Assembly (NCBI GenBank): GCA_030272155.1
Contig: CP126191.1
Span: 8,764,501-8,828,500 of the forward strand
Length of the DNA stretch: 64,000 nucleotides
Direction: 5' to 3'
Origin: Tetradesmus obliquus
Lineage: Eukaryota; Chlorophyta; Chlorophyceae; Sphaeropleales; Scenedesmaceae
Part shown: piece by piece, positions 1-64,000 of the stretch
Position numbering within the stretch: position 1 is the stretch's first letter
How the letters are laid out: every line of letters starts with the position of its first letter
Notes under the pieces: model-generated
What the model saw: only the letters and a program-made list of their open reading frames with translations
The model's database searches: none
Told to the model about the DNA's origin: nothing
Translations under genes and position numbers: made by a program

Positions 1-571
1 GGCCTGATACCGCCTCGTCCAATGCAGCTCGGTTCTGTTCTCTGCTGCTGATGGTGCTGCTGCTGGCGGCGGCTGCGCTGTCCTTGTTGTTGACGCTGCT
101 GCTTCTGCTGCTGCTGTTGCTGCTGTGCCAGCTGCGCATTAGCTGGGCGATGTCCTGCAAGTGATCCAGCACCTTGGCGCGAACCTACAGGCAGACCAGC
201 AGCAGCAGATGTAACAAACGGCAGGCCTCCCTGCTGTCTTTCACACCCGGCAATGCACATATGCATGTGTACACAACAGCCCTACTTCTGCAGCAGCAAC
301 AGCCGTCGAACTCTGCTGGCCGACTAAGTGTGTTAATCGCTCGCCGCACCTGTTGCACAGTGGCGCCCAGCAGCCAATTATAGTCTGCAAGCCGCATGGC
401 CCTGAACTCTGGCATCAGTGGCCACTCATATAGCACAGGCTGGATGAAGCCAGTGTCATCGGCAATGCTAGGCAGCGGCTCAGCGCCAGGCTGGAAGTAT
501 GCGTGCAGCATCCTGCACACAAGGTTTTGAGCGGTGATAAAGTTGGGTGGGCGCAGCGTGTGCAGCAGCAT
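1..571 (-). CDS. Unidentified gene, 5' part only, truncated by left window edge
   Basis: Reading starts at an ATG at 571 with no in-frame acceptor between it and an upstream TGA, so I take this as the start. Exon 1 runs 571-350 and ends at a GTGCGG donor. Exon 2 starts at 184 after an acceptor ending TGTAG and is open to the window edge; both are phase 0. The non-repetitive stretch includes NFITAQNLVCRMLHAYFQPG, ADDTGFIQPVLYEWPLMPEF and, across the junction, VQQVRAKVLDHLQDIAQL, followed by a Ser/Asn/Gln-rich tail coded by CAG-type triplets. The amino-acid mix and the clean phase match favour real coding sequence. I do not recognise the family and assign no function. An upstream exon cannot be excluded. 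Confidence 0.45.
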
Positions 572-3341
572 GACAGTGACGAGAGAGGGGGCCAGGAGTC
601 ACACCAGGTAGCTGCTAGTGCGGCAGCTGCAGTGACAGAGGCATACGCTGGGTGCCTGTACAGTTTGAGCCCTTTGTGGCCTGCAGAAAATAATCTGCAC
701 ATATGCCAGGGAACGTGTTGGCTCTGCTGCTGGTGCTGCTGCCGCTGGTGTGGCTGCCATGTCAGGTGCCATGCTGCTTGCCAGTCACACTGCAGCAGCG
801 CACCTGGTGACGGCGTCTTGGTGCTGCACCAGCAGGTCCATTGCCCTGCTGTTCAGCAGCAGCTGGTCGTGCTCATCCTGAAGCTTACTGGCTGCCAGGC
901 GCCGCTTGCTCTTCTTGCGCTCGAGCTGCAGCAGCAAGCAACAGCAGCAGCAGCGTTGTCCAGTGGGTCCTGCTACTGTGCGCTGCTGGGCAGGCTAGGC
1001 ACGGGCAGGACAGCCATGCGTGCTGATCTTGCATGCGTTAGGGTGTACAGCAACACAGCAGGCAGGCCGGACTGCAGCGATTTCCATTCGCCTGCCTCCC
1101 AGACCCACACCTGTGCAATTGTGTTTTTCAGCCTTTCTACCGACATCTTCAGGCATAACTATAAGGAGCCAAGAGTTAACCCATGGGCAGCTGGAGCTTC
1201 GCGTGCTGGGCCCTGGATATGTGCTGCGTCCGTGATTGAATGCCTGTCATTGAGGGCTGTAGCAGATATTGACGCACGGCGTGGGCCACGCGGCGTGGCA
1301 GGGCCTGCCAGGACATGACTAGCCATATGCGACCGCTAAAGGTCCTAAATTAGTTCACTGATACGATCGTTAAAGCAGAATCGCCTGCGCTCACCTGGTG
1401 TTACCAGTAATCTGCTCACTCACATGTCTAGTTGTGGGTGCTGGTTGGTTACATGCTGAAGTGAGTTGATTTCGTAGTCCAGCAGAGTTGAACAGTCGTC
1501 TCATACACCAATAACAGGGTTTCAACTTGAACTGGCCAGGCAACATGTGTCCTGAAGGTCCTTTCCACGCGCATACTGTGATAGCAAGTCCTGCATGCCA
1601 TTGGTGCTGCTGTACATGCAACCACCCACCAACCCCTTCTCTAGTTTAGAAGAGGGGCAGTAACGACGTCTTCATTGACATGCGCAGCTGCGGCACATCC
1701 ATGGCTGTGCAATGATCACTACAACAGCACTTGCGAAAGGATACATCCACGCGACCGCCGTGCGCCGTTGACAGAAAGTTTGCAAGTTGCATGTAAGCAT
1801 CCTGATCACACACTGCTGCAACAGCGCGCACAGCAACAGCCAGTGACAGCAGCACTTGCAGCATACCAGGCGTCATCAGTAGCTGTCACAACAACACGCC
1901 CTGTTTCTCGCCGCTGCATGCTGCTAGCAAGTAGTACTTGCTCCAGATGTGCAGCAGTGAAACAACGCACCAGTAGCGTGCACAGTAATTGCAGATTGTG
2001 TCGATACATCGATGTAGATGCAGACTCTGCATCCACGGATGATCCTGCAAGTGACACAGCAGTGCATGCTGTTGCACTGTGACACCCGTAGCAAGAACAC
2101 AACAAAGCCACGTCCGCCAGACAGACAGCATTAGCCATGGTGCTAGCAAAGACGAACGCAGACGAACGCACCACATCAGATCATGACATACTGTAATAGT
2201 GTGGCCAAAAAAACGCTGCCACTAAGCTGCAGCAACGTTGCTGCTGATTGCCGCAAGCCAGTGCGCGCTGTGCAGAAGCAATGCCCAGCAAACGAAACTA
2301 ATGCCTGTACAAAAGCTGCTGCGTGCTCTGACCTTGAAAGTGCTCTCTGCGCATGATCTGGGCCATTCCACACTACACAACGCAACAATAAGCATGTTGT
2401 ATGTGGTGTGATTGTCAATATGTATACGATGAACAGCAGTGCAGAGTGAACAATGTGTACGCAATGACAGTGTGCATTCAGCAACAGAACAGGGGGCAGT
2501 CCAGCAGGTCTGCAGCCTGCCCAGCATTTGAAGCAGCATGGTCACTGCATGCTGCTGTGCACACTGGTGCAACAGCAACAAGCTTTGTGGCATCAAAAAG
2601 CAAGTGAGTGACTGTGCAAGCTAAACACATCCTTGACCAGTGCTGTCGCCCACAGAGCAGACATAACATGCAGCAGTGCCAGCAGTTGTGCTGCAAACAG
2701 CACGGTATGCACGCACGCCTGGACTGTATGCAAGGCCACTGCAAGGTGAAAAGATCAGGCAATGTGCACGCAGCAGTACGATAGCAACCATGCCGCGGCA
2801 CAAGGCAGCACAGAAGCACTCGCAATCCCCGACTACTGCTGCAAACAGCAATGGCAGCTACAGCAGCAGTACCTGGGCGGCTTCTGCACCACAACTGCAG
2901 CACACTGCAGGGCAAAGGTCACCACAACAGCACGATGAAGTCGACAGTACATCAACCAGCCCACAGCCAATCATCGTTTGGAACATTCTTCTCTGCTGCA
3001 GCCTCGCTTGCTGTTGCCACCTTGCTGAGTCAGCATTAACCTACCACAGGCCACCTTGCTGAGTCAGCAATCACCTACCAAAGGCAGGAAGCACAGCCCT
3101 AGTCAGCACACAGGCCTCCTGCAAGTTCCATCACGCTGCTGGCTGCTGCGCCACAAGCCACTCCACACCCGCCGTCCTCATGTCCCACCAGCCTGACACT
3201 GGCCACTGCAAACCACACCCCCACAATCAGCAAGGAAAAAACAACAAGAAGAAAACGGCACTGCCTCACACATCCCCTGCAGCAGCCGGTCATCTTCAGC
3301 GCCTCACTCTTTTGCTGGACCTCCTTCGCTCCTCTCACTCT
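572..3341. other. Intergenic or unresolved sequence, no supported gene
   Basis: Open frames here on both strands are short, overlap one another and contain no recognisable domain or coherent splice chain. A tandem duplication of about 36 bp (core GGCCACCTTGCTGAGTCAGC) lies at about 3015-3078. The 5' control region of the left-edge gene should lie just above 571. Confidence 0.5.
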
Positions 3342-4477
3342 TCACTCTGTCTCGTCGCGCTCAAAGCCGAGGTCTGCCTTGGCCTGCGCAGCAATGTCGC
3401 CAGCCAGCCGCCGCATGCTGGCCCAGTTCAGCGACGCCCTGTGTGCAAAGGCTTTCGCAAACCACAGCGGGTCTTGCCCTTCCAGCTTTTCATTGATCTC
3501 AGCCCGCCTGCGCTGCACGCGCTGCAGCAGGCCCTGCGCCGCATCCTGCTGCTGCTGCTGCTCCTCAAAGCTGTCCTGCAGGAAGCCGTCCTGCTGCAGG
3601 AGGGCGTCTTGCTCATCCACCTCATGCTGCTGCTGCTGCTGCAGTGCGCTGCTGTGTGCAGCGTGGTAGGCCGCAGCCACACCGCTGCTGCTGCTGCTGG
3701 CGCTGGCAGTGCTAGGCAGAGTGTGGTGCTGTGCAGCAGTCCTGGTGGCTGCATGCTGCTGCTGCTGCTGGATCATGGCCTGGCTGTAGCGCAGGAATTC
3801 CACTCCAAGGCAAAAGGGTGGTGCTGTGTGCCCCTGCAAAGACCGCGATCAAGCAAGCACAGGCGGGTGAGTCACCACCACATGAACGCAGCAACAGGCT
3901 TCATGGCCATTACAGTTCATGCAGAGCGGTAGCACTGGCCTGAACACAAAGCCATGAGAATCCTTGATGGTGTGTAGTTGCTTGCAGCTCATGATCCTGC
4001 ACAGCTGAATAGGTAACACATGCCACTGGTGCAGCAGCACCACCACAGGCTCACTCACAGAGGAGTAGATGCTGCTGCCTAGGCAGTGCATGGAGTAGAC
4101 TTGGGCGTTTTTGTATTCCATAGAGAGCTCCCTTGTCTCATGGTGCTGCTGCAAGTCCACAGCCTCGTTCCCAACACTGTGTGTGACACCGTAGCAGGTT
4201 GCTCCGTAGGTGTAGCTACCAGACCCCTTCTCTTGAGCAGCAGCCTGGAATACCAAAAGACCACTGCAGCGAGATTGTGCCATTGCTAGCAGGCGAGAAA
4301 CACGAATGCGAGCAAGAAGCCGGATGAGCCGTGTGAGAGGGTGATTCTTTGGAACAAAAAGCCGGCAATTGTATCTTTAAACACTGTTGTTGATATGATC
4401 AACAGCTCCAGCTGCGCCTTCAGTTGATTCAGGCTCTGAGCATGGGCGTTCTTCTGTGGGAAACCCTGCCCACCCAA
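3342..4477 (-). CDS. Probable protein-coding gene of unknown function
   Basis: The last exon (3833-3342, 164 codons with stop) follows a TTTGCAG acceptor and is the best-supported part. It has a Gln-rich stretch, then a non-repetitive C-terminus containing RRRAEINEKLEGQDPLWFAK and SLNWASMRRLAGDIAAQAKA that looks helical. An upstream exon at about 4240-3880 reads GSGSYTYGATCYGVTH and continues to a donor near 3878-3875. A further candidate at about 4463-4370 carries AQSLNQLKAQLELLI after a CCCACAG acceptor. No ATG is in frame at the far end, so one or more 5' exons are unresolved and the gene may extend above 4477. I do not recognise the family. The terminal exon is likely real; joins above 3840 are tentative. 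Confidence 0.45.
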
Positions 4478-4826
4478 AGTCGCATCATCTTATGTTCTGC
4501 TGAAACAGCTCACTAGTTTGCTAACGGTAGATCAATTGTTTTTGCTGTGAGAAGCAACCCGTCTTGCTCCCTTTTCAGCGAGCCCGGGTCGAAACATTCA
4601 ACAAAAGCCCCATTGCTCGCCAAACTTTACCAGGAACCGTGAACCGTCGGCAACACACGATGTAACTAGCTGCACGTAGATTGGCAGAGGTCGCACACCT
4701 CTGTAGCAGCAGCACGCCGGACGTCACCCCCAGCATGCGCTGATCACATAGCTTAATCATTGCAGCACCTTTGTCAGCGGACTGGGGTGCTGGAAAAGAA
4801 CCTAGAGCCCTCGCAAGGGGCCCGGA

Positions 4827-5657
4827 ATGGGCCTGTTCCAGGTGACCAGTCTTCTCTGCTGCTCATTGCACCGGCCAGGTACTGCTGTTATGCAGCACAT
4901 CCACACCTTTGCTGCACTGCAGGGGGGCAACTTGTTCCAGGACCCCGAGATAATAAATGCCTTCTCCGGTGCTATAGCAGGTGTGGCCGAACACCATGCA
5001 GCTGCCAACCAAGCAGCTGCAGCCTGCATCGGCAGTTGATGCCTTGCATCCCGCACTGCATGCATGCATGGGTTATGCCTAGCAGTTGAGCGCTGGGTGT
5101 CTGCAGTATGTGTGCAGCACTTTATATGTGCTTGCAGGGCTGGACTTACAGCAGCTGCGTGGTCCTCTGAGCATGCCGCAGATGGCTGCACCGGCACCAG
5201 CACTGCAGCAGAACTTTGCTTGTGAATTGCTCTCAGCTGCAATGCTAACCTAGGGCGCCAGGCCTGCGCGTGCAATGGCACAGCAGAATCGTGTGCAAGC
5301 AATGGTACATATGTGCTATTGATAACGCGTGTATGCAGCGGCGCGTCAAACTGCAGCAGCGCGTCAAACTGCAGCAGCGCGTCAAACTGCAGCAGCATCA
5401 AGGGCCACGGTGAATGCACGTGTCTATACTTTTCAGTACTCCAAAGCCTTTACACGAGCTGAGTGACCTACCTCAGCCTCCCGACACGCTTACATTACAC
5501 TCCTATTCCCGTCTATTGTGTGCTGCGTCCGCTGCTGCCGTCAGGCGCGCTCACGGCCACGTTTGTGTGCCCGCTGGATGTGCTCAAGACGCGGCTGCAG
5601 GTGCAGCGCATCGCCAGCAGCCAGCGCGTGGGCATCGCAGGTGCGCAGCAGCAGCAC

Positions 5658-5690
<33 letters not shown>

Positions 5691-7768
5691 CACCAGCACT
5701 AGCAATGGCAGCAGCAGCAGCAGCCAGCGCGGGGGCATCGCAGGTGTGGAGCAGCATCCAGCACCCAGCAGCGGCAGCGGCAGCAGCGCTAGCAGCAGCA
5801 GCAGCAGCGGCAGCGGCAGCGGCAGCAGCAGCAGCAGCACCAGCAGCAGCAGCACCCAGCACCGCAACAACAGCAGCATCATGAGGGGAGGTGTCTCAGC
5901 ACAGTGCACGGCGTCACTCGGCAAGACTATGCAGCGACATGCAGCAACAGATGGGAGGTTTCAGGGAATGTCCAGTGTCGCTCAGCTCAGCACAGTGCAA
6001 TGCAGGCAGCATGGGCAGCTGCAGCCTTGTTGCACATCACTGGCCAGCTGCTGCTGCACACACGGCAGCCTGTGCCGCACAGCAGCAGCAGCAACAACAG
6101 CACGACCTACACAATCACCAGACTGAACACGCCACCTGCTTGCAAGTCCTCTGCTGATGGAATGAACACGCGTGTTGGATGTTGGTGCTGCTGTGCCGCA
6201 GGTGGCTTGGCGGGCATTGTGCGGCAGGAGGGCTTTGGGGGGCTGTACCGCGGTCTGACACCCACCCTCATGGCGCTGCTGCCAAACTGGGCGGTGAGTG
6301 AGCCCGGAGGTGCACTCAGCTGCAGAGCAGCAGCTGAGGCGGCAACAGCAGCAGGGGTGGTAGCAGCAGCTGACGCAGCAAAAGCGCAGGGCGCAGCAAA
6401 AGCACAGGGCGCAGCAGCAGGCATTGCAGATGGTGCTGCAGCTACGGCTTCTGCTGCTGCAAGGCACCTGGCAGCTTTCAGTTGAATTACATAACATGCA
6501 CTTGAAATTGAAATTGAAGGAGGCTGAGTTGCACAAAGTCCATCTGCTTGGACCTTTGGCTTGCGTCGGGTGGTATTGCACAGTTGCCGGCAGGCGCATG
6601 TGCAGCTGCAGCACACCTGGGCGAAGCATTGGTGGTAAATCTGTGGTAGATACCGCAATTATAGCTGCAGCGGGGTAGGCAAAGCAGTTTCAAGAACACA
6701 TGTGGGCTCGTTTGCTGATGGCCCCAGTCGGTGCCAAAGTGTGCCCACAACGTGTCTGCCCCTCCTTGCGCACTGCGCTGCACTTGCAGGTGTACTTCAC
6801 TGTGTATGGCAGGCTGAAGACCACGCTCACCACGCGGCCTGGCGGTGGGTGCTGCTACAGCCAGCAGGGCAGCAGCGGCAATGCGTGCGTCAGTGCACAG
6901 CAGCAGCAGAAAGATGCGCAGCCAGCAGCAGGCAGCAGCACTGCAGCGGCTGCAGCAATTCGCTGACAGCAGTAGGTGACGCGGCGCAACACATGGTCTG
7001 GATGGCGTGTGCATGAATCTTTGGATTGTTATGGCCTGCAGCAGGAAGCATCTGGCAAGTGCCTCGTTTGCAGCTGCTTCAAACCAAACACCACATGTGG
7101 GGAAGGCCTCATTTCTCACCCTGCTGCTGCTGCTGCTGCCGCTGCTGCTGCTGCTGCTGCTGTTGCAGGCCGCACCGTGCCAGCCACGCCAGCCATCCAC
7201 ATGACAGCAGCAGCAGGCGCAGGCGTGGCCACACTCATCGTGACCAACCCGCTGTGGGTCATTAAAACGCGCCTGCAAACCCAACACATGGCCATTGGCT
7301 ACGGCAAGGCAAGCCTGCGGCCCTACAGGGGCACTTTTGATGCGCTGGCGCGCATAACACGCGAGGAGGGGCTGCGGGGGCTATACAGCGGGCTGGCGCC
7401 TAGCATGGCTGGGATCTGTCACGTGGCGATTCAGTTCCCGCTGTATGAGGCCTCTAAGGTACGATGCTGCAATGTTGTAGGCTTGCAGTTATGAGTATGT
7501 GTGTTAAGCTTAACAAGTACGTTGTAAAGGTTGGTATTCAATTTATCCAGGTGAGCTGCGGCACGCGGCAGCATTGCTATTCGCTGAGCGGCTGCAGTGT
7601 GCTGGCTTGTTTAATCCGTATACATTAACGTATCTGTATGTCTGCGGTATGTCTGTTGTGGCTTTGCTGTGGTGAGTGCGACCATCTCCAGCAATGCGCA
7701 GCTGTACTCTGCTTACACAGTGCTGCCTCATACACTCAACTCGCTGCCTGCTGTGGCCACACACCACC

Positions 7769-7812
<44 letters not shown>

Positions 7813-8319
7813 AGCTGAACGCCGCCACGCGGCGCGGCTGCCGCACGGACGAGCTGAGTGCCAGCGAGCTGGTTGTGACCAGCGCCTTCAGCAAGATGGT
7901 TGCCAGCACCATCACCTACCCGCACGAGGTGGTGCGCTCTTACATGCACGTCACAGGTGCGCTGCCCGCGGTGAAGCGGGATATTGTATACTTGCACACA
8001 GCATGTGATCAGGAAGCTTGCATGCAACATGCATGTTCTCTGTCAGCGGCAGCAGTGCGTGCTATTGCTGCTGCACGTCCACAAATGCGCTGGCCGCGGC
8101 AAAGCTGGATCGTATTGTATACTTGCACACAGCAGCGGGGCATGTTATTGCCGAGGTATGATGTAACATGTGCTCACAACGTGTACATGGCTGTGCGTGC
8201 ATTGCGCGTCTGCCCTGCATACGTCGACTGATGTCTGTACAGCAGCGCGGTCAAACACAGGAGCCTTGGCACGCGTTGCTGTAAGCCAAGCGCTGGTTGC
8301 ATCCCTCTCCTCACAGCAC

Positions 8320-8354
<35 letters not shown>

Positions 8355-8669
8355 AGGCAGCGGCCCGTGGAACGGGCTGTCGGAGGCGTGCCGTGTCATT
8401 TTCCGGGAGGACGGCATCCGCGGCTTCTACCGCGGCTGCGGCACAAACCTGCTGCGCACCACGCCCGCGGCAGCGCTCACCTTCACTAGCTTCGAGCTGA
8501 TTGCACGTGCGCTGCGCAAGGTGTCCGGGCCGCAGCAGGCGTCTTCTGAAGAGCTGCCCGACCTGCTGGACGCGCAGCAGCAGGAGCTGCAGCTGCAGCC
8601 GCAGCAAGGGCACCTGCAGGAGCAGCAGCAGCAGCAGCTTCAGCGGCCGGGGTTAGGGTACGGCAGCTC

Positions 8670-8702
<33 letters not shown>

Positions 8703-8847
8703 TGGCCACCAAAGGGTGGCGCATAGCCCGTATGGCAGCCATCAGCAGCAGCAGCAGCAGCAGCACTTAGGTAGTGCTGCACAGCAGATAGCGGAGCTGT
8801 CGCGGCCGCATCATGTGACGGTAGCAGCGCCGGGGAAGAACTTGTGA
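4827..8847 (+). CDS. NDT: Mitochondrial carrier family protein, NAD+ transporter NDT1/NDT2-like
   Basis: Seven exons join in phase: 4827-4980, 5545-5640, 6202-6293, 6790-6844, 7169-7458, 7815-7956, 8357-8847, giving about 439 residues. The three SLC25 repeats are plain: [13 protein letters not shown], then [33 protein letters not shown], then [24 protein letters not shown], then [17 protein letters not shown]. The order and wording match plant NAD+ carriers, including the diagnostic NPLWV (W in the second signature) and GLYSGLAP. The family exchanges NAD+ for ADP/AMP across inner mitochondrial, plastid or peroxisomal membranes; which one is not shown here. An odd feature is a Gln-rich tail of about 100 residues after the last helix, where plant homologues stop soon after. 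The start is uncertain: ATG 4827 reads through in frame, but 4842-4922 could also be a spliced intron. Two TGTAA signals at 9529 and 9544 may end the transcript. Confidence 0.9.
5342..5396. repeat. 18-bp tandem repeat, three copies, in carrier intron 1
   Basis: The unit GCGTCAAACTGCAGCAGC is repeated three times head to tail. Each copy contains CTGCAG, so each also offers a weak acceptor-like site. Confidence 0.85.
7119..7168 (+). repeat. (CTG)n tract abutting acceptor of carrier exon 5
   Basis: An interrupted CTG/CCG triplet run ends in TGTTGCAG directly at the exon-5 acceptor. The same arrangement recurs before exon 6 (7769-7814) and exon 7 (8321-8356) of this gene, and in several other genes of the window. 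Confidence 0.85.
7940..8136 (+). repeat. Echo of carrier exon-6 3' edge in intron 6
   Basis: The junction at 7956/7957 and the first part of the intron (core TGCGCTGCCCGCGG, then ATTGTATACTTGCACACAGC) are repeated about 128 bp downstream, with the copied junction near 8085. In the copy the donor GT has become AT, so it should not splice. Identity is high in the last 25 bp and lower near the junction. Confidence 0.75.
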
Positions 8848-11800
8848 ACCTTGTTGAACGACAGCGGATGTGGCAGATAGACGCGTTGTGGGGTTTGCGA
8901 CGTAGCGGCAATGGCAATGGACGGGCTGTTCTGTTCAGCGGCTCACTAGTTTGCAGACAGGGTGTGCCTGGTGCGGGTTGCATGTTTGCATCACTGCAGA
9001 GGTCCGTGATGCATATGCAAGCCACTGTTGCCGCCATGTACGGCATGCTTGTCTCTAGCCTGCTTGTGAGCTGCAACCAGCAGCAGCAGCCTTGTGTGTG
9101 AAACAGCAACCGGCATCGAGCGCTGAATTTAGTTTTTTGTGTGTTCTTTGTGCAAACATACGTATGTGTGTGTTGCGGAGGGACGCACGGGGAGAGCCCG
9201 AGGCATATGCTCATGCATGGGTTTGCATCTGTGAATTGCGCAGCGCGGGCATCCTGCAGGCTTGCATTACTTGCATGCACATTTGGTGCTGCTCGAGCTT
9301 TGCATGGTGTGTACGCGTGTGCTGGGGGCGTGCCTATGCTGACTGACAACTGTCTGATTAATGCTGCACGCGCCAGCCTGGCTGAGCGGTCATGGGATGG
9401 TCCCAGGCATGCCCTATGTCTAGCTGGTCTGCAAACCAATTGGAGCATCTTACATGTGATGCGTGCTGCTGATGTGATGGCAGCTGGCATACCTCTTTTT
9501 TTGTTGGCTATAGCATTCATTCCACGACTGTAACAGTCTAGCTTGTAACAGTGTAGCCTGGCTCAGGCTGACGTGGAGCAAGCTTGCGTCTTAAGATACG
9601 TCAGCAGCCACTGTTATTGCAGCAGCTGGCAGTTGGCAACTGCCGGCACAGCCATGTGCACAGGAGTCGCATTCAGTTGAGAAGGTGCATCCCTGGTAAC
9701 AAAAAAAGGAGTTGTATCAAGGGCTGCAGCCAGCTGGCCACGTTTGCAGTTGGGAAAGAAGCCTCATCTCGTCTACTTAGGAGCGTGCACACCATCCAGA
9801 AGGATCCTTCCATATAGGCGTTTCAATCGGCGTGTGGACAACAGCAGTTCTGCCGCCACTTCGCATGATCACACCATGTTACCAAGCCATCAGTAGACAC
9901 CACTGGCCCGGGGTTGGTGGGCCCAACCAGGAAGTACTGCTACCATCAAACATCAACATAAAACAGCCCTGTGCCACTGCAGCTGTGCCTACACTAGTAG
10001 CCCACACAAAATCTACCTTCTGGTGGACATGAGTAGGTGAGCAGTGTCACTGCTGCAGTGACAAAAGAGGCAACAGCGAGGTCACAAGCCTTTGAAGTTG
10101 CTGAACCATCAGAAGGTATGGTGCGCTGGCCCTACGCTGTGTGAGCGTTGCGCACAGAGTGCCTTATTGCCACTACATGGCATCTGCTGCCACCAGCTAA
10201 GCAAAGTACTGCTCAAGACCGCCAGCACCACCCTCACACCCCGCAACGCCCCACTGCTGCTGCAGCAGCGGTGCTGGAACCCCACCGGCAACAAGCGTGG
10301 AGGACACACTATCATATCAAGACACAATTCAAAACACAACTCAGCAAACCCACGAAATTTAACATCAAGCAAAGAGCATCCACGCAGCTTAGCACCCAGG
10401 GGGCAGCCACACAAGCTGACTCTTTACAAGCATCGAAGCCGCCGCACTGCAACCTGTGACCCAATGGCCCTGCATACCTGCCTTCAGCACAACACTGCTG
10501 CATGCTGCTGCACAGCGGAGAGTGCCCCTAGCTGCGCCGTGTGTAGCTCATGCCGCTGCATGGCTGCAGCCAACCAGCAACCTTGTCACACTGAGCATCA
10601 AAAAGGCAGCAGCAGCACCTCAAGGAGCCCTAGCTCGGGTACAAATGAGACAATGCAGCTACACCAACGCTGTCAGAGAAACAGTCAGGAGAGCATTGCT
10701 ATCTGATGGACTGCTAGTACGCGCGCCAAACTCAATGCTGCGATAGCACATCCTGTGCGGCGCACATGAAGCAGCCTTGGCACCCCTTCAACACCAACAC
10801 CCCCGAGCCGCAGCGCACATGCCTGACACTAGCCTGTCAGTATATGCTGATTCGCCGCACCGAACATGTGTGACAGTGCTTCAAGCGAAGTATGAAGAGA
10901 GAAATCCAGCACTAGGTGTGCCATGTTGAGGTGTAGCAGCCTTGTGCCTAGCAGTTCTGCCCATTTCCATAACCCACAACCCCAAGTTGCCACACGCATG
11001 TGCTTAGCATGCGACTTCGCCCACATAGGGCAGTGGAAAGTGCTGCAATGTGCTCGCACGAGCGACGCACACACAAAACTGCTACAAAACAAACAATGCA
11101 AGTGATGTCATCGCGGAGATGTGCACACCATGTCTTTACCAAAATAAAAACCCACACAACAAGCATGCAAGGCGTATCAATCACCACCAACACACGTACT
11201 GGAGTTGCTGAATCACACCGCCGGGCGCGGCACAAGCGCCACAACAGTATGCCAGCAACACTCCAATCTACCCGCAGCAGGCAACAGCAGCACATGCCAG
11301 CTCCACACAAAACAGAGTGGCGCCTGCACTGCCGTGCTTGCTTGCTTTCTTGACAATGCTAAGGAGACCAGTGCACATCATGAAGACGACCAACAAACCG
11401 GCAGCGAGAGCACACCAGCATATGCCGTGTATGCTCTCAGCACCTCGGATGTTGACTGGTGTACAATGCGGTGACTTATGTGCCACCTGGTGCACAGGGC
11501 CAGTTAGTAAAACCAAGCACGGGTGCTGGCGTTCCAGTGTTTCAAATGCTTCAACGAGCAAGCGAGCAAGCGCCAAACAAATGCAGCTATGACTGACGAC
11601 AGAAACGCCTCCAGCTACCAACAGGGGTCAATAGCCATACACATGCCACAAAAGGGGAACTACACACACGTACATCAGCAGCTGGGAAAGGAACATCAGC
11701 GGCTACATGATGTGAATGAGCATCAGTGCTGCAGCTGCTGCTGCATCCACAGAAACACACACACATACAGTCAGCAAGCACATACATACAAGGGCTCAAG

Positions 11801-12942
11801 CCAGCGGCCACACACGCAACATACAAGCGTAGCAGGTGCGCTCTTTCATGCCACACACTGATCTACATTAGACACAGCACCATCCAGAACCGCCCCACCC
11901 TGTAACACTGGTGCAAGTATGGGCAGCCACCCAAAACGTCACCTGTCGCCCTTGCTGCTGATGAAGCACAGACAAAGCAGTGCGAAAAACCTTCACAAGC
12001 AAGAAAAGAGTCCAGCCCTACCAACACTGCCGCCAACACACTGCCACAGATACTGTGGCTGTAGCCAAACTTACGAGCTGTGCAGTCCCTGTTGTGCAAG
12101 AGCGCTGAGGCCAGCACGTGTCTGCCGTTGCCCTTTGCAGGGCAGCCGGCATGCAGTGCAGCGATGCAGCTCACAAAGCAAAAGGCGCACATATGCACGG
12201 CCTGCGTGTGTGCAGCTTATGACGGCAGAGTTGCGAAAACCAGCAACACATACACACACTCAGCTGACTGCCCCTGCATGCAGGGACAGCTGGACGCAAG
12301 CAGGATGAGCTGATGAGCAGTAACATAAGTACTGCTCTGCTGCCGTGGGTGCTGAGCACACCAGCGCACCGCCAACCAACGCAGATGCGCACCGCACCCT
12401 GCCACCGGCAGCAGAGCCAGCAACGCGCTGCAGTTTCAAAGTCGTCAACGCCCACTTGCATGCATTGCTGCATGCTGCCCAAGCCCACTTAACCCCACAC
12501 GAAAGCATAACACGGCCCGCAGCAGGAGAGCACACGCAGTTTGATGCTCCCGCACACGCGATATTGCTCGCGCACTGTGCGGCAATGCGCCAGGCAACAC
12601 ATAACCGCACCAACACCGTTGGCTGCTTGCCTCAGCTATGCAGCTGAGCTGCAGCTTCCACCACGCCGACACTGTAGGAAAGCAAAGGAGGGTCATCCAA
12701 AGCAACGCCCCACCATCACTGACGCTGCCGCAAGCGCTGTCCAACACCACCGCAGTCTTACAGGCATGCCCTGCGCACCGCAACCACTTTATTAGGCAGC
12801 AACAGTCAGCAAGAGGTCAGAACTCGCGGCCCTGCTGCACCAGAGGCATCTGCTGGGCCTTGCTCCACCTGCAGTGGATTCACATCCACCTGGCCTGCAG
12901 CGCAGCAGCAGCTGCCAGGCGCCACTGCCCAACCCTGCTGCC
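8848..12942. other. Long convergent intergenic stretch, no supported gene
   Basis: It lies between the 3' ends of the NAD+ carrier and the PAS gene. Its first 700 bp is probably carrier 3' UTR (TGTAA at 9529 and 9544). On the other side TTACA at 12758-12762 reads TGTAA on the minus strand, about 180 nt past the PAS stop. Open frames in between are short, low in conserved character and mostly shadows. I see no domain, repeat array or RNA gene. Confidence 0.5.
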
Positions 12943-14182
12943 TCAAGCGTGCGCCTGCTGCTGCTGGCGGCGCGGCACGTGCGGGCGCTGCTCGCTGCTG
13001 CAGCGCTGCAGCAGTGAAGGCGGCACCTCACACTTTGCGTCCGTGACCTCACTCAGTATCCCTAACATGTGCGTGTACTCCCCGCAGCTGCTGCGCAGCG
13101 GCGCGATTTGGATCTGGTTCAGAAACGGCGTGCCGTCCTTCTTGTAGTTCACGACTGTCACAGCCACGCGCTCACCCTCGCGCACTGCCTCGTTGATGCG
13201 CGCCACTGCGATGCGGTCAGTCGCCTCTCCCTGCATGAAAGCCAGGCCGCAGCGCCCGCAGGCCTCATCTGCCGACCATCCGCAGAGCTGCTCCCATGCG
13301 CGGTTGGCGTACACCACGCGGTAGGGGTAGCAGGCCTCTGTCACGATGCGCGCCTGGGGCTGCGCGTATCAGATGGTTTGCAGGAAAGGCAGGGATGTAT
13401 GAGAGAGGCAGAGGCAGGGGCGCGTGAGAAAAGTGGAGCCCTGGGCTGGTGTGTTGCATGGTACCGCGCAAGACGAGGTACCGCATCACTGAAGATGCGG
13501 CTAGCCGTTGACATGCGTGCATGAACGGTGAGCGCAAAAGAGGCCCGCTGCAAACCATGCAACCTCTCTTCAATCACAGATCACAAAACAATTGCTACTG
13601 ACAGGGCGTGCTGAGAGGTTACGGTTGCTGCTCCTGCAGTGGGCTGCATGGTGGTGCAACACAGTGGGGACAGCTGGCAGCTGGGGCTGCAGAGTGGCAT
13701 GCAGCCTTGCATGGACACAGTTGGGCGCTTGCTGTCTCGTGGGGAGCCACAAGGTGTCAACTCACCGACTCCCTGTCCAGCTGTACTGCCTCCAGAGACT
13801 TTGGGGCTTCAATAGGCATGGTCTGCCACTGGTGCCGCCGCGCTACACTGGCAGTGGCATTGCGCAGGGAGAACCTGCATGCAGCAAACAAAGATGCGTT
13901 GACAGGACTGCTAACATCCAAATCCACGAACAGATACATCCTCCTGCTGCTGCACAAACTTGTGGCATCATACCGAGGCATACATGAATCACTTTGCATC
14001 GCTCACCTGTAGGTGCTGGGCTCCTTGCTGGTCTTCCCTCTAGGCTCCTGCACAACCTGCCTGGCGAGGCTTTCCTTAGGAGTTGTGAATGCATATGTCG
14101 CCACGGAACGAGACAGCTGCGCAAGGGCTGGAAGTCCTTGAGGCAACAGGCAACTGTTTCTGAGCCCGGCGCTCAACGCCAT
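12943..14182 (-). CDS. Small organelle-targeted PAS protein, LOV-like but lacking the photoactive Cys
   Basis: Three exons join in phase: 14182-14007, 13874-13766, 13359-12943; 233 residues. The first roughly 40 residues (MALSAGLRNSCLLPQGLPAL, few acidic residues, Arg/Ser/Ala-rich) look like a plastid or mitochondrial transit peptide. A single PAS domain spans about residues 100-190. It keeps LOV-type sequence: VVYANRAWEQLCGW, FMQGEATD and NYKKDGTPFLNQIQIAPL with both flavin-contacting Asn and the Gln after FM. The LOV GxNCRFLQ motif is replaced by GRCGLAFMQG, so the adduct-forming Cys position holds Leu (about residue 134) and a Cys sits two residues earlier. There is no effector domain; the tail is Gln/Arg-rich. 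It is divergent from the PhyH-like gene, with 537 bp between start codons. Calling it PAS is safe; flavin binding is inference. Confidence 0.8.
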
Positions 14183-14719
14183 GAGCTATAGACAGCCGAT
14201 CGAAGTTTTGAATTTGTTGCCAATCAAACTCACAAGCAACCAGCCTTGCTGGCCAAGCAACAACAAAGGGTGAGCTGCAAGGCGTGAAGTTTGAGTGGGC
14301 GTGCTGTTGCTTTGCACTGCGTGAACAAAATCTGATCGTGCTTTTGAAAACCTCAGAGTCGTATGCAAGCAGCTTGTACAGCGCAGGCAGCGAAGGGGTC
14401 CTGTTGTCCGAGACCACCGCCCTAAGAACCCTTGAGCCCCTCCAGCTCATAACCCTCGTCATTGCATCTTCCCGCTGCAATCGCATCGCTATATTACCAT
14501 TCAGCAGCTACGCAAACACGTGCCGGCAGGGCCCTTCTGAAAAGTGCCGTCAGCCTTTCGGAACAGTCCAACCAGCTGTGGCAAAAGATCACTGCCGCAA
14601 AAGCAGTAACGGCAGCCGTACATTCATCACCTGTGTACCTCAGGGGTTGGTAGATGGTCACTACTTGCTGCTAACAAGGCCTTCAGCTAGTGGTAACCAG
14701 CTAGTGCTGCAGTAGCAGC
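14183..14719. promoter_or_regulatory. Shared upstream region between divergent PAS and PhyH-like genes
   Basis: The two ATGs (14182 minus, 14720 plus) face away from each other, so this 537-bp interval must hold both 5' UTRs and promoters. No TATA box or named element can be assigned with confidence. Confidence 0.5.
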
Positions 14720-16415
14720 ATGGCTGCTGCTCCTGTGCTGACATTCAATGTTGACGAACCGCCGGAGCGACCTGAGCTGCATGCCAGTCGCCAGAAACTC
14801 AAAGACCTGCTGAAGCCATCATACTGGCAGGTGCTGTCAGCCGCTATCTAGCCAATACATTGCCAGTACCCGCTGTCGGCTAAAACCCTTGTGGACTGCA
14901 CATGAGCGGCTGAACACAGACACTGCAGCGCTGCAACTCGCAGCCCTGAACTGTGTCTGACGGCTTCATCAGATGCATTTGTTGCAGCATGCAGTCTCAA
15001 TTGCTTAGGTCTGCACGCCAAGAGCAAGCCATGCAGGCTGCTGCGCAGTCGCTGCGCTCACAGAACGAGGAGCTGGGCGTGCTGTGCCAGGCTAACCGGC
15101 AGCACCCGCAGCCCAACTTGCATTTCACCTGACACCAGGTGACGCCTGCTGCGTGCCAACTGCTCTGCTGCGCCCTGCCCTCGGCTGCTGCGCCCCGCTG
15201 CAGGCGCTGTGCCCCTGGCTGCACTGCGGCGATGCAGACTGGCTGGGCCGGCAGCCGGCGCTGCAGCTGCCGCAGCAGCGGCTGGTAGACCTCAAGCAGC
15301 AGGTGGACGCAGCAGGCGTGGCCCAGGTGAGCAGGCATGCGGCATGGCTGGGTGGTGTGAAATGACAGTTTTAGCATGGTAAAAGCACAACCGTTCACCT
15401 GCAATCAATGCTGGTCCAGAAGCCCCCCTGCCCAAAGGCTCCTGGCACTCCAAGTGGGCTGAACACGCAGGCACAGCAGTGGTGTGTGTATGAGTAATGC
15501 AAGCCTGCAGTCTGACAGCTGTCTGGCGACAAAGCACATGCCAGGGACCGGACACGTATCTGTCTCGTGACACCACTCAGCCAGCTGCACCTACCACTCA
15601 CTTATAGCTGTGGCAGAGTGCTGCGCCACATCCTGCAGTCAGGGGCCCTCCCTTCTTCAACTGCCACCACTGCTGCCTGCCTGCTGCTGCTGCTGGTTGC
15701 TGCGCGGCATTCCCGTTGGTGTACTTCTGTCCTGCGATCGCTGTGCTGCCAGGTCAGCAGCAGCGAGCTGCCGTGGTCAGTGCATCCTTCAGCGTTGGCT
15801 GCTGCTGTGGTGTCCCTGATCCGATATGGCTGGCCGCCGTCGCTGCTGCTGGCATACGACGAGGCATGGGCAGTGGTGAATCAGGCCTCGGTGCTGATGG
15901 CTGGCGCAACAGGCAACAGAGTTAACATGGACATCCTGGCGTGGTGCGTGCTGACTGGCACAATGTTTGCCTGCTTTCGCGCACCACCAACTCTCATACA
16001 GTGTGTGCAGTGTGCCTGAACCCACAGGTTCTGTGCTGGAAGTTAAATGGCATGTCGTGCGAGTGCTCTATGTGTCAAAGAACGGCTGTATCTTTACAGA
16101 TGCACAATTGGCAAGCGTGTGGGGCCACAGGCGCATCAATCAGTTGCCTTGTGATTCGTACTACGATGCATACATTTGTGTGTTGCACGCTGTGTTATTC
16201 CTTGCGGCCAGGTACGTGGATCCCAGCCGAGGTGACGCAGGCTTCTCGCCGCACCGCGACAGGCAGCCCGACAACGCCCCTGCCACCTTCAGGCCTGACG
16301 GCAGCGCCATGTATGCCACGCTGTGGCTGCCGCTGACAGACGCGGTGCCGGAGAACAGCTGCCTGTACGTCATCCCAAGGTGCGCCGTTGCTGCTGCTGC
16401 TGCTGCTGGTGGTGG

Positions 16416-16446
<31 letters not shown>

Positions 16447-18638
16447 AGAGCTTGATCGTTGCAGGCACTTTACACTTCACACTTCACACACTTCACTTCC
16501 ACACACTTCACTTGCCGCACACACCTGCATTGTCAGTGGGCACACATTCGCCGTGTGTGACGCCGTGCGTGTTGGCTGCTGCTAAAGCTTTGCAAATGCA
16601 GGTTTGCAGACCCGGGCTACTTTGAGGGGGACCCTGAAGATGATGATGCGCCTGATCCGCTCACTGCAGCGCTGCCGGATAAGGCAGCCTACCAGCATAT
16701 CCGCGCACTGCCTTGTACGGCGGGCTCTGCATGCATTTTCACACACAGGTGCGCTGCGCGCTGCAGCAACTGCAGCTGATCGACTTGCAGACGCTGCCAC
16801 AACAACACGCTTGCACCTGTTCCTGCATTTGTACCTGCGGCATGTCTGCCATGATGACACAGCCATCCTCAAAAGCCTCTGCCGCCAGACGGTCCCACCA
16901 ATCTTGTTATACATGTCTTGGCCCGCCGCCCTGCAGGACCATTTCTGGGGCTCCCGCGGCTGCCTTACTGTGCGTCTTCGACTTTCACGTTTGAGTCCTC
17001 TCTCTTATGCTGTCTTCGCGTCCACCCGCAGGACAATCCACTGGGGCTCCCGAAGCCGCCCTACTGTGCGTCTTTGACTTCCATTTTTCTGTCCTCCCTC
17101 TTTTGCTGTCTTCACTTCTGTCAATGGGGCTCCCGGGGCCGCCCTACTGTGCTCTTGCAAATATTTTTGTCTCTGCCCGCCTCATTCTGCTGTTATCGCC
17201 GCCACTGGCAGGACCATCCACTGGGGCTCCCGCGGCCGCCCCGGCTACCCCACACCCCGCATCAGCATCTCATGGGGCTGCGCTGACGATGCATACGAGC
17301 CCGCCTACTTTGCCAGGGACTGCCTGCCCTGCCCGCCTCTGGCGCTGCGGCTGGCGCTGGCTGGGGCGCAGATGATTGTGTACCACGAGCGCTTCCCGGC
17401 GCCGCCAAAGTGAGTATGATGTGATACTGTATGCATGTTGTTGCGGTGTGCCATAGTGGCGGCCAGTTTGTTGTGTACCACGAGCGCTTCCCCGCCCCAC
17501 CAAAGTGAGTAGAATGTGTTGTTATATAGCAGCACGTAGTGTTGCATGTGGCCGCGGTGTGTTGAACCTGCTGCCAGATGATTGCAGACCAAGAGGGCTT
17601 TTCTGCGCCGCCAAGGTGAGGGGGTGCTGCTGCACTGGTCGGGTGGTGTCAGGGTAGTGCATGTTTGCTACGGAGTGAGGTGGCGGGTGGCCTGTTGCGT
17701 TGCACGATGGCGGTCTTCATATGGTGCACCAGCATCAAGTGTGCCGATAGCGGTGTCTGGCTGCCGTGCCGAAGCAAAGTCTTTGCCCTGCGCTGCGCCG
17801 CATGTGCAGGCAGCTGGCGCTGTACTACCAGGCCTTCACAGCGCAAGCAGGCCAGTTTGATGCAGCCTACAGGGAGAAGGTCACAGCTGAGTTCTTGGAC
17901 GCAAGCAAGGAGGCAACAGCAGCAGCAGCAGCAGCAGTGCCAGCAGCAGGAGCTGCCGGTGCAGCAGCAGCCCAGCCAGGCCGAGTTAAGAATGCTGCTG
18001 GCGAGGCTGCGGGCGCGGACTCGACAGCAGCTGCAGCAGCACTGGGAACGGGGTCAAACGCCAAGTCAAAAGCAATCAAGGAGGCACCAGCAGCAGCAAA
18101 GAGTGCTGCTGCCGCAGCTGTAAAGCCAGCTGCAGCTGTAAAGCGTGGGCGCGCCAGCCAGCAGCAGGCTGCTGCTGCAGAGCAGCTGGTAGAGCAGGCG
18201 GGCAAGCCTGGCAAGCAGCAGCCCAAACGGCAGAAGCAGCCGCAACAGCAGCAACAGCAGCAGCAATTGCAGCCGCAGCGGACAACGGGAAAGGGCAAGA
18301 AACTCATGCCAGGAGCAGCAGAAGCAGCAGCAGAGGAGGAGAGTTCTGAGGAGGATGAAGGCGATGGCATTGACTGGGCCCAGGTAGCAGCAGCAGCGCG
18401 GGAGACTGCACGCAAGGCGAAGAAGGCAGCAGCAGCAAAGAAGAAAAAGAAGAAGCGGAAGGGCGCCGGAAGCAGCAGTGACGAGGGCTCAGGGTCTGGG
18501 GATGAAGGCCTAGGGTTTGGGGACGCCGGGGATGACAATGACGATGATGACGGCAATGTCATGGAATTGGCCCTGGATGCAGTGCTCGATGCTCAGTTGG
18601 CAGGGCAGGACTTCCATGATGATTTTGAGGACGACTGA
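14720..18638 (+). CDS. Phytanoyl-CoA dioxygenase (PhyH) family 2-oxoglutarate/Fe(II) oxygenase with charged C-terminal tail
   Basis: Eight exons: 14720-14830, 14995-about 15078, 15204-15326, 15753-15943, 16212-16379, 16602-16748, 17212-17409, 17810-18638; about 616 residues. All joins keep phase; only the exon-2 donor is uncertain. The double-stranded beta-helix core shows AWYVDPSRGDAGFSPHRDRQ, whose H-x-D supplies two iron ligands (about residues 184 and 186), then MYATLWLPLTDAVPENSCLY, and THRTIHWGSRGRPGYPTPR with the distal His (about 278) and the 2-oxoglutarate Arg shortly after. The last roughly 200 residues are Ala/Gln/Lys-rich with a KKKKKKRK run and acidic patches (DDDDGN, DFEDD), suggesting a nuclear or nucleolar location. 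The substrate is unknown; this family hydroxylates lipids and other small molecules. TGTAA at 18710 probably ends the transcript. A 454-bp gap separates it from the next gene. Confidence 0.85.
16925..17260 (+). repeat. Tandem array (about 95-bp units) repeating the acceptor and 5' edge of PhyH exon 7
   Basis: The true exon begins at 17212 with GACCATCCACTGGGGCTCCC after a GGCAG acceptor. Near copies start at 16937 and 17032, each with its own CTGCAG or CCGCAG acceptor, and a more degenerate copy is at about 17121-17149. The spacer (TTTGACTT, CCTCTTTTGCTGTCTTC) is repeated too, so whole units of about 95 bp were duplicated. Confidence 0.85.
17374..17625 (+). repeat. Repeats of the 3' edge and donor of PhyH exon 7
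   Basis: The end of exon 7 (TGTACCACGAGCGCTTCCC ... CCAAA, donor GTGAGT at 17410) is copied 95 bp downstream with an intact GTGAGT donor at 17505. A weaker third copy ends CGCCGCCAAG with GTGAGG near 17616. Use of the second donor would add 95 nt and shift frame. Confidence 0.85.
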
Positions 18639-19091
18639 GCAGCGGTAGGCATCGCCAGTGCTACCAGGGTGTTGGTATGGCGTCCTAAAGTAGGTGCACT
18701 TGCTCTGGCTGTAACACCTCACCAAGTGAACGTCCACACATGGACAGCAGCGGAGTAAAGGTTTCAGCTGCCAATTTTACATATATCACCACTTACTCAC
18801 ACCCAATATCAATCGTCAAGGTCCTGAAAAGTCCGTATCCGTCGTGACCCTTGCCTCCACCTGTGCTCCCGCCCAGTGGTTCAGGACCCTGTACGCCGCA
18901 AACATCAACTGGCCATGTAGTGCCCAGGGATCGCGTTCGTTTTTGTTGATGCCTGACACATGTGGTTGGCAAACACATGGCAGCTTGATTGAGAAAGTTC
19001 CAATGGAATGGCTTGATGCAGTTGCCGTGCCTACTCCTTTCCAATACAGCTCGACTAACACCTTTGGTTGGTCTGATGGTTTGTGAATGCG
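18639..19091. other. Intergenic gap between PhyH-like and kinase genes
   Basis: It holds the PhyH 3' UTR (TGTAA at 18710) and the presumed promoter and 5' UTR of the kinase gene. No coding exon with coherent splicing is seen. Confidence 0.5.
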
Positions 19092-22000
19092 ATGAACAGT
19101 AAGAAAGGCAAGTTCTCTACCACCACCCGGGCGCGCTTGGGAAGGGTAGTGAACGAGTTTTCTTATGGCTACTCAGCGACGGAGGACGGGTTTCTTGTAC
19201 AACTATGGCTTCCGGATGCTGTGGGCGGCGTGCTCACGACAAACGTATGAGTGCTCTGCTGCTGCTCCGAGAGGTTGAGCTGGCACAGAGATCTTGAACA
19301 TAGGGGTCATGGGCGTCACAGACGCTTTTTCTGACTGAGCTACACCCAACTACTCAGCCTGTTCACGGTCAGCAGCGACAGCGGCGGTTGCTGCAGCTGT
19401 GATGGTGGACTGCATGCTGCTGCTGAGTCTGTGCAGCTTCATGATGTGAAAGCTTCACGACTCATGCCACCTCTCAACCATGCCGCTCACCGCTGCTGTG
19501 GCACTAACAACTGCATGCCATATGCTCTTTGCGCAGGGCTCCCCTTTCTCCATTGTAGGCTGCAGCGACTCGCTGGCACTGTACAAGTTTGAGAGCAGCA
19601 AGCACTGCCCAACCACAGATGGCCGCCTCGCAACCTGCCCAATCAGCCGCGTCTTTGCTGACATGCAGCCAGAGCTGCCAGAGCTGCCAGCTGCAACAGG
19701 CTGCAGCAGCGCAAGCCACGCGCAGCAGCAACAGCAGCAGCAGATGCACTTTGACCGCGTGGCAGAGGCACAGCGGGCAGGCATTCACTCTACACTGGTG
19801 CTAGCCATCTATGACTTGCAGGGCAGCAGCAGCAACAGTGGCAACGGCAGCGGCAGCGGCAGCGACACTGACTGCTACCCAGTTGCTGTCTTTGAGCTGG
19901 CGCAGCATGAGCCAGATGTGGATTTCAGGCCTGCAGTCGGCTTGCTGAGCAGGGCCTGCCAGGTGCGTGGCATGCAGCAGATACGGCGCGCTTGCCGCTG
20001 CACATGCGTCAAGTGTGCAGCGCATCATGTGTAATCGCCATCGCTTGGCAACCGCCATGCAACGCGCTTGCGGCAAGTGAGCATGTGCACCTGGTGCTTC
20101 CCATCACCTCAACCCCGCTGCCAAACCTCCAAGCCTCCAGCGTGTCGCTGCGACACCACCACCCCACTCGACCACCCTGCCGCGCGAGCCTTTTGCCCAC
20201 GCCCACCGCCCCGATGTGCAGTAGCTGCATCCACCCCTTGCGTTGTGTTGTGCGCTGCTGGCCCTGTTTCCTGCAGGCTGAGTCCCTGTGGGTGCCCCAG
20301 CTTGAGGCAGCAGAGTCAGTGCAGTCCTGGGAAGGCACCGTGCCCTCACTATGCAGCACAGCACCCAGCAGTGGATGGACCACTGCCAGCAGCAACGCAT
20401 CCTGGGCAGCAGCAGCAGCAGCAGCAGCGCCAGGCTGTACAGCAGCGGCTGTAGTGCCTGCAGGGCGGCAGCATGTGCAGAGCTGGCCAAGTGATGAGCC
20501 ACAGCAGCAGCAGCAGCAACAGGCGTCGATGAACGAGACGGTGCGGCGGTACAGCTGCTTGATTGCAGAAGTGCCTGGCGCTCTGATGCACCTGTTGGGC
20601 CTGCATCACGAGCAGCAGCAGCAGCAACACAGCTCGCAGCAGCAGCAGCAGCAGCAGCAGCAGGTAGTGTTGGACCCGGAGCAGCAGGCGCATGCAGCAG
20701 AGCAGCAGCAGATGCGGCGCCGGCGGCGGCGTCAGTCCTTCATAGTGACGGATTACCTGCAGTTTTATGAGCAGCTGGGGCCGGTGGTCGTTGGCTCACC
20801 AAGCCAGCCCGCAGCAGCAGCATCAGCTGGAGGCAGCAGCAGCAGCAGCAGCAGGAGGCCCTCGGCAAAAGAGATGCTGCCAGCGATTGCGGACGCCAGC
20901 GCTGAGCTGCCAACACCAGGCCTCAGTGCTGAGCCAATGCGGGCCAGCAGCGGCAGCAGCAGCACGAGTGCAGTGCACGCGCCGCAGCAATCTACACTGG
21001 ATGGTGCAGCAGCTGCTGCAGGGTGCGCTGTCTCACATGGCAGCAGTGTGGCTGCTGCGGAAGTCAGCAGCTTGCTGCAGGAGCTGCTCACTTTGCAGCA
21101 CAGCGGGCAAGGCTTGCAGGAGCAGCATGGTGTGGTAGCAGAGCCACACAGCAACAGCAGCAGCAGCGGCAGCATGAGCATGGTGTCGCCTGTGCAGCTG
21201 CCGCCGGGCGTGATGCGGCTGTCTTCTTCTTTCTCTTCTGGTGCGTCAACTCAGTTGGGTATCTGCACTGCAACAAGCACGCCTAACAGCACAGTCGGAG
21301 CCGGTACTACTGCTGGTGCTGCTGCTGCTGGTGCGGTGGACAGCGCCCAGCAGCAGCAGCTCGCGAACTGGCATTCCCAGCAGCTGCAAAGCTGCGAGAC
21401 CCGAGACCGCGGCAGCGGCGGCAGCGGCAGCAGCACCGGCGGCAGTGCTGGCAGCAGCAGCTTTAGCAGCGCTGCCAAGGCAGCAGCCCAGCCAGGTCGC
21501 CTCACCAGTATCTGGCAATCCGAGGGCAGCAGGCAGAGGATAGTGGGACTAGGGCGGGGCCACGCAGCAGCAGCAGCTGCCGCAGCGGCAGCAGCGGCGG
21601 CAGCAGCAGCAGCGGCAGCAGAGTCGCCCAAAGCAGCAGCAGCTGCTGCTGCAGATGCGCTGGCTCCTTGGGCGGACTCGCAGCAGGCGGCGGCGCTGAT
21701 GCGTGCGTGCAATGAGCGGCCGGTGCCCGGCATTCTGTCGGGCACTCTGAGTGAGGCTGAGGCCTGTAGCATCCAGCTGGGGCAGCTGTGTGGGGCAGGC
21801 AGCTTCGGGCGTGTGTACCGGGGCTTGTTTGAGGGCCGCGAGGTGGCCATCAAGGTGGTGCACCACAGCAGCAACACAGCAGCCAAGGTGGGCTGGGTGG
21901 TGGCCGGGCGGCTGCTGCGTGCATGCTGCGGTATGGTTTTTGCGGTTGCGGTTGCGATTGCCGAGGACAGATGGTGCTGCGGGCTGCATCATTCGTGCAC

Positions 22001-23535
22001 GGCTGTTGTTTTGTATTTGAAGCGGCAGGCTGCTGATGGCGCAATTGCCGCAGCAAGCCTGTGCTGCTTGGTGGCACTTTTGGTACGCTGTAGCGCGCTT
22101 GAGCGGTCTATGAAGCCCTCCTGTTGCTGCTGCTGCTGCTGCTGCAGGTTGAGCGCGAGGTGCGCATGATGTTGGCGATGGACCACCCCAACTTGTGCCG
22201 GGCACACCACTACATCACTTGGGGTGCAGCAGGCCAGTCGGAGAGCCTGCATCTGGTGAGGCCCTGCAGCACGCTAAATAGCTGGCATGTGACAGGCAGT
22301 GCGTGGTGCTGCTGACTGTGCTGCTGAATATGATACATATCGACAGCCAGGGTCCGTGTTGTGGTTGCTTGCTTTGCAAGTCGCTGCGCGGTGCCTGCAA
22401 TGCAGTGCGTCCCGCTGAAAACACTGTGTGGACCAGCAGAAGCATGTGCAGGGCTGTGTGTGCAGCTTCTGTGCAAACACCCAGCTGCCGGTATATAATA
22501 GCATTTGACCACTGTTAGCACTGTCAGCATGTCGTGCTGCCTGCAGGGCTCTGCCTGGAGCAATCTCCCTGGGCCTGGCGTGACTCCTGTCATCAGGCAA
22601 TGCAGCTTGCAGGGCAGCAACGACCTATGTGGCAGCGGCAGCAGCTCGGGCAACGGCTGTGCAAAGATTACAGAGACATGGATCCTCTCAGAGTACTGCA
22701 ATGCAGGTGCGCTGCGCACCCTGGAGTGCGGCAGTGGCTACGTTTTGTTACGACAGTGATGGACAGATGCAGCGCCGCGTACTTGCTAGCAGAAGGTAGC
22801 TGCACGTTGAGGATGCAGCTGCTGCACTGTGGTTGTGGCGACTGCTTGTTCATGCGGCCGCGCTTCTGGAGCAGCGATGGTGCTGCTGCTGGCTGCTGCT
22901 GCTGCTGCTGCTGCTGCCGCCGCGATTAACGTGCTTGCCTGTTGCCGTGTTAGGAAGTAAGCACTCTCAGAGTAGAGCAGGAATGCTTGTTACATCTTGT
23001 GTAAAGCAAAGGCATCTGCAAAGTGCAATGCAGGGCCACCACTAAAAGAACAGGATGCCTAGCAATTCGAATGATCAAAGCACCTGCCGTGTGTGTGTGT
23101 GGCTTGCAGGCACATTGCAGGAGTCAGTGCTGGAGCGCAACGAGGGCCTCTTCTTCAGGAATGACACGCCACACATGGTGAGGCGCAGGCTGGCTGATGT
23201 GAAAAGACAGTGTGTGTTTTACGCATGGTACATGCACAACTGCACACCTGCAAGTGATGCCGGGCCAGAAGCGCCCCTGCCCGAAGGCTGCTGGCTGATT
23301 TGTGGCAGCACTTTGTGCCTGATGCAAGGAGCTGTTGCGGTCTGGGGCAGCAAACCTTGCTGTGCGGTTTGGGCCAGCAAACCATGCACAGTGTGCTTTG
23401 CGTCGCCGGCACCTTGGTCAGCAGCCTGCATACCTCCTGTTCAGCGGCCTGCATACCTCATCTGGATTGTCATCAACACCCTGCAAGGACTTGGGGCAGC
23501 ACCACAGCCTGCATCAGCAATGTGTGTGCAAACTG

Positions 23536-23595
<60 letters not shown>

Positions 23596-25412
23596 TGTTG
23601 TTCTTGCACTGCAGGCGATGGTGCTGCATGTGCTGCTGGGCGTTGCCGAGGGCATGGAGTGGCTGCATGCACATGGAATCCTGCATGGCGACCTCAAGGC
23701 TGCCAACTGCCTGCTGTCAGTGCTGCCGGAGCAGCAGCAGCAGCAGCAGCAGCCTGCGGCCCGGGCGGCAGAGCTGCAGCTGTCAGACAGCTCATGCAGT
23801 GATGCTGCTGCTGATGGTGGTGGTGGTGGTGGTGCTGGCGCAGCAAGCTACAAGCTGGTTCCCAAAGTGACCGACTTTGGGCTGTCAAGGTGAGCAGAGC
23901 GATGTGGTTTCAATATGGTTGTCTGCGTAATAGTAGCAGTGCTGTGAGGCGGTGCAGTACGCACGCTTGCAGTGTCCTGCAAGTAGGCGCAGCACCAGGC
24001 AGCACTGGCCAATCTGCGCAGAACATCACTTGTTGCTGCCGTCAGCACGCGCCTCCTGCAGGAGCAGGACTGAGCTGCTGCTGCCGCCGCTGCTGCTGCT
24101 GCTGCCGCTGTTGCTGCTGCCGCTGCTGCTGCTGCTGCTGCTGCCAGGCTGCTGCTGCTGCTGCTGCCAGGCTGCTGGAGGGGCGCTCTCACCTGTCCAC
24201 CTTCACTGTGGGCACGCTGAGCCACCAGGCGCCCGAGCTGATGCGCAGCGGACGGCTGAGCAAGCCGGCAGATGTGTTCAGCTTCGGCGTCATCAGTGAG
24301 TGGCTGCGGCTGTGTCTTATTGCCTTCCGCCTTACCTGATAGCTAATGCAATCTAGTCTGTGCAGACGGGCTGGGTCTGTCATTGAGTGCTGTGCAGCAG
24401 GGAATGAAGCAGTACTCCTGCATTGCGTGCATCAGTGAGTGGCTGTAGCGGCCGCAACACATGCAGTAAACGCGATGCAATGCATGTGCAGCATGCAGTT
24501 GGGATCGTCGCACTTGGGTGGTTTGCAGTAGCCGAGTCAATTAGTATGATTTGATTATGCTGCAGAGATGCGTGTGCACACAGCGCGTGTGCAGGCCCGT
24601 CTGTGGCAGCTGCTGATGCACATTGTTGCTGCTGCTGCTGCTGCTGCCGTGCAGTGTGGGAGGCTGTCAGTACTGCTGTGCCCTGGGCTGGCCAGATGAT
24701 GGGTGTCATCATGCACAGTGTGATGGCCCTAGGCCAGCGGCTAAGCTTCAGGCCTGACGTGCCCCAGGTGAGATACTAACAGTTACTAACAGTTAGTAAC
24801 ATGCATTTTGACGGGCCCTCACACGTGACACACAGTCCAGTGTATGTTTGCATGCTGCATGGTAGTGCCTCAGGCGAGGGGCAGCCAGCGCTTCTGAAAG
24901 CCTGTTAAACGATTCGCTCTGCTGTACACAGCCCAGTGCATGTGTGCATGCTGCATTTTGGTGCCTGCTTTTTGCACCTGGACGGTGCAAAGGTGAGGCT
25001 GGATGATGTGCAGGGCTCATGAATGCGGGAGGTCCACCTCGGTCCATTGCATTGCGCCTGCGTACGGTACACATGGACCTGACATGAGCTGCTAGAGACG
25101 CGCGTCAGTGGATTTTGTTGCGTGTGGGTACGGCGGACATGGCATGACCTTGCATTGACGGAAAGCGCGCCTGCTCTCTCACTTGCTGCTGCTGTGCAGG
25201 CGTACGTGGCGTTAGCTGAGCAGTGCTGGCATCAAGACCCCTCGCTGCGGCCCACGTTCAGTGAGGTCGTGGCGCAGCTGCGGCAGCTGCTGCATTGCGT
25301 GGACCAATTGCAACTGGAGGTGCACAGATCACATGCCAGGGCCTCAGCAGTACGGGCAGCGGCACAGGAAGGGATGCAGCCAGCCAACAGCAGTTGGCAG
25401 GGAGCGCTGTAG
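19092..25412 (+). CDS. GAF-like domain plus TKL-type protein kinase
   Basis: Ten exons in phase: 19092-19244, 19537-19962, 20277-21887, 22148-22255, 22547-22706, 23110-23177, 23615-23889, 24171-24295, 24655-24767, 25200-25412; about 1083 residues. The ATG at 19092 follows an in-frame TGA. Residues about 15-200 resemble a GAF-type sensor (GFLVQLWLPDAVGGVL, GRLATCPISRVFADMQPELP, then CYPVAVFELAQHEPDVDF), as in algal GAF-kinases. A long Gln/Ala/Ser-rich linker follows. The kinase domain (about 693 to the end) has GAGSFGRVYRG, VAIKVV (catalytic Lys), VEREVRMM (alpha-C Glu), HGDLKAANCL, KVTDFGLSR, TVGTLSHQAPELM and ADVFSFGVIMWE. All catalytic residues are present except that HRD is HGD. A Gly/Ser-rich insert sits between alpha-C and the hinge, and a Gln/Ser/Gly insert precedes DFG. 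Substrate and ligand are unknown. Confidence 0.85.
23537..23591 (+). repeat. (CTG)n microsatellite in kinase intron
   Basis: A near-perfect CTG run of about 55 bp lies 22 bp upstream of the exon-7 acceptor at 23614. Confidence 0.9.
24805..24975 (+). repeat. Imperfect duplication in the last kinase intron
   Basis: A block with TTTGCATGCTGCATGGTAGTGCCT is followed about 105 bp later by GTGTGCATGCTGCATTTTGGTGCCTG; both copies are preceded by ACACAG...CCAGTG. It is an intronic duplication with no coding content. Confidence 0.6.
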
Positions 25413-28268
25413 TTTTTGTAGCTATGAGGGTGTGGGGTGTATCTGTATGCAGTGCGTATGGCAGGGGCGAGTGAGTGTGATTGGTGTGGCCGCAGGTGTG
25501 GTTGCAGCACTTTTGGGTGTTGTGTCGCAGCAGGGACAGGTTGTGGTGCCTAAGCTTGCCTTGTGCTCAGAGTGGTCTGATCACGTGTGTTGTTTATGTT
25601 GACCGACAGCTCAGGTTTTTGTCATGTCAATCTACAGCTCCGGCTTGTGTATGGCGATTACCAGGTCAGGTTTGTGCCAGCTGGCTGCTTGGATTGTTTC
25701 TGCTGGCTGTCATCTTGGTTGTTTTGTTGCGCAGGCCACACCTTGGGTGAGTGCTTCTTTTGCAGTGTTTTAGGCTTTTTGTGCGTTGGGCAGCAGCCGA
25801 GGTTTCTGTGTTGGCCAGCAGCTGACATTTGTTTTGTGTTGGCCGGCAGCCAAGGCTTGATAGTGCCTGCCAGCAACTAACACGTGTTTGTCTCGGCCAG
25901 CGGCTGAGGTTTCGTTTGTATAGGCCAGCAGCTGAGGTTTGTTTGTGCTGGCTCAAGCTGGCTGAGAGCTGAGTGGCGTGCATTGGCTGGTGCATGTTGC
26001 TCTTACAAACAGGGACGGGGTATCTTGTACATATACGTGTACCTGTTGCTGTGCTGATGCTGCCAGTGATGCCGTCTGCATTGCTGCAACGATGGGCCAA
26101 GTTGCATGGCTATACCTCGAGTTGCTGCGGGCATGGCACACGCCTGCATTGGGAGATGACGCGGTGCCAACAACTGGCAAATTCACAGCTCCAGTCTGAC
26201 GATTTGTACAGATCACCAGCATGCATGGCCGAGGTGTATGCAGTTGCATACAAGTACAAGCCTGGTCAAGCTGCGCACTGAACGCCTGCATGCATGCAGC
26301 CAGAGCACTCATGCATGGTTGCATATATTTTTTGCCAGCAGACGGGTGCACTTGTGCCTATCGTCCTGAGCAGACCCGCCGGATGGATTCTGGCTGCTTA
26401 TGAATTGCGCCATCTGTTCACATACAGGAGGAAATCTCCTCCTCTCCTCTCTAGAGAGCCTGGAACTGGCAGGGATGACTCGTGCCACTGGCTGGCGGGT
26501 AGTGAAGCAGGGGAGCGTGCAGGGGATCGCTTTGTCTTTCAGGATTGCAGATTTGTTGGTGTTGTGCCGTTGCTGGTGAGCGCGTGTTCTTTGCCTAGGG
26601 TGTTGCAGCACCATATTCCTGTATGCTCGCACCAACTTTGAGGTGGTGTGACATCACTCATCGCTGTCACCATTCTGACATGCTGTCACAACCAAGCTGT
26701 GGCTGCAGTCCATGTGTGCGCTGCGTTGTAGCGTCTGAGTTGTCGTGCAATTTCTGTGACGGAGTGTGACGCAGTGTGCAGTACTCTGCTCACTGTCATC
26801 TGTTGAGTTGCAATGTTGCAGCCATTTCAGGAAAGGAGGCTGATACGGGCGAGCAAGTGAGGTGTTAGTGAGGCGACAAGTTTGTATGATATGACTGGGC
26901 TGATGTTATAGTAGTAGAAGCTGCACAGTTGTTGGTGCTAAAGCAGCTGCGAGTTTCGGGTGCCGGTGCATGTGGCACAGCAAACTGCTGTGTTGCATCG
27001 CACAAACAGAAGGAATGGTTGGCTGCTTTGCAACGCACGTGCGGTTGATGCTGGGTACTGGTCCAATCAGATGTCAGTCACCCTGGTTGCTGTTTCACAG
27101 CTTGTTTTGCGTCTGGCTGAGGGATTGTCCATTGCTGTGACTGCCACCGTTGGCTTCAGTATATTTTCAGCCACGCTGCAGCTGCTCTTGAGCCAAACTT
27201 GACGATATGGTTGGTCGTGTATCCATTGTGTATGCTGTCAGGCCGGCATGGCTGCTTCTCCTTTGTGCGTTCCGGCCAGCTGTTAGTGAACTTTCAGTGT
27301 TGTAGGATGTTGTTGCAAATGCTGTTGCCTTGTGTCCAAGTATCTGTCATCTGAGTATTCAGTCCCACCTGTTCTGTCACAGAAGTCTTGTTGCTAACTT
27401 GAAGGGGTTGCTTTGTTTGATACTGCTCGCTACAAGAACACACAGGTGTGCGTGGGGTTGAATTGTAACACGGTCGTTGAACCCTGTGCCTGATGTAACC
27501 AGATGCTGGCGCGGAAACTTGGCGGGCTCACCATCACTGAGCCTTAAATGAGCATACATGTAGATACATTTGTGCAGCTGCATGCAGGACAGCAGTGCTG
27601 CATCACTTCACAACCCCATCCTGCAGGGTGGCGTCAAGTGATCTGATTGTGTGCGTTGATGCTTGCCAAACAGGCGGTATGGGCTTGCCAGTGCTATGCA
27701 AGGCAGCAGGTGACTCTGGCAGGCACAGCTGGCTCCTGCAGGAGGAGGCTTGCAGAGCCCACCAATGACATTTGCAGGCCCACTGTTCACCATAATAGAG
27801 CTGGCTGCAGCCAACAACTGGCGGAAGATCAGGATGTGCAGTTTACTGCCAGATGCAGCCGCCGCATCATGCTGCATGTAGTGATGGCCCTGCCTTCTTT
27901 CCTTCAGTCAACTCCGCCCCCTGCATGAAGAGCGTAGACCCTTTCAGCTTTCAACTTTTGCATGTAGTGCATGATGCTTCCCATATGAGCGTTGAATTGA
28001 CCAAGGAACAAAACTTCACGTGTTACAGCCGGTGCACTGCAAACTTGGGCAGGGCCTGCTTGTAGCATGCATGGCCTAACCTTGTTAGCCATGGCATGGC
28101 CCAGCAGGAGGCGCTGAAGCAGCTGCAGGGGCCCATGAGCAGGTCCTGCACACTGCAGGGGCAGCAGCCGGGCTGCTGCAACCGTATGTGATGCACATAA
28201 CATGCCTGTTACTTTGACGTTGTGTGGCCGACCTGCAACCTGCGAGGGCTGTGTCATGCGCCCCAGCG
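25413..28268. other. Convergent intergenic region between kinase and dynein genes
   Basis: No supported gene. A degenerate tandem repeat lies at about 25780-25970. TTACA at 28023-28027 (TGTAA on the minus strand) is a candidate poly(A) signal for the dynein gene. The remainder is T/G-rich on the plus strand and has only short open frames. Confidence 0.5.
25780..25970. repeat. Degenerate minisatellite, about 45-bp unit
   Basis: The motif GGCCAGCAGCTGAGGTTT followed by a T/G-rich spacer recurs at least four times with substitutions and length changes. Scattered related copies occur upstream from about 25600. Confidence 0.7.
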
Positions 28269-30090
28269 TCACCGTGCTCGCCGTGCCACTGCTTGCTGCT
28301 GCTGCTGCTGCCCCTGCCCTGCACCTCCTGCCGCCGCTGCTGCTGCTTTCTGCTTGCGCGCTGCTGTCTCCTGCCTGTGTATCGCCTCCATCTCCCGCCT
28401 GTATGCCTCAAGTGCTGCCTCTCTCCTAGCTCTGGCAGTGTCAACATCTTCCTCCCGGTAGCGTGCATCCAGCTGCGGCGGCACCTTGCCCTGCTGCTCC
28501 TGGGCTTTGCCGGGGCCTGGCGGGAACAGCCCGTGCACCACAGCCACCCACTGCTGCTGTACTGCTGCCACGTCAGCTGCTGCTTTGAGTGCGCCAGGAG
28601 TGAGCTGCACCTGCGGACTGCCGATGCTGCTGAACTTGTCAGAGCCTGCAGGTTGGCACGCAGGCGGGCAGGGAGGCAGGCAGAAGTTAGCAGACGGGCA
28701 GCAGCTGTGAGAAAGCAACCCTAGCAGTGAATTCCAAATGGAGACGAAGTGACCTGTGACTCTGGACCTCCCTGAGGCAATTTGTTTTACATGCAGCCGG
28801 CCTGTAAGAGCAGTACAATTGCCTGACCGTGGTTATCACTTGCATGCAGGCACAAGCTGAAGGCAGAAGGACCCAGCAGAACGCCGTTGCGTTGTGTGTG
28901 TGCACCTACCTGCAGGAATCATGAGAGGGCCCAGATGGTCAAACTGCGGCTGCAGCTTGAGCGGCATCTTACGGTCCATGCCCACAAACGTGACATGGCT
29001 CAGCAGGCGGCAGAAGTTGTCCAGCAGCTGCTGCGGCTGCAGCTGCTGCTGCGCGCCTGCTGCTGCGCCTGCAGCGCCACCCATGCCCTGCCCGCCCGCT
29101 GTCTGCAGACCACCCAGGTACAACAGATGCGCACCATGTGCGTGTGCAATCCAGCGCAAGCAGCGGCCCAACACACGCTGCCCCTCTGCTTCCACGCTGT
29201 CCCTGAACGCATCCCACTTGGTTCCTGCAAGCACGATGCTGATGCCGCTGCATGCTACGAGGTCCTTGTCTTCATGCTGACTCAGTAGCTTTGTGCGCTG
29301 CCTCGCCCGCAGCTGCTCAGGCAGCTGCAGCCCCTTGCGTTCAAACAGCGTGTATGTTGCGGCCAGCTTGCGCTGTACCAGGTCGAGGCACTGCAGTGCT
29401 GTAGGGATGACGCTGCTGGGCTGTGAGAGGTCCAGCACAATCACTACTACTGCTGTGGTGACCTGGCGGTATGTGAGGAAGATCTGGCTGCCTGCACGAC
29501 AAAAGATGAACGGTGCAGCAGCGGACAGTTGCAGCAAGACGCAGGGGTTTGCAGGAACTTGGTTGCAGCATGTTGGTTGTCCCTGCCAGGCGAACTTGTT
29601 GTGTCTGCTGCGCTACCTGGCATGTTTAGCAGTAAGCTAGACAGGCTTGCAAAACGATTTTTGATACTCTGTGATATTACATACCGTAGCACAGAAGTGT
29701 GCTTCAATGCTTGAGAACACTTCATCATGCCATTGATTCATTGCATCCAAGTATCACACCTTGCGCCAGCTGCTGTGCAAAAGTAGCATTGCCAGACACC
29801 TCCCAGATGTGGGCTAGCTCCTGTCTGTCGCCAGGGCCAAAGCTGCTGCCCGGCTTGCGTGCAAATGTGTACTCCAGGCACTGTGATGGCTTGGGCACCT
29901 CCACTTGTGTTGGGTAGAGGAACCGGTTGAGCACCGTGCTCTTTCCGCTGCCCTTAGCACCTAGTATGTAAACATAGGCATCATCCTTGCTGCTATCTGC
30001 TTTCTTCTGCTGCTTGGACTGCTGTATAGCCTTAGCCCATATGCTTCCAGGTGTGTAAATGCCCGTGGGGCCTCCTGTACTGCTGCTCAT
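28269..30090 (-). CDS. DYNC2LI1: Cytoplasmic dynein 2 light intermediate chain (D1bLIC/DYNC2LI1)
   Basis: Three exons in phase: 30090-29760, 29491-28910, 28645-28269; 429 residues. The N-terminal Ras-like fold has the P-loop GAKGSGKST (residues 44-52), then PKPSQCLEYTFARK, as in the family. Next come FLTYRQVTTAVVVIVLDLSQP, the NKxD-like GTKWDAF, and the C-terminal family signature DHLGPLMIPAGSDKFSSIG, spliced across the last intron. The tail is a Gln/Ala-rich helix. The protein stabilises the dynein-2 motor that drives retrograde intraflagellar transport. Length fits the family (about 350-430). The start at ATG 30090 is the first in frame after a TAA. Its presence implies ciliary machinery in the genome whether or not cilia are visible in the organism. 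Confidence 0.88.
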
Positions 30091-30870
30091 AGCACTGATG
30101 CTGCTGATGTCCACGTGGCAGGGTGTGCTGTCGCTGTCATCAGCACTCAAACTCCGTTATCATACTGAAATTTGCAACGTTAACCTTCAACACGAGGTAC
30201 GTCGTCAGCAGTCGTGGCTGGGGCTCGGTCAAGGAGGCACAAGTGCGATCGGTGCAACTATCGAGGAGAGTGTGGACGATTCAAGAAAATATGGTCTTAA
30301 CGGAACACCCTGCTCATTGAAATTGCCACACCCACAACCCTAACACGCACGGCACTTTCGCGCCCAGCCAGCAGGTTTCACGGAGCTTGATCAGTCAAAC
30401 AACGTTCACCAGCCACTTGCGATCAGAAGCAGCTGCTTGTGACACTAGCCTCCGCACAATGACGCTCACAGCATCGGCCCGGGCCCCACTTGGCCATGCA
30501 ATCATTGCATCGAATGCACAGAGGCCTAGGCAGGGCATGCAACGCATGGATGCATATGTACACAATATGCATTCCTTGATGGTACACACATGCACAATAC
30601 AACACGGTGCACACAAATGTACCAAGCACTACCCTTGTTGTTTCTGAAAGACGCAACAGCACTGTGCGCCAAATGACCCCACTGGGCCAGCCACGCTGTG
30701 CAGCTCAGCGGCAGTGCCGCAGCGGCTACGTCAGCAATGCAGATGAGGCAGTGGTATGCCTGATGTGCTCAAGTCAGCGACTGCAACCAATGCATTGGTT
30801 GGCCCAACAGCTGCTGCAGCTGCAAGGGCTGGCTGAGGGTCGCACCAGGCATTGCCGCACTGCCCTGCAG
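30091..30870. other. Upstream region of DYNC2LI1, no supported gene
   Basis: It contains the presumed DYNC2LI1 promoter and 5' UTR. Open frames are short on both strands and show no domain. Confidence 0.45.
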
Positions 30871-31560
30871 CTAAATCAACTGATCCAGCAGCCAATGGGG
30901 CTGCTGTAGTGGTGCAGCTGCTCCTACGCCTGCTGCTGGCTGCAGGGATGCCGCAGCGGCCAGCATGGCAGCCTTCTGCAGTTGGGGTGCAGTGTCTCCA
31001 CCCGGTCCGTCACTGTCAGCTGACTCGTCAAACTCCTGCTGCTGTGCTGGCACTGGCCTCCTAGGCCGCAGGCGTATGCTGATTATGCCTACAACTGGTG
31101 AGCACTGCTGGTTTGCGGTGGCAGTTATCTCAACCTCATCCTGCTGGCCTGCACTAGCTTCAGAAGCCCTTGGCTGCTGCCTGCAGCTGCCAGCTTGGTG
31201 TTCGCTGCTGCTGATGATGATACTGCTGCTGTGCTTCTCTTTCGCTACAGGAGGAGCTGCGGCGGCCAAGTGCTCCAAAGGCCAGCTGTGCCGCAGATGG
31301 ACCAGCCACTGGCGAAGGTGGCACCTCTGCAAGACCACGCACACTTCATTTCGCTGCATCCAGCGGCCTTTGCATGATGTTTCAAGTTGTGTCGCAGCAT
31401 CCATAGCAGGTGCATGGCATTCATAATTTGAGTATATTGTGCGGCGTAGGCCAAAGACACACGTAGCTATCGGCACCTGTGACAGTGTACCATCATGGGG
31501 GCCCAGGATATTTTCATACCACGACGCAGCTCGCCCCCGGTCTGGCTTAGTTATATGCAA
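30871..31560 (-). CDS. Unidentified coding exon (C-terminal part)
   Basis: A 229-codon frame ends at a stop at 30871. The upstream edge sits next to a strong pyrimidine-rich acceptor (TTTCCTTTGTAG near 31568) and the frame starts without ATG, so this is most likely a terminal exon. The N-terminal half is non-repetitive (DRGRAASWYENILGPHDG, RTIYSNYECHAPAMDAATQL, LQRCHLRQWLVHLRHSW) and includes several Cys and His. The C-terminal half is Ala/Gln/Ser-rich. A candidate upstream exon (LTNTANAINGRQLAVAHDAQ) lies near 31700-31610, but the phases I tried do not join. Function unknown. Confidence 0.4.
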   Translation of the reverse strand: MHITKPDRGRAASWYENILGPHDGTLSQVPIATCVFGLRRTIYSNYECHAPAMDAATQLETSCKGRWMQRNEVCVVLQRCHLRQWLVHLRHSWPLEHLAAAAPPVAKEKHSSSIIISSSEHQAGSCRQQPRASEASAGQQDEVEITATANQQCSPVVGIISIRLRPRRPVPAQQQEFDESADSDGPGGDTAPQLQKAAMLAAAASLQPAAGVGAAAPLQQPHWLLDQLI

Positions 31561-32624
31561 ATCTACAAAGGAAATACAATGGGTGCATCAGCGACATTGG
31601 TGTACCCCTAGGAAGCATGCACGCTGTGCGTCATGCGCCACTGCCAGCTGTCTGCCATTGATGGCATTAGCAGTGTTGGTAAGGCTGGCGGAAAGCCGAT
31701 GAGCGTCGATAGCAGGAAGCGGGCACCCTTATTTTTTTGGAAATATTTCTAAAAAAATAAAAGTTCTTAGAACACTGACTGGCTCACAACGAGCGCGTCT
31801 AGCAACCTTACTAAGACGTGTTAGGCGTGCTTTACACCTGTAAATGACATAGACTAATCGACCATGCCGACGATCTCGCGGCCGGGGCAGGTATATGAGC
31901 CAGATCAAATCACGAACGTCTGTAGGTGCTGATACAAACTTCGACAGCCCAGACGAAAGAAGCTGTTTTGTGACCAAACGTCCTGTCCTGCAAGCTGCGG
32001 TGAGTCACGTAGACCTTAGGTTCATGCAAAATGCTTCACCTACGTATTTAAACAATTCAAAGCAGCGATTTGCTGAACGCGTGCGCACTGACAGCAGCTC
32101 GCTGTACTTGGGCCAACCCCTGGCGCCCGGGGTGATGCCCTTATGGATGGCTAACCATGACGTTGTAGAAATTTTCCATGTTTGCACTCAAATAGTCCCG
32201 GCAGCTCCTCGTGTGCCAGTGTAGGAAGACCTGCGAAGTTCACTCCGAGCTGGATGCGATCATTGTGTGCAGAGCGCAGGCCAGCAGCCAACTTGCTGAT
32301 AAGCAGTGCAGTGAAAAACGGGCTAAAGTTGCAGTTGCTAAGCAGCAGCGAAGCAGCAAGTCTGTCGCTGCCAGCGAAAAAGTCATCCTGAGATTGCTGC
32401 AGCGCTGCACTAGCTAGTACTAGCTAGCTAGCATGCATGCTATAGCACAAGTGCTGCCTTCCACTGGATTGCAGCAATGCATATTGCAGCAATCAGCGCC
32501 CGTGTTCTCGCTGCAACATGATATTTTAATCCTCTTTAATTTCGCGATGTGAGTTCATGCCTCTTCCTGTATCACGTGCAGGAAACCAGTGACGCACAAG
32601 CTGAAGCTGCTGCTGCTGAGCAGC
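31561..32624. other. AT-richer interval with possible small plus-strand frame
   Basis: It includes an A/T-rich patch at 31728-31765 unlike its neighbours and an open plus frame at 31895-32224 (SPDERSCFVTKRPVLQAA) with no domain. A Cys-containing frame (CQCRKTCEVHSELDAIIVCR) follows at 32214-32417. These could be exons of a small gene, but I found no convincing start or splice chain. Confidence 0.3.
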
Positions 32625-35600
32625 ATGGCGCCAAGGACCATGGGAGTCGGAGTGGCGCCCTGGCTGCTGCTGCTGTTGATTGCTACTGTCTGCAGCGGTG
32701 AGTAGGCATGGCGCCTGAAGCAGCAGCCAGCAGCTTTGCATGTGTCCAATGTATGCCAGCACACAGATCGGTCTTATCTGCTGTACAACACTTTCTGTGC
32801 AGGTGCTTCTGCAGAACCGCCAAAAATACTGCTGATGTGGCTGAGCCCAGCTGGTAGCATGCCAGGACCATAGTCACAATGACGTATGTTTCATGCATAA
32901 GAATGTAATTCATGCCATTGCCGGAATAATCATGCCCTGCGCGCAAGCGGCATCCTTACGGCAGGATTCTATGCTGAACACCCTGCTGCATTTGCTGACT
33001 TGGTGCAGGTCACAGAATGACCACAACCGCTGTTGCAGCAACGGCTGCAGCAGCTGGCCAGGCCCTATGGAGGCGTGGCAGCTCTCTCTTCAAGGCGGCT
33101 GCTTGAAGCGTTCTCCGTGACCGGCACACTCGTCACAACTTCGAACTTCAATTCCACCAATTGATGCGCCGGCTAGGTTGGCGGAAGGCGCAGACACGCA
33201 CGCCGACCAATGCTCCAATGGCAAAGAATGTGGCAACTTAAAAGGCAGACAGGTGGGCTACCCTGTGCCCTAATCAGGGCTTGAATCCCTCAATATACAG
33301 CAGGGTACATGCAAAGCTCAATATACAGCGGGTTACTTGTATCAGAGTTATAACCCCCTTGATACGCAGCAAGTTGGGTTTGAACTTTACATGATACATG
33401 ATATTATAATAAGCAGCTCGTTGCCTGCTGTTTTCCTGATTGCAGCCCTTACTGCTGAGCGTTGACGCATGTGTCTGTGATAGATTGCATGCCAGGGCAG
33501 CCGTGACTGGGCATGGCGAGCAGCCTGCGCCTCTAGCCTATAGGCAGCTGCCTGGACCAATGTGCAAGCGCCCCCTGCACTGCCACAGCAGCAGTGCAGA
33601 CACTGCAAGTGCGTAGAAGTCGCGCTGCAACTTTACAAACTTCCACCCAAGCAAATGAGTATATGAAACGGTGCAGTTGGATGTGTACAAGTGCTTGCCG
33701 TGTACCGCCCAAGTGCTTGCCGTGTACCAGCGCATTTGTGCCCATGCGCATCAGTAGAGCATGGTCTCCTTCATAGCTATATCAAAGGATACCGTGCCGT
33801 GCCGTTTGCTGACCTACAGGACATCCCTGTGAGTGCAGACGTGGTGGAGTTTGGGTTTCACCAGCTGGGCAGTACAGATCCACTCCTGAAGCTGCAGATG
33901 AGCTAGACGTCACGCCCGAGTGAGTGCTGGGAGTGTGTGATGACTGCAGATGGGGATATGCACGCCAAAACGGACACACACATGCATGTCATATGTCGCT
34001 GCAGCTGCAGGCATGTACCAGTTGAAGTTGCCGCCAGCCTGGCTGAGCAGAATCATGAGCTGCCGCAGCATGCTGCAATAGCCGTGCGCATGTCGTGCTG
34101 CTGCCAAGTTAAGGTTCAGAACATGCAGTGTTCAGACAGCACCCAGCATCACGTGGTGGGTCACACGCGCGAGGCCCAGGCTGAAGTGTGCCTCTGTACA
34201 TATGTGCAGCACCTGTCTCATAGTCCATGCTGACATCAGCAGCTGTCTTATAAGCCCTAACTTGGGCCCATGCTGACATCAGCAGCTGTTTTGTTGTCCA
34301 TGCTGACATCAGCAACACACTGTCCGTGCTGATGTTTGCAGTGGCCTGGTGACGACATCTGTCAAAGCAGGGGCACCAAACAACAATCGCTACTTGTTTG
34401 TGTTGGAGAGTGCTATGATATGTGGGGCCAAGCGTGTGAGTGACGACATCCCAGAAAAGTGGAAGCCATCGCTCGACACAAGCTTAGCTGGGCACAGCAT
34501 GACCATCGTGTTGCCAGGCGAGGCCCTGTCTACAAACACCCGAAAAAACCGTTTTTCAGATCGTAAGTGGCATGTGGTGCCGCAGCCTACACTGCATATC
34601 GACGCATGCACATGATGAGGTTTTTGACTTACTGACATACCCTTAGTTTTTGGCCACTATGCTGTTGCCGCATGCGGCTGCGCAGCAGCTGACGCCCGTC
34701 AGATGTTGGGTTTGGTTGGCAGCTGCAGCTGTGCAGCACCCGCAGCTGCTGCAGCCATGAAGCGACTGCATGACAGACTCTGGTCGGACAAGAGCTGTAG
34801 CTACAGTCACAGCCGGCTGCAAGCCCAATTAGCATGTCACCTTGTGAACTTGCATGCATCATTGCTGTATGTTTGTCAAGCAGCGGTTAGTGCAGGCTGC
34901 AACCTTACTCTCATGCAGTCCCTGCTGCAGAGCTTATTGCTGCTGCCCGGGGCACATGTATCTCCCTCTGTACAGAGAGATAGACCATCTGTACAGTGTA
35001 CATTAGCACAACACATACCATGTAGTACAACATGCACCACCGACCGCATTGCACAGCACACACCACCAACTGCATCGCAGTATTGCACCAACCGCATTGC
35101 ACAACACGCACCAACCAATTGCATCACGGTATTGCATCAACCACAGTGCACAACACGCACCACCAACTGCACCGCATACAGCAGTCCAGCCTCGTTTCTG
35201 CCCCTCACATATCTGCTTGTGTTTGCTGCTGTGCTTCCGCCCTGGCTCCCTGCACAGGTGCCGTGCACTGCAAGTGAGTGCTGTCGCGTGCCTGCTAGTG
35301 CCGCCTTGAAGGAGTACATGTCTAGCATCAAGAAGCAGCAGACTGCAACAGTGCATGCTTTGCAGATTCTTGCTATGCCACTTAGACCCGGGGGTGTGAG
35401 GAAGCTGCAACCAAAGACCGTGTGCTGCCCCCCTGTGGCTGGCAGCGTGTTCCACACACTTTGCTGTTGTGATGAGTGTTGAGCAATACGTGCTTAGCAG
35501 CATGCATGTGTTGCCAAAATTCGTAGCTTCAGGGATTGTGGCCGGCATACAGCATGGCTAAGCATGGAGCAGGCCTGCTGCATGTGTCAGACATGAACTC

Positions 35601-38600
35601 GCTGTGCAGCCCTTTCACGCGTAGCTGTGCATATGATGAGTGAGGCGTAACCATGCCATGCTGAACACAAAAACAGCTCTCAACACGGTCACAACAGTTA
35701 CTTGAAACAACTGCAGCACAACTGCCATCATTGCAATGGTGCAATCTCCAGCAGTTGCGACACTGCTGGGGCATATGATGTGCTGTCCTGCTGCACACAG
35801 AGCAAATGCATCCGCAGTCAGACTCAGCCAGTCACTGTGGCCAGTTGCGGTGTGCCTGCCATGCCAGAGGCCTTGCTGCCGCTGTTGACACGCTGCACTG
35901 TTTGCTGCTGCAGCCTGCGATAAGATACTTCCCGTGCCAGGAGTGGACAGCTCAGCTTGCAAACCGCCGCTGGCCCTGGGCGGCAGCTGCCCCAGGTCTT
36001 GCCTGCCTGGGTTTTACGTGGTGGGATCACTGTCAGACGCTGTGTGCTCCGCCCCGGCAGGCAACGGCCCAACAATCATAGCCTCTGGAGGGTGTGCTGC
36101 TCAAAGTGAGTTGAGCAAGGCGGCCAGCTCTGACCGCTAGCCATACATATGCTTTGACTCACGCCGGCGGTTGACAGCAGAGCATACCGACTACATATTT
36201 GTGTCATGTATGCTCAAAAGCTGCGCAGTGACTGCGCAACCATGCTGCGGTGTTCTGGTAGACTGTGTAGCTGTTATGACCGCAGTGCTGTTTTTCCGCC
36301 ACTGCAGCCTGCGACAAGTTGCCGGCTGTCCCGGGAGCCGACCTGTCAAGCTGCGGCTTACCTATGACAGCGGGGGAGGACTGCCCCCCGACTTGCCTGC
36401 CAGGGTTTGACCTGCAAAGCCCTCTGACCGTTTCGTGCACCGCCGCACCCTCAGGAGTGTCCGGAAAGGCGGAAGTCACGGGGTCGTGCGCTCCGCAGCG
36501 TGAGTTATGACCTGGTTCTGACAAGACTGTGTCGTTACGTATGCTGCAGCTGGTGGCGACGCGACTGCTTTTCATGCATCAATGGTTGCTGGCAGCGGGG
36601 CATGTCGGAAGCTTGCACCTGAAAGTGTGCATGTGTAGCATAGCTGTTATGCCACCCAGTGATTGCGGGGCCTGCAATAGGTACCATGTTGCTTTCGTCT
36701 TTACGCCTGCGCACGTGCAAAACTGTAAACTCTCCACAACAACAACATGCATGTACACATGTGCTGCCGAAGTGCGCAGCTCCTGGGTGTCTGTTGCAGC
36801 GGACAGCGTGCATGCTGCAATTGCCAGTGGGCACTGCCGTGTCAGCTGTGTCACGCTGTAGCTACAGACAATGAAAATGTGTATGACTGCAGCAATCGCC
36901 TTCATACATTACATTACATTACATGCTCCACTCAACGAGGAGTGGGAACCCCAGTCAGGAGCCAACGAGAGGCTCATAGGGGGAGGAAACATCGAAGAAC
37001 AACTCATCATCGTCCAAACCGTCAGACGAAAACGCAGAAAAAACTCATCAGCATCATCAATAGCTTGAGCAATAGCCTGAGAGGACAGAAAGACCATCCC
37101 AGCAGCTGGCACCCCGTAGACAACAACCAGCAGTCCAATGATAAGGCCGTGCAGCACTTGGGCAGCCACGCTTCACCCAGACAACAGGCAACAGCACACC
37201 ACATAGCCGTGCGGCAACGCGCCAACTGTAAGGCTCTGTCTGGTGCTGCAGCTTGCAATGCACGGCCGTCTTCGCCAGGAGCCAACGCCTCAGGCTGCCG
37301 CATGCCTCTGGCAGTGGCGGCAAGCTGCGCCCTGGCTTGCCTGCCAGGGTTTGCGCCCCGGGGCTCCCCGAGCGCTACCTGCAGTGCCCCATCGGGGCAG
37401 CTCGGAAGGCTTGTTGTCACCGGCTCGTGTGTTGCGCAAGGTGCGTTTTGCAGGGGCCCTGGTCGTGCGTGTACAGCCCCGCACAGTTGCGCGTGTGTTG
37501 GCTGTGCCAAGCGATGGCGTGTACATGCCCTGCCGTGCATGAAAGTTCTTTCTTTTGTGGAAAGGCACACTTAGGGCTGGAAAGGTCGGGTACAGTTTCC
37601 CCGCCCCGCCTACGCCTGCACGCCTGCACGCCTGCGCACCTGCAGTTCTGGCTGCAGCTCTGCTGCTGTTGTGGATTCTCGAGCCACGACAGTTGGGGCC
37701 CAGAAGCAGGCAGCTTCCACCCAGCCTCCTGAGCAGCTTCGATGCCAGCGTGCAAGCCTCAACAGTGTTCATTGAACATACAGGCACGTGCACTGTTCTG
37801 CCTGCTCTCTGATGCAGCGTGCTCTGGCAACCCACCCGCCATAGCCAACGGGCAGTGGGACTGCGGCAATACCGCAGCTGGCCAAGTCTGCACGGCCAAG
37901 TGCAACCCAGGCTTTGACTATGCAGCACCTTCGTCGCAGTGCATCGAGCTGCCTTGGCCAGACGCTGACAACGCGGCCAGTGGTTGGTCCCCTGTCAATG
38001 GCAGCTGCCAGCCTTGGCCGGTCATTCCCAATGCAGACATCGTGTACCAAACAGCGAGCCTCCAGCTGGGTGTCGCTTTCTCTGGCAACTGCACCAAGCA
38101 AGCAGCTGACGCGCTTGGGAATGGCCTGGTGAACGACCTGCAGCAGCTGCTGGGCAGTGCTGTGACATCCACCGCTGTCACAGTCACAAAGGGCACCTGC
38201 AACAGCAGCTCCAGGCGCTGGGTGAGTGACGCACATGCTGAATTAGCGTGGGGCTCTGCTGACTGCAGGTGCACGAAAGTGAAGGACTTGCCTATGTAAC
38301 AGCCCCTTCCAGCAGCAGCAGCAGCAAACAGCAGCAGTGTCGGGTGCCTGTGTGCACACACCAACGTGCATAGCAGTGTGGGATGTGCATGCAGTTTTAC
38401 CCATCAAAGCAGATATTGGCGTACAACTGCCTGATGCAGCAGCTCCGCCCTGGAAGATGCCACCTATGTGACAGGGTGCACATGTTGGCATATGCCAGCA
38501 TGTGCGCAGGTGCATGCAGGCACTGTCCTCACCCACCTGACAAGCATTTGCTTGCTTTCATGTGCACACAGCTGGCTTTACTTCTCCCTTGATGAAATGA

Positions 38601-41186
38601 CTTGTCTCATCGATTGCAGACAGGAGCTGGGGGTGTGGCCAACCGTGCCTCAGCGCAGCAGCAGCTGGGCAGCATCCAGCAGTTCAAACTGCAGCTGCTG
38701 CAGTCCTTGCCCAAGCAAGCATTCTACAGCGGCAGCGGCAGCCTGCTGTCAAACGCCACTCAAGTGCTGCAGCAGCTACGTGAGGCGATTGCTGCAAGAG
38801 GCATCGTTGCCAGCCTGCCGACAACAGCCAGCAGCTTCAACACGGCCACTGCTCAGAAGCTTCTCGAACTGGGTGAGTGATGACCCTGCGAACCGAGATG
38901 AGTTTCAGCCCTGCAGCGGCTGCGTCAGCTGGCATAACTACATTGTAACTGTTATTTTGCAGGGAGTTGCTATCTGGCAGAAGTACATTTCCAGCTGTCG
39001 TTAGCAGGCAGAAAAGATGTCAATGCAATGCAGAAAAGAAGTTGCATTGCATTGCATGCACTTGTGGGATATGTAACTAATATGCCATATCAGTGCTGTT
39101 CATGATGTTATATGTAGACTGCCAGCTTGCAGGAGCGCGCTGTTGTTGCATGCTGATGCGAACATTTGCCCGCCTGCAGCTGCAGGATTGCTTGCCGGCA
39201 TACAAAAGCATGTACCCCCTGCATGCTCAGTTCAACAAGCCCCGACCTGCCTTATTTGTGCTAGAACGCAGAAACAATTGAGGCAGCTGTTGACTGCATC
39301 AGACCTGTTGCACGCCTCTCACCTGCTCTGTGATGTCATGGGACTTCACGTTGCATTGTTGCACCCAGTTGACACCACAACCGCAACATGCCAGCCTGCA
39401 GGAATCTGAACTGAGTATCAACAGTCACAGTACTTCACTGCATGATGCCCAGCAAGCTGCATTGCATCAACATCATGAGCGGAGTGTCAGCCTCGGCGTG
39501 TGCAAGGGGGAGGGTTCAAACGCAACTAAACCCCTCCTCAACATGTTTGTTTTGTTTCTGTCATGGCCGCCTGTTGCACTGCAGGTGCCCCACTTTCAAA
39601 CGTCAGCATCAGCACCCAAGACGCGTCGCCCTGCGCAGCTGGCCAAGTCCAGTATTCGCGGAACCAAGACTCAAACTACTGCTACGTCTGCAGCCCTGGC
39701 ACACAGAACCCTGCCCCAGGCGCAACCTGCCAGCAGTGCAGCATCGCATGTACAGAGCCCAACGCGGACCGCACTGGGTGTGTCTGCGCTGCTGGCTGGA
39801 GTCCCCTCATCTCAGCTGTGACTGGCAAGCTGCAGCAGTGTGTGCAAGGCGGTCTCAGCTGCAGCTCCATCGCTCACAGTGTGGTGAACATTGTGGGCAA
39901 TGGCTGTGCCTGTAGCACTGGTTTCACCGCACAGTATGACAGCACAGGCAAGCTGGTGGCTTGTGTCGTTTGATACTGCTCCCCCAGCACCAACAGTAAC
40001 TGTGCCGTCTGGCATGCGCACCAACATCACACTGCCCAGCGGCAGTGGTTCCATCCTCTCTATTGAAAGCTGCAGCAACGGAGGCCGCGCATCATTCGTC
40101 AGTGACAAACACATGATGACTTACATATCCAGGTGAGACAAGTCGACGCAACCTAGCAGAATCTCCTAGAGTGTTAGTAACTATCATAGTTGCATGACCA
40201 TCGGACTGCATCTCAACAATGTATGAGATATGTCTTCAATGTTTGTGAGGCATGTGACGTTCATGTCAGCGCTGCAATCACCAACCCAGAAGGATCACAT
40301 GCAATTTTACACACCAGGGATGTTCGCATGTTACCTTCGCTGCACGTCATTGGCCTCATATCCTCTCAACCAATAACGCAGGAATTCGAACGTATCATGA
40401 ACGCTGGTTACCAAGCACATGGACAACAGGCTGCTACTTATCATAATGTCTCTGCTGTTTGCTCACCGCTGGGATTGCTTCTCCTGTAGGCCTGGCTTTG
40501 TAGGCAACGAGACCTGCTCCGCAGCAACTACCAACGGCAGCATGAATGTCACAGTCGCAGTTACACCTGGCTCATGTGACAACAACATGTGTGGGCTGCA
40601 GCACCAAGCCGGCAGCTGCTCAAGCGGCAGGTGCAACTGCCCAGAGGGCTCTCAAATGACTCCCGGCTTTGCACGCAACCCCAACGAAACAGCACTCGCC
40701 CTTGTGCCATTGGTTCCGGTGTGTCGCTACCCCTTCTTCACCCCGAGTGGCGCTCTATCCTGGTCTGGTATGACGGTGAAGTCTGGGACAACATTGGACA
40801 TCACATTCACCCTTGAGCAGCCAGGCGCAGCTTCGCAGTGTGCTGCACCTGACGCTGCTCTGCTGCCCAACATCGCCCTGCTCAGATCGACATGCGGCAA
40901 GCGCGCAAGTGCAACACCTGCTTCAGCACAGCAGCAGATGGGGGTGGAAACTGCGGAATGCAAGAATGGCGAGTATTCTGCGCAGTTTAAGGTGCCAAAT
41001 GGAACCAGAGGAGCTTGCATGCAGCTGGTCATCAAGCTTGCGGATGGCAGCGTAAAGAGGGCAACAGTGAAGGTTGTCTACCAGTTGTCCAAGTTGGGGT
41101 TTGTGCTGCAGCATGTGATTTCTGAAGGTGATGGATTGCTGCTGGTCAGCGCAGGCTGCTGCAGCACACCACTGTCATTGATTTAG
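32625..41186 (+). CDS. Secreted Cys-rich modular protein with tandem sushi/CCP-like exons
   Basis: Exon 1 (32625-32697) encodes a classical signal peptide, MAPRTMGVGVAPWLLLLLIA, ending TVCSGASA. In-phase exons follow at 32803-32853, 32965-33002 and 33039-about 33116 (LQQLARPYGGVAALSSRRLL). After a gap with an unresolved join come Cys-rich exons 33820-33919, 34005-34107 and 34342-34435. Then a tandem set joins perfectly in phase 1: 35717-35849, 35914-36105, 36308-36499, 37252-37440, 37818-38221. Four of these carry C...SCLPGF...C...GSC or a close variant, resembling sushi/CCP modules. Later exons are 38620-38872, 39585-about 39968, about 39969-40132 and 40490-41186, with more Cys and Asn-glycosylation sequons (NGSMNVT, NCTK). 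No transmembrane segment is seen, so an extracellular-matrix or wall protein is likely. It could be two genes split near 34440-35700. Confidence 0.65.
34228..34341 (+). repeat. Repeated acceptor-like segment before a Cys-rich exon
   Basis: CCATGCTGACATCAGCAG occurs three times, then the related CCGTGCTGATGTTTGCAG forms the actual acceptor at 34341. Each copy ends in CAG and so provides a decoy 3' splice site. Confidence 0.8.
35030..35180. repeat. Minisatellite, about 45-50-bp unit, three copies
   Basis: The unit combines ACCGCATTGCACAACACGCA with CACCAACTGCATCGCAGTAT, repeated with small changes. It lies in an intron or gap of the secreted-protein gene. Confidence 0.75.
36890..37140. mobile_element. 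Possible small inserted element in an intron
   Basis: A block starting CATTACATTACATTACATGC has fewer CAG/CTG triplets and more A/C than the flanking sequence. Both strands stay open for 65-85 codons. No terminal inverted repeats or target duplication could be confirmed by eye, so this is only a compositional suggestion. Confidence 0.25.
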
Positions 41187-42603
41187 ATTCGGATTTTGAA
41201 TATGTTATTCTTTTGAATTGAACTGAGTTGAACTTTAAAGCAATGATGCAGCTCCACTGCAAAGCCTGCATGCATGTCATGGTCATCACTGTCACCATGA
41301 TGACAGTAAATGAGATGCACGTATGCAACAGTGCACACAGTGTGCCGCGTACCTGTGCAGGTATCATCATCATCATCGTGTTACCATTTAAGCCATAGCA
41401 ACGTCGCCATCGGCCCCGCGCCCCACAGGAGCGGCTGAAAGAACAGGCGAAGGGGGAAGGGGAGGGAGTCATTTTGATGTGCAGGTATCATGTTGTCATG
41501 AATCAGCGCAGCAGGTCCATTATCATGCTCAGTCCTAGTTGTGAACCACAGTGTGCACCTTTGCATCTGCTGCTGTGTCGCACCTTTCTGCATGATGCAG
41601 CGGCTTCTGGAGTATTTCAGGCGCTGCAGCAGGTGCTGTGCACTGTCAGTGCTAAAATCATATGCCAATTTGAGATTTGGATGTTGTTGTGTGCAGTGAA
41701 GGCACCTGCTTGCTCATATCCATTTACTTGTTGTCCAGTGACAGCCAAAAATCTGTTGGGTCGCTGGATCCAAGCTATGCTTGGGTTGCTTGATTACTAC
41801 CACTCATGATCAGCTCAACTCAAATCTCACGCCCCATTCCCATATATTTACCAAACATCTTTTACATTGACAGTATATACCTTTTCAAGAGAGGTACTAA
41901 TTCATTATGTCCAGTAACAAGTGTGTGCAGCTGTCCTGAGCAGCGGTAGCTTGTCTGCTGAAACTCTGCATGCAAGGTCGGGTCCAATGTTCTGGGATAA
42001 AAATCTTCTTCATCAATAGCTGGACAGCTGCACTGCAACCAGCCATGACCTGCTGTGCATGCATCACTGCACAACGTGCACCACACAACACACATCACTT
42101 CTTCCTTATCCATGTCCACATGTCAAGCAAGCACTTCATGTGTAAGCGCAGTGTGCGTGCGGTAAGGCGTGTCAGCAACTGAACAGTGCATCCTGCTGGC
42201 CTGCAGCAGCATCTTTCCTGCAGCAGTAATTCACACACAAGTGCCTGAGGCAGGCACAGCCACCTGCCAGCACACACAGACCTAAACAGATCTTCAACAC
42301 TTGCAAGAACACTTCTTCACCACACCACACCCAGCCCCTGTCAGGCGCTCTCCAACCGGCAGCAGGCACAGTGATAATCCAGCCAACATATGTGACCAGC
42401 TTTGCAGCTAGCATTGCTGCTACTGAGCACAGCCTAACAACTGGCACTGCACGACCGATTGTTGAAGAGCGCATTGAACCAAATCAAACATCAGGCAACA
42501 CGATTTTGGTCCACATGCGCCTGGCAGCTCAGAACCACATGCAGCCGCCCCCACCTGCTGCCAACAAATGCTCCTGAAGACATGCAATGTGCCAGCCGAG
42601 CGC
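41187..42603. other. Convergent intergenic region
   Basis: It lies between the secreted-protein gene and the 3' end of SAM synthetase. It holds their 3' UTRs; no further gene is supported. Confidence 0.5.
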
Positions 42604-45600
42604 TCAGCGCAGTGGCACGACTTGCTCCCATGAAAAGTCCGGGTCATGGTTGCGGCCGAAGTGGCCGTACGCTGCTGTCTTTTGGTAGCGCCTGTTACCG
42701 CCGCGCTGCAGGTCCAGTTGCTGCAAGCACACAGGTGACGACAGCATGCGGAGGCGGCAGGTCAGTGCAAACACAGCATGATGCAGCGTCACTTGGCAGG
42801 TAGCGTGGGTTTGCAGGACATGGCTTTGCTGAGCACACATTTCTGTAGGCGAGTTGTACGCCCTGGCACATACCATTTGACAACAAACACACCAACGTGC
42901 CTGTTGCCGCGCTGCCTCTGCATCATCCCAACTCGCTCCAACTTCTGACACCTTCACAGTAAATCGACTCGCTGCACACAGTGAGCCTACCTGCGCAACG
43001 ATTAAACATTTCGAACCGTCTTCAAACCGTTGTCAAACCCTAAACCCACCTTAATGATGAGCCCCGGCCTGAAGTCAAAGGTGCGCAGCACGGCCGCCTG
43101 TATCTCCTCGTCAGGCACGCTGCCCGTGCGGTACGTGTCCACGTACACGCTCAGCGGCTCAGGCAGCCCGATGCCATACGACACCTGCGGCAGCAGCAGC
43201 AGCAGCAGCAGCGAATGACACCAGGGGTGCAGCAACGCTACACGCTCAGCAGCTCAGGCAGCCCGATGCCATATGACACCTGCGGCGCCAGCAGCAGCGG
43301 CAGCAGCAGCGGCGGCAGCAGCAGCAGCGGATGACACCAGGGGTGCAGCAACGTGATCCAATCCCTATCCTCATCTGCTGTGCATCTGAGTCACACACAC
43401 ATGTTCCGCATGCAAGTCCGATGCAAGTCCGATGCTTCCGGCCTGTGGCGCGCTCACCACGACGCACCGGCACATCCTATCGGCACGCAAACCAGCTGCT
43501 AGCGCACGCACCCATGTCACACGCGCACATCACTGCACCACGGACAGACACGCACTGGACCCATTGCAGCGTGGTGAACACACCATGCACACCTCACAAA
43601 AAGGCACCACAGGCAAACAAACACATTGCCCATTGCGCAACAAGCAAGAAGACAGGCCCAACCTACACTAAGCAGCGCTGCGCAAACAACACACACATTG
43701 CCTGTTTTGCAACATGCAAAGCAGGCCCCACCTGCACCAAGCAGCGCTGCGCCAGTCCTGCAGCCACCACAGACTTGGCAGCTTGGCGGGCGATGTAAGC
43801 TCCAGACCTGTCCACTTTGGTGGGGTCCTTGCCGCTGAATGCACCCCCGCCATGTGCTCCCCAGCCGCCGTATGTGTCCACAATGATCTTGCGGCCTGTG
43901 AGGCCAGCATCACCGCAGGGGCCTCCCACAATGAAGCTTCATGCAGCAGCAGACAAGGCCGATCAAAGGCATAATGAGTTGCAGCAGAAAAGGCCGATCA
44001 GATGCAAGCCACAGGCAGGGGGCGGCAGCCGGTGGTATGAACGCATGAATGAAATCGGAAAGCAGCGCTGCTGGCATCCCCACAGGGGCCGCCCAGGATG
44101 AATCTGATGACATGCATGGAGGCATACAAGGCCAGGGGCAGAGGCAGGCAGAGGCAGACGGATGAGTGCGCAGTGGTTGTTTGTGGGGCCTCCCAGGATG
44201 AAGCTACATGCAGCAGCAGACAGAGATAACACGAAGTGCAAGCCACAGGCAGCGGTAGGCAGCCGGTCATACTTTTGAGTGAACACAATTGAAAAGCGGC
44301 GCTGCGGGCACAGCCACAGGGGCCGCCCAGGATGAAGCTGATGACATTCGGAGAGAGGCACACAAGGCCAGGGGCAGAGGCAGGCCTTCCATGAGCTTGA
44401 GGTGTTGATGTGCTGCATCTCAAACAGGTGCAAGGAGGAGCGGCAAAAGCCGAGCGTGTTGTGCTGCAGCATCAACATGTTTGGTGGTGGCAGCCGCGAC
44501 AGACGAGTGCAGCTTGCCGGCTCACAGGAGGCCCCCGCCGTCATAACAATTGCGACCGCCGTCATAACAGTTGCGGCCACCGTTATAACAGTTGCGATCG
44601 CCTGCTGACAATGCATCCATCAGCGGCAGCCGCAGCGCGCGTACCTGTGGCTAGGGTTCAGGTAAAACTCCGTCTGGTCTGTCAGGAACTGCGCGGGGAT
44701 CACCGGCTGAATGACGTGCTGCATGAGCTCGCGCTGCACCTCAGCGTGGCTAATGTCCGGGGAGTGCTGCGCAGATATGAGCACGGTGTGCACTCGCTGC
44801 GGTACCAGGTGACCCCCATCACGCAGGTACTCCACAGTCACCTGCAGGCGCCACGTGTAAACGTAGAGATCAAACAAGTTTTCTTTGAAAATGTAAAAAT
44901 GTAAGCAAAGGACCTACAGGTGTGGATGCCATGGCTTGCCACTCTGCATGGGTCAGGCTCTCTTTACGGACCCGTGCCAGGGTGATAGATCCATGAAGAA
45001 ACCCAATGCATGCAGGTATGCACGCACAATATCTTGTGCCCGGCGAGCGCACAAACACACGCACACAAAACAGCTGGAAGCTGGCACGCCAACCATTCCG
45101 TGCTTTACATGCAACTCAACACCAACCCCCCATCATCATCCTCTGCCATGCAGACCATACCCCCGCAGCACATACAGCCACGCCTGCAAACCCCACTCCA
45201 CAACCCTGAACCACTCCGCGGCCACACTAACCCTTCCCGCACCACCCTGCTGCACTCAAATCCACCCTGCCATGCAACCCTCAATCCATGGCCGCACCAC
45301 CTCACAAACATACTCTGCCATAAAACCCAAACCCTCGCACCTGCGTCTTGCCATCTGGCCGCGCCCAGGGGCACATGCCCTGCTTGCGCACTTCCGCCAG
45401 CCGCATCGCAAGCTGTGAGGCCAGCTGATGAGTCAGCGGCATCAGCTCAGGCGTCTCATCGCACGCATAGCCAAACATGTGGCCCTGATCGCCTGCGCCG
45501 ATGTCCTCGGGGGCTTTGTGGCCCATGCCGTGCACGCTCTGCAGCGTGCAGTGCAGCGCCGCAGTGTTTTGAGTGTTAGAGAGTTGAGCTTCCTGTGTTG

Positions 45601-46998
45601 GTCTGTCCAGCTCATTCTAATCAGGTAATCCCAGCACCCACATCAAGTGAGTGCAACATAGAATAGTGTGACTGATGTCCTCGGAGGCTTTGTGGCCCAT
45701 GCCATGCACGCTCTGCGGGGTGGAGTGTTAGAGGGTACGCGGTGCAGTGCAGCGCCGCAGTGTTCGAGTGTTAGAGCACTGTGGCGGGTTTCCTCGGGGG
45801 CCTTGTGATCCATAACGTGCACGCTTTGCAGAGGAGCAGGGAAACATGATTTGGAGAGCAGCGAGGCTGTAGCACATTGTTCAAACACACATGTAGCACA
45901 ATGTTCAAATACACATGTAGCACACTGTTCAAACACACATCAACGTGTTGGCAGAACAAAGTAGCTGGCGTGCGCATGCACACGTGCCAGGGCTTGTGAC
46001 GCATGCCCGTGCACGCTCTGCTGGGTGGAGTGTTGAGTGTTTGCAGTGCAATGCAGCGCCGCAGTGTTTATGTGTGCTTGTGTGCGGGAGTGGAAGCCAT
46101 TGGGTGGCAAGCGCAGGCGAAGCCACTAGATCTGCAGCGTCAACCGTACACAGCTGCAACAGGACGCCTCTTACAACACACCATACTCTTGTCCCCGAGC
46201 ACAAGCCTTGGGCAGCGCACACATCATGATCTGGCAGGATGGGCCTGCACTAGTGCTGCAGATTGTGCCACACGCCGCACCTGTGCAATCTCTGGCACCT
46301 GCTGCTGCACCAGCACCTTCACCTCTGCGCTGTCTGCATCAAAGCCCAGGTCATGCGAGGTGTAGCCGATGTCCCTGCAGGCCTGCCGCGCAACGGCTGC
46401 ATGCAAGGGGACACGGGAGGCAGCAGAGGAGGGGGCAAAGCAGGGCCGCAGACACAACAGCGGGTCACTTCAGTGTGCAAGGCATGGTAGCCGATGGCCC
46501 TGCAGGCCTGGCGCGCAACGGCTGGGAGGGAAAGTGTAGAAAGCAGTGGCAGCACAGGTGACAGCAAAGCAGTGATGCAGACAGAGCAGCAGCAGCAGCA
46601 GCTGACGTCAGTGTCCAGAGTGTGGCACGCGTTGTTACATGCGAATTTCGAACGCAGCTCTGATGGCTGGTTGAAGGTGCGCAGAGCAGCAAGCATACCA
46701 CGACATACATTACAAGGCGGGACCCTTAGGTCACAGCTGCGCCTGCACCCCTCATCACACTGACACCACGCAGCACCACATGCAAACGCCGCATTCCACA
46801 CCAAGTCTCATGCGCAGCATGCCGCAGCCGGTACAAACCACGCTGCCGGCAGATACACATTCGTATTCATTTGCTGGCTGTGGGCTGGCATGCATGCAGC
46901 CAAACCGGCTAGATACATCGATTGATGGCTGATACACGCGAGCTGAGCATCCTGTACAACCCGCAGCCCACATGCATAGTCCACGCTGCCGCCGCTGC

Positions 46999-47046
<48 letters not shown>

Positions 47047-47208
47047 AGCTGCTGCAGCTGCTGTGCCGCCCGCCGCCCACCTGCATAGTCAACCTCCGCC
47101 CTGCTGGTGATCTCCCCAAACACAAGCATGAAGTTATCCTTCACGGCAGTCTCGCACGCCACCTTGCTGGAGGGGTCCTGCGCCAGGCAGGCGTCCAGCA
47201 CAGCATCT

Positions 47209-47245
<37 letters not shown>

Positions 47246-47640
47246 TGCGCTGTAAACCGATGCAGCGGTGGCTGCCGCAGAGACAGCAGCAGCTCTGGCA
47301 TCAGCACCTGTACATGACGCACTGGCGCCAGTATGACACCAGAAGTGCCCCCAGCGCACTCGCTGCATGGCTGTCTTTGCGTTGCTTGCAGGCGGCCTGC
47401 AGGCTGCCAAAACATGCTACACCTACTTCTGCAAGCGCTGCATCAACTGCTGCTGTACTTCGCAAGCCACGCACTTCTGCTAATTTGCAGGCAGCTGGTA
47501 TGTTGATTTGATGCAGGTGGCACTGTGCAGCTCCGAGTCAAGCACATATCTGACACAGCGCTGCGGTGCGCAGGCATACCTGACACCTGGTCACACATCT
47601 TGTCAGGGTGGCCCTCGGTCACACTTTCTGAGGTGTACAA
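42604..47640 (-). CDS. SAMS: S-adenosylmethionine synthetase (methionine adenosyltransferase)
   Basis: Exons on the minus strand: about 47640-47580, 47206-47081, 46396-46281, 45538-45341, 44841-44645, 43936-43732, 43184-43050, 42720-42604; phases agree throughout. About 384 residues are visible, near the usual 390. Signatures include [17 protein letters not shown] (ATP-binding His), [89 protein letters not shown] and [10 protein letters not shown]. It makes SAM from methionine and ATP in the cytosol as a dimer or tetramer. The first exon with the ATG is unresolved; a frame starting at 47851 could be part of it. An oddity: the exon 5/6 join gives NPSHSFIVGGP where nearly all homologues have NPSGRF(V/I)xGGP. 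Introns carry multiple copies of exon edges. Confidence 0.92.
43240..43283 (-). repeat. Echo of SAMS exon-7 5' edge
   Basis: The acceptor and first roughly 43 bp of the exon starting at 43184 (GTGTCGTATGGCATCGGGCT) are repeated with two or three changes starting at 43279, exactly 95 bp upstream in transcript sense. Confidence 0.85.
43985..44345 (-). repeat. Three echoes of SAMS exon-6 5' edge
   Basis: The true exon starts at 43936 (CTTCATTGTGGGAGGCCCCT). Copies of the acceptor plus CTTCATCCTGGGCGGCCCCT start at 44103, 44203 and 44337. Flanking sequence such as GCAAGCCACAGGCAG and AAGGCCAGGGGCAGAGGCAG is also repeated, so larger blocks were duplicated. The copies do not continue into SAMS coding sequence. 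Confidence 0.85.
44533..44602. repeat. About 20-bp tandem repeat in SAMS intron
   Basis: The unit CCGTCATAACAGTTGCGRC is repeated three to four times with minor variation. Confidence 0.8.
45680..46030 (-). repeat. Three echoes of SAMS exon-4 5' edge
   Basis: The true exon starts at 45538 (AGCGTGCACGGCATGGGCCA). Copies start at 45712, about 45824 and 46017, diverging with distance. Intervening sequence such as GTGCAGTGCAGCGCCGCAGT recurs as well. The first copy keeps about 40 bp of coding-like sequence, then diverges. Confidence 0.85.
45868..45942. repeat. 24-bp tandem repeat, three copies, in SAMS intron
   Basis: The unit TAGCACATTGTTCAAACACA plus CATG is repeated head to tail three times with single-base changes. 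Confidence 0.85.
46485..46523 (-). repeat. Echo of SAMS exon-3 5' edge
   Basis: The first roughly 35 bp of the exon starting at 46396 (CCGTTGCGCGGCAGGCCTGC) with its CAG acceptor is repeated starting at 46521, 125 bp upstream in transcript sense. Confidence 0.85.
46999..47045 (+). repeat. (CTG)n microsatellite in SAMS intron
   Basis: About 15 CTG triplets on the plus strand, which is CAG on the transcribed minus strand, lying 36 bp inside the donor of SAMS exon 2. Confidence 0.9.
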
Positions 47641-47851
47641 GAAAGTGTGAGGGCTGCTGGCTACTGCATGTGGGGGCCTGTGGAATGGGAGTTAAACCGC
47701 AGCAAACAAGACTGGCAGGCGTCAATGTTGGCGAAGCTGCTGCTGCCGCTGCGCTTCTGTTGACACGTAGTTGCAGTTTTTTTGAGGGTGATTGGGATGG
47801 GTCAGCTGTGCAACAGCTGCTGCACAGCTCACTAAACGCCTGCTTTACCAT

Positions 47852-48578
47852 ATCCTGCTGTTGCTGAGCGTGTTATGCAGCATCAGCGAGTGAGCTGCAC
47901 GGACAGGGGGCGGCCGGCCTCAGATTCCTTTGTGGATGCTGCTGCAAGACTGTGCAGGCTGGGCAGGGCAGAGCGTACCGTCTTGGCCCAGCACTTGAGT
48001 GTGTCAGACAGGCCAAGAAGAGTGCATTATCTCATAACTCCTGTCGCACATGATGTTGACAGCATGTGTGCACCTTCTCTGCGCACCTTGCGTAAGCTCT
48101 CCTGCTGCTGCCGCTACTGCTGTACTGCAGCAGTGCATGAGGGCTCCCGAGAGGTGCAAGTGCCCGGCTGCCCATACTGCAGGATGCCTTGGAAAGCATG
48201 ATTGCATATGATCGGTATAAACTCAAGAAGCGCATGGGCACAGCTGCAGCAGCATCAGATGGAATCACAGTCAGCACCGGTTACCAGCTGGTAACTATGC
48301 GATTATACTCAACTGTCTCAACATAAAGGCCGTACTGTCGAGGCCATCTGCGGACACCAGTGCAAGTGGACGTTGGTGCCCTGACCGTGGTTTATGCTGG
48401 TTACGAAGGCACTACGTAGTGCGCGCCGAGCTGCATGTCCTGCCAATTCAGTTCACGTTGATTAGTACTCAACTAGGTTATAGTGGTTTCGGGTGTCGCA
48501 GGGCAATTGGCTCGAGTTTCTGTTTGTTTGCCTCTGTTGACACAGCCTGAGGCACAGCTGTGCATCCTCAACTGTATT
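47852..48578. promoter_or_regulatory. Divergent upstream region of SAMS and sirtuin genes
   Basis: The two genes are transcribed away from each other across this interval, which must hold both promoters and any unresolved SAMS first exon. No specific element is assigned. Confidence 0.4.
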
Positions 48579-49710
48579 ATGGAGATGGCCGCTAAGCTGC
48601 TGGCGTCTCGCGGAGACATGGTCCTGGCTTCTGCAGCCGCTTGCAAGGGCCAGCTCAGGCGCACACTGACCTCATCAGTGCAGTTCAGCAGCACCACAAG
48701 GAGGGGTGTGGGGCGCAGCATGCCTGCATGCTGCAGCAAGCTCAGCAGCAGCGGCAGCAGCAGCAGCTCTGTCAGCACAACATCAAGCCATGGGCACCAT
48801 GCAGCAGCTGCAGGGCGTCCTGCAGGCTACTTCACAGCTGCACCAACCACCAACATTGTTGCGCGAGCTGGCAGCAACAGCAGCAGCACCACTAGCAGCA
48901 CAGCCACCACCAGCAGCAGCAGCAGCAGCAGCGCAGCGCCTTCAGGTGCCAGCTACACCCACTCAGGACTGCAGCAGGAGCGCATCAATGCTGATGGCAG
49001 CTTGTCCATGGCGTACACACGGTACAGACAGCAGCAGCAGCAGCAGCAGGTGCTGCAGTCTGCCAACACTCACAGCAGCTCAGCAGCAAGCCGCCAGCAA
49101 GCCAGCAGCAGCAGCAGCAGCAGCAGCAGCTCAGCACAGCAGCAAGCTCCTCGCCCACCAGGGCTGCCTGCAGCAGCGCCAGCAGCAGTGCCGGCCAGCA
49201 GGCAGCAGTTAGACCAGTTGGCAGACCTCATTCAGAGCAGTAGACGAGTGGTGGTCATCACTGGCGCTGGCTGCAGCACTGAAAGCAACATCCCAGACTA
49301 CAGGGGACCCGGGGGAGCTTACACCACAGGTGTGTGTGCATGCTGCAACAGCACAGTCAGCATGCGGCAGCACAGCCCCTGTGGAGTTGCGAGTCTCGAC
49401 TGCGCGGCAGCAGTGCATGTATGTATGTGCGCTGTGGCTGGTATGCACTGTTAAGGCACAGCTCTGGTACAACTACCGTGGCATGCATCTGCAAGCTGAC
49501 CTTGGGCATTAGTCCTTGTTGTATGTGACACACTGTGCAAGCTGCATCCAACAGACGCATGAGCAGCTACCATGCAACAGTTGCTTGCTTTATGCATGGC
49601 CTGGCTGTAGCAAATCAATGCATGCCGCTATGGTTTTGTGGTGTGCAGGGTTCACGCCCATGACGCACCAGCAGTTCATGACAAAGCCTGAGAGCAGGTC
49701 CAGGTGCGTG

Positions 49711-49745
<35 letters not shown>

Positions 49746-49780
49746 TCGTGGCAAAGCCTGAGAACAGGTCCAAGTGCGTG

Positions 49781-49818
<38 letters not shown>

Positions 49819-49853
49819 TCATGGCAAAGCCTGAGAACAGGTCCAGGTGCGTG

Positions 49854-49894
<41 letters not shown>

Positions 49895-50877
49895 TCATGT
49901 TGTTCATTGTTGGACAAAGCACAACAGCCTCTGCAGGCGCAGTCACCCACAGTACATGCAGCGTGCCAGCTGCATCAGCAGCAGGCAAGTGCTGTTTATT
50001 AGAAAGCTTGCCCAGCGCAAGAGCACCAGCGTAAGATGCGCAGCGCCTGTGCCAGCGCTGCAAGCCACGCCCATGCATCGTGCTGTATTCTCCTGCATGG
50101 AGCATCATCATCAACACCACCTGTCCCCTTCACGACTCGCCATACACAATCGTACATCCATCGTCGCAATCATACGTCCATCGCTGGCCGCTTATCTGCT
50201 TGCCGCCGCAGGTACTGGGCGCGCTCGTTTGCAGGCTGGCACGAGTTTGCATTCGTGCAACCAAATGCAGCGCATGAGGCAATTGCGCGGCTGCAGGGCA
50301 GGGGCTGGTTGGATCTAGTCATCACGCAAAATGTGGACCGGCTGCACCATAAGGGCGGCAGCGGCCGGGTGCTGGAGCTGCATGGAACCACACACAGGTG
50401 CGCAGATGCGGCGGGCTGTGGAGTGTTGCTGGGATTTGGAAATGAGAGAGGATAGTTACATGTGGGTCCTGGCACCATCTCAGATGGTATGAGCTGCATG
50501 GAACCACACACAGGTGCGCAGATGCCGCGGGCTGTGGAGTGTTGCTGGGCTTTGAAAGTGTTGTGCTGTGGGCAGCTGGTTGTTGGGGTGTTCATCGGCA
50601 GGTGGCAGGTGGCCGGTGAAGCTGCGTGTGGTCTACATGAATGAAGGGTGTGGGTGGTGTGGGTGTGTGAGGCAGCAGGTGTGCATTCCTGTAGTGCACG
50701 CACGGGTGCGGTAGCTGCACGCTGCAGCAGCAGCATGCGCACTCACCTATGCGCCGCCGCCTCACTCCAGCTCTGCCAGCTGTGTTTAGTGCATACTCTT
50801 TAACATGCGCTCGCAAAGTGTCTGTTTCCAGCGTGCTTTACCCCACTGTGTGTGCTTGCTGGCTGTACACCGGCCCT

Positions 50878-50920
<43 letters not shown>

Positions 50921-52243
50921 AGGGTGGTGTGCATGGACTGCGGCCACAGCAGCTGCAGGCATGAGGTGCAGCAGCGCCTCGCAGACCTCAACCCTCACAT
51001 GGCAGCAGCAGTGCGCCACGCCAGCTCAGCAGCAGCAGCAGCAGCAGCAGCAGGTGGCGGCATCAGCAACAGGGGTGCGTATGAGCGTGCGCTGCGGGTG
51101 GGCACTGCAGCAGATGCACGCAAGGTGGCTGCGGGAGCCGATGCAGAGCAGGTGAGACATGGCGGCTAGCGGCCTGGCTTGTGGCCTGTTGTTGATTTCG
51201 ATATTGTATCAGCTGCATGCAAGCAGGCTATTGAAGCATCCAAGAATTCTACAATCAAAGTGTTTTGTACTGCCAGCCCTTGCTGCGTATTGAACCACCA
51301 GCCTCTTGCTGCGTTTCGCACTGCCAGACCTTGCTGCGTTTCGCACCGCCAGCCCTTGATGCATTTTGTCGACCATTTCATCACGCACTGCCTGTGTGCA
51401 GGTGCCTGTGGTGCGGCCTGATGGGGACACTGAGCTGCGTGTTCAACTGCCAGCCCTTACTGTGTTTTTCAAGCGTCTCATCGCAAATCTCATGTGTGCA
51501 GGTGCCTGTGGTGCGTCCTGATGGCGATATCGAGCTGGGCGATGCGGGGCGCTACTTCAGGACGGCTGCCTGCGCCGCATGCGGCGGGCAGGTGCTGAAG
51601 CCTGACGTGGTTTTTTTGGGGGACTCTGTGCCCAAGGACCGCGTTGAGAGGTGCGGGGACCTTTCGTTTTCAACCAAGTTTTCTGTTTCGTGTGTATATG
51701 TGAAATATGTGAAAGCTGTTGTATTGTTGTACGCTTGTTGGGGACAGCTGGCGTTTCAGGTCTGAAACGGTGGCTGGGCCTGGGGCTGCATTGATTGAGC
51801 AGGGAGCTGAGGACCCAGTTCCTTTTGCGCTGGCAGGCGCAGCGCCACAGCTTCTGTGCTCATAGATTTGTTGCTGCATCACCAGCACTGCTGCGCGCCC
51901 AGCATCGTCGCCGTCCGCCCGCCTGCATCGCTGCTGCTGCTACTGCTACTCACGCCTTGCGCGCTGATGCTGCTCTTGGTCATCTCTATGTGCTGCGCTG
52001 TGCAGCGCGCTATCAGCGGTGCAGTCCAGTGACCTGCTGCTTGTTGTCGGCTCCTCCTTGATGGTGTGGAGCGCCTTCCGGCTGGTCAAAGCAGCAAAGG
52101 CGGCGGGCGCAGCGCTGGCGCTTGTCAACGTGGGACCCACGCGTGCAGATGACTTGGCTGATGTGAAGGTGGAGGCGCTAGCTGGTGAGGTGTGCATGCA
52201 GCTTGCCATGCACCCGAGCCTGCTGGTGCCTAGAGTGGCATGA
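48579..52243 (+). CDS. SIRT4-like class II sirtuin, NAD+-dependent protein deacylase, probably mitochondrial
   Basis: Six exons in phase: 48579-49329, 49649-49703, 50212-50397, 50923-51151, 51502-51650, 52006-52243; 535 residues. The N-terminus ([20 protein letters not shown], then [18 protein letters not shown]) looks like a mitochondrial presequence, followed by about 150 residues of Ser/Gln/Ala-rich spacer. The core follows SIRT4 order: [63 protein letters not shown] (catalytic His), CMDCG and CAACGG (zinc Cys pairs), [32 protein letters not shown] and [14 protein letters not shown]. An Ala/Ser-rich insert sits between the Cys pairs. Members remove acyl groups or ADP-ribosylate using NAD+. 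TGTAA at 52778 is a candidate poly(A) signal. Three of its introns carry copies of exon edges. Confidence 0.9.
49671..49893 (+). repeat. Three-copy repeat of sirtuin exon-2 3' edge and donor
   Basis: The end of exon 2 (CAGTTCATGACAAAGCCTGA ... GGTCCAG, donor GTGCGTGCC at 49704) is followed by two near-identical copies with donors at 49774 and 49847, spacing 70 and 73 bp, each trailing a (CAG)n run. Confidence 0.9.
50375..50545 (+). repeat. Echo of sirtuin exon-3 3' edge and donor
   Basis: GAGCTGCATGGAACCACACA plus CAG and the GTGCGCAGATG donor at 50398 recur 116 bp downstream (donor copy at 50514). The copy also includes following intron sequence (GGGCTGTGGAGTGTTGCTGG). Confidence 0.9.
50881..50922 (+). 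repeat. (CTG)n tract abutting sirtuin exon-4 acceptor
   Basis: About 13 CTG triplets run directly into the CAG acceptor of the exon starting at 50923. Confidence 0.9.
51268..51372 (+). repeat. About 26-bp tandem repeat in sirtuin intron 4
   Basis: The motif GCCAGCCCTTGCTGCGTTTC recurs about four times, with a further relic near 51450. It sits next to the exon-5 echo. Confidence 0.75.
51392..51432 (+). repeat. Echo of sirtuin exon-5 5' edge
   Basis: TGTGTGCAG plus GTGCCTGTGGTGCGGCCTGA starts at 51402, exactly 100 bp before the true exon at 51502 (GTGCCTGTGGTGCGTCCTGA). About 35 bp match, with an intact acceptor. Confidence 0.9.
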
Positions 52244-55200
52244 GGGCAGGCCTGCTAGGAGGTGACAGTGCTGTGATTGCAGCTGGTGCGGCGTGATCTG
52301 TGGCTCTTTGTACCATAGTAGCACCGCCATGGCCCGCGCCGCGCCAGCGCGGAAGGAGTTGCAGGCTGTTGCCAACCCCCAGAGTGTGATGGTTGCGTGA
52401 ACATTGCGCCAGTTTGCGCTAAGACAGCCATTTGTGTGGCCATTCTGTGCGGCCATTTGCTGTCAGGTTCTGCATTGAGTAACAGCTGGACCTTGCATAT
52501 CAGAAAAGGTCACATGTGGAATGTCCTATGCCAGTGTTCAAACTGTGCCGCACCTCAAGGAGCTCCTGCGTGAGTCATGCTGCGACTTGTGCTACCTTAA
52601 AACGTTGCCTTGCCTGAGCCTGCCAAGTCTTTGACGTCATATTGACATTCAGCCAGAGATCACTTGCGCCTGCCATCTGTGGGCATGCCACCATCTTTGC
52701 AAGCGCACCAGACCAGCATGAGACCACTGCGAGCACACCCGCCTTTGTTACATGAGGCAGGGCATCGTTGCTAAAATTGTAACACCCAAAGTGAGAGTGA
52801 CCAGATTCCAGGATCTGCAGATGATAGGGCACTTTGCCAGTCCAAGGTAGCATGTATCTCCGGAGATACCGGTGCAACGTTCCCTATGGAAGCATTGGTC
52901 ATACTCCAAAACATGCCGATCGTTAACTGTGCATTTCAACATTCGATGACAGCAGCATTGCCCAGTCGCTGCCTGTGCAACGGGCACCAGGCCTAGGCAA
53001 TGGGCAATGGGCCCGGCATCTGCTGCATGCAGTCACGCTTGTACCGCTGGCAACACTGCAGCAGACAATTGGCATGGCTAGTCAGCTGCAGCTGGTGACA
53101 ATTCGCCTAGGTCTAAACTTGCAATCAACCGGCATGATGCCTGTGTCGGGTGACCTGACGCATGTGTCACCTGCGCACTGGTGACCTGGCAGGTCAGTGA
53201 CAACATGTTGGTGTACACTGTTGTATGCTGGAAGCTGACAGCATACACCCGCCACTAATACTTTGCCAATAACTTATGGGAGGGAGGGAGAGGCAATGCA
53301 GCATATGAACAAGAGGGAGCTCACAGCGCAACTGCAGTGACCCCCTATGCCTCAAGAGTAGCTACTATCCTATAGGAAGCCGTGCATAACCGTTTATGTT
53401 GGACAGTGCGACCCTGGCCAGACACTGGCCAGACCCCGACAGTGCTACCCTGGCCATGCCAATGATAGGGGGGTTCCAGGAGACAGGTTAAACAGGGCAC
53501 AAGCCAGCACCACTGAATTGGTGACCGCCGATCAATGGGAAAAGCTGCTGCGGGCATACAGACGTTACAAGGTGCTTGCCACAGCACATTACCCCAACCA
53601 ATTTAGCTACGACTGCCCACCATCCACATGTACAGTAGTCCTCTGCAGGTCTGTCAGCACTGCAAAACAGGTGCCAAGGCAGCACGCAGCAAATCAACAC
53701 AGGACAGGCCTGCGCAGCAGGCTGGCATGGCCTATTGAACGCTGAGCTCAGTGCAGGAACATCTGCGCAACATCTGCAGCACCTCAAAGCACCACGACTG
53801 GGCTCGGCTGGTTGGCTGTAGCCCAACAGCCTATTCCAAATCCTCGCAACAAGCATCCTTCAACGGTGCAGGCCACTCGGGCCTAACAACAGTGTGGCAC
53901 AGTGCTGGAACATGCAGCATAGATGGCAACCACAACGCTCTGCAAAGACTGTTGGCTGCAAGCCTATTTGCCCCTGACGAATCCAATACATGATAACATA
54001 AACAAGTGCTGCACATGTCCTGTGCTGCGGCAACATCATCATCCTGCGTGTAAACATATACTGTATAGCCGCTGCAGCAAATGCAATCATCTACAGCATG
54101 TGCCACCACCAAAAGCCTTGAGCTTGCGTCTGTGCGAAGACCATTCGTAACCCATTGAGCTAGGTGCATTGCCAGCATGCAGGGCTGCCTCCTGCAGCAG
54201 TCTTATATGCAACAAGTTTTGACACGCCTTACCAGCTGACGCCGCGACAATAATTTAGACAGCCTCGACGCCTCAAATGCCAGACACACATGTGCATTGC
54301 AACACCGCAACAATACTCCTGCAAACCAGCTGCGCCAGCTCAGGCATAATGAATTCAAGAATTCAAAACTGCTGCAATGGCTCAGCAGGTGCAAGCCAGC
54401 AGCCCTGCACAGTTGACAACCTCAAATTTGCTGCTGTGGCCGGCCTTCCAGCAGTAACCTCAAAGGGACAGTGCAACAGAGAGGAGACCTGAATGCCGCC
54501 TCAAACAATCTCAAACATGAGCCAGCATCCAACGCTACATGTGCAGTACATGCCTATGTGTTGCAACCTTTTCCACGCCACAGCACAGAAGCCTGGCTTA
54601 CGACCCTGCGAGCTCTCTAGTTTATAGACTGAGGTTAATCAACCTACCGGCAAACAATGCTGCACATGCAGACTTGGCATCTCAATGCACATCGCCACAG
54701 GCTCCGGTCCACATGCTTGCCAACCATATCAATGCAATTGCATTGCATGCTTCGTGTCGGGTGCGGCTGCAAAGAACTGCAATGCCACCAACTGCAGTAC
54801 GAAGAAAAATTAATGCAATGTAACCAAAATAACAACACCATTCGCCACAGTGCAGGCGCACAACTGCAACACAAGAGGCGCCTCCTGAACCAGAGAACTG
54901 AGGGCAAACACACAACAGCAGAGCCCTCAAATTTGAGGTTCTGAGTTTGTCAGGCAAACCTGCATGCATATGCCAGCAAGAACACCGACACGACGCCTGC
55001 TGCTGCTGATAATGTTGATGATGCAGATGCACCGCTGCATGCGTGCATGCTGGCCGCGCAGCTTGGCCAGCTTGCAGCAGCCAGTCAGCTGCAGCACTGC
55101 CTTTGCAGACGTGCAGGGCGGCTCACATGTCGCGCAGGTGCCTGCAATCAACTGCTGATTGAGTTGGGCTCAAGCTCTGCACTGGCAGCACAGCATACAA

Positions 55201-56997
55201 TCTGGAAGCGGGAGCTTGAGCCACAAAAGGCTCTGTCTGATTGTGCAACAGCATACAAGACTAGCTTGCGTATTATTCCAGAGCAGCAGCTGCAAGGCAG
55301 CCGCAGCTAGCTTGTGTGGCTCGTGTGCGCAAATGTCGCCACATTTGAGTCACTCTGCTACAGCCACGTGGCTGTGGTGCACCTGCAGGTGCACCTGCCG
55401 CTGCCAAAGTGCCAATCTCACAGCTGCTCACAATCCTGCTGTTGGCACACCCTGCTGCAGCCACAGACGGAGCAAGCACTGGATACTGTCAGCACCCCAG
55501 CCACTGCATACTCATGCCACCAAGATCCTCAAATACAATGCGATGACTGAAACGAGTCCCAGCAAGAAAGAAGAATGCCTGGCCCCCTCCCATAAATCAA
55601 TGGGATGGAGAGCCAATCGGCCTGTCACTCTAATATAATAGGCCTCTCAAGTGGCTCGTTAATCTTGGGTGCCTTTTTGAACGGCCACTTATGATCATTG
55701 TCCCTGTGCACATATGCATGCGTGGGAGCAGCTCATTGCGGCCCTGCAAGGTGAAATCAGCCCTGCAAAAAGGGCTGTGATGAGGCGGCAAGTAAAAGCC
55801 ATGTACACGACACCAGCCACACAGTGCAACGTGTAGCACATACAAAGCACACACCCAGCAGCCCCATCATAATCGAAATAGCAACAGCAACAGACACCAC
55901 AGGCGAGCCCAGCGGCACACCCATGCGCCCACCGCAGGATTGAGCGCATCTCCTCTGGTGCCACCTGCAGAGTGCAGAACATGGCGCTTCATCTGCCAGG
56001 AAAACTGCAAAACCTACACACCTGCAACACACACTAGATCTGTTTGCCAAACCAAATTTTGATGTTCTAGCTCTTCAGGTGAAATCCGCGCCACACTTGG
56101 GCAATGTCGGGCTGCCAAGTCATACTGCAGCTGCCAGCGTGCATGACATCAAGCTACTACCCAGACACTGTACAGCGCCCTACCCCCAGACCTGTGGATG
56201 CTCACAGGTCCTGCGGCCCGTATGGGCTGTCAGCAAGGACACCAGCAACAGATGCATCCGGCCGCCCGGCAGCAGACGTCGGCTGGTTCAAACACGCACC
56301 ACTTGCTGACTTACGCTGGCCAGCAAGTTTGTCACAGCTCGCCACAGCACACCTCAACAAGTCTTGTGCATCCAGCAGCACCTGCAGCTGCACACTGCTC
56401 TGTGAAGTCTGCAGCGCGTTGCTGTGTGAAGTGTGCTGCACAAGGCTCTGTGAGGTGTGCTGTGCCGAGCTGTGACAAACGTACTGAGCCAGGCACTGCG
56501 ATGTGTGCAGTTGCAGATTTTGGTGAGAGCTGTGGTGCAAACTGGCTCGCCTGCTGCTGCCTGCTTGCGTGGCAGCTGTCAGTGCAAACTCCCCCCTGCT
56601 AGTGCTCAGATGGTGGCAGCTAGCTAGCTGGCCTGTGGTGAAGCTGCTGCCGCTGTGTTTTGCTGCTGCGCATGCGCTGCTGCTGCTGCTGATCATGATA
56701 TTTGCTGCTGACACCTGCTGCTGCCTGCAGCTGCTTATCGCGTCGAGGGAGCGCTCACCTGCGCAGAATGAGGAGCAGCAGCCAAAACACAGCAGACAGG
56801 CACAGTGAGCAGTAGTCAAACACGGCAGCCAGTCAACCCAGTAAACATGCGGCACAGATGAGAGGTTTTGCACACAACAGCCAGCAACATTCTAGCAGAA
56901 TTTGGCACAGAATGGACAGCTTGCGGCATCAGCAGCTGCCTACTGACAACGAAACGCAACACGAAGATTGGGACATGCAGGCGAGTGCGGTACTTAC
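52244..56997. other. Long convergent intergenic or unresolved region
   Basis: It lies between the sirtuin 3' end and the last visible exon of the receptor-like gene. I searched the minus strand for kinase-core motifs (VAIK, HRD, DFG) and found none convincing. A short VAPEEMRSIL frame after a good acceptor near 55973 could be a stray exon. A 24-bp repeat lies at 56399-56475. Confidence 0.4.
56399..56475. repeat. 24-bp tandem repeat, three copies plus partial
   Basis: The unit CTGTGTGAAGTGTGCTGCRC plus AAGG recurs with substitutions. Confidence 0.75.
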
Positions 56998-57961
56998 CGG
57001 TCCCGATCAACACACCAAGAGTAATGCTGCCATCAATGCAGGTGCCTCTTGTTAGTGCAAGCAGATCTGCAGTGCTGCCGCCTGCATTGCTGCTCCCCGC
57101 ACACCAGCCTGCGCTGCCTGCAGCAGGTGCGCTTGCCATGTACTGCTGCTGCTGCTGCTGCTGCTGCTGTAGGAGTGGTTTGCTGATCTTGCAGGCCGCC
57201 AGCTCCCCGCTGCTGTGGGTGCCAGCAGCCGAAGCACTGGCTGCATGCACCATGTTTCCACACGACACACTGCAAGACGCGTCTTTGTTGCTCAGAGCCC
57301 CGCTGCCAGCACTGCTGCCACGCATATGCAGCTCTGGATCTGGTATGATGTATGGCATGCTGTCAACAGGCAGCTTCACATCGTCATCAACATCAAGCAG
57401 CTGCTGCTGCTGCTGCCGCCGCTGCCGCACCAGCAGCAGCGCTGCCGCAAGAAGCAGCAGCAGCAGCATACCGCCTCCGAGCCCTGCTGCGAGGCCAGCA
57501 ATGGGCACGGCAGATGCACCTGCGTCCTGCTTGGTCTGTGCTGGCGTGGTTGAAGATGAGAGGCGGTCCAGCGCCGCGCGCACGCAAATGTCCACAGTCT
57601 CGGCAGGCCCCAAACATGCACCATCCAGATACGTGTGACAGACCTGTGTATAGTTGCGCATGACGATCCCATAGCCCCCTGCGGCAGCAGCAGCAGCAGC
57701 CACGGCTGATCAGGGCATGCAGTAGAAGCAACACAAAGCCTGTGCCAGCGCAGCAGCGGCTGCTAGCTGCTGCACAGCTAGGTCTTGTACTGTGGGGCAG
57801 CTTCCACCGGCACCTTGACGTGTTCACTGCGGGCTAGAATGCATGGCGCGGCTACGGGAGGCTACACTGCTGACGGCGAAATCATTAATTGCTGCATTTA
57901 AAGCATGCTGAAGCTTCTTCAAATGCTTGCATCTGGCAGTAGAAGCAGCGTCAGCAACAGT

Positions 57962-58000
<39 letters not shown>

Positions 58001-58683
58001 GAGGGCGCTGTCCCTTGAAGCCCTTTCCGCTGATGATCAGGGACACCTTCGCCTGCTGCACGCACCTGCTGCTGATTCCATCGTGTCTGGTGCCTTTGTG
58101 AAGTCCTCATACACGAGCACCTCATCAAGGCACATCTTGCGCAAGCAGAAGTTGTTTTGGTACAAGGCAAGCTGCCTGCCAGGCCAGCCTGCAAGATGCA
58201 ACAATGCCAGGGCAGGGTGAGTAAGTGAGCGAGTGAGTGACTACCCAGGCAGCTCTACAGCTCCTGGGTAAGTTAAGGCTAAGAGGATGTGCCACAGTGT
58301 GTGGCCAGGGGCGATACTTGCTGGTGGGCAGATTTGGCTTCAGTTGGCTGCACTGCTGCGCAGCGAGGTCAAAGCAGATTTTGGCAGTGTGTACAGAAGC
58401 CATGGTGCCACTGGCCACTGCATGCTGCTGCTGCTGCTGCTGCTGATGCATGCTGCTTGCAGATGGTGCATGAGCAGTACATGCACAAGGGCAGCTGTCA
58501 ATGTGATTGTTTGATGGCATCTTCAAACACCATGCAAGCTGCCGACACAGCTACTGGGCACTTCACGCTGCTGCAGGTATCATCCCTAGCTGCCACTGGG
58601 GTGATTCAACGCTACAGACGGCAATCACGACTCCGCCCACAACAGTTCCTGCTCCTGCTGCGCAGCTGCTGCACTGGCGCCGG

Positions 58684-58728
<45 letters not shown>

Positions 58729-59748
58729 GCACTGTCCGTCTTGAAAGGCTCTCAACACTGTGCGTGAGCTTTGCAGAGCAGCAAATACACACCTGGCAGG
58801 CGTGGCTGCAGGGTCACTGCCTCCGGCTCCCCTGTTCTCCTGGCACATGCAGTTTGGACATCCACAACGTGCCACAGGGCCAGGTAGCTGCCTGGGGAAT
58901 GAGCAAGGAAGTCCAGCTGCACTCCTGCCCCATACCTGCAGGCGGGAGGTGTGCAGGCGCCAGGTGTCGCGGCAGTTTGCTTGTCTGACAATGACAGCGC
59001 TGTTCAAAACTGCTGCGGTCGACTGCTTGCCCTGAGACTGTCGAAGGGTGCAGAAGTCAAACGGTGTTGCAAGAGCCTCCATGTCACAATCTTATAATCT
59101 CTGTGGTGCCGCTGTTTCTGTCGCGCAGCAATGCACAACTTCAGCAGCTGTAGTCGACATGCAACATGTGGCTGCACATGTGTGCGTCCCTGCCGTGACA
59201 GCCCTAACCTCGGATGCAGCACTACACCCGGCCACACACTCAAGTGCTGCAAGAGGCCTATGAACAAGCACCTGAACGCAAACACCAGCTGTGACAGAGT
59301 AGTGGGCGGCTTTCCTGCAAAATTGCTGGCCTCACCTGGCATTTTCAAGGATTGTGTAGCTGATGTTCAGCACAACACCTGGCGCTAGCTGCACCTGCTC
59401 GTCCCCAACGAAGTTGAAGTCAATTTTGTTCAGCCGCGGACTTGATGTCACCGTCAGGTTGCGAGTCAGCAGGTAGGGGGCTGCCCGGCTGCTGAAGCCT
59501 GCCCACTGCTCCTTGGTGAGCAGCAGGTCATTCCGCAGCACCACCTCTTGCACGCTGGGGTTGTGCAAAGCCGACTGAAACTCTCTTGCATTAGTAACTT
59601 TCTCCGACGAACCAAGACTGACAGTGAACAAGAGTGGGAGCAGCCAGAGCATGACAGCTATGTGCTGCAGCGCATTGCCCGCGCGAGCGCGCACAACGCA
59701 TCTCAGCAGCAGGACGACTTTCTGGACTTGTGACACAGCTGCATACAT
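56998..59748 (-). CDS. Receptor-like single-pass membrane protein, kinase domain cut at glycine loop
   Basis: Five exons join in phase: 59748-59336, 58935-58793, 58417-58318, 58175-58066, 57678-56998; about 482 residues. The N-terminus holds a hydrophobic signal or anchor (IAVMLWLLPLLFTVSLGS). The ectodomain has a pectate-lyase-like or right-handed beta-helix feel (VQEVVLRNDLLLTKEQW, LTRNLTVTSSPRLNKIDF, APGVVLNISYTILENARYG) with several Cys and Asn sequons. One transmembrane helix (SAVPIAGLAAGLGGGMLLLL onwards, about residues 310-336) is followed by basic residues and a Gln/Ser-rich juxtamembrane segment. The last visible exon ends TADLLALTRGTCIDGSITLG, VLIGTG, i.e. the first strand of a kinase with its glycine loop, at a GTAAGT donor. 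No downstream kinase exon was found, so the gene may be truncated or its introns very long. Confidence 0.65.
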
Positions 59749-62207
59749 TCGGTTCCCGCTGAAAAATAATGAATCCTGGACCTTTTGTGCGCTCAGGAGC
59801 TATGACACAAACAGGACAGATGCAGGTATTCAACTCTTTCATCATCAACGCTTTCAACCACCTCGCAGACGCCTTGGCGCTGCCATTGAGTGATGACACG
59901 CCATGCCGCAGGTTGTCTGGTTTCTGAAGCGAACAGTTCTTGTCAGAGCTGCGACGCCATAAACATAACGTCCTGCCTTGGACATGACGTCTTGCGTTCT
60001 CAATTAGATTTTCAGCTTGAAGCGTGTTAACTACGTACAATCGGTCGGTCTACAATGCGTTATCTAATGTACATTTGTGCGCACCCTCGAGTGATATTGC
60101 TGGCTGCAAGCTGATCTTGTGTGTGACGGTCGAACCCTTGTGCTTTGTGGCGGTCGAACTCTCGAAGCTTGCTGCAAGCAACAAACCTGCCGACTCAAAA
60201 TAATTTTTTAAAATATGACTGTAGAAGTTCAGCTGTGAGGCGCTTATTAGCCTAGGCTGATGGCCTGTGTTCATGGCCTGTTCAGCTCACTCACTGAATC
60301 ACATACACCTGTATTGGCGATAGGTTAAGCATATAGTATGTTAAACACATCATGCTGCTCAAGCCCCTTGGGCAGAAAGAGCCCCTCAAACACGTCACAG
60401 CATTACGGGGAGACATGCCACCACCATAGCATGCTTGTTCCCAGTGGTCCCGCAGCAGGCTGCAAAGCAGATGGGTTGCCGGTCCCATATGACTGTGCAC
60501 ACATATGTACCAGCCTTCCATGCCACAAAGACAATAATGTAAACTATGATAGTTCGTCTGCTAGTAATGGTACACCATGCACAGGTGAAGATACAGTGCC
60601 GCATGCGCTGCACATATGGCCAGGGTGGCTGAATCCAGGCACTTGTGAGACAACACACGCACATGATGCGATGCTGCAGCAGTACAAGGAGTGAAGTACA
60701 GGTGCCTAAACATGACAAGCAACAAACGTCCTACAACATTAACATGACAATGAGGAAACCACACGCGAACACGGAGGCTAAAGCTGGGTGCCATCTGTAG
60801 TATACACAGAAACCCTGTAATAAAACCTGCCGTGTGCCCAAGGATAACACACATGCAGCCTCAAGGAAAGCCTGACGCGCAGGCGATCCCAAGGAGCACA
60901 TTGTGCAGGGGGACAGCTCAGCTGCTGCCCTGCACCTGCACCCGTGTGCCCTGACAGCCCAAGCTTGCAGGCACCTGATTGACCAGAAACAATCGCTGAG
61001 CTGTTTCGGCAACAGTACTAGCACTCAAAGCAGCAACGTCTCTTGCCAGACCGCTCACAAAGCGCGGCAGGATGTCCTGCAAATGTTTGGTATAACGGCA
61101 ACGTCAAGTAGCTGCCGCAGACAAGCTGATTATGGCAACAATGGTGACTGGAACATGAGCATGTGTGTGCCTGGTATGACATCTAACACTAGCGCAAAAC
61201 TCTTGAGGTCAAAGCCCAACAAACATCGACATGCAGGTGCCGCTCGCCAGCACAAGCATCAAAAGCTAGCATACACGTGGTGTGCCTGCTGAAGGTGTGA
61301 CTGTAGTGACACCCTCTGCACAGTGTGGTTGCTGTATTTGCTGTATGGTACATGTAACAAAGCTGCCAATGCCCACATCAAAGACACGGCCTGCCTATTG
61401 CAGCCTCATCTGCCTGCCTTGCCGTAAGGTAAGTGACAAACCTTATCTGGCCTAACAGCAGCACTGTCTTTACTCAGGCTAATGTAGGTCATGCAAGCCT
61501 GACTGCTGTACAATGCCCCCAGACACAACCGCCTGCCCACTCTGCACACCTACTACTGTGCTGCAAGTTTCCAAAACACCCGACAACCACCAAGCCTCAA
61601 GCAGTACAACTCAACACACACAACTCCGGCTGCTGCAGCAGCGTTAGTGAACACCACACCATGCTGTGCAATCAAGCACGCAAGCGGCGGTCTATTGTGT
61701 CTGTCAACCCCTCGCGTCCCCTGCCATACTGTGCTGCCAACCAGTCACTCGCAAGGCGCATGCAGCTGCACAGCATACACAGCTGTGTCTGCACGCCTTT
61801 ACCGCGCCACCAGCACGCCCACAACGAGCTGCAGCTGCCACCCTACCTGCCAGCTCAACTCGCCAACTGTCGCCGAGTCATCCATGAAAACCTGCACGGC
61901 CAATGACAGGCCACTCACTCACTCCCTCAGCTCGCACCCCAAACACCAACCCACTTCAGCACCCGATCAGGGACCAACAGCGGGCTCATACCAGACTCGA
62001 GCCAGCACCCAGTCTGACCTGCTGCCTTGATCTGCTGTGCTGCTGCTGCTGCCCGCCTTCTGTCTTGAACTACTTTGCTGCTGTCTCCTGCTGCTCAGCC
62101 GCACTGTCCACCAGGATCTGCTTTGCTGCTGCTGCTGCTGCTGCTGCCCGCCTCCTGTCGTTGATGTTCCTTTGCTGCTGCTGCTGCCCGCCTCCTTTTT
62201 GTTACTT
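59749..62207. other. Intergenic region, no supported gene
   Basis: It contains the presumed promoter of the receptor-like gene near 59749-60250, including an AT-rich patch at 60198-60216. Downstream are short open frames with no domain; triplet-rich sequence from 62037 onward probably belongs to the 3' UTR of the right-edge gene. Confidence 0.45.
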
Positions 62208-63906
62208 TCACTTTGCTGCCTCTTCCTGCTCAGCCGCACTGTCCACCATGCACCACTCCTCGCTGCCACTCTCAAGGGAGCCAGATGCAGCAGGCCCCCC
62301 AGATGCAGCCAGGCCATCCAGCCCTGCTGCTGACAGCGCAGCAGCAAAGCTCTGCTGGAAGTCAAAGGGGCTGTCACCGCTCGGCGAGCCGTCAGCATGC
62401 AGCGCGTCATCGCTGTGTGCGATTATGCTCGCATACAGCGAGGTTTCCAGCTGCTGCTGCTGCTGCTCGGGCTCAGCAGCAGCAGCAGCAGCAAAGGCGG
62501 ACGCCGACAGGGACGCGACACTCCCTGCAATGTCACTGCAGCTGCCGCCTGCTGCTGCTGCTGCCGCTGCTGCAGCAGCAGCCGCCGGAGCAGCGCCGCT
62601 CTCTGCTGCTGCTGCTGCTGCTCCCTCCACATCCGCTGCTGCCACCTGCGCTGCTGCTGGGCCACCAGCCGCCAGCAGCGCAGAGCCGCCCAGCACACTA
62701 TCTGCCAGCTGCTCCTGTGCCCTGCTGTACCCTGAACCCTGCGTGGTGCTAGACCCCAGGGTAAACCCTGTGCCAGCTGTCATGCCACTGAACCCTGTGC
62801 TGTCAGTGCCGGCTGCGCTCACTGCGCTGAAGGTGTCACTTTCTGCGGTTGCTGCATTGCTCACGGTGCTACCTGCAGGGCTGCTGGCACTAGCAGGCGA
62901 GGCAGCAGCAGCTTCAGGCGCTGCTGCTGCGGGTGATGCAGCGTCCTCTCCTGCTGCTGCTGCTGCCACAGCGACAGCTGGCAGCAGTGGGGCTGGGGCA
63001 GCAGGTGCCACTGCAGCCACAGGTGCCTCCTGCAGCACCCTGGCTCCCTCAATTGCATTAACATCCAGCAGGAAGCCATCTGCTGCGCTGCTGCTGCTGC
63101 CGGCTGCATCTGCTGCTGCTGGCTCCTGATCGTCCTCGTCATCGTCAGTTGTCAGGTCAATCACATCAGCGTGTGCAGCGGGCAGCCCACCACAGATGTC
63201 ATCTGCTGTCAGCGCTGCTGCTGCTGCTGCTGCATGCTCAGCACACGCCCCATCCGCCTCTTCTGCAGCCGCCTGGCTGTCAACTGCCTCACCACCAGCA
63301 TCTGCATCATGCTCTGCTGCTGTCTCTGCAACAGCATCACCCACTGCTGCCACTGCACTCTGCTGGTGCTGCTGCTGCTGCTGTTGTTGGTCGGCCTCCT
63401 CCACATCCTGCTGCTGCTGCTGCTGCTCCTGGGGCAGGCTACGCATGAGCAGCACCCCTGCAGCGGCTGCCTCAGCCTGCTGTGCCTCACGCACCTCCTC
63501 TGCCGTCAACAGCTGGCCCAGGCTGCTGCTGCTGCTGCTGCTGCCGATGCTGCTGCTGCTGCCCACACGGCTCACGGGCTTCCCAGCTGCATCCTCCTCA
63601 GCAGCTTCCTCCTCCTGCTGCTGCTGCTGCTGCTCAGATGGCTGCCCTGCTGTCTCATCTTCATTGTCGACAGCTGCCGACAGCTCCTGTGCTGATGTGT
63701 CTGCCGGCTCACACTCCTCCTCTGTAGCAGCAGCAGCAGCAGCAGCGGCAGCAGCAGCGGCTGCTGGCGCATCTGCTGCAACCTCTGCCTGCTGGCTGTC
63801 TGCCGCACCACAAGCATGCAGCATCTGCGCAAACACCTGGTCCTCGTCATCATCATGGCCAGCCTCCTGCAGCCCTGCTTCAATGCCAACAGCATCAACA
63901 GCGCCA

Positions 63907-63942
<36 letters not shown>

Positions 63943-64000
63943 AACTCCTGCATTTCAAGCTGCTCAGGAACTGGCACATCTGCCTCCTCTGCTGCTGCTG
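62208..64000 (-). CDS. Low-complexity acidic protein, C-terminal part, open at right edge
   Basis: One open frame runs from the window edge to a stop at 62208, at least 596 codons with no intron needed. It is dominated by Ala, Gln, Ser, Glu and Asp coded by GCT/CAG-type triplets and is probably disordered. Two short motifs stand out: HADVIDLTTDDDEDD (near 63140-63172), which fits a SUMO-interacting motif with an acidic flank, and GSEEWCMVDSAAEQ near the C-terminus (62241-62261 core), which fits a W-x-x-V Atg8-interacting motif preceded by acidic residues. No globular domain is visible. The N-terminal part, which could identify it, is outside the window. The other frames over this stretch are shadows of the triplet repeats. 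Confidence 0.6.
63150..63169 (-). other. Candidate SUMO-interacting motif (VIDLT)
   Basis: DVIDLTTDDDEDD has the hydrophobic V-I-D-L core with a following acidic cluster that is typical of such motifs. It is seen in sequence only; binding is untested. Confidence 0.5.

Follow-up and report, generated by a model that had tools for sequence, protein, structure and literature searches.

The lengthening of existing introns is less documented than intron gain or loss. Among the routes of gain, the AGGT model describes new introns that arise by tandem genomic duplication, in which a local direct duplication includes splice-site sequence (PMC3443670). Small tandem duplications, also short direct copies, can form when DNA breaks are filled in by CST and Pol alpha-primase and the ends are then joined (PMC8355091); the abstract of that work names no exon preference. 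Direct repeats near intron borders, of 4–30 bp with a mean of 11.4, have been detected by comparison of the two borders and interpreted as marks of insertion (PMC11782384), and introners generate intron sequence on a mass scale (PMC9860276). Of five green algae tabulated in one study, Tetradesmus obliquus has the longest mean intron, 462 bp against 230–302 bp (PMC5966456).

In this alga, exon ends together with their splice site have repeatedly been duplicated about a hundred bases away into the adjoining introns, and the phenomenon is not local. These copies, here called echoes, resemble known tandem-duplication routes, but the evidence supports growth of existing introns and not the birth of new ones. 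Compared with the AGGT model (PMC3443670), existing introns lengthen, and an offset equal to the intron length was convincing in 0 of 260 introns. The direct repeats at splice borders (PMC11782384) differ from echoes, which are tens of bases long and repeat a single edge within its own adjoining intron. In contrast to the break-repair duplications (PMC8355091), copies recur at one edge, often with a spacer, and in contrast to introners (PMC9860276) no element family was seen. Among the matches listed for the open-licence PMC literature, none had a title that dealt with copies of exon edges in the introns of algae.

The window is a stretch of 64,000 nucleotides (GC 56.8%) within contig 1 of the 104.66-Mb, 17-contig assembly, and positions below are those of the window. 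Twenty further 10-kb stretches, four of them from contig 1 and one from each of the sixteen remaining contigs, brought the total analysed to 264 kb. Genes were predicted with our own ab initio Viterbi gene finder, trained on these same sequences without RNA, and some of its edges are wrong. The final run gave 258 introns with a median length of 291 bp; some counts refer to 260 introns because of a lower gene-length cut. The known genes recovered were PhyH, Sir2 and the mitochondrial carrier (by Pfam), and SAM synthetase and glutamate-cysteine ligase (GCL) by comparison with solved enzymes. Its mistakes included the carrier donor, false exons built from echoes in both SAM synthetase and GCL, and some 17 residues of GCL that it missed. 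When a CAG-rich segment from the GCL locus was searched against the genome, the long list of hits resembled repeat matches and was not used.

Echoes in four genes of the window

A first-pass annotation had placed echoes at nine or more edges in four genes of the window, encoding a mitochondrial carrier, a PhyH-like protein, SAM synthetase and a sirtuin. Echoes are present in all four, and we counted at least ten affected edges. The five pairs that it listed (17032/16937, 17505/17410, 43279/43184, 44203/44103 and 51502/51402) are all real on direct reading; four also emerged from the self-comparison, at offsets of 95, 95, 95 and 101.

The carrier gene, which has a Mito_carr family match (the query was partly filled in by hand), has its true donor, CACAG|gtgcgc, at 7956|7957. 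Self-comparison matched this junction and the start of the intron (7945..8003, forward strand) to 8072..8134 on the same strand, at an offset of 127–128. The echo claimed for this gene is real, yet mostly intronic, and its donor GT is lost.

Both ends of the PhyH exon at 17212..17409 (forward strand, from the gene model and a PhyH family match) are echoed. Upstream, the ladder alignment placed acceptor-edge copies at 16937..16980 (offset 275) and 17032..17075 (offset 180), each retaining the acceptor CAG, and with self-comparison a third at 17124..17160 in which the acceptor is lost. Downstream, the same two methods gave donor-edge copies at 17471..17518 (offset 95) and 17575..17620 (offset 206), both with the donor retained; all five are on the forward strand.

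The SAM synthetase gene lies on the reverse strand. The echo at 43240..43284 derives from the acceptor edge at 43184 (offset 95; self-comparison, with protein continuity at 43184), and that at 43653..43683 from the donor edge at 43731/43732 (offset 69). The acceptor edge at 43936 is echoed at 44185..44222 (offset 267), with a second echo edge at 44103 (offset 167). The pair 44203/44103 is hence real, but both members are echoes of this acceptor. The acceptor edge at 45538 recurs at 45674..45713 (offset 174), with a further decayed echo at 45791–45825, and the acceptor edge at 46374 recurs at 46487..46524 (offset 125).

On the forward strand, an exon end of the sirtuin gene with donor GTGCGT forms a three-unit array with a period of 70–73 bp at 49665..49890 (found by TRF; the exon limits are uncertain). 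The donor edge at 50397 has an echo at 50491..50560 (offset 116, donor retained), and the acceptor edge at 51501/51502, in a gene with a SIR2 family match, has one at 51333..51437 (offset 100–101, acceptor retained).

Outside the window, a kinase gene at locus L017 carries five acceptor echoes about 119 bp apart. No duplication cluster was found at the matching exon of its paralogue in the window, which indicates that arrays come and go.

Excess over chance and location relative to exons

Because BLAST self-hits undercount small offsets, we wrote a custom diagonal scanner. At a score of at least 40 it found 343 raw local pairs in the 264 kb, whereas two third-order Markov copies each gave none. 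Local pairs occurred in 18 of 21 loci, three of which had a single short-period pair only. With this spread, and with echo identities from about 75 to 100% accompanied by separate mutations, the probability that the copies are an assembly artefact is negligible.

The first-pass annotation had proposed comparing each intron with its flanking exon edges, using shuffled introns as a control. Of the 258 predicted introns, 184 entered this test (both exons at least 45 bp, length at least 100 bp). At a score of at least 32, a match to the adjoining intron was found for 38 of 368 exon edges (33 of the 184 introns), compared with 1 of 1840 for permuted introns (Fisher p 1.7e-29) and 0 of 187 for exon interiors, though slower decay of the constrained exon copy inflates the edge counts. 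Segments internal to introns matched in 20 of 336 cases, so that the edge excess over them is only modest (odds ratio 1.8, p 0.04); some of these internal matches may be echo-to-echo pairs. Raising the score threshold to 50 left 29/368 edges and 9/336 intron-internal segments (odds ratio 3.1, p 0.002). Echoes thus extend beyond the window across the genome sample, more broadly than had been claimed.

Once a 274-bp satellite (L021) was excluded from cluster and merged-pair counts, there were 104 clusters: 58 at exon edges, 7 in exon plus intron, 9 in exon only, 14 intergenic, and 16 in intron only, a class that includes missed exons or edges (L017 790–1485; window 7982). The unmasked DNA surveyed comprised 89 kb of intron, 65 kb of intergenic DNA and 82 kb of exon. 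Fresh clusters, defined by at least 93% identity, a copy of at least 25 bp and an offset of 65–450, touched a predicted exon in 35 of 37 cases (29 edge, 3 exon, 3 exon plus intron). The other two were one intergenic cluster and one in an intron, the latter being a missed kinase exon edge. Exon contact was seen in 70 of 88 clusters whose smallest offset was at least 65 and in 4 of 16 with a shorter offset; the remaining 12 of these short-period clusters lay wholly in introns or intergenic DNA. Fresh and short-period clusters differ in exon contact (Fisher p 5e-7). A predicted splice site fell inside 45 of 90 copy-spacer-copy clusters; in 1000 shifts of position by up to 80 bp, this number averaged 27 and never exceeded 40.

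A minisatellite or plain tandem repeat would be expected to be located independently of coding sequence, whereas these fresh clusters show a strong preference for exon edges over intron and intergenic DNA. The same distribution bears on a neutral account, in which tandem duplication occurs everywhere without preference, exon copies are purged, intron copies decay faster, and copies at junctions stay visible through constraint. Fresh copies have had little time for unequal decay, yet nearly all touch predicted exons, and this despite the greater extent of unmasked intron and intergenic DNA (154 kb) than of exon. The most surprising result, which we accept with moderate confidence, is that fresh copies are nearly absent outside exons; it rests on ab initio gene models and a small sample.

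Anatomy and history of the copies

The four listed pairs with offsets of 95–101 agree with the spacing at or near 95–100 bp noted earlier for five cases, but the overall spread is broad: 77–273 bp at the 5–95% points, with a median of 128 and the fullest 10-bp bin at 110–119 (24 of 248 merged pairs). Of these 248 pairs, 22 have offsets below 70 bp and 110 lie at 70–170, the remainder forming a tail that includes array multiples. Offsets of 40–69 bp are scarce (6 pairs, against 16 below 40), a gap that survived the diagonal scan. Among 384 tests, copies in the same intron were direct in 46 cases and inverted in none. Direct matches to neighbouring introns (16/630) and to other introns of the gene (7/1875) arise at six loci with arrays or doubtful models. 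Repair of a break with staggered ends is expected to leave direct, local copies, with a spacer allowed, and this is what was found.

By ungapped limits the median reach of the copied piece is 39 bp on the exon side and 10 bp on the intron side; with gapped extension the intron side is longer, with a median of 69 (29 echoes with at least 90% core identity). The intron side of the unit was recognisable in 29 of 46 echoes, and in a second test the spacer was related to the expected tandem partner (p≤0.02), again in 29 of 46. Whole-unit homology is full in some arrays; single echoes had an intron side above the null in 9 of 26 cases, and pairs inside arrays in 20 of 41. The two counts of 29 of 46, together with the exclusively direct orientation and the full-unit arrays at L004, L010, L015 and L019, favour neutral tandem duplication. 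Where the exon part was at least 90% identical, however, the intron side was missing in 10 of 28 echoes, an upper bound since indels can hide homology, as at SAM synthetase 45538, where an indel conceals a clear intron-side match. Intron sides simulated at 15% and 25% divergence were detected in 99.6% and 98.7% of cases. Plain tandem duplication with even neutral decay was set aside as insufficient on the ground of these unrecognisable intron sides, and we consider the neutral account with unequal decay rather unlikely. Founding events seem to have included both whole-unit duplication and copy-spacer-copy.

Copies ended no more than 9 bases inside the intron in 21 of 45 cases, against a mean of 27% and a maximum of 56% for shifted placements, which is suggestive only of copies stopping sharply at splice sites. 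The copy-spacer-copy anatomy itself would also be expected if introner-like elements had inserted with long target-site duplications. Three spacers of the 90 copy-spacer-copy clusters were tested, and each matched only its own place in a genome search that skipped very common words; moreover, segments of tens of bases exceed usual target-site duplications, which are shorter. Insertion of this kind is highly improbable.

As the first-pass annotation had it, the copies are not whole exons and often keep a potentially usable splice site: GT or AG was retained in 30 of 33 scorable echoes, although the search favours copies that retain it. At edges with several echoes, echo-specific changes number 39, 37 and 54 at the three codon positions, and exon-specific changes relative to all echoes 1, 0 and 14. 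Indels occur in 22 of 81 copies. These patterns indicate that the echo drifts and the exon stays constrained; the differences at single echoes, which lean to third positions (37, 20 and 79), count against this reading. That lean would suit duplicated alternative or mutually exclusive exons, with both copies used in mRNA and conserved, as would a greater likeness between echoes in the exon part than in the intron part in 27 of 29 pairs, a biased comparison in that copies were found by their exon part. Constraint on both copies would then be expected, but the echo-specific changes are spread nearly evenly over codon positions, and the copies are partial, some of them carrying stops or lacking their splice site. 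At the junctions that bear echoes, solved relatives of GCL and SAM synthetase contain a single copy; gene-finder exons made from echoes were removed before this comparison, which speaks to what the protein needs and not to what the alga's mRNA contains. We judge such alternative exons to be very unlikely.

In 19 multi-echo families, 117 sites were changed in a single echo and 7 were common to a subset, which indicates that echoes are mostly not derived from one another; the echoes at L010 3767–4614, 98% alike, are an exception. A further 17 sites were common to all echoes against the exon (3, 1 and 13 by codon position) and, with 13 at third positions, are probably changes in the exon. The nearest echo was closer to the exon in sequence in 9 families and farther in 9, so distance is no guide to age. 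Such a history is consistent with an exon that is copied again and again or that refreshes its echoes. A four-gamete test for gene conversion found 3 incompatible sites against 2.5 simulated, in six families with few informative sites, and a mosaic test gave a weak signal, with 3 of 48 pairs reaching p≤0.05 and a combined p of 0.037.

Growth of existing introns

Introns with echoes have a median length of 422 bp (38 introns), compared with 268 bp for those without (210 introns; p 1e-5), with the reservation that longer introns give more room for matches. Introns have probably been lengthened by edge copies with the protein left unchanged. The earlier proposal that introns grow when a junction is locally duplicated in direct orientation, with copies at several stages of decay, is supported across the genome sample. 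Its companion, intron birth, fared otherwise. Tandem duplication of an exon piece containing AG|GT, a route documented elsewhere (PMC3443670), would create an intron whose length equals the offset. AG|GT is present in each copy at window 50397 and in the L019 array, and the offset matches the intron length in 4 of 260 introns, more often than in random pairings (2 of 1987). All four cases are doubtful, however: one lies on a false exon (43184–43279), two in one short L019 array, and one at L013, where it ends in a predicted 4-base exon inside an echo array. The median length of echo-bearing introns also far exceeds the median offset. There is only a very slight chance that birth explains the echoes.

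We consider it fairly probable that exon edges repeatedly give rise to short direct duplications in the adjoining intron, and that these lengthen introns. A segment of some tens to about 100 bases across the junction would be copied, typically 70–170 bp into the intron. The copy beside the exon body would remain the splice junction, leaving the protein unaltered, while the other would become intronic and decay, and repeated rounds would yield longer introns. The founding event may be a local duplication at a DNA break, in which staggered ends are filled in and joined, sometimes with an unrelated spacer. Later copies or refreshments may reuse the exon as template, although refreshment found no positive support in the conversion or mosaic tests. 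Copying past stop codons was seen in three cases. The star-like relationship of the copies, the lack of an age gradient, the direct-only orientation and the small number of fresh copies outside exons are all compatible with a stronger reading, in which exon edges act as master templates and exon-anchored copying both founds and refreshes echoes as a main source of new intron sequence in the lineage; we put this forward tentatively, as possible though doubtful.

Duplication from exon edges as outlined does not account for the strong preference for them, and we know of no mechanism for duplication that favours coding edges. If the preference survives proper annotation, it would point to such a process. 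Copies of this kind are in addition a source of decoy splice sites. Roughly one in six introns (33/184) retains a recognisable piece of its own exon, and the process can therefore be dated, counted and tested.

Tandem arrays and other repeats

Among the places examined, the closest resemblance to intron birth by AG|GT duplication, in which tandem duplication of an exon piece carrying AG|GT creates a new intron, is an array of 37/79-bp units at L019:5816-6157 (L-handles denote 10-kb stretches sampled elsewhere in the same genome), every unit of which carries CTCTTCAG|GTGAGT. Long satellites with periods of 274 bp (L021:1-3958) and 191 bp (L009:1-1135) do not appear to overlap any predicted exon. 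Short-period repeat makes up ~10% of the whole window, and CAG/CTG contributes a large share.

Paralogous kinase genes

A kinase gene with a five-unit acceptor echo array (L017:790-1485) has a paralogue in the window (19522-25412), where no cluster of local duplicate pairs like that array was found.

Echoes of exon edges and coding-region ends

Exon-edge echoes are present in five introns of the glutamate-cysteine ligase gene (L010:751-5589). Coding-region ends are also echoed, predicted stop codon included, at four loci, downstream of the stop at L010:5431-5589, L018:8670-9174 and L020:1987-2327 and upstream of it at L017:7925-8152, with homology stopping at most ~12 bases past the stop. Since stop-bearing coding ends are copied too, the echo habit extends beyond splice sites.
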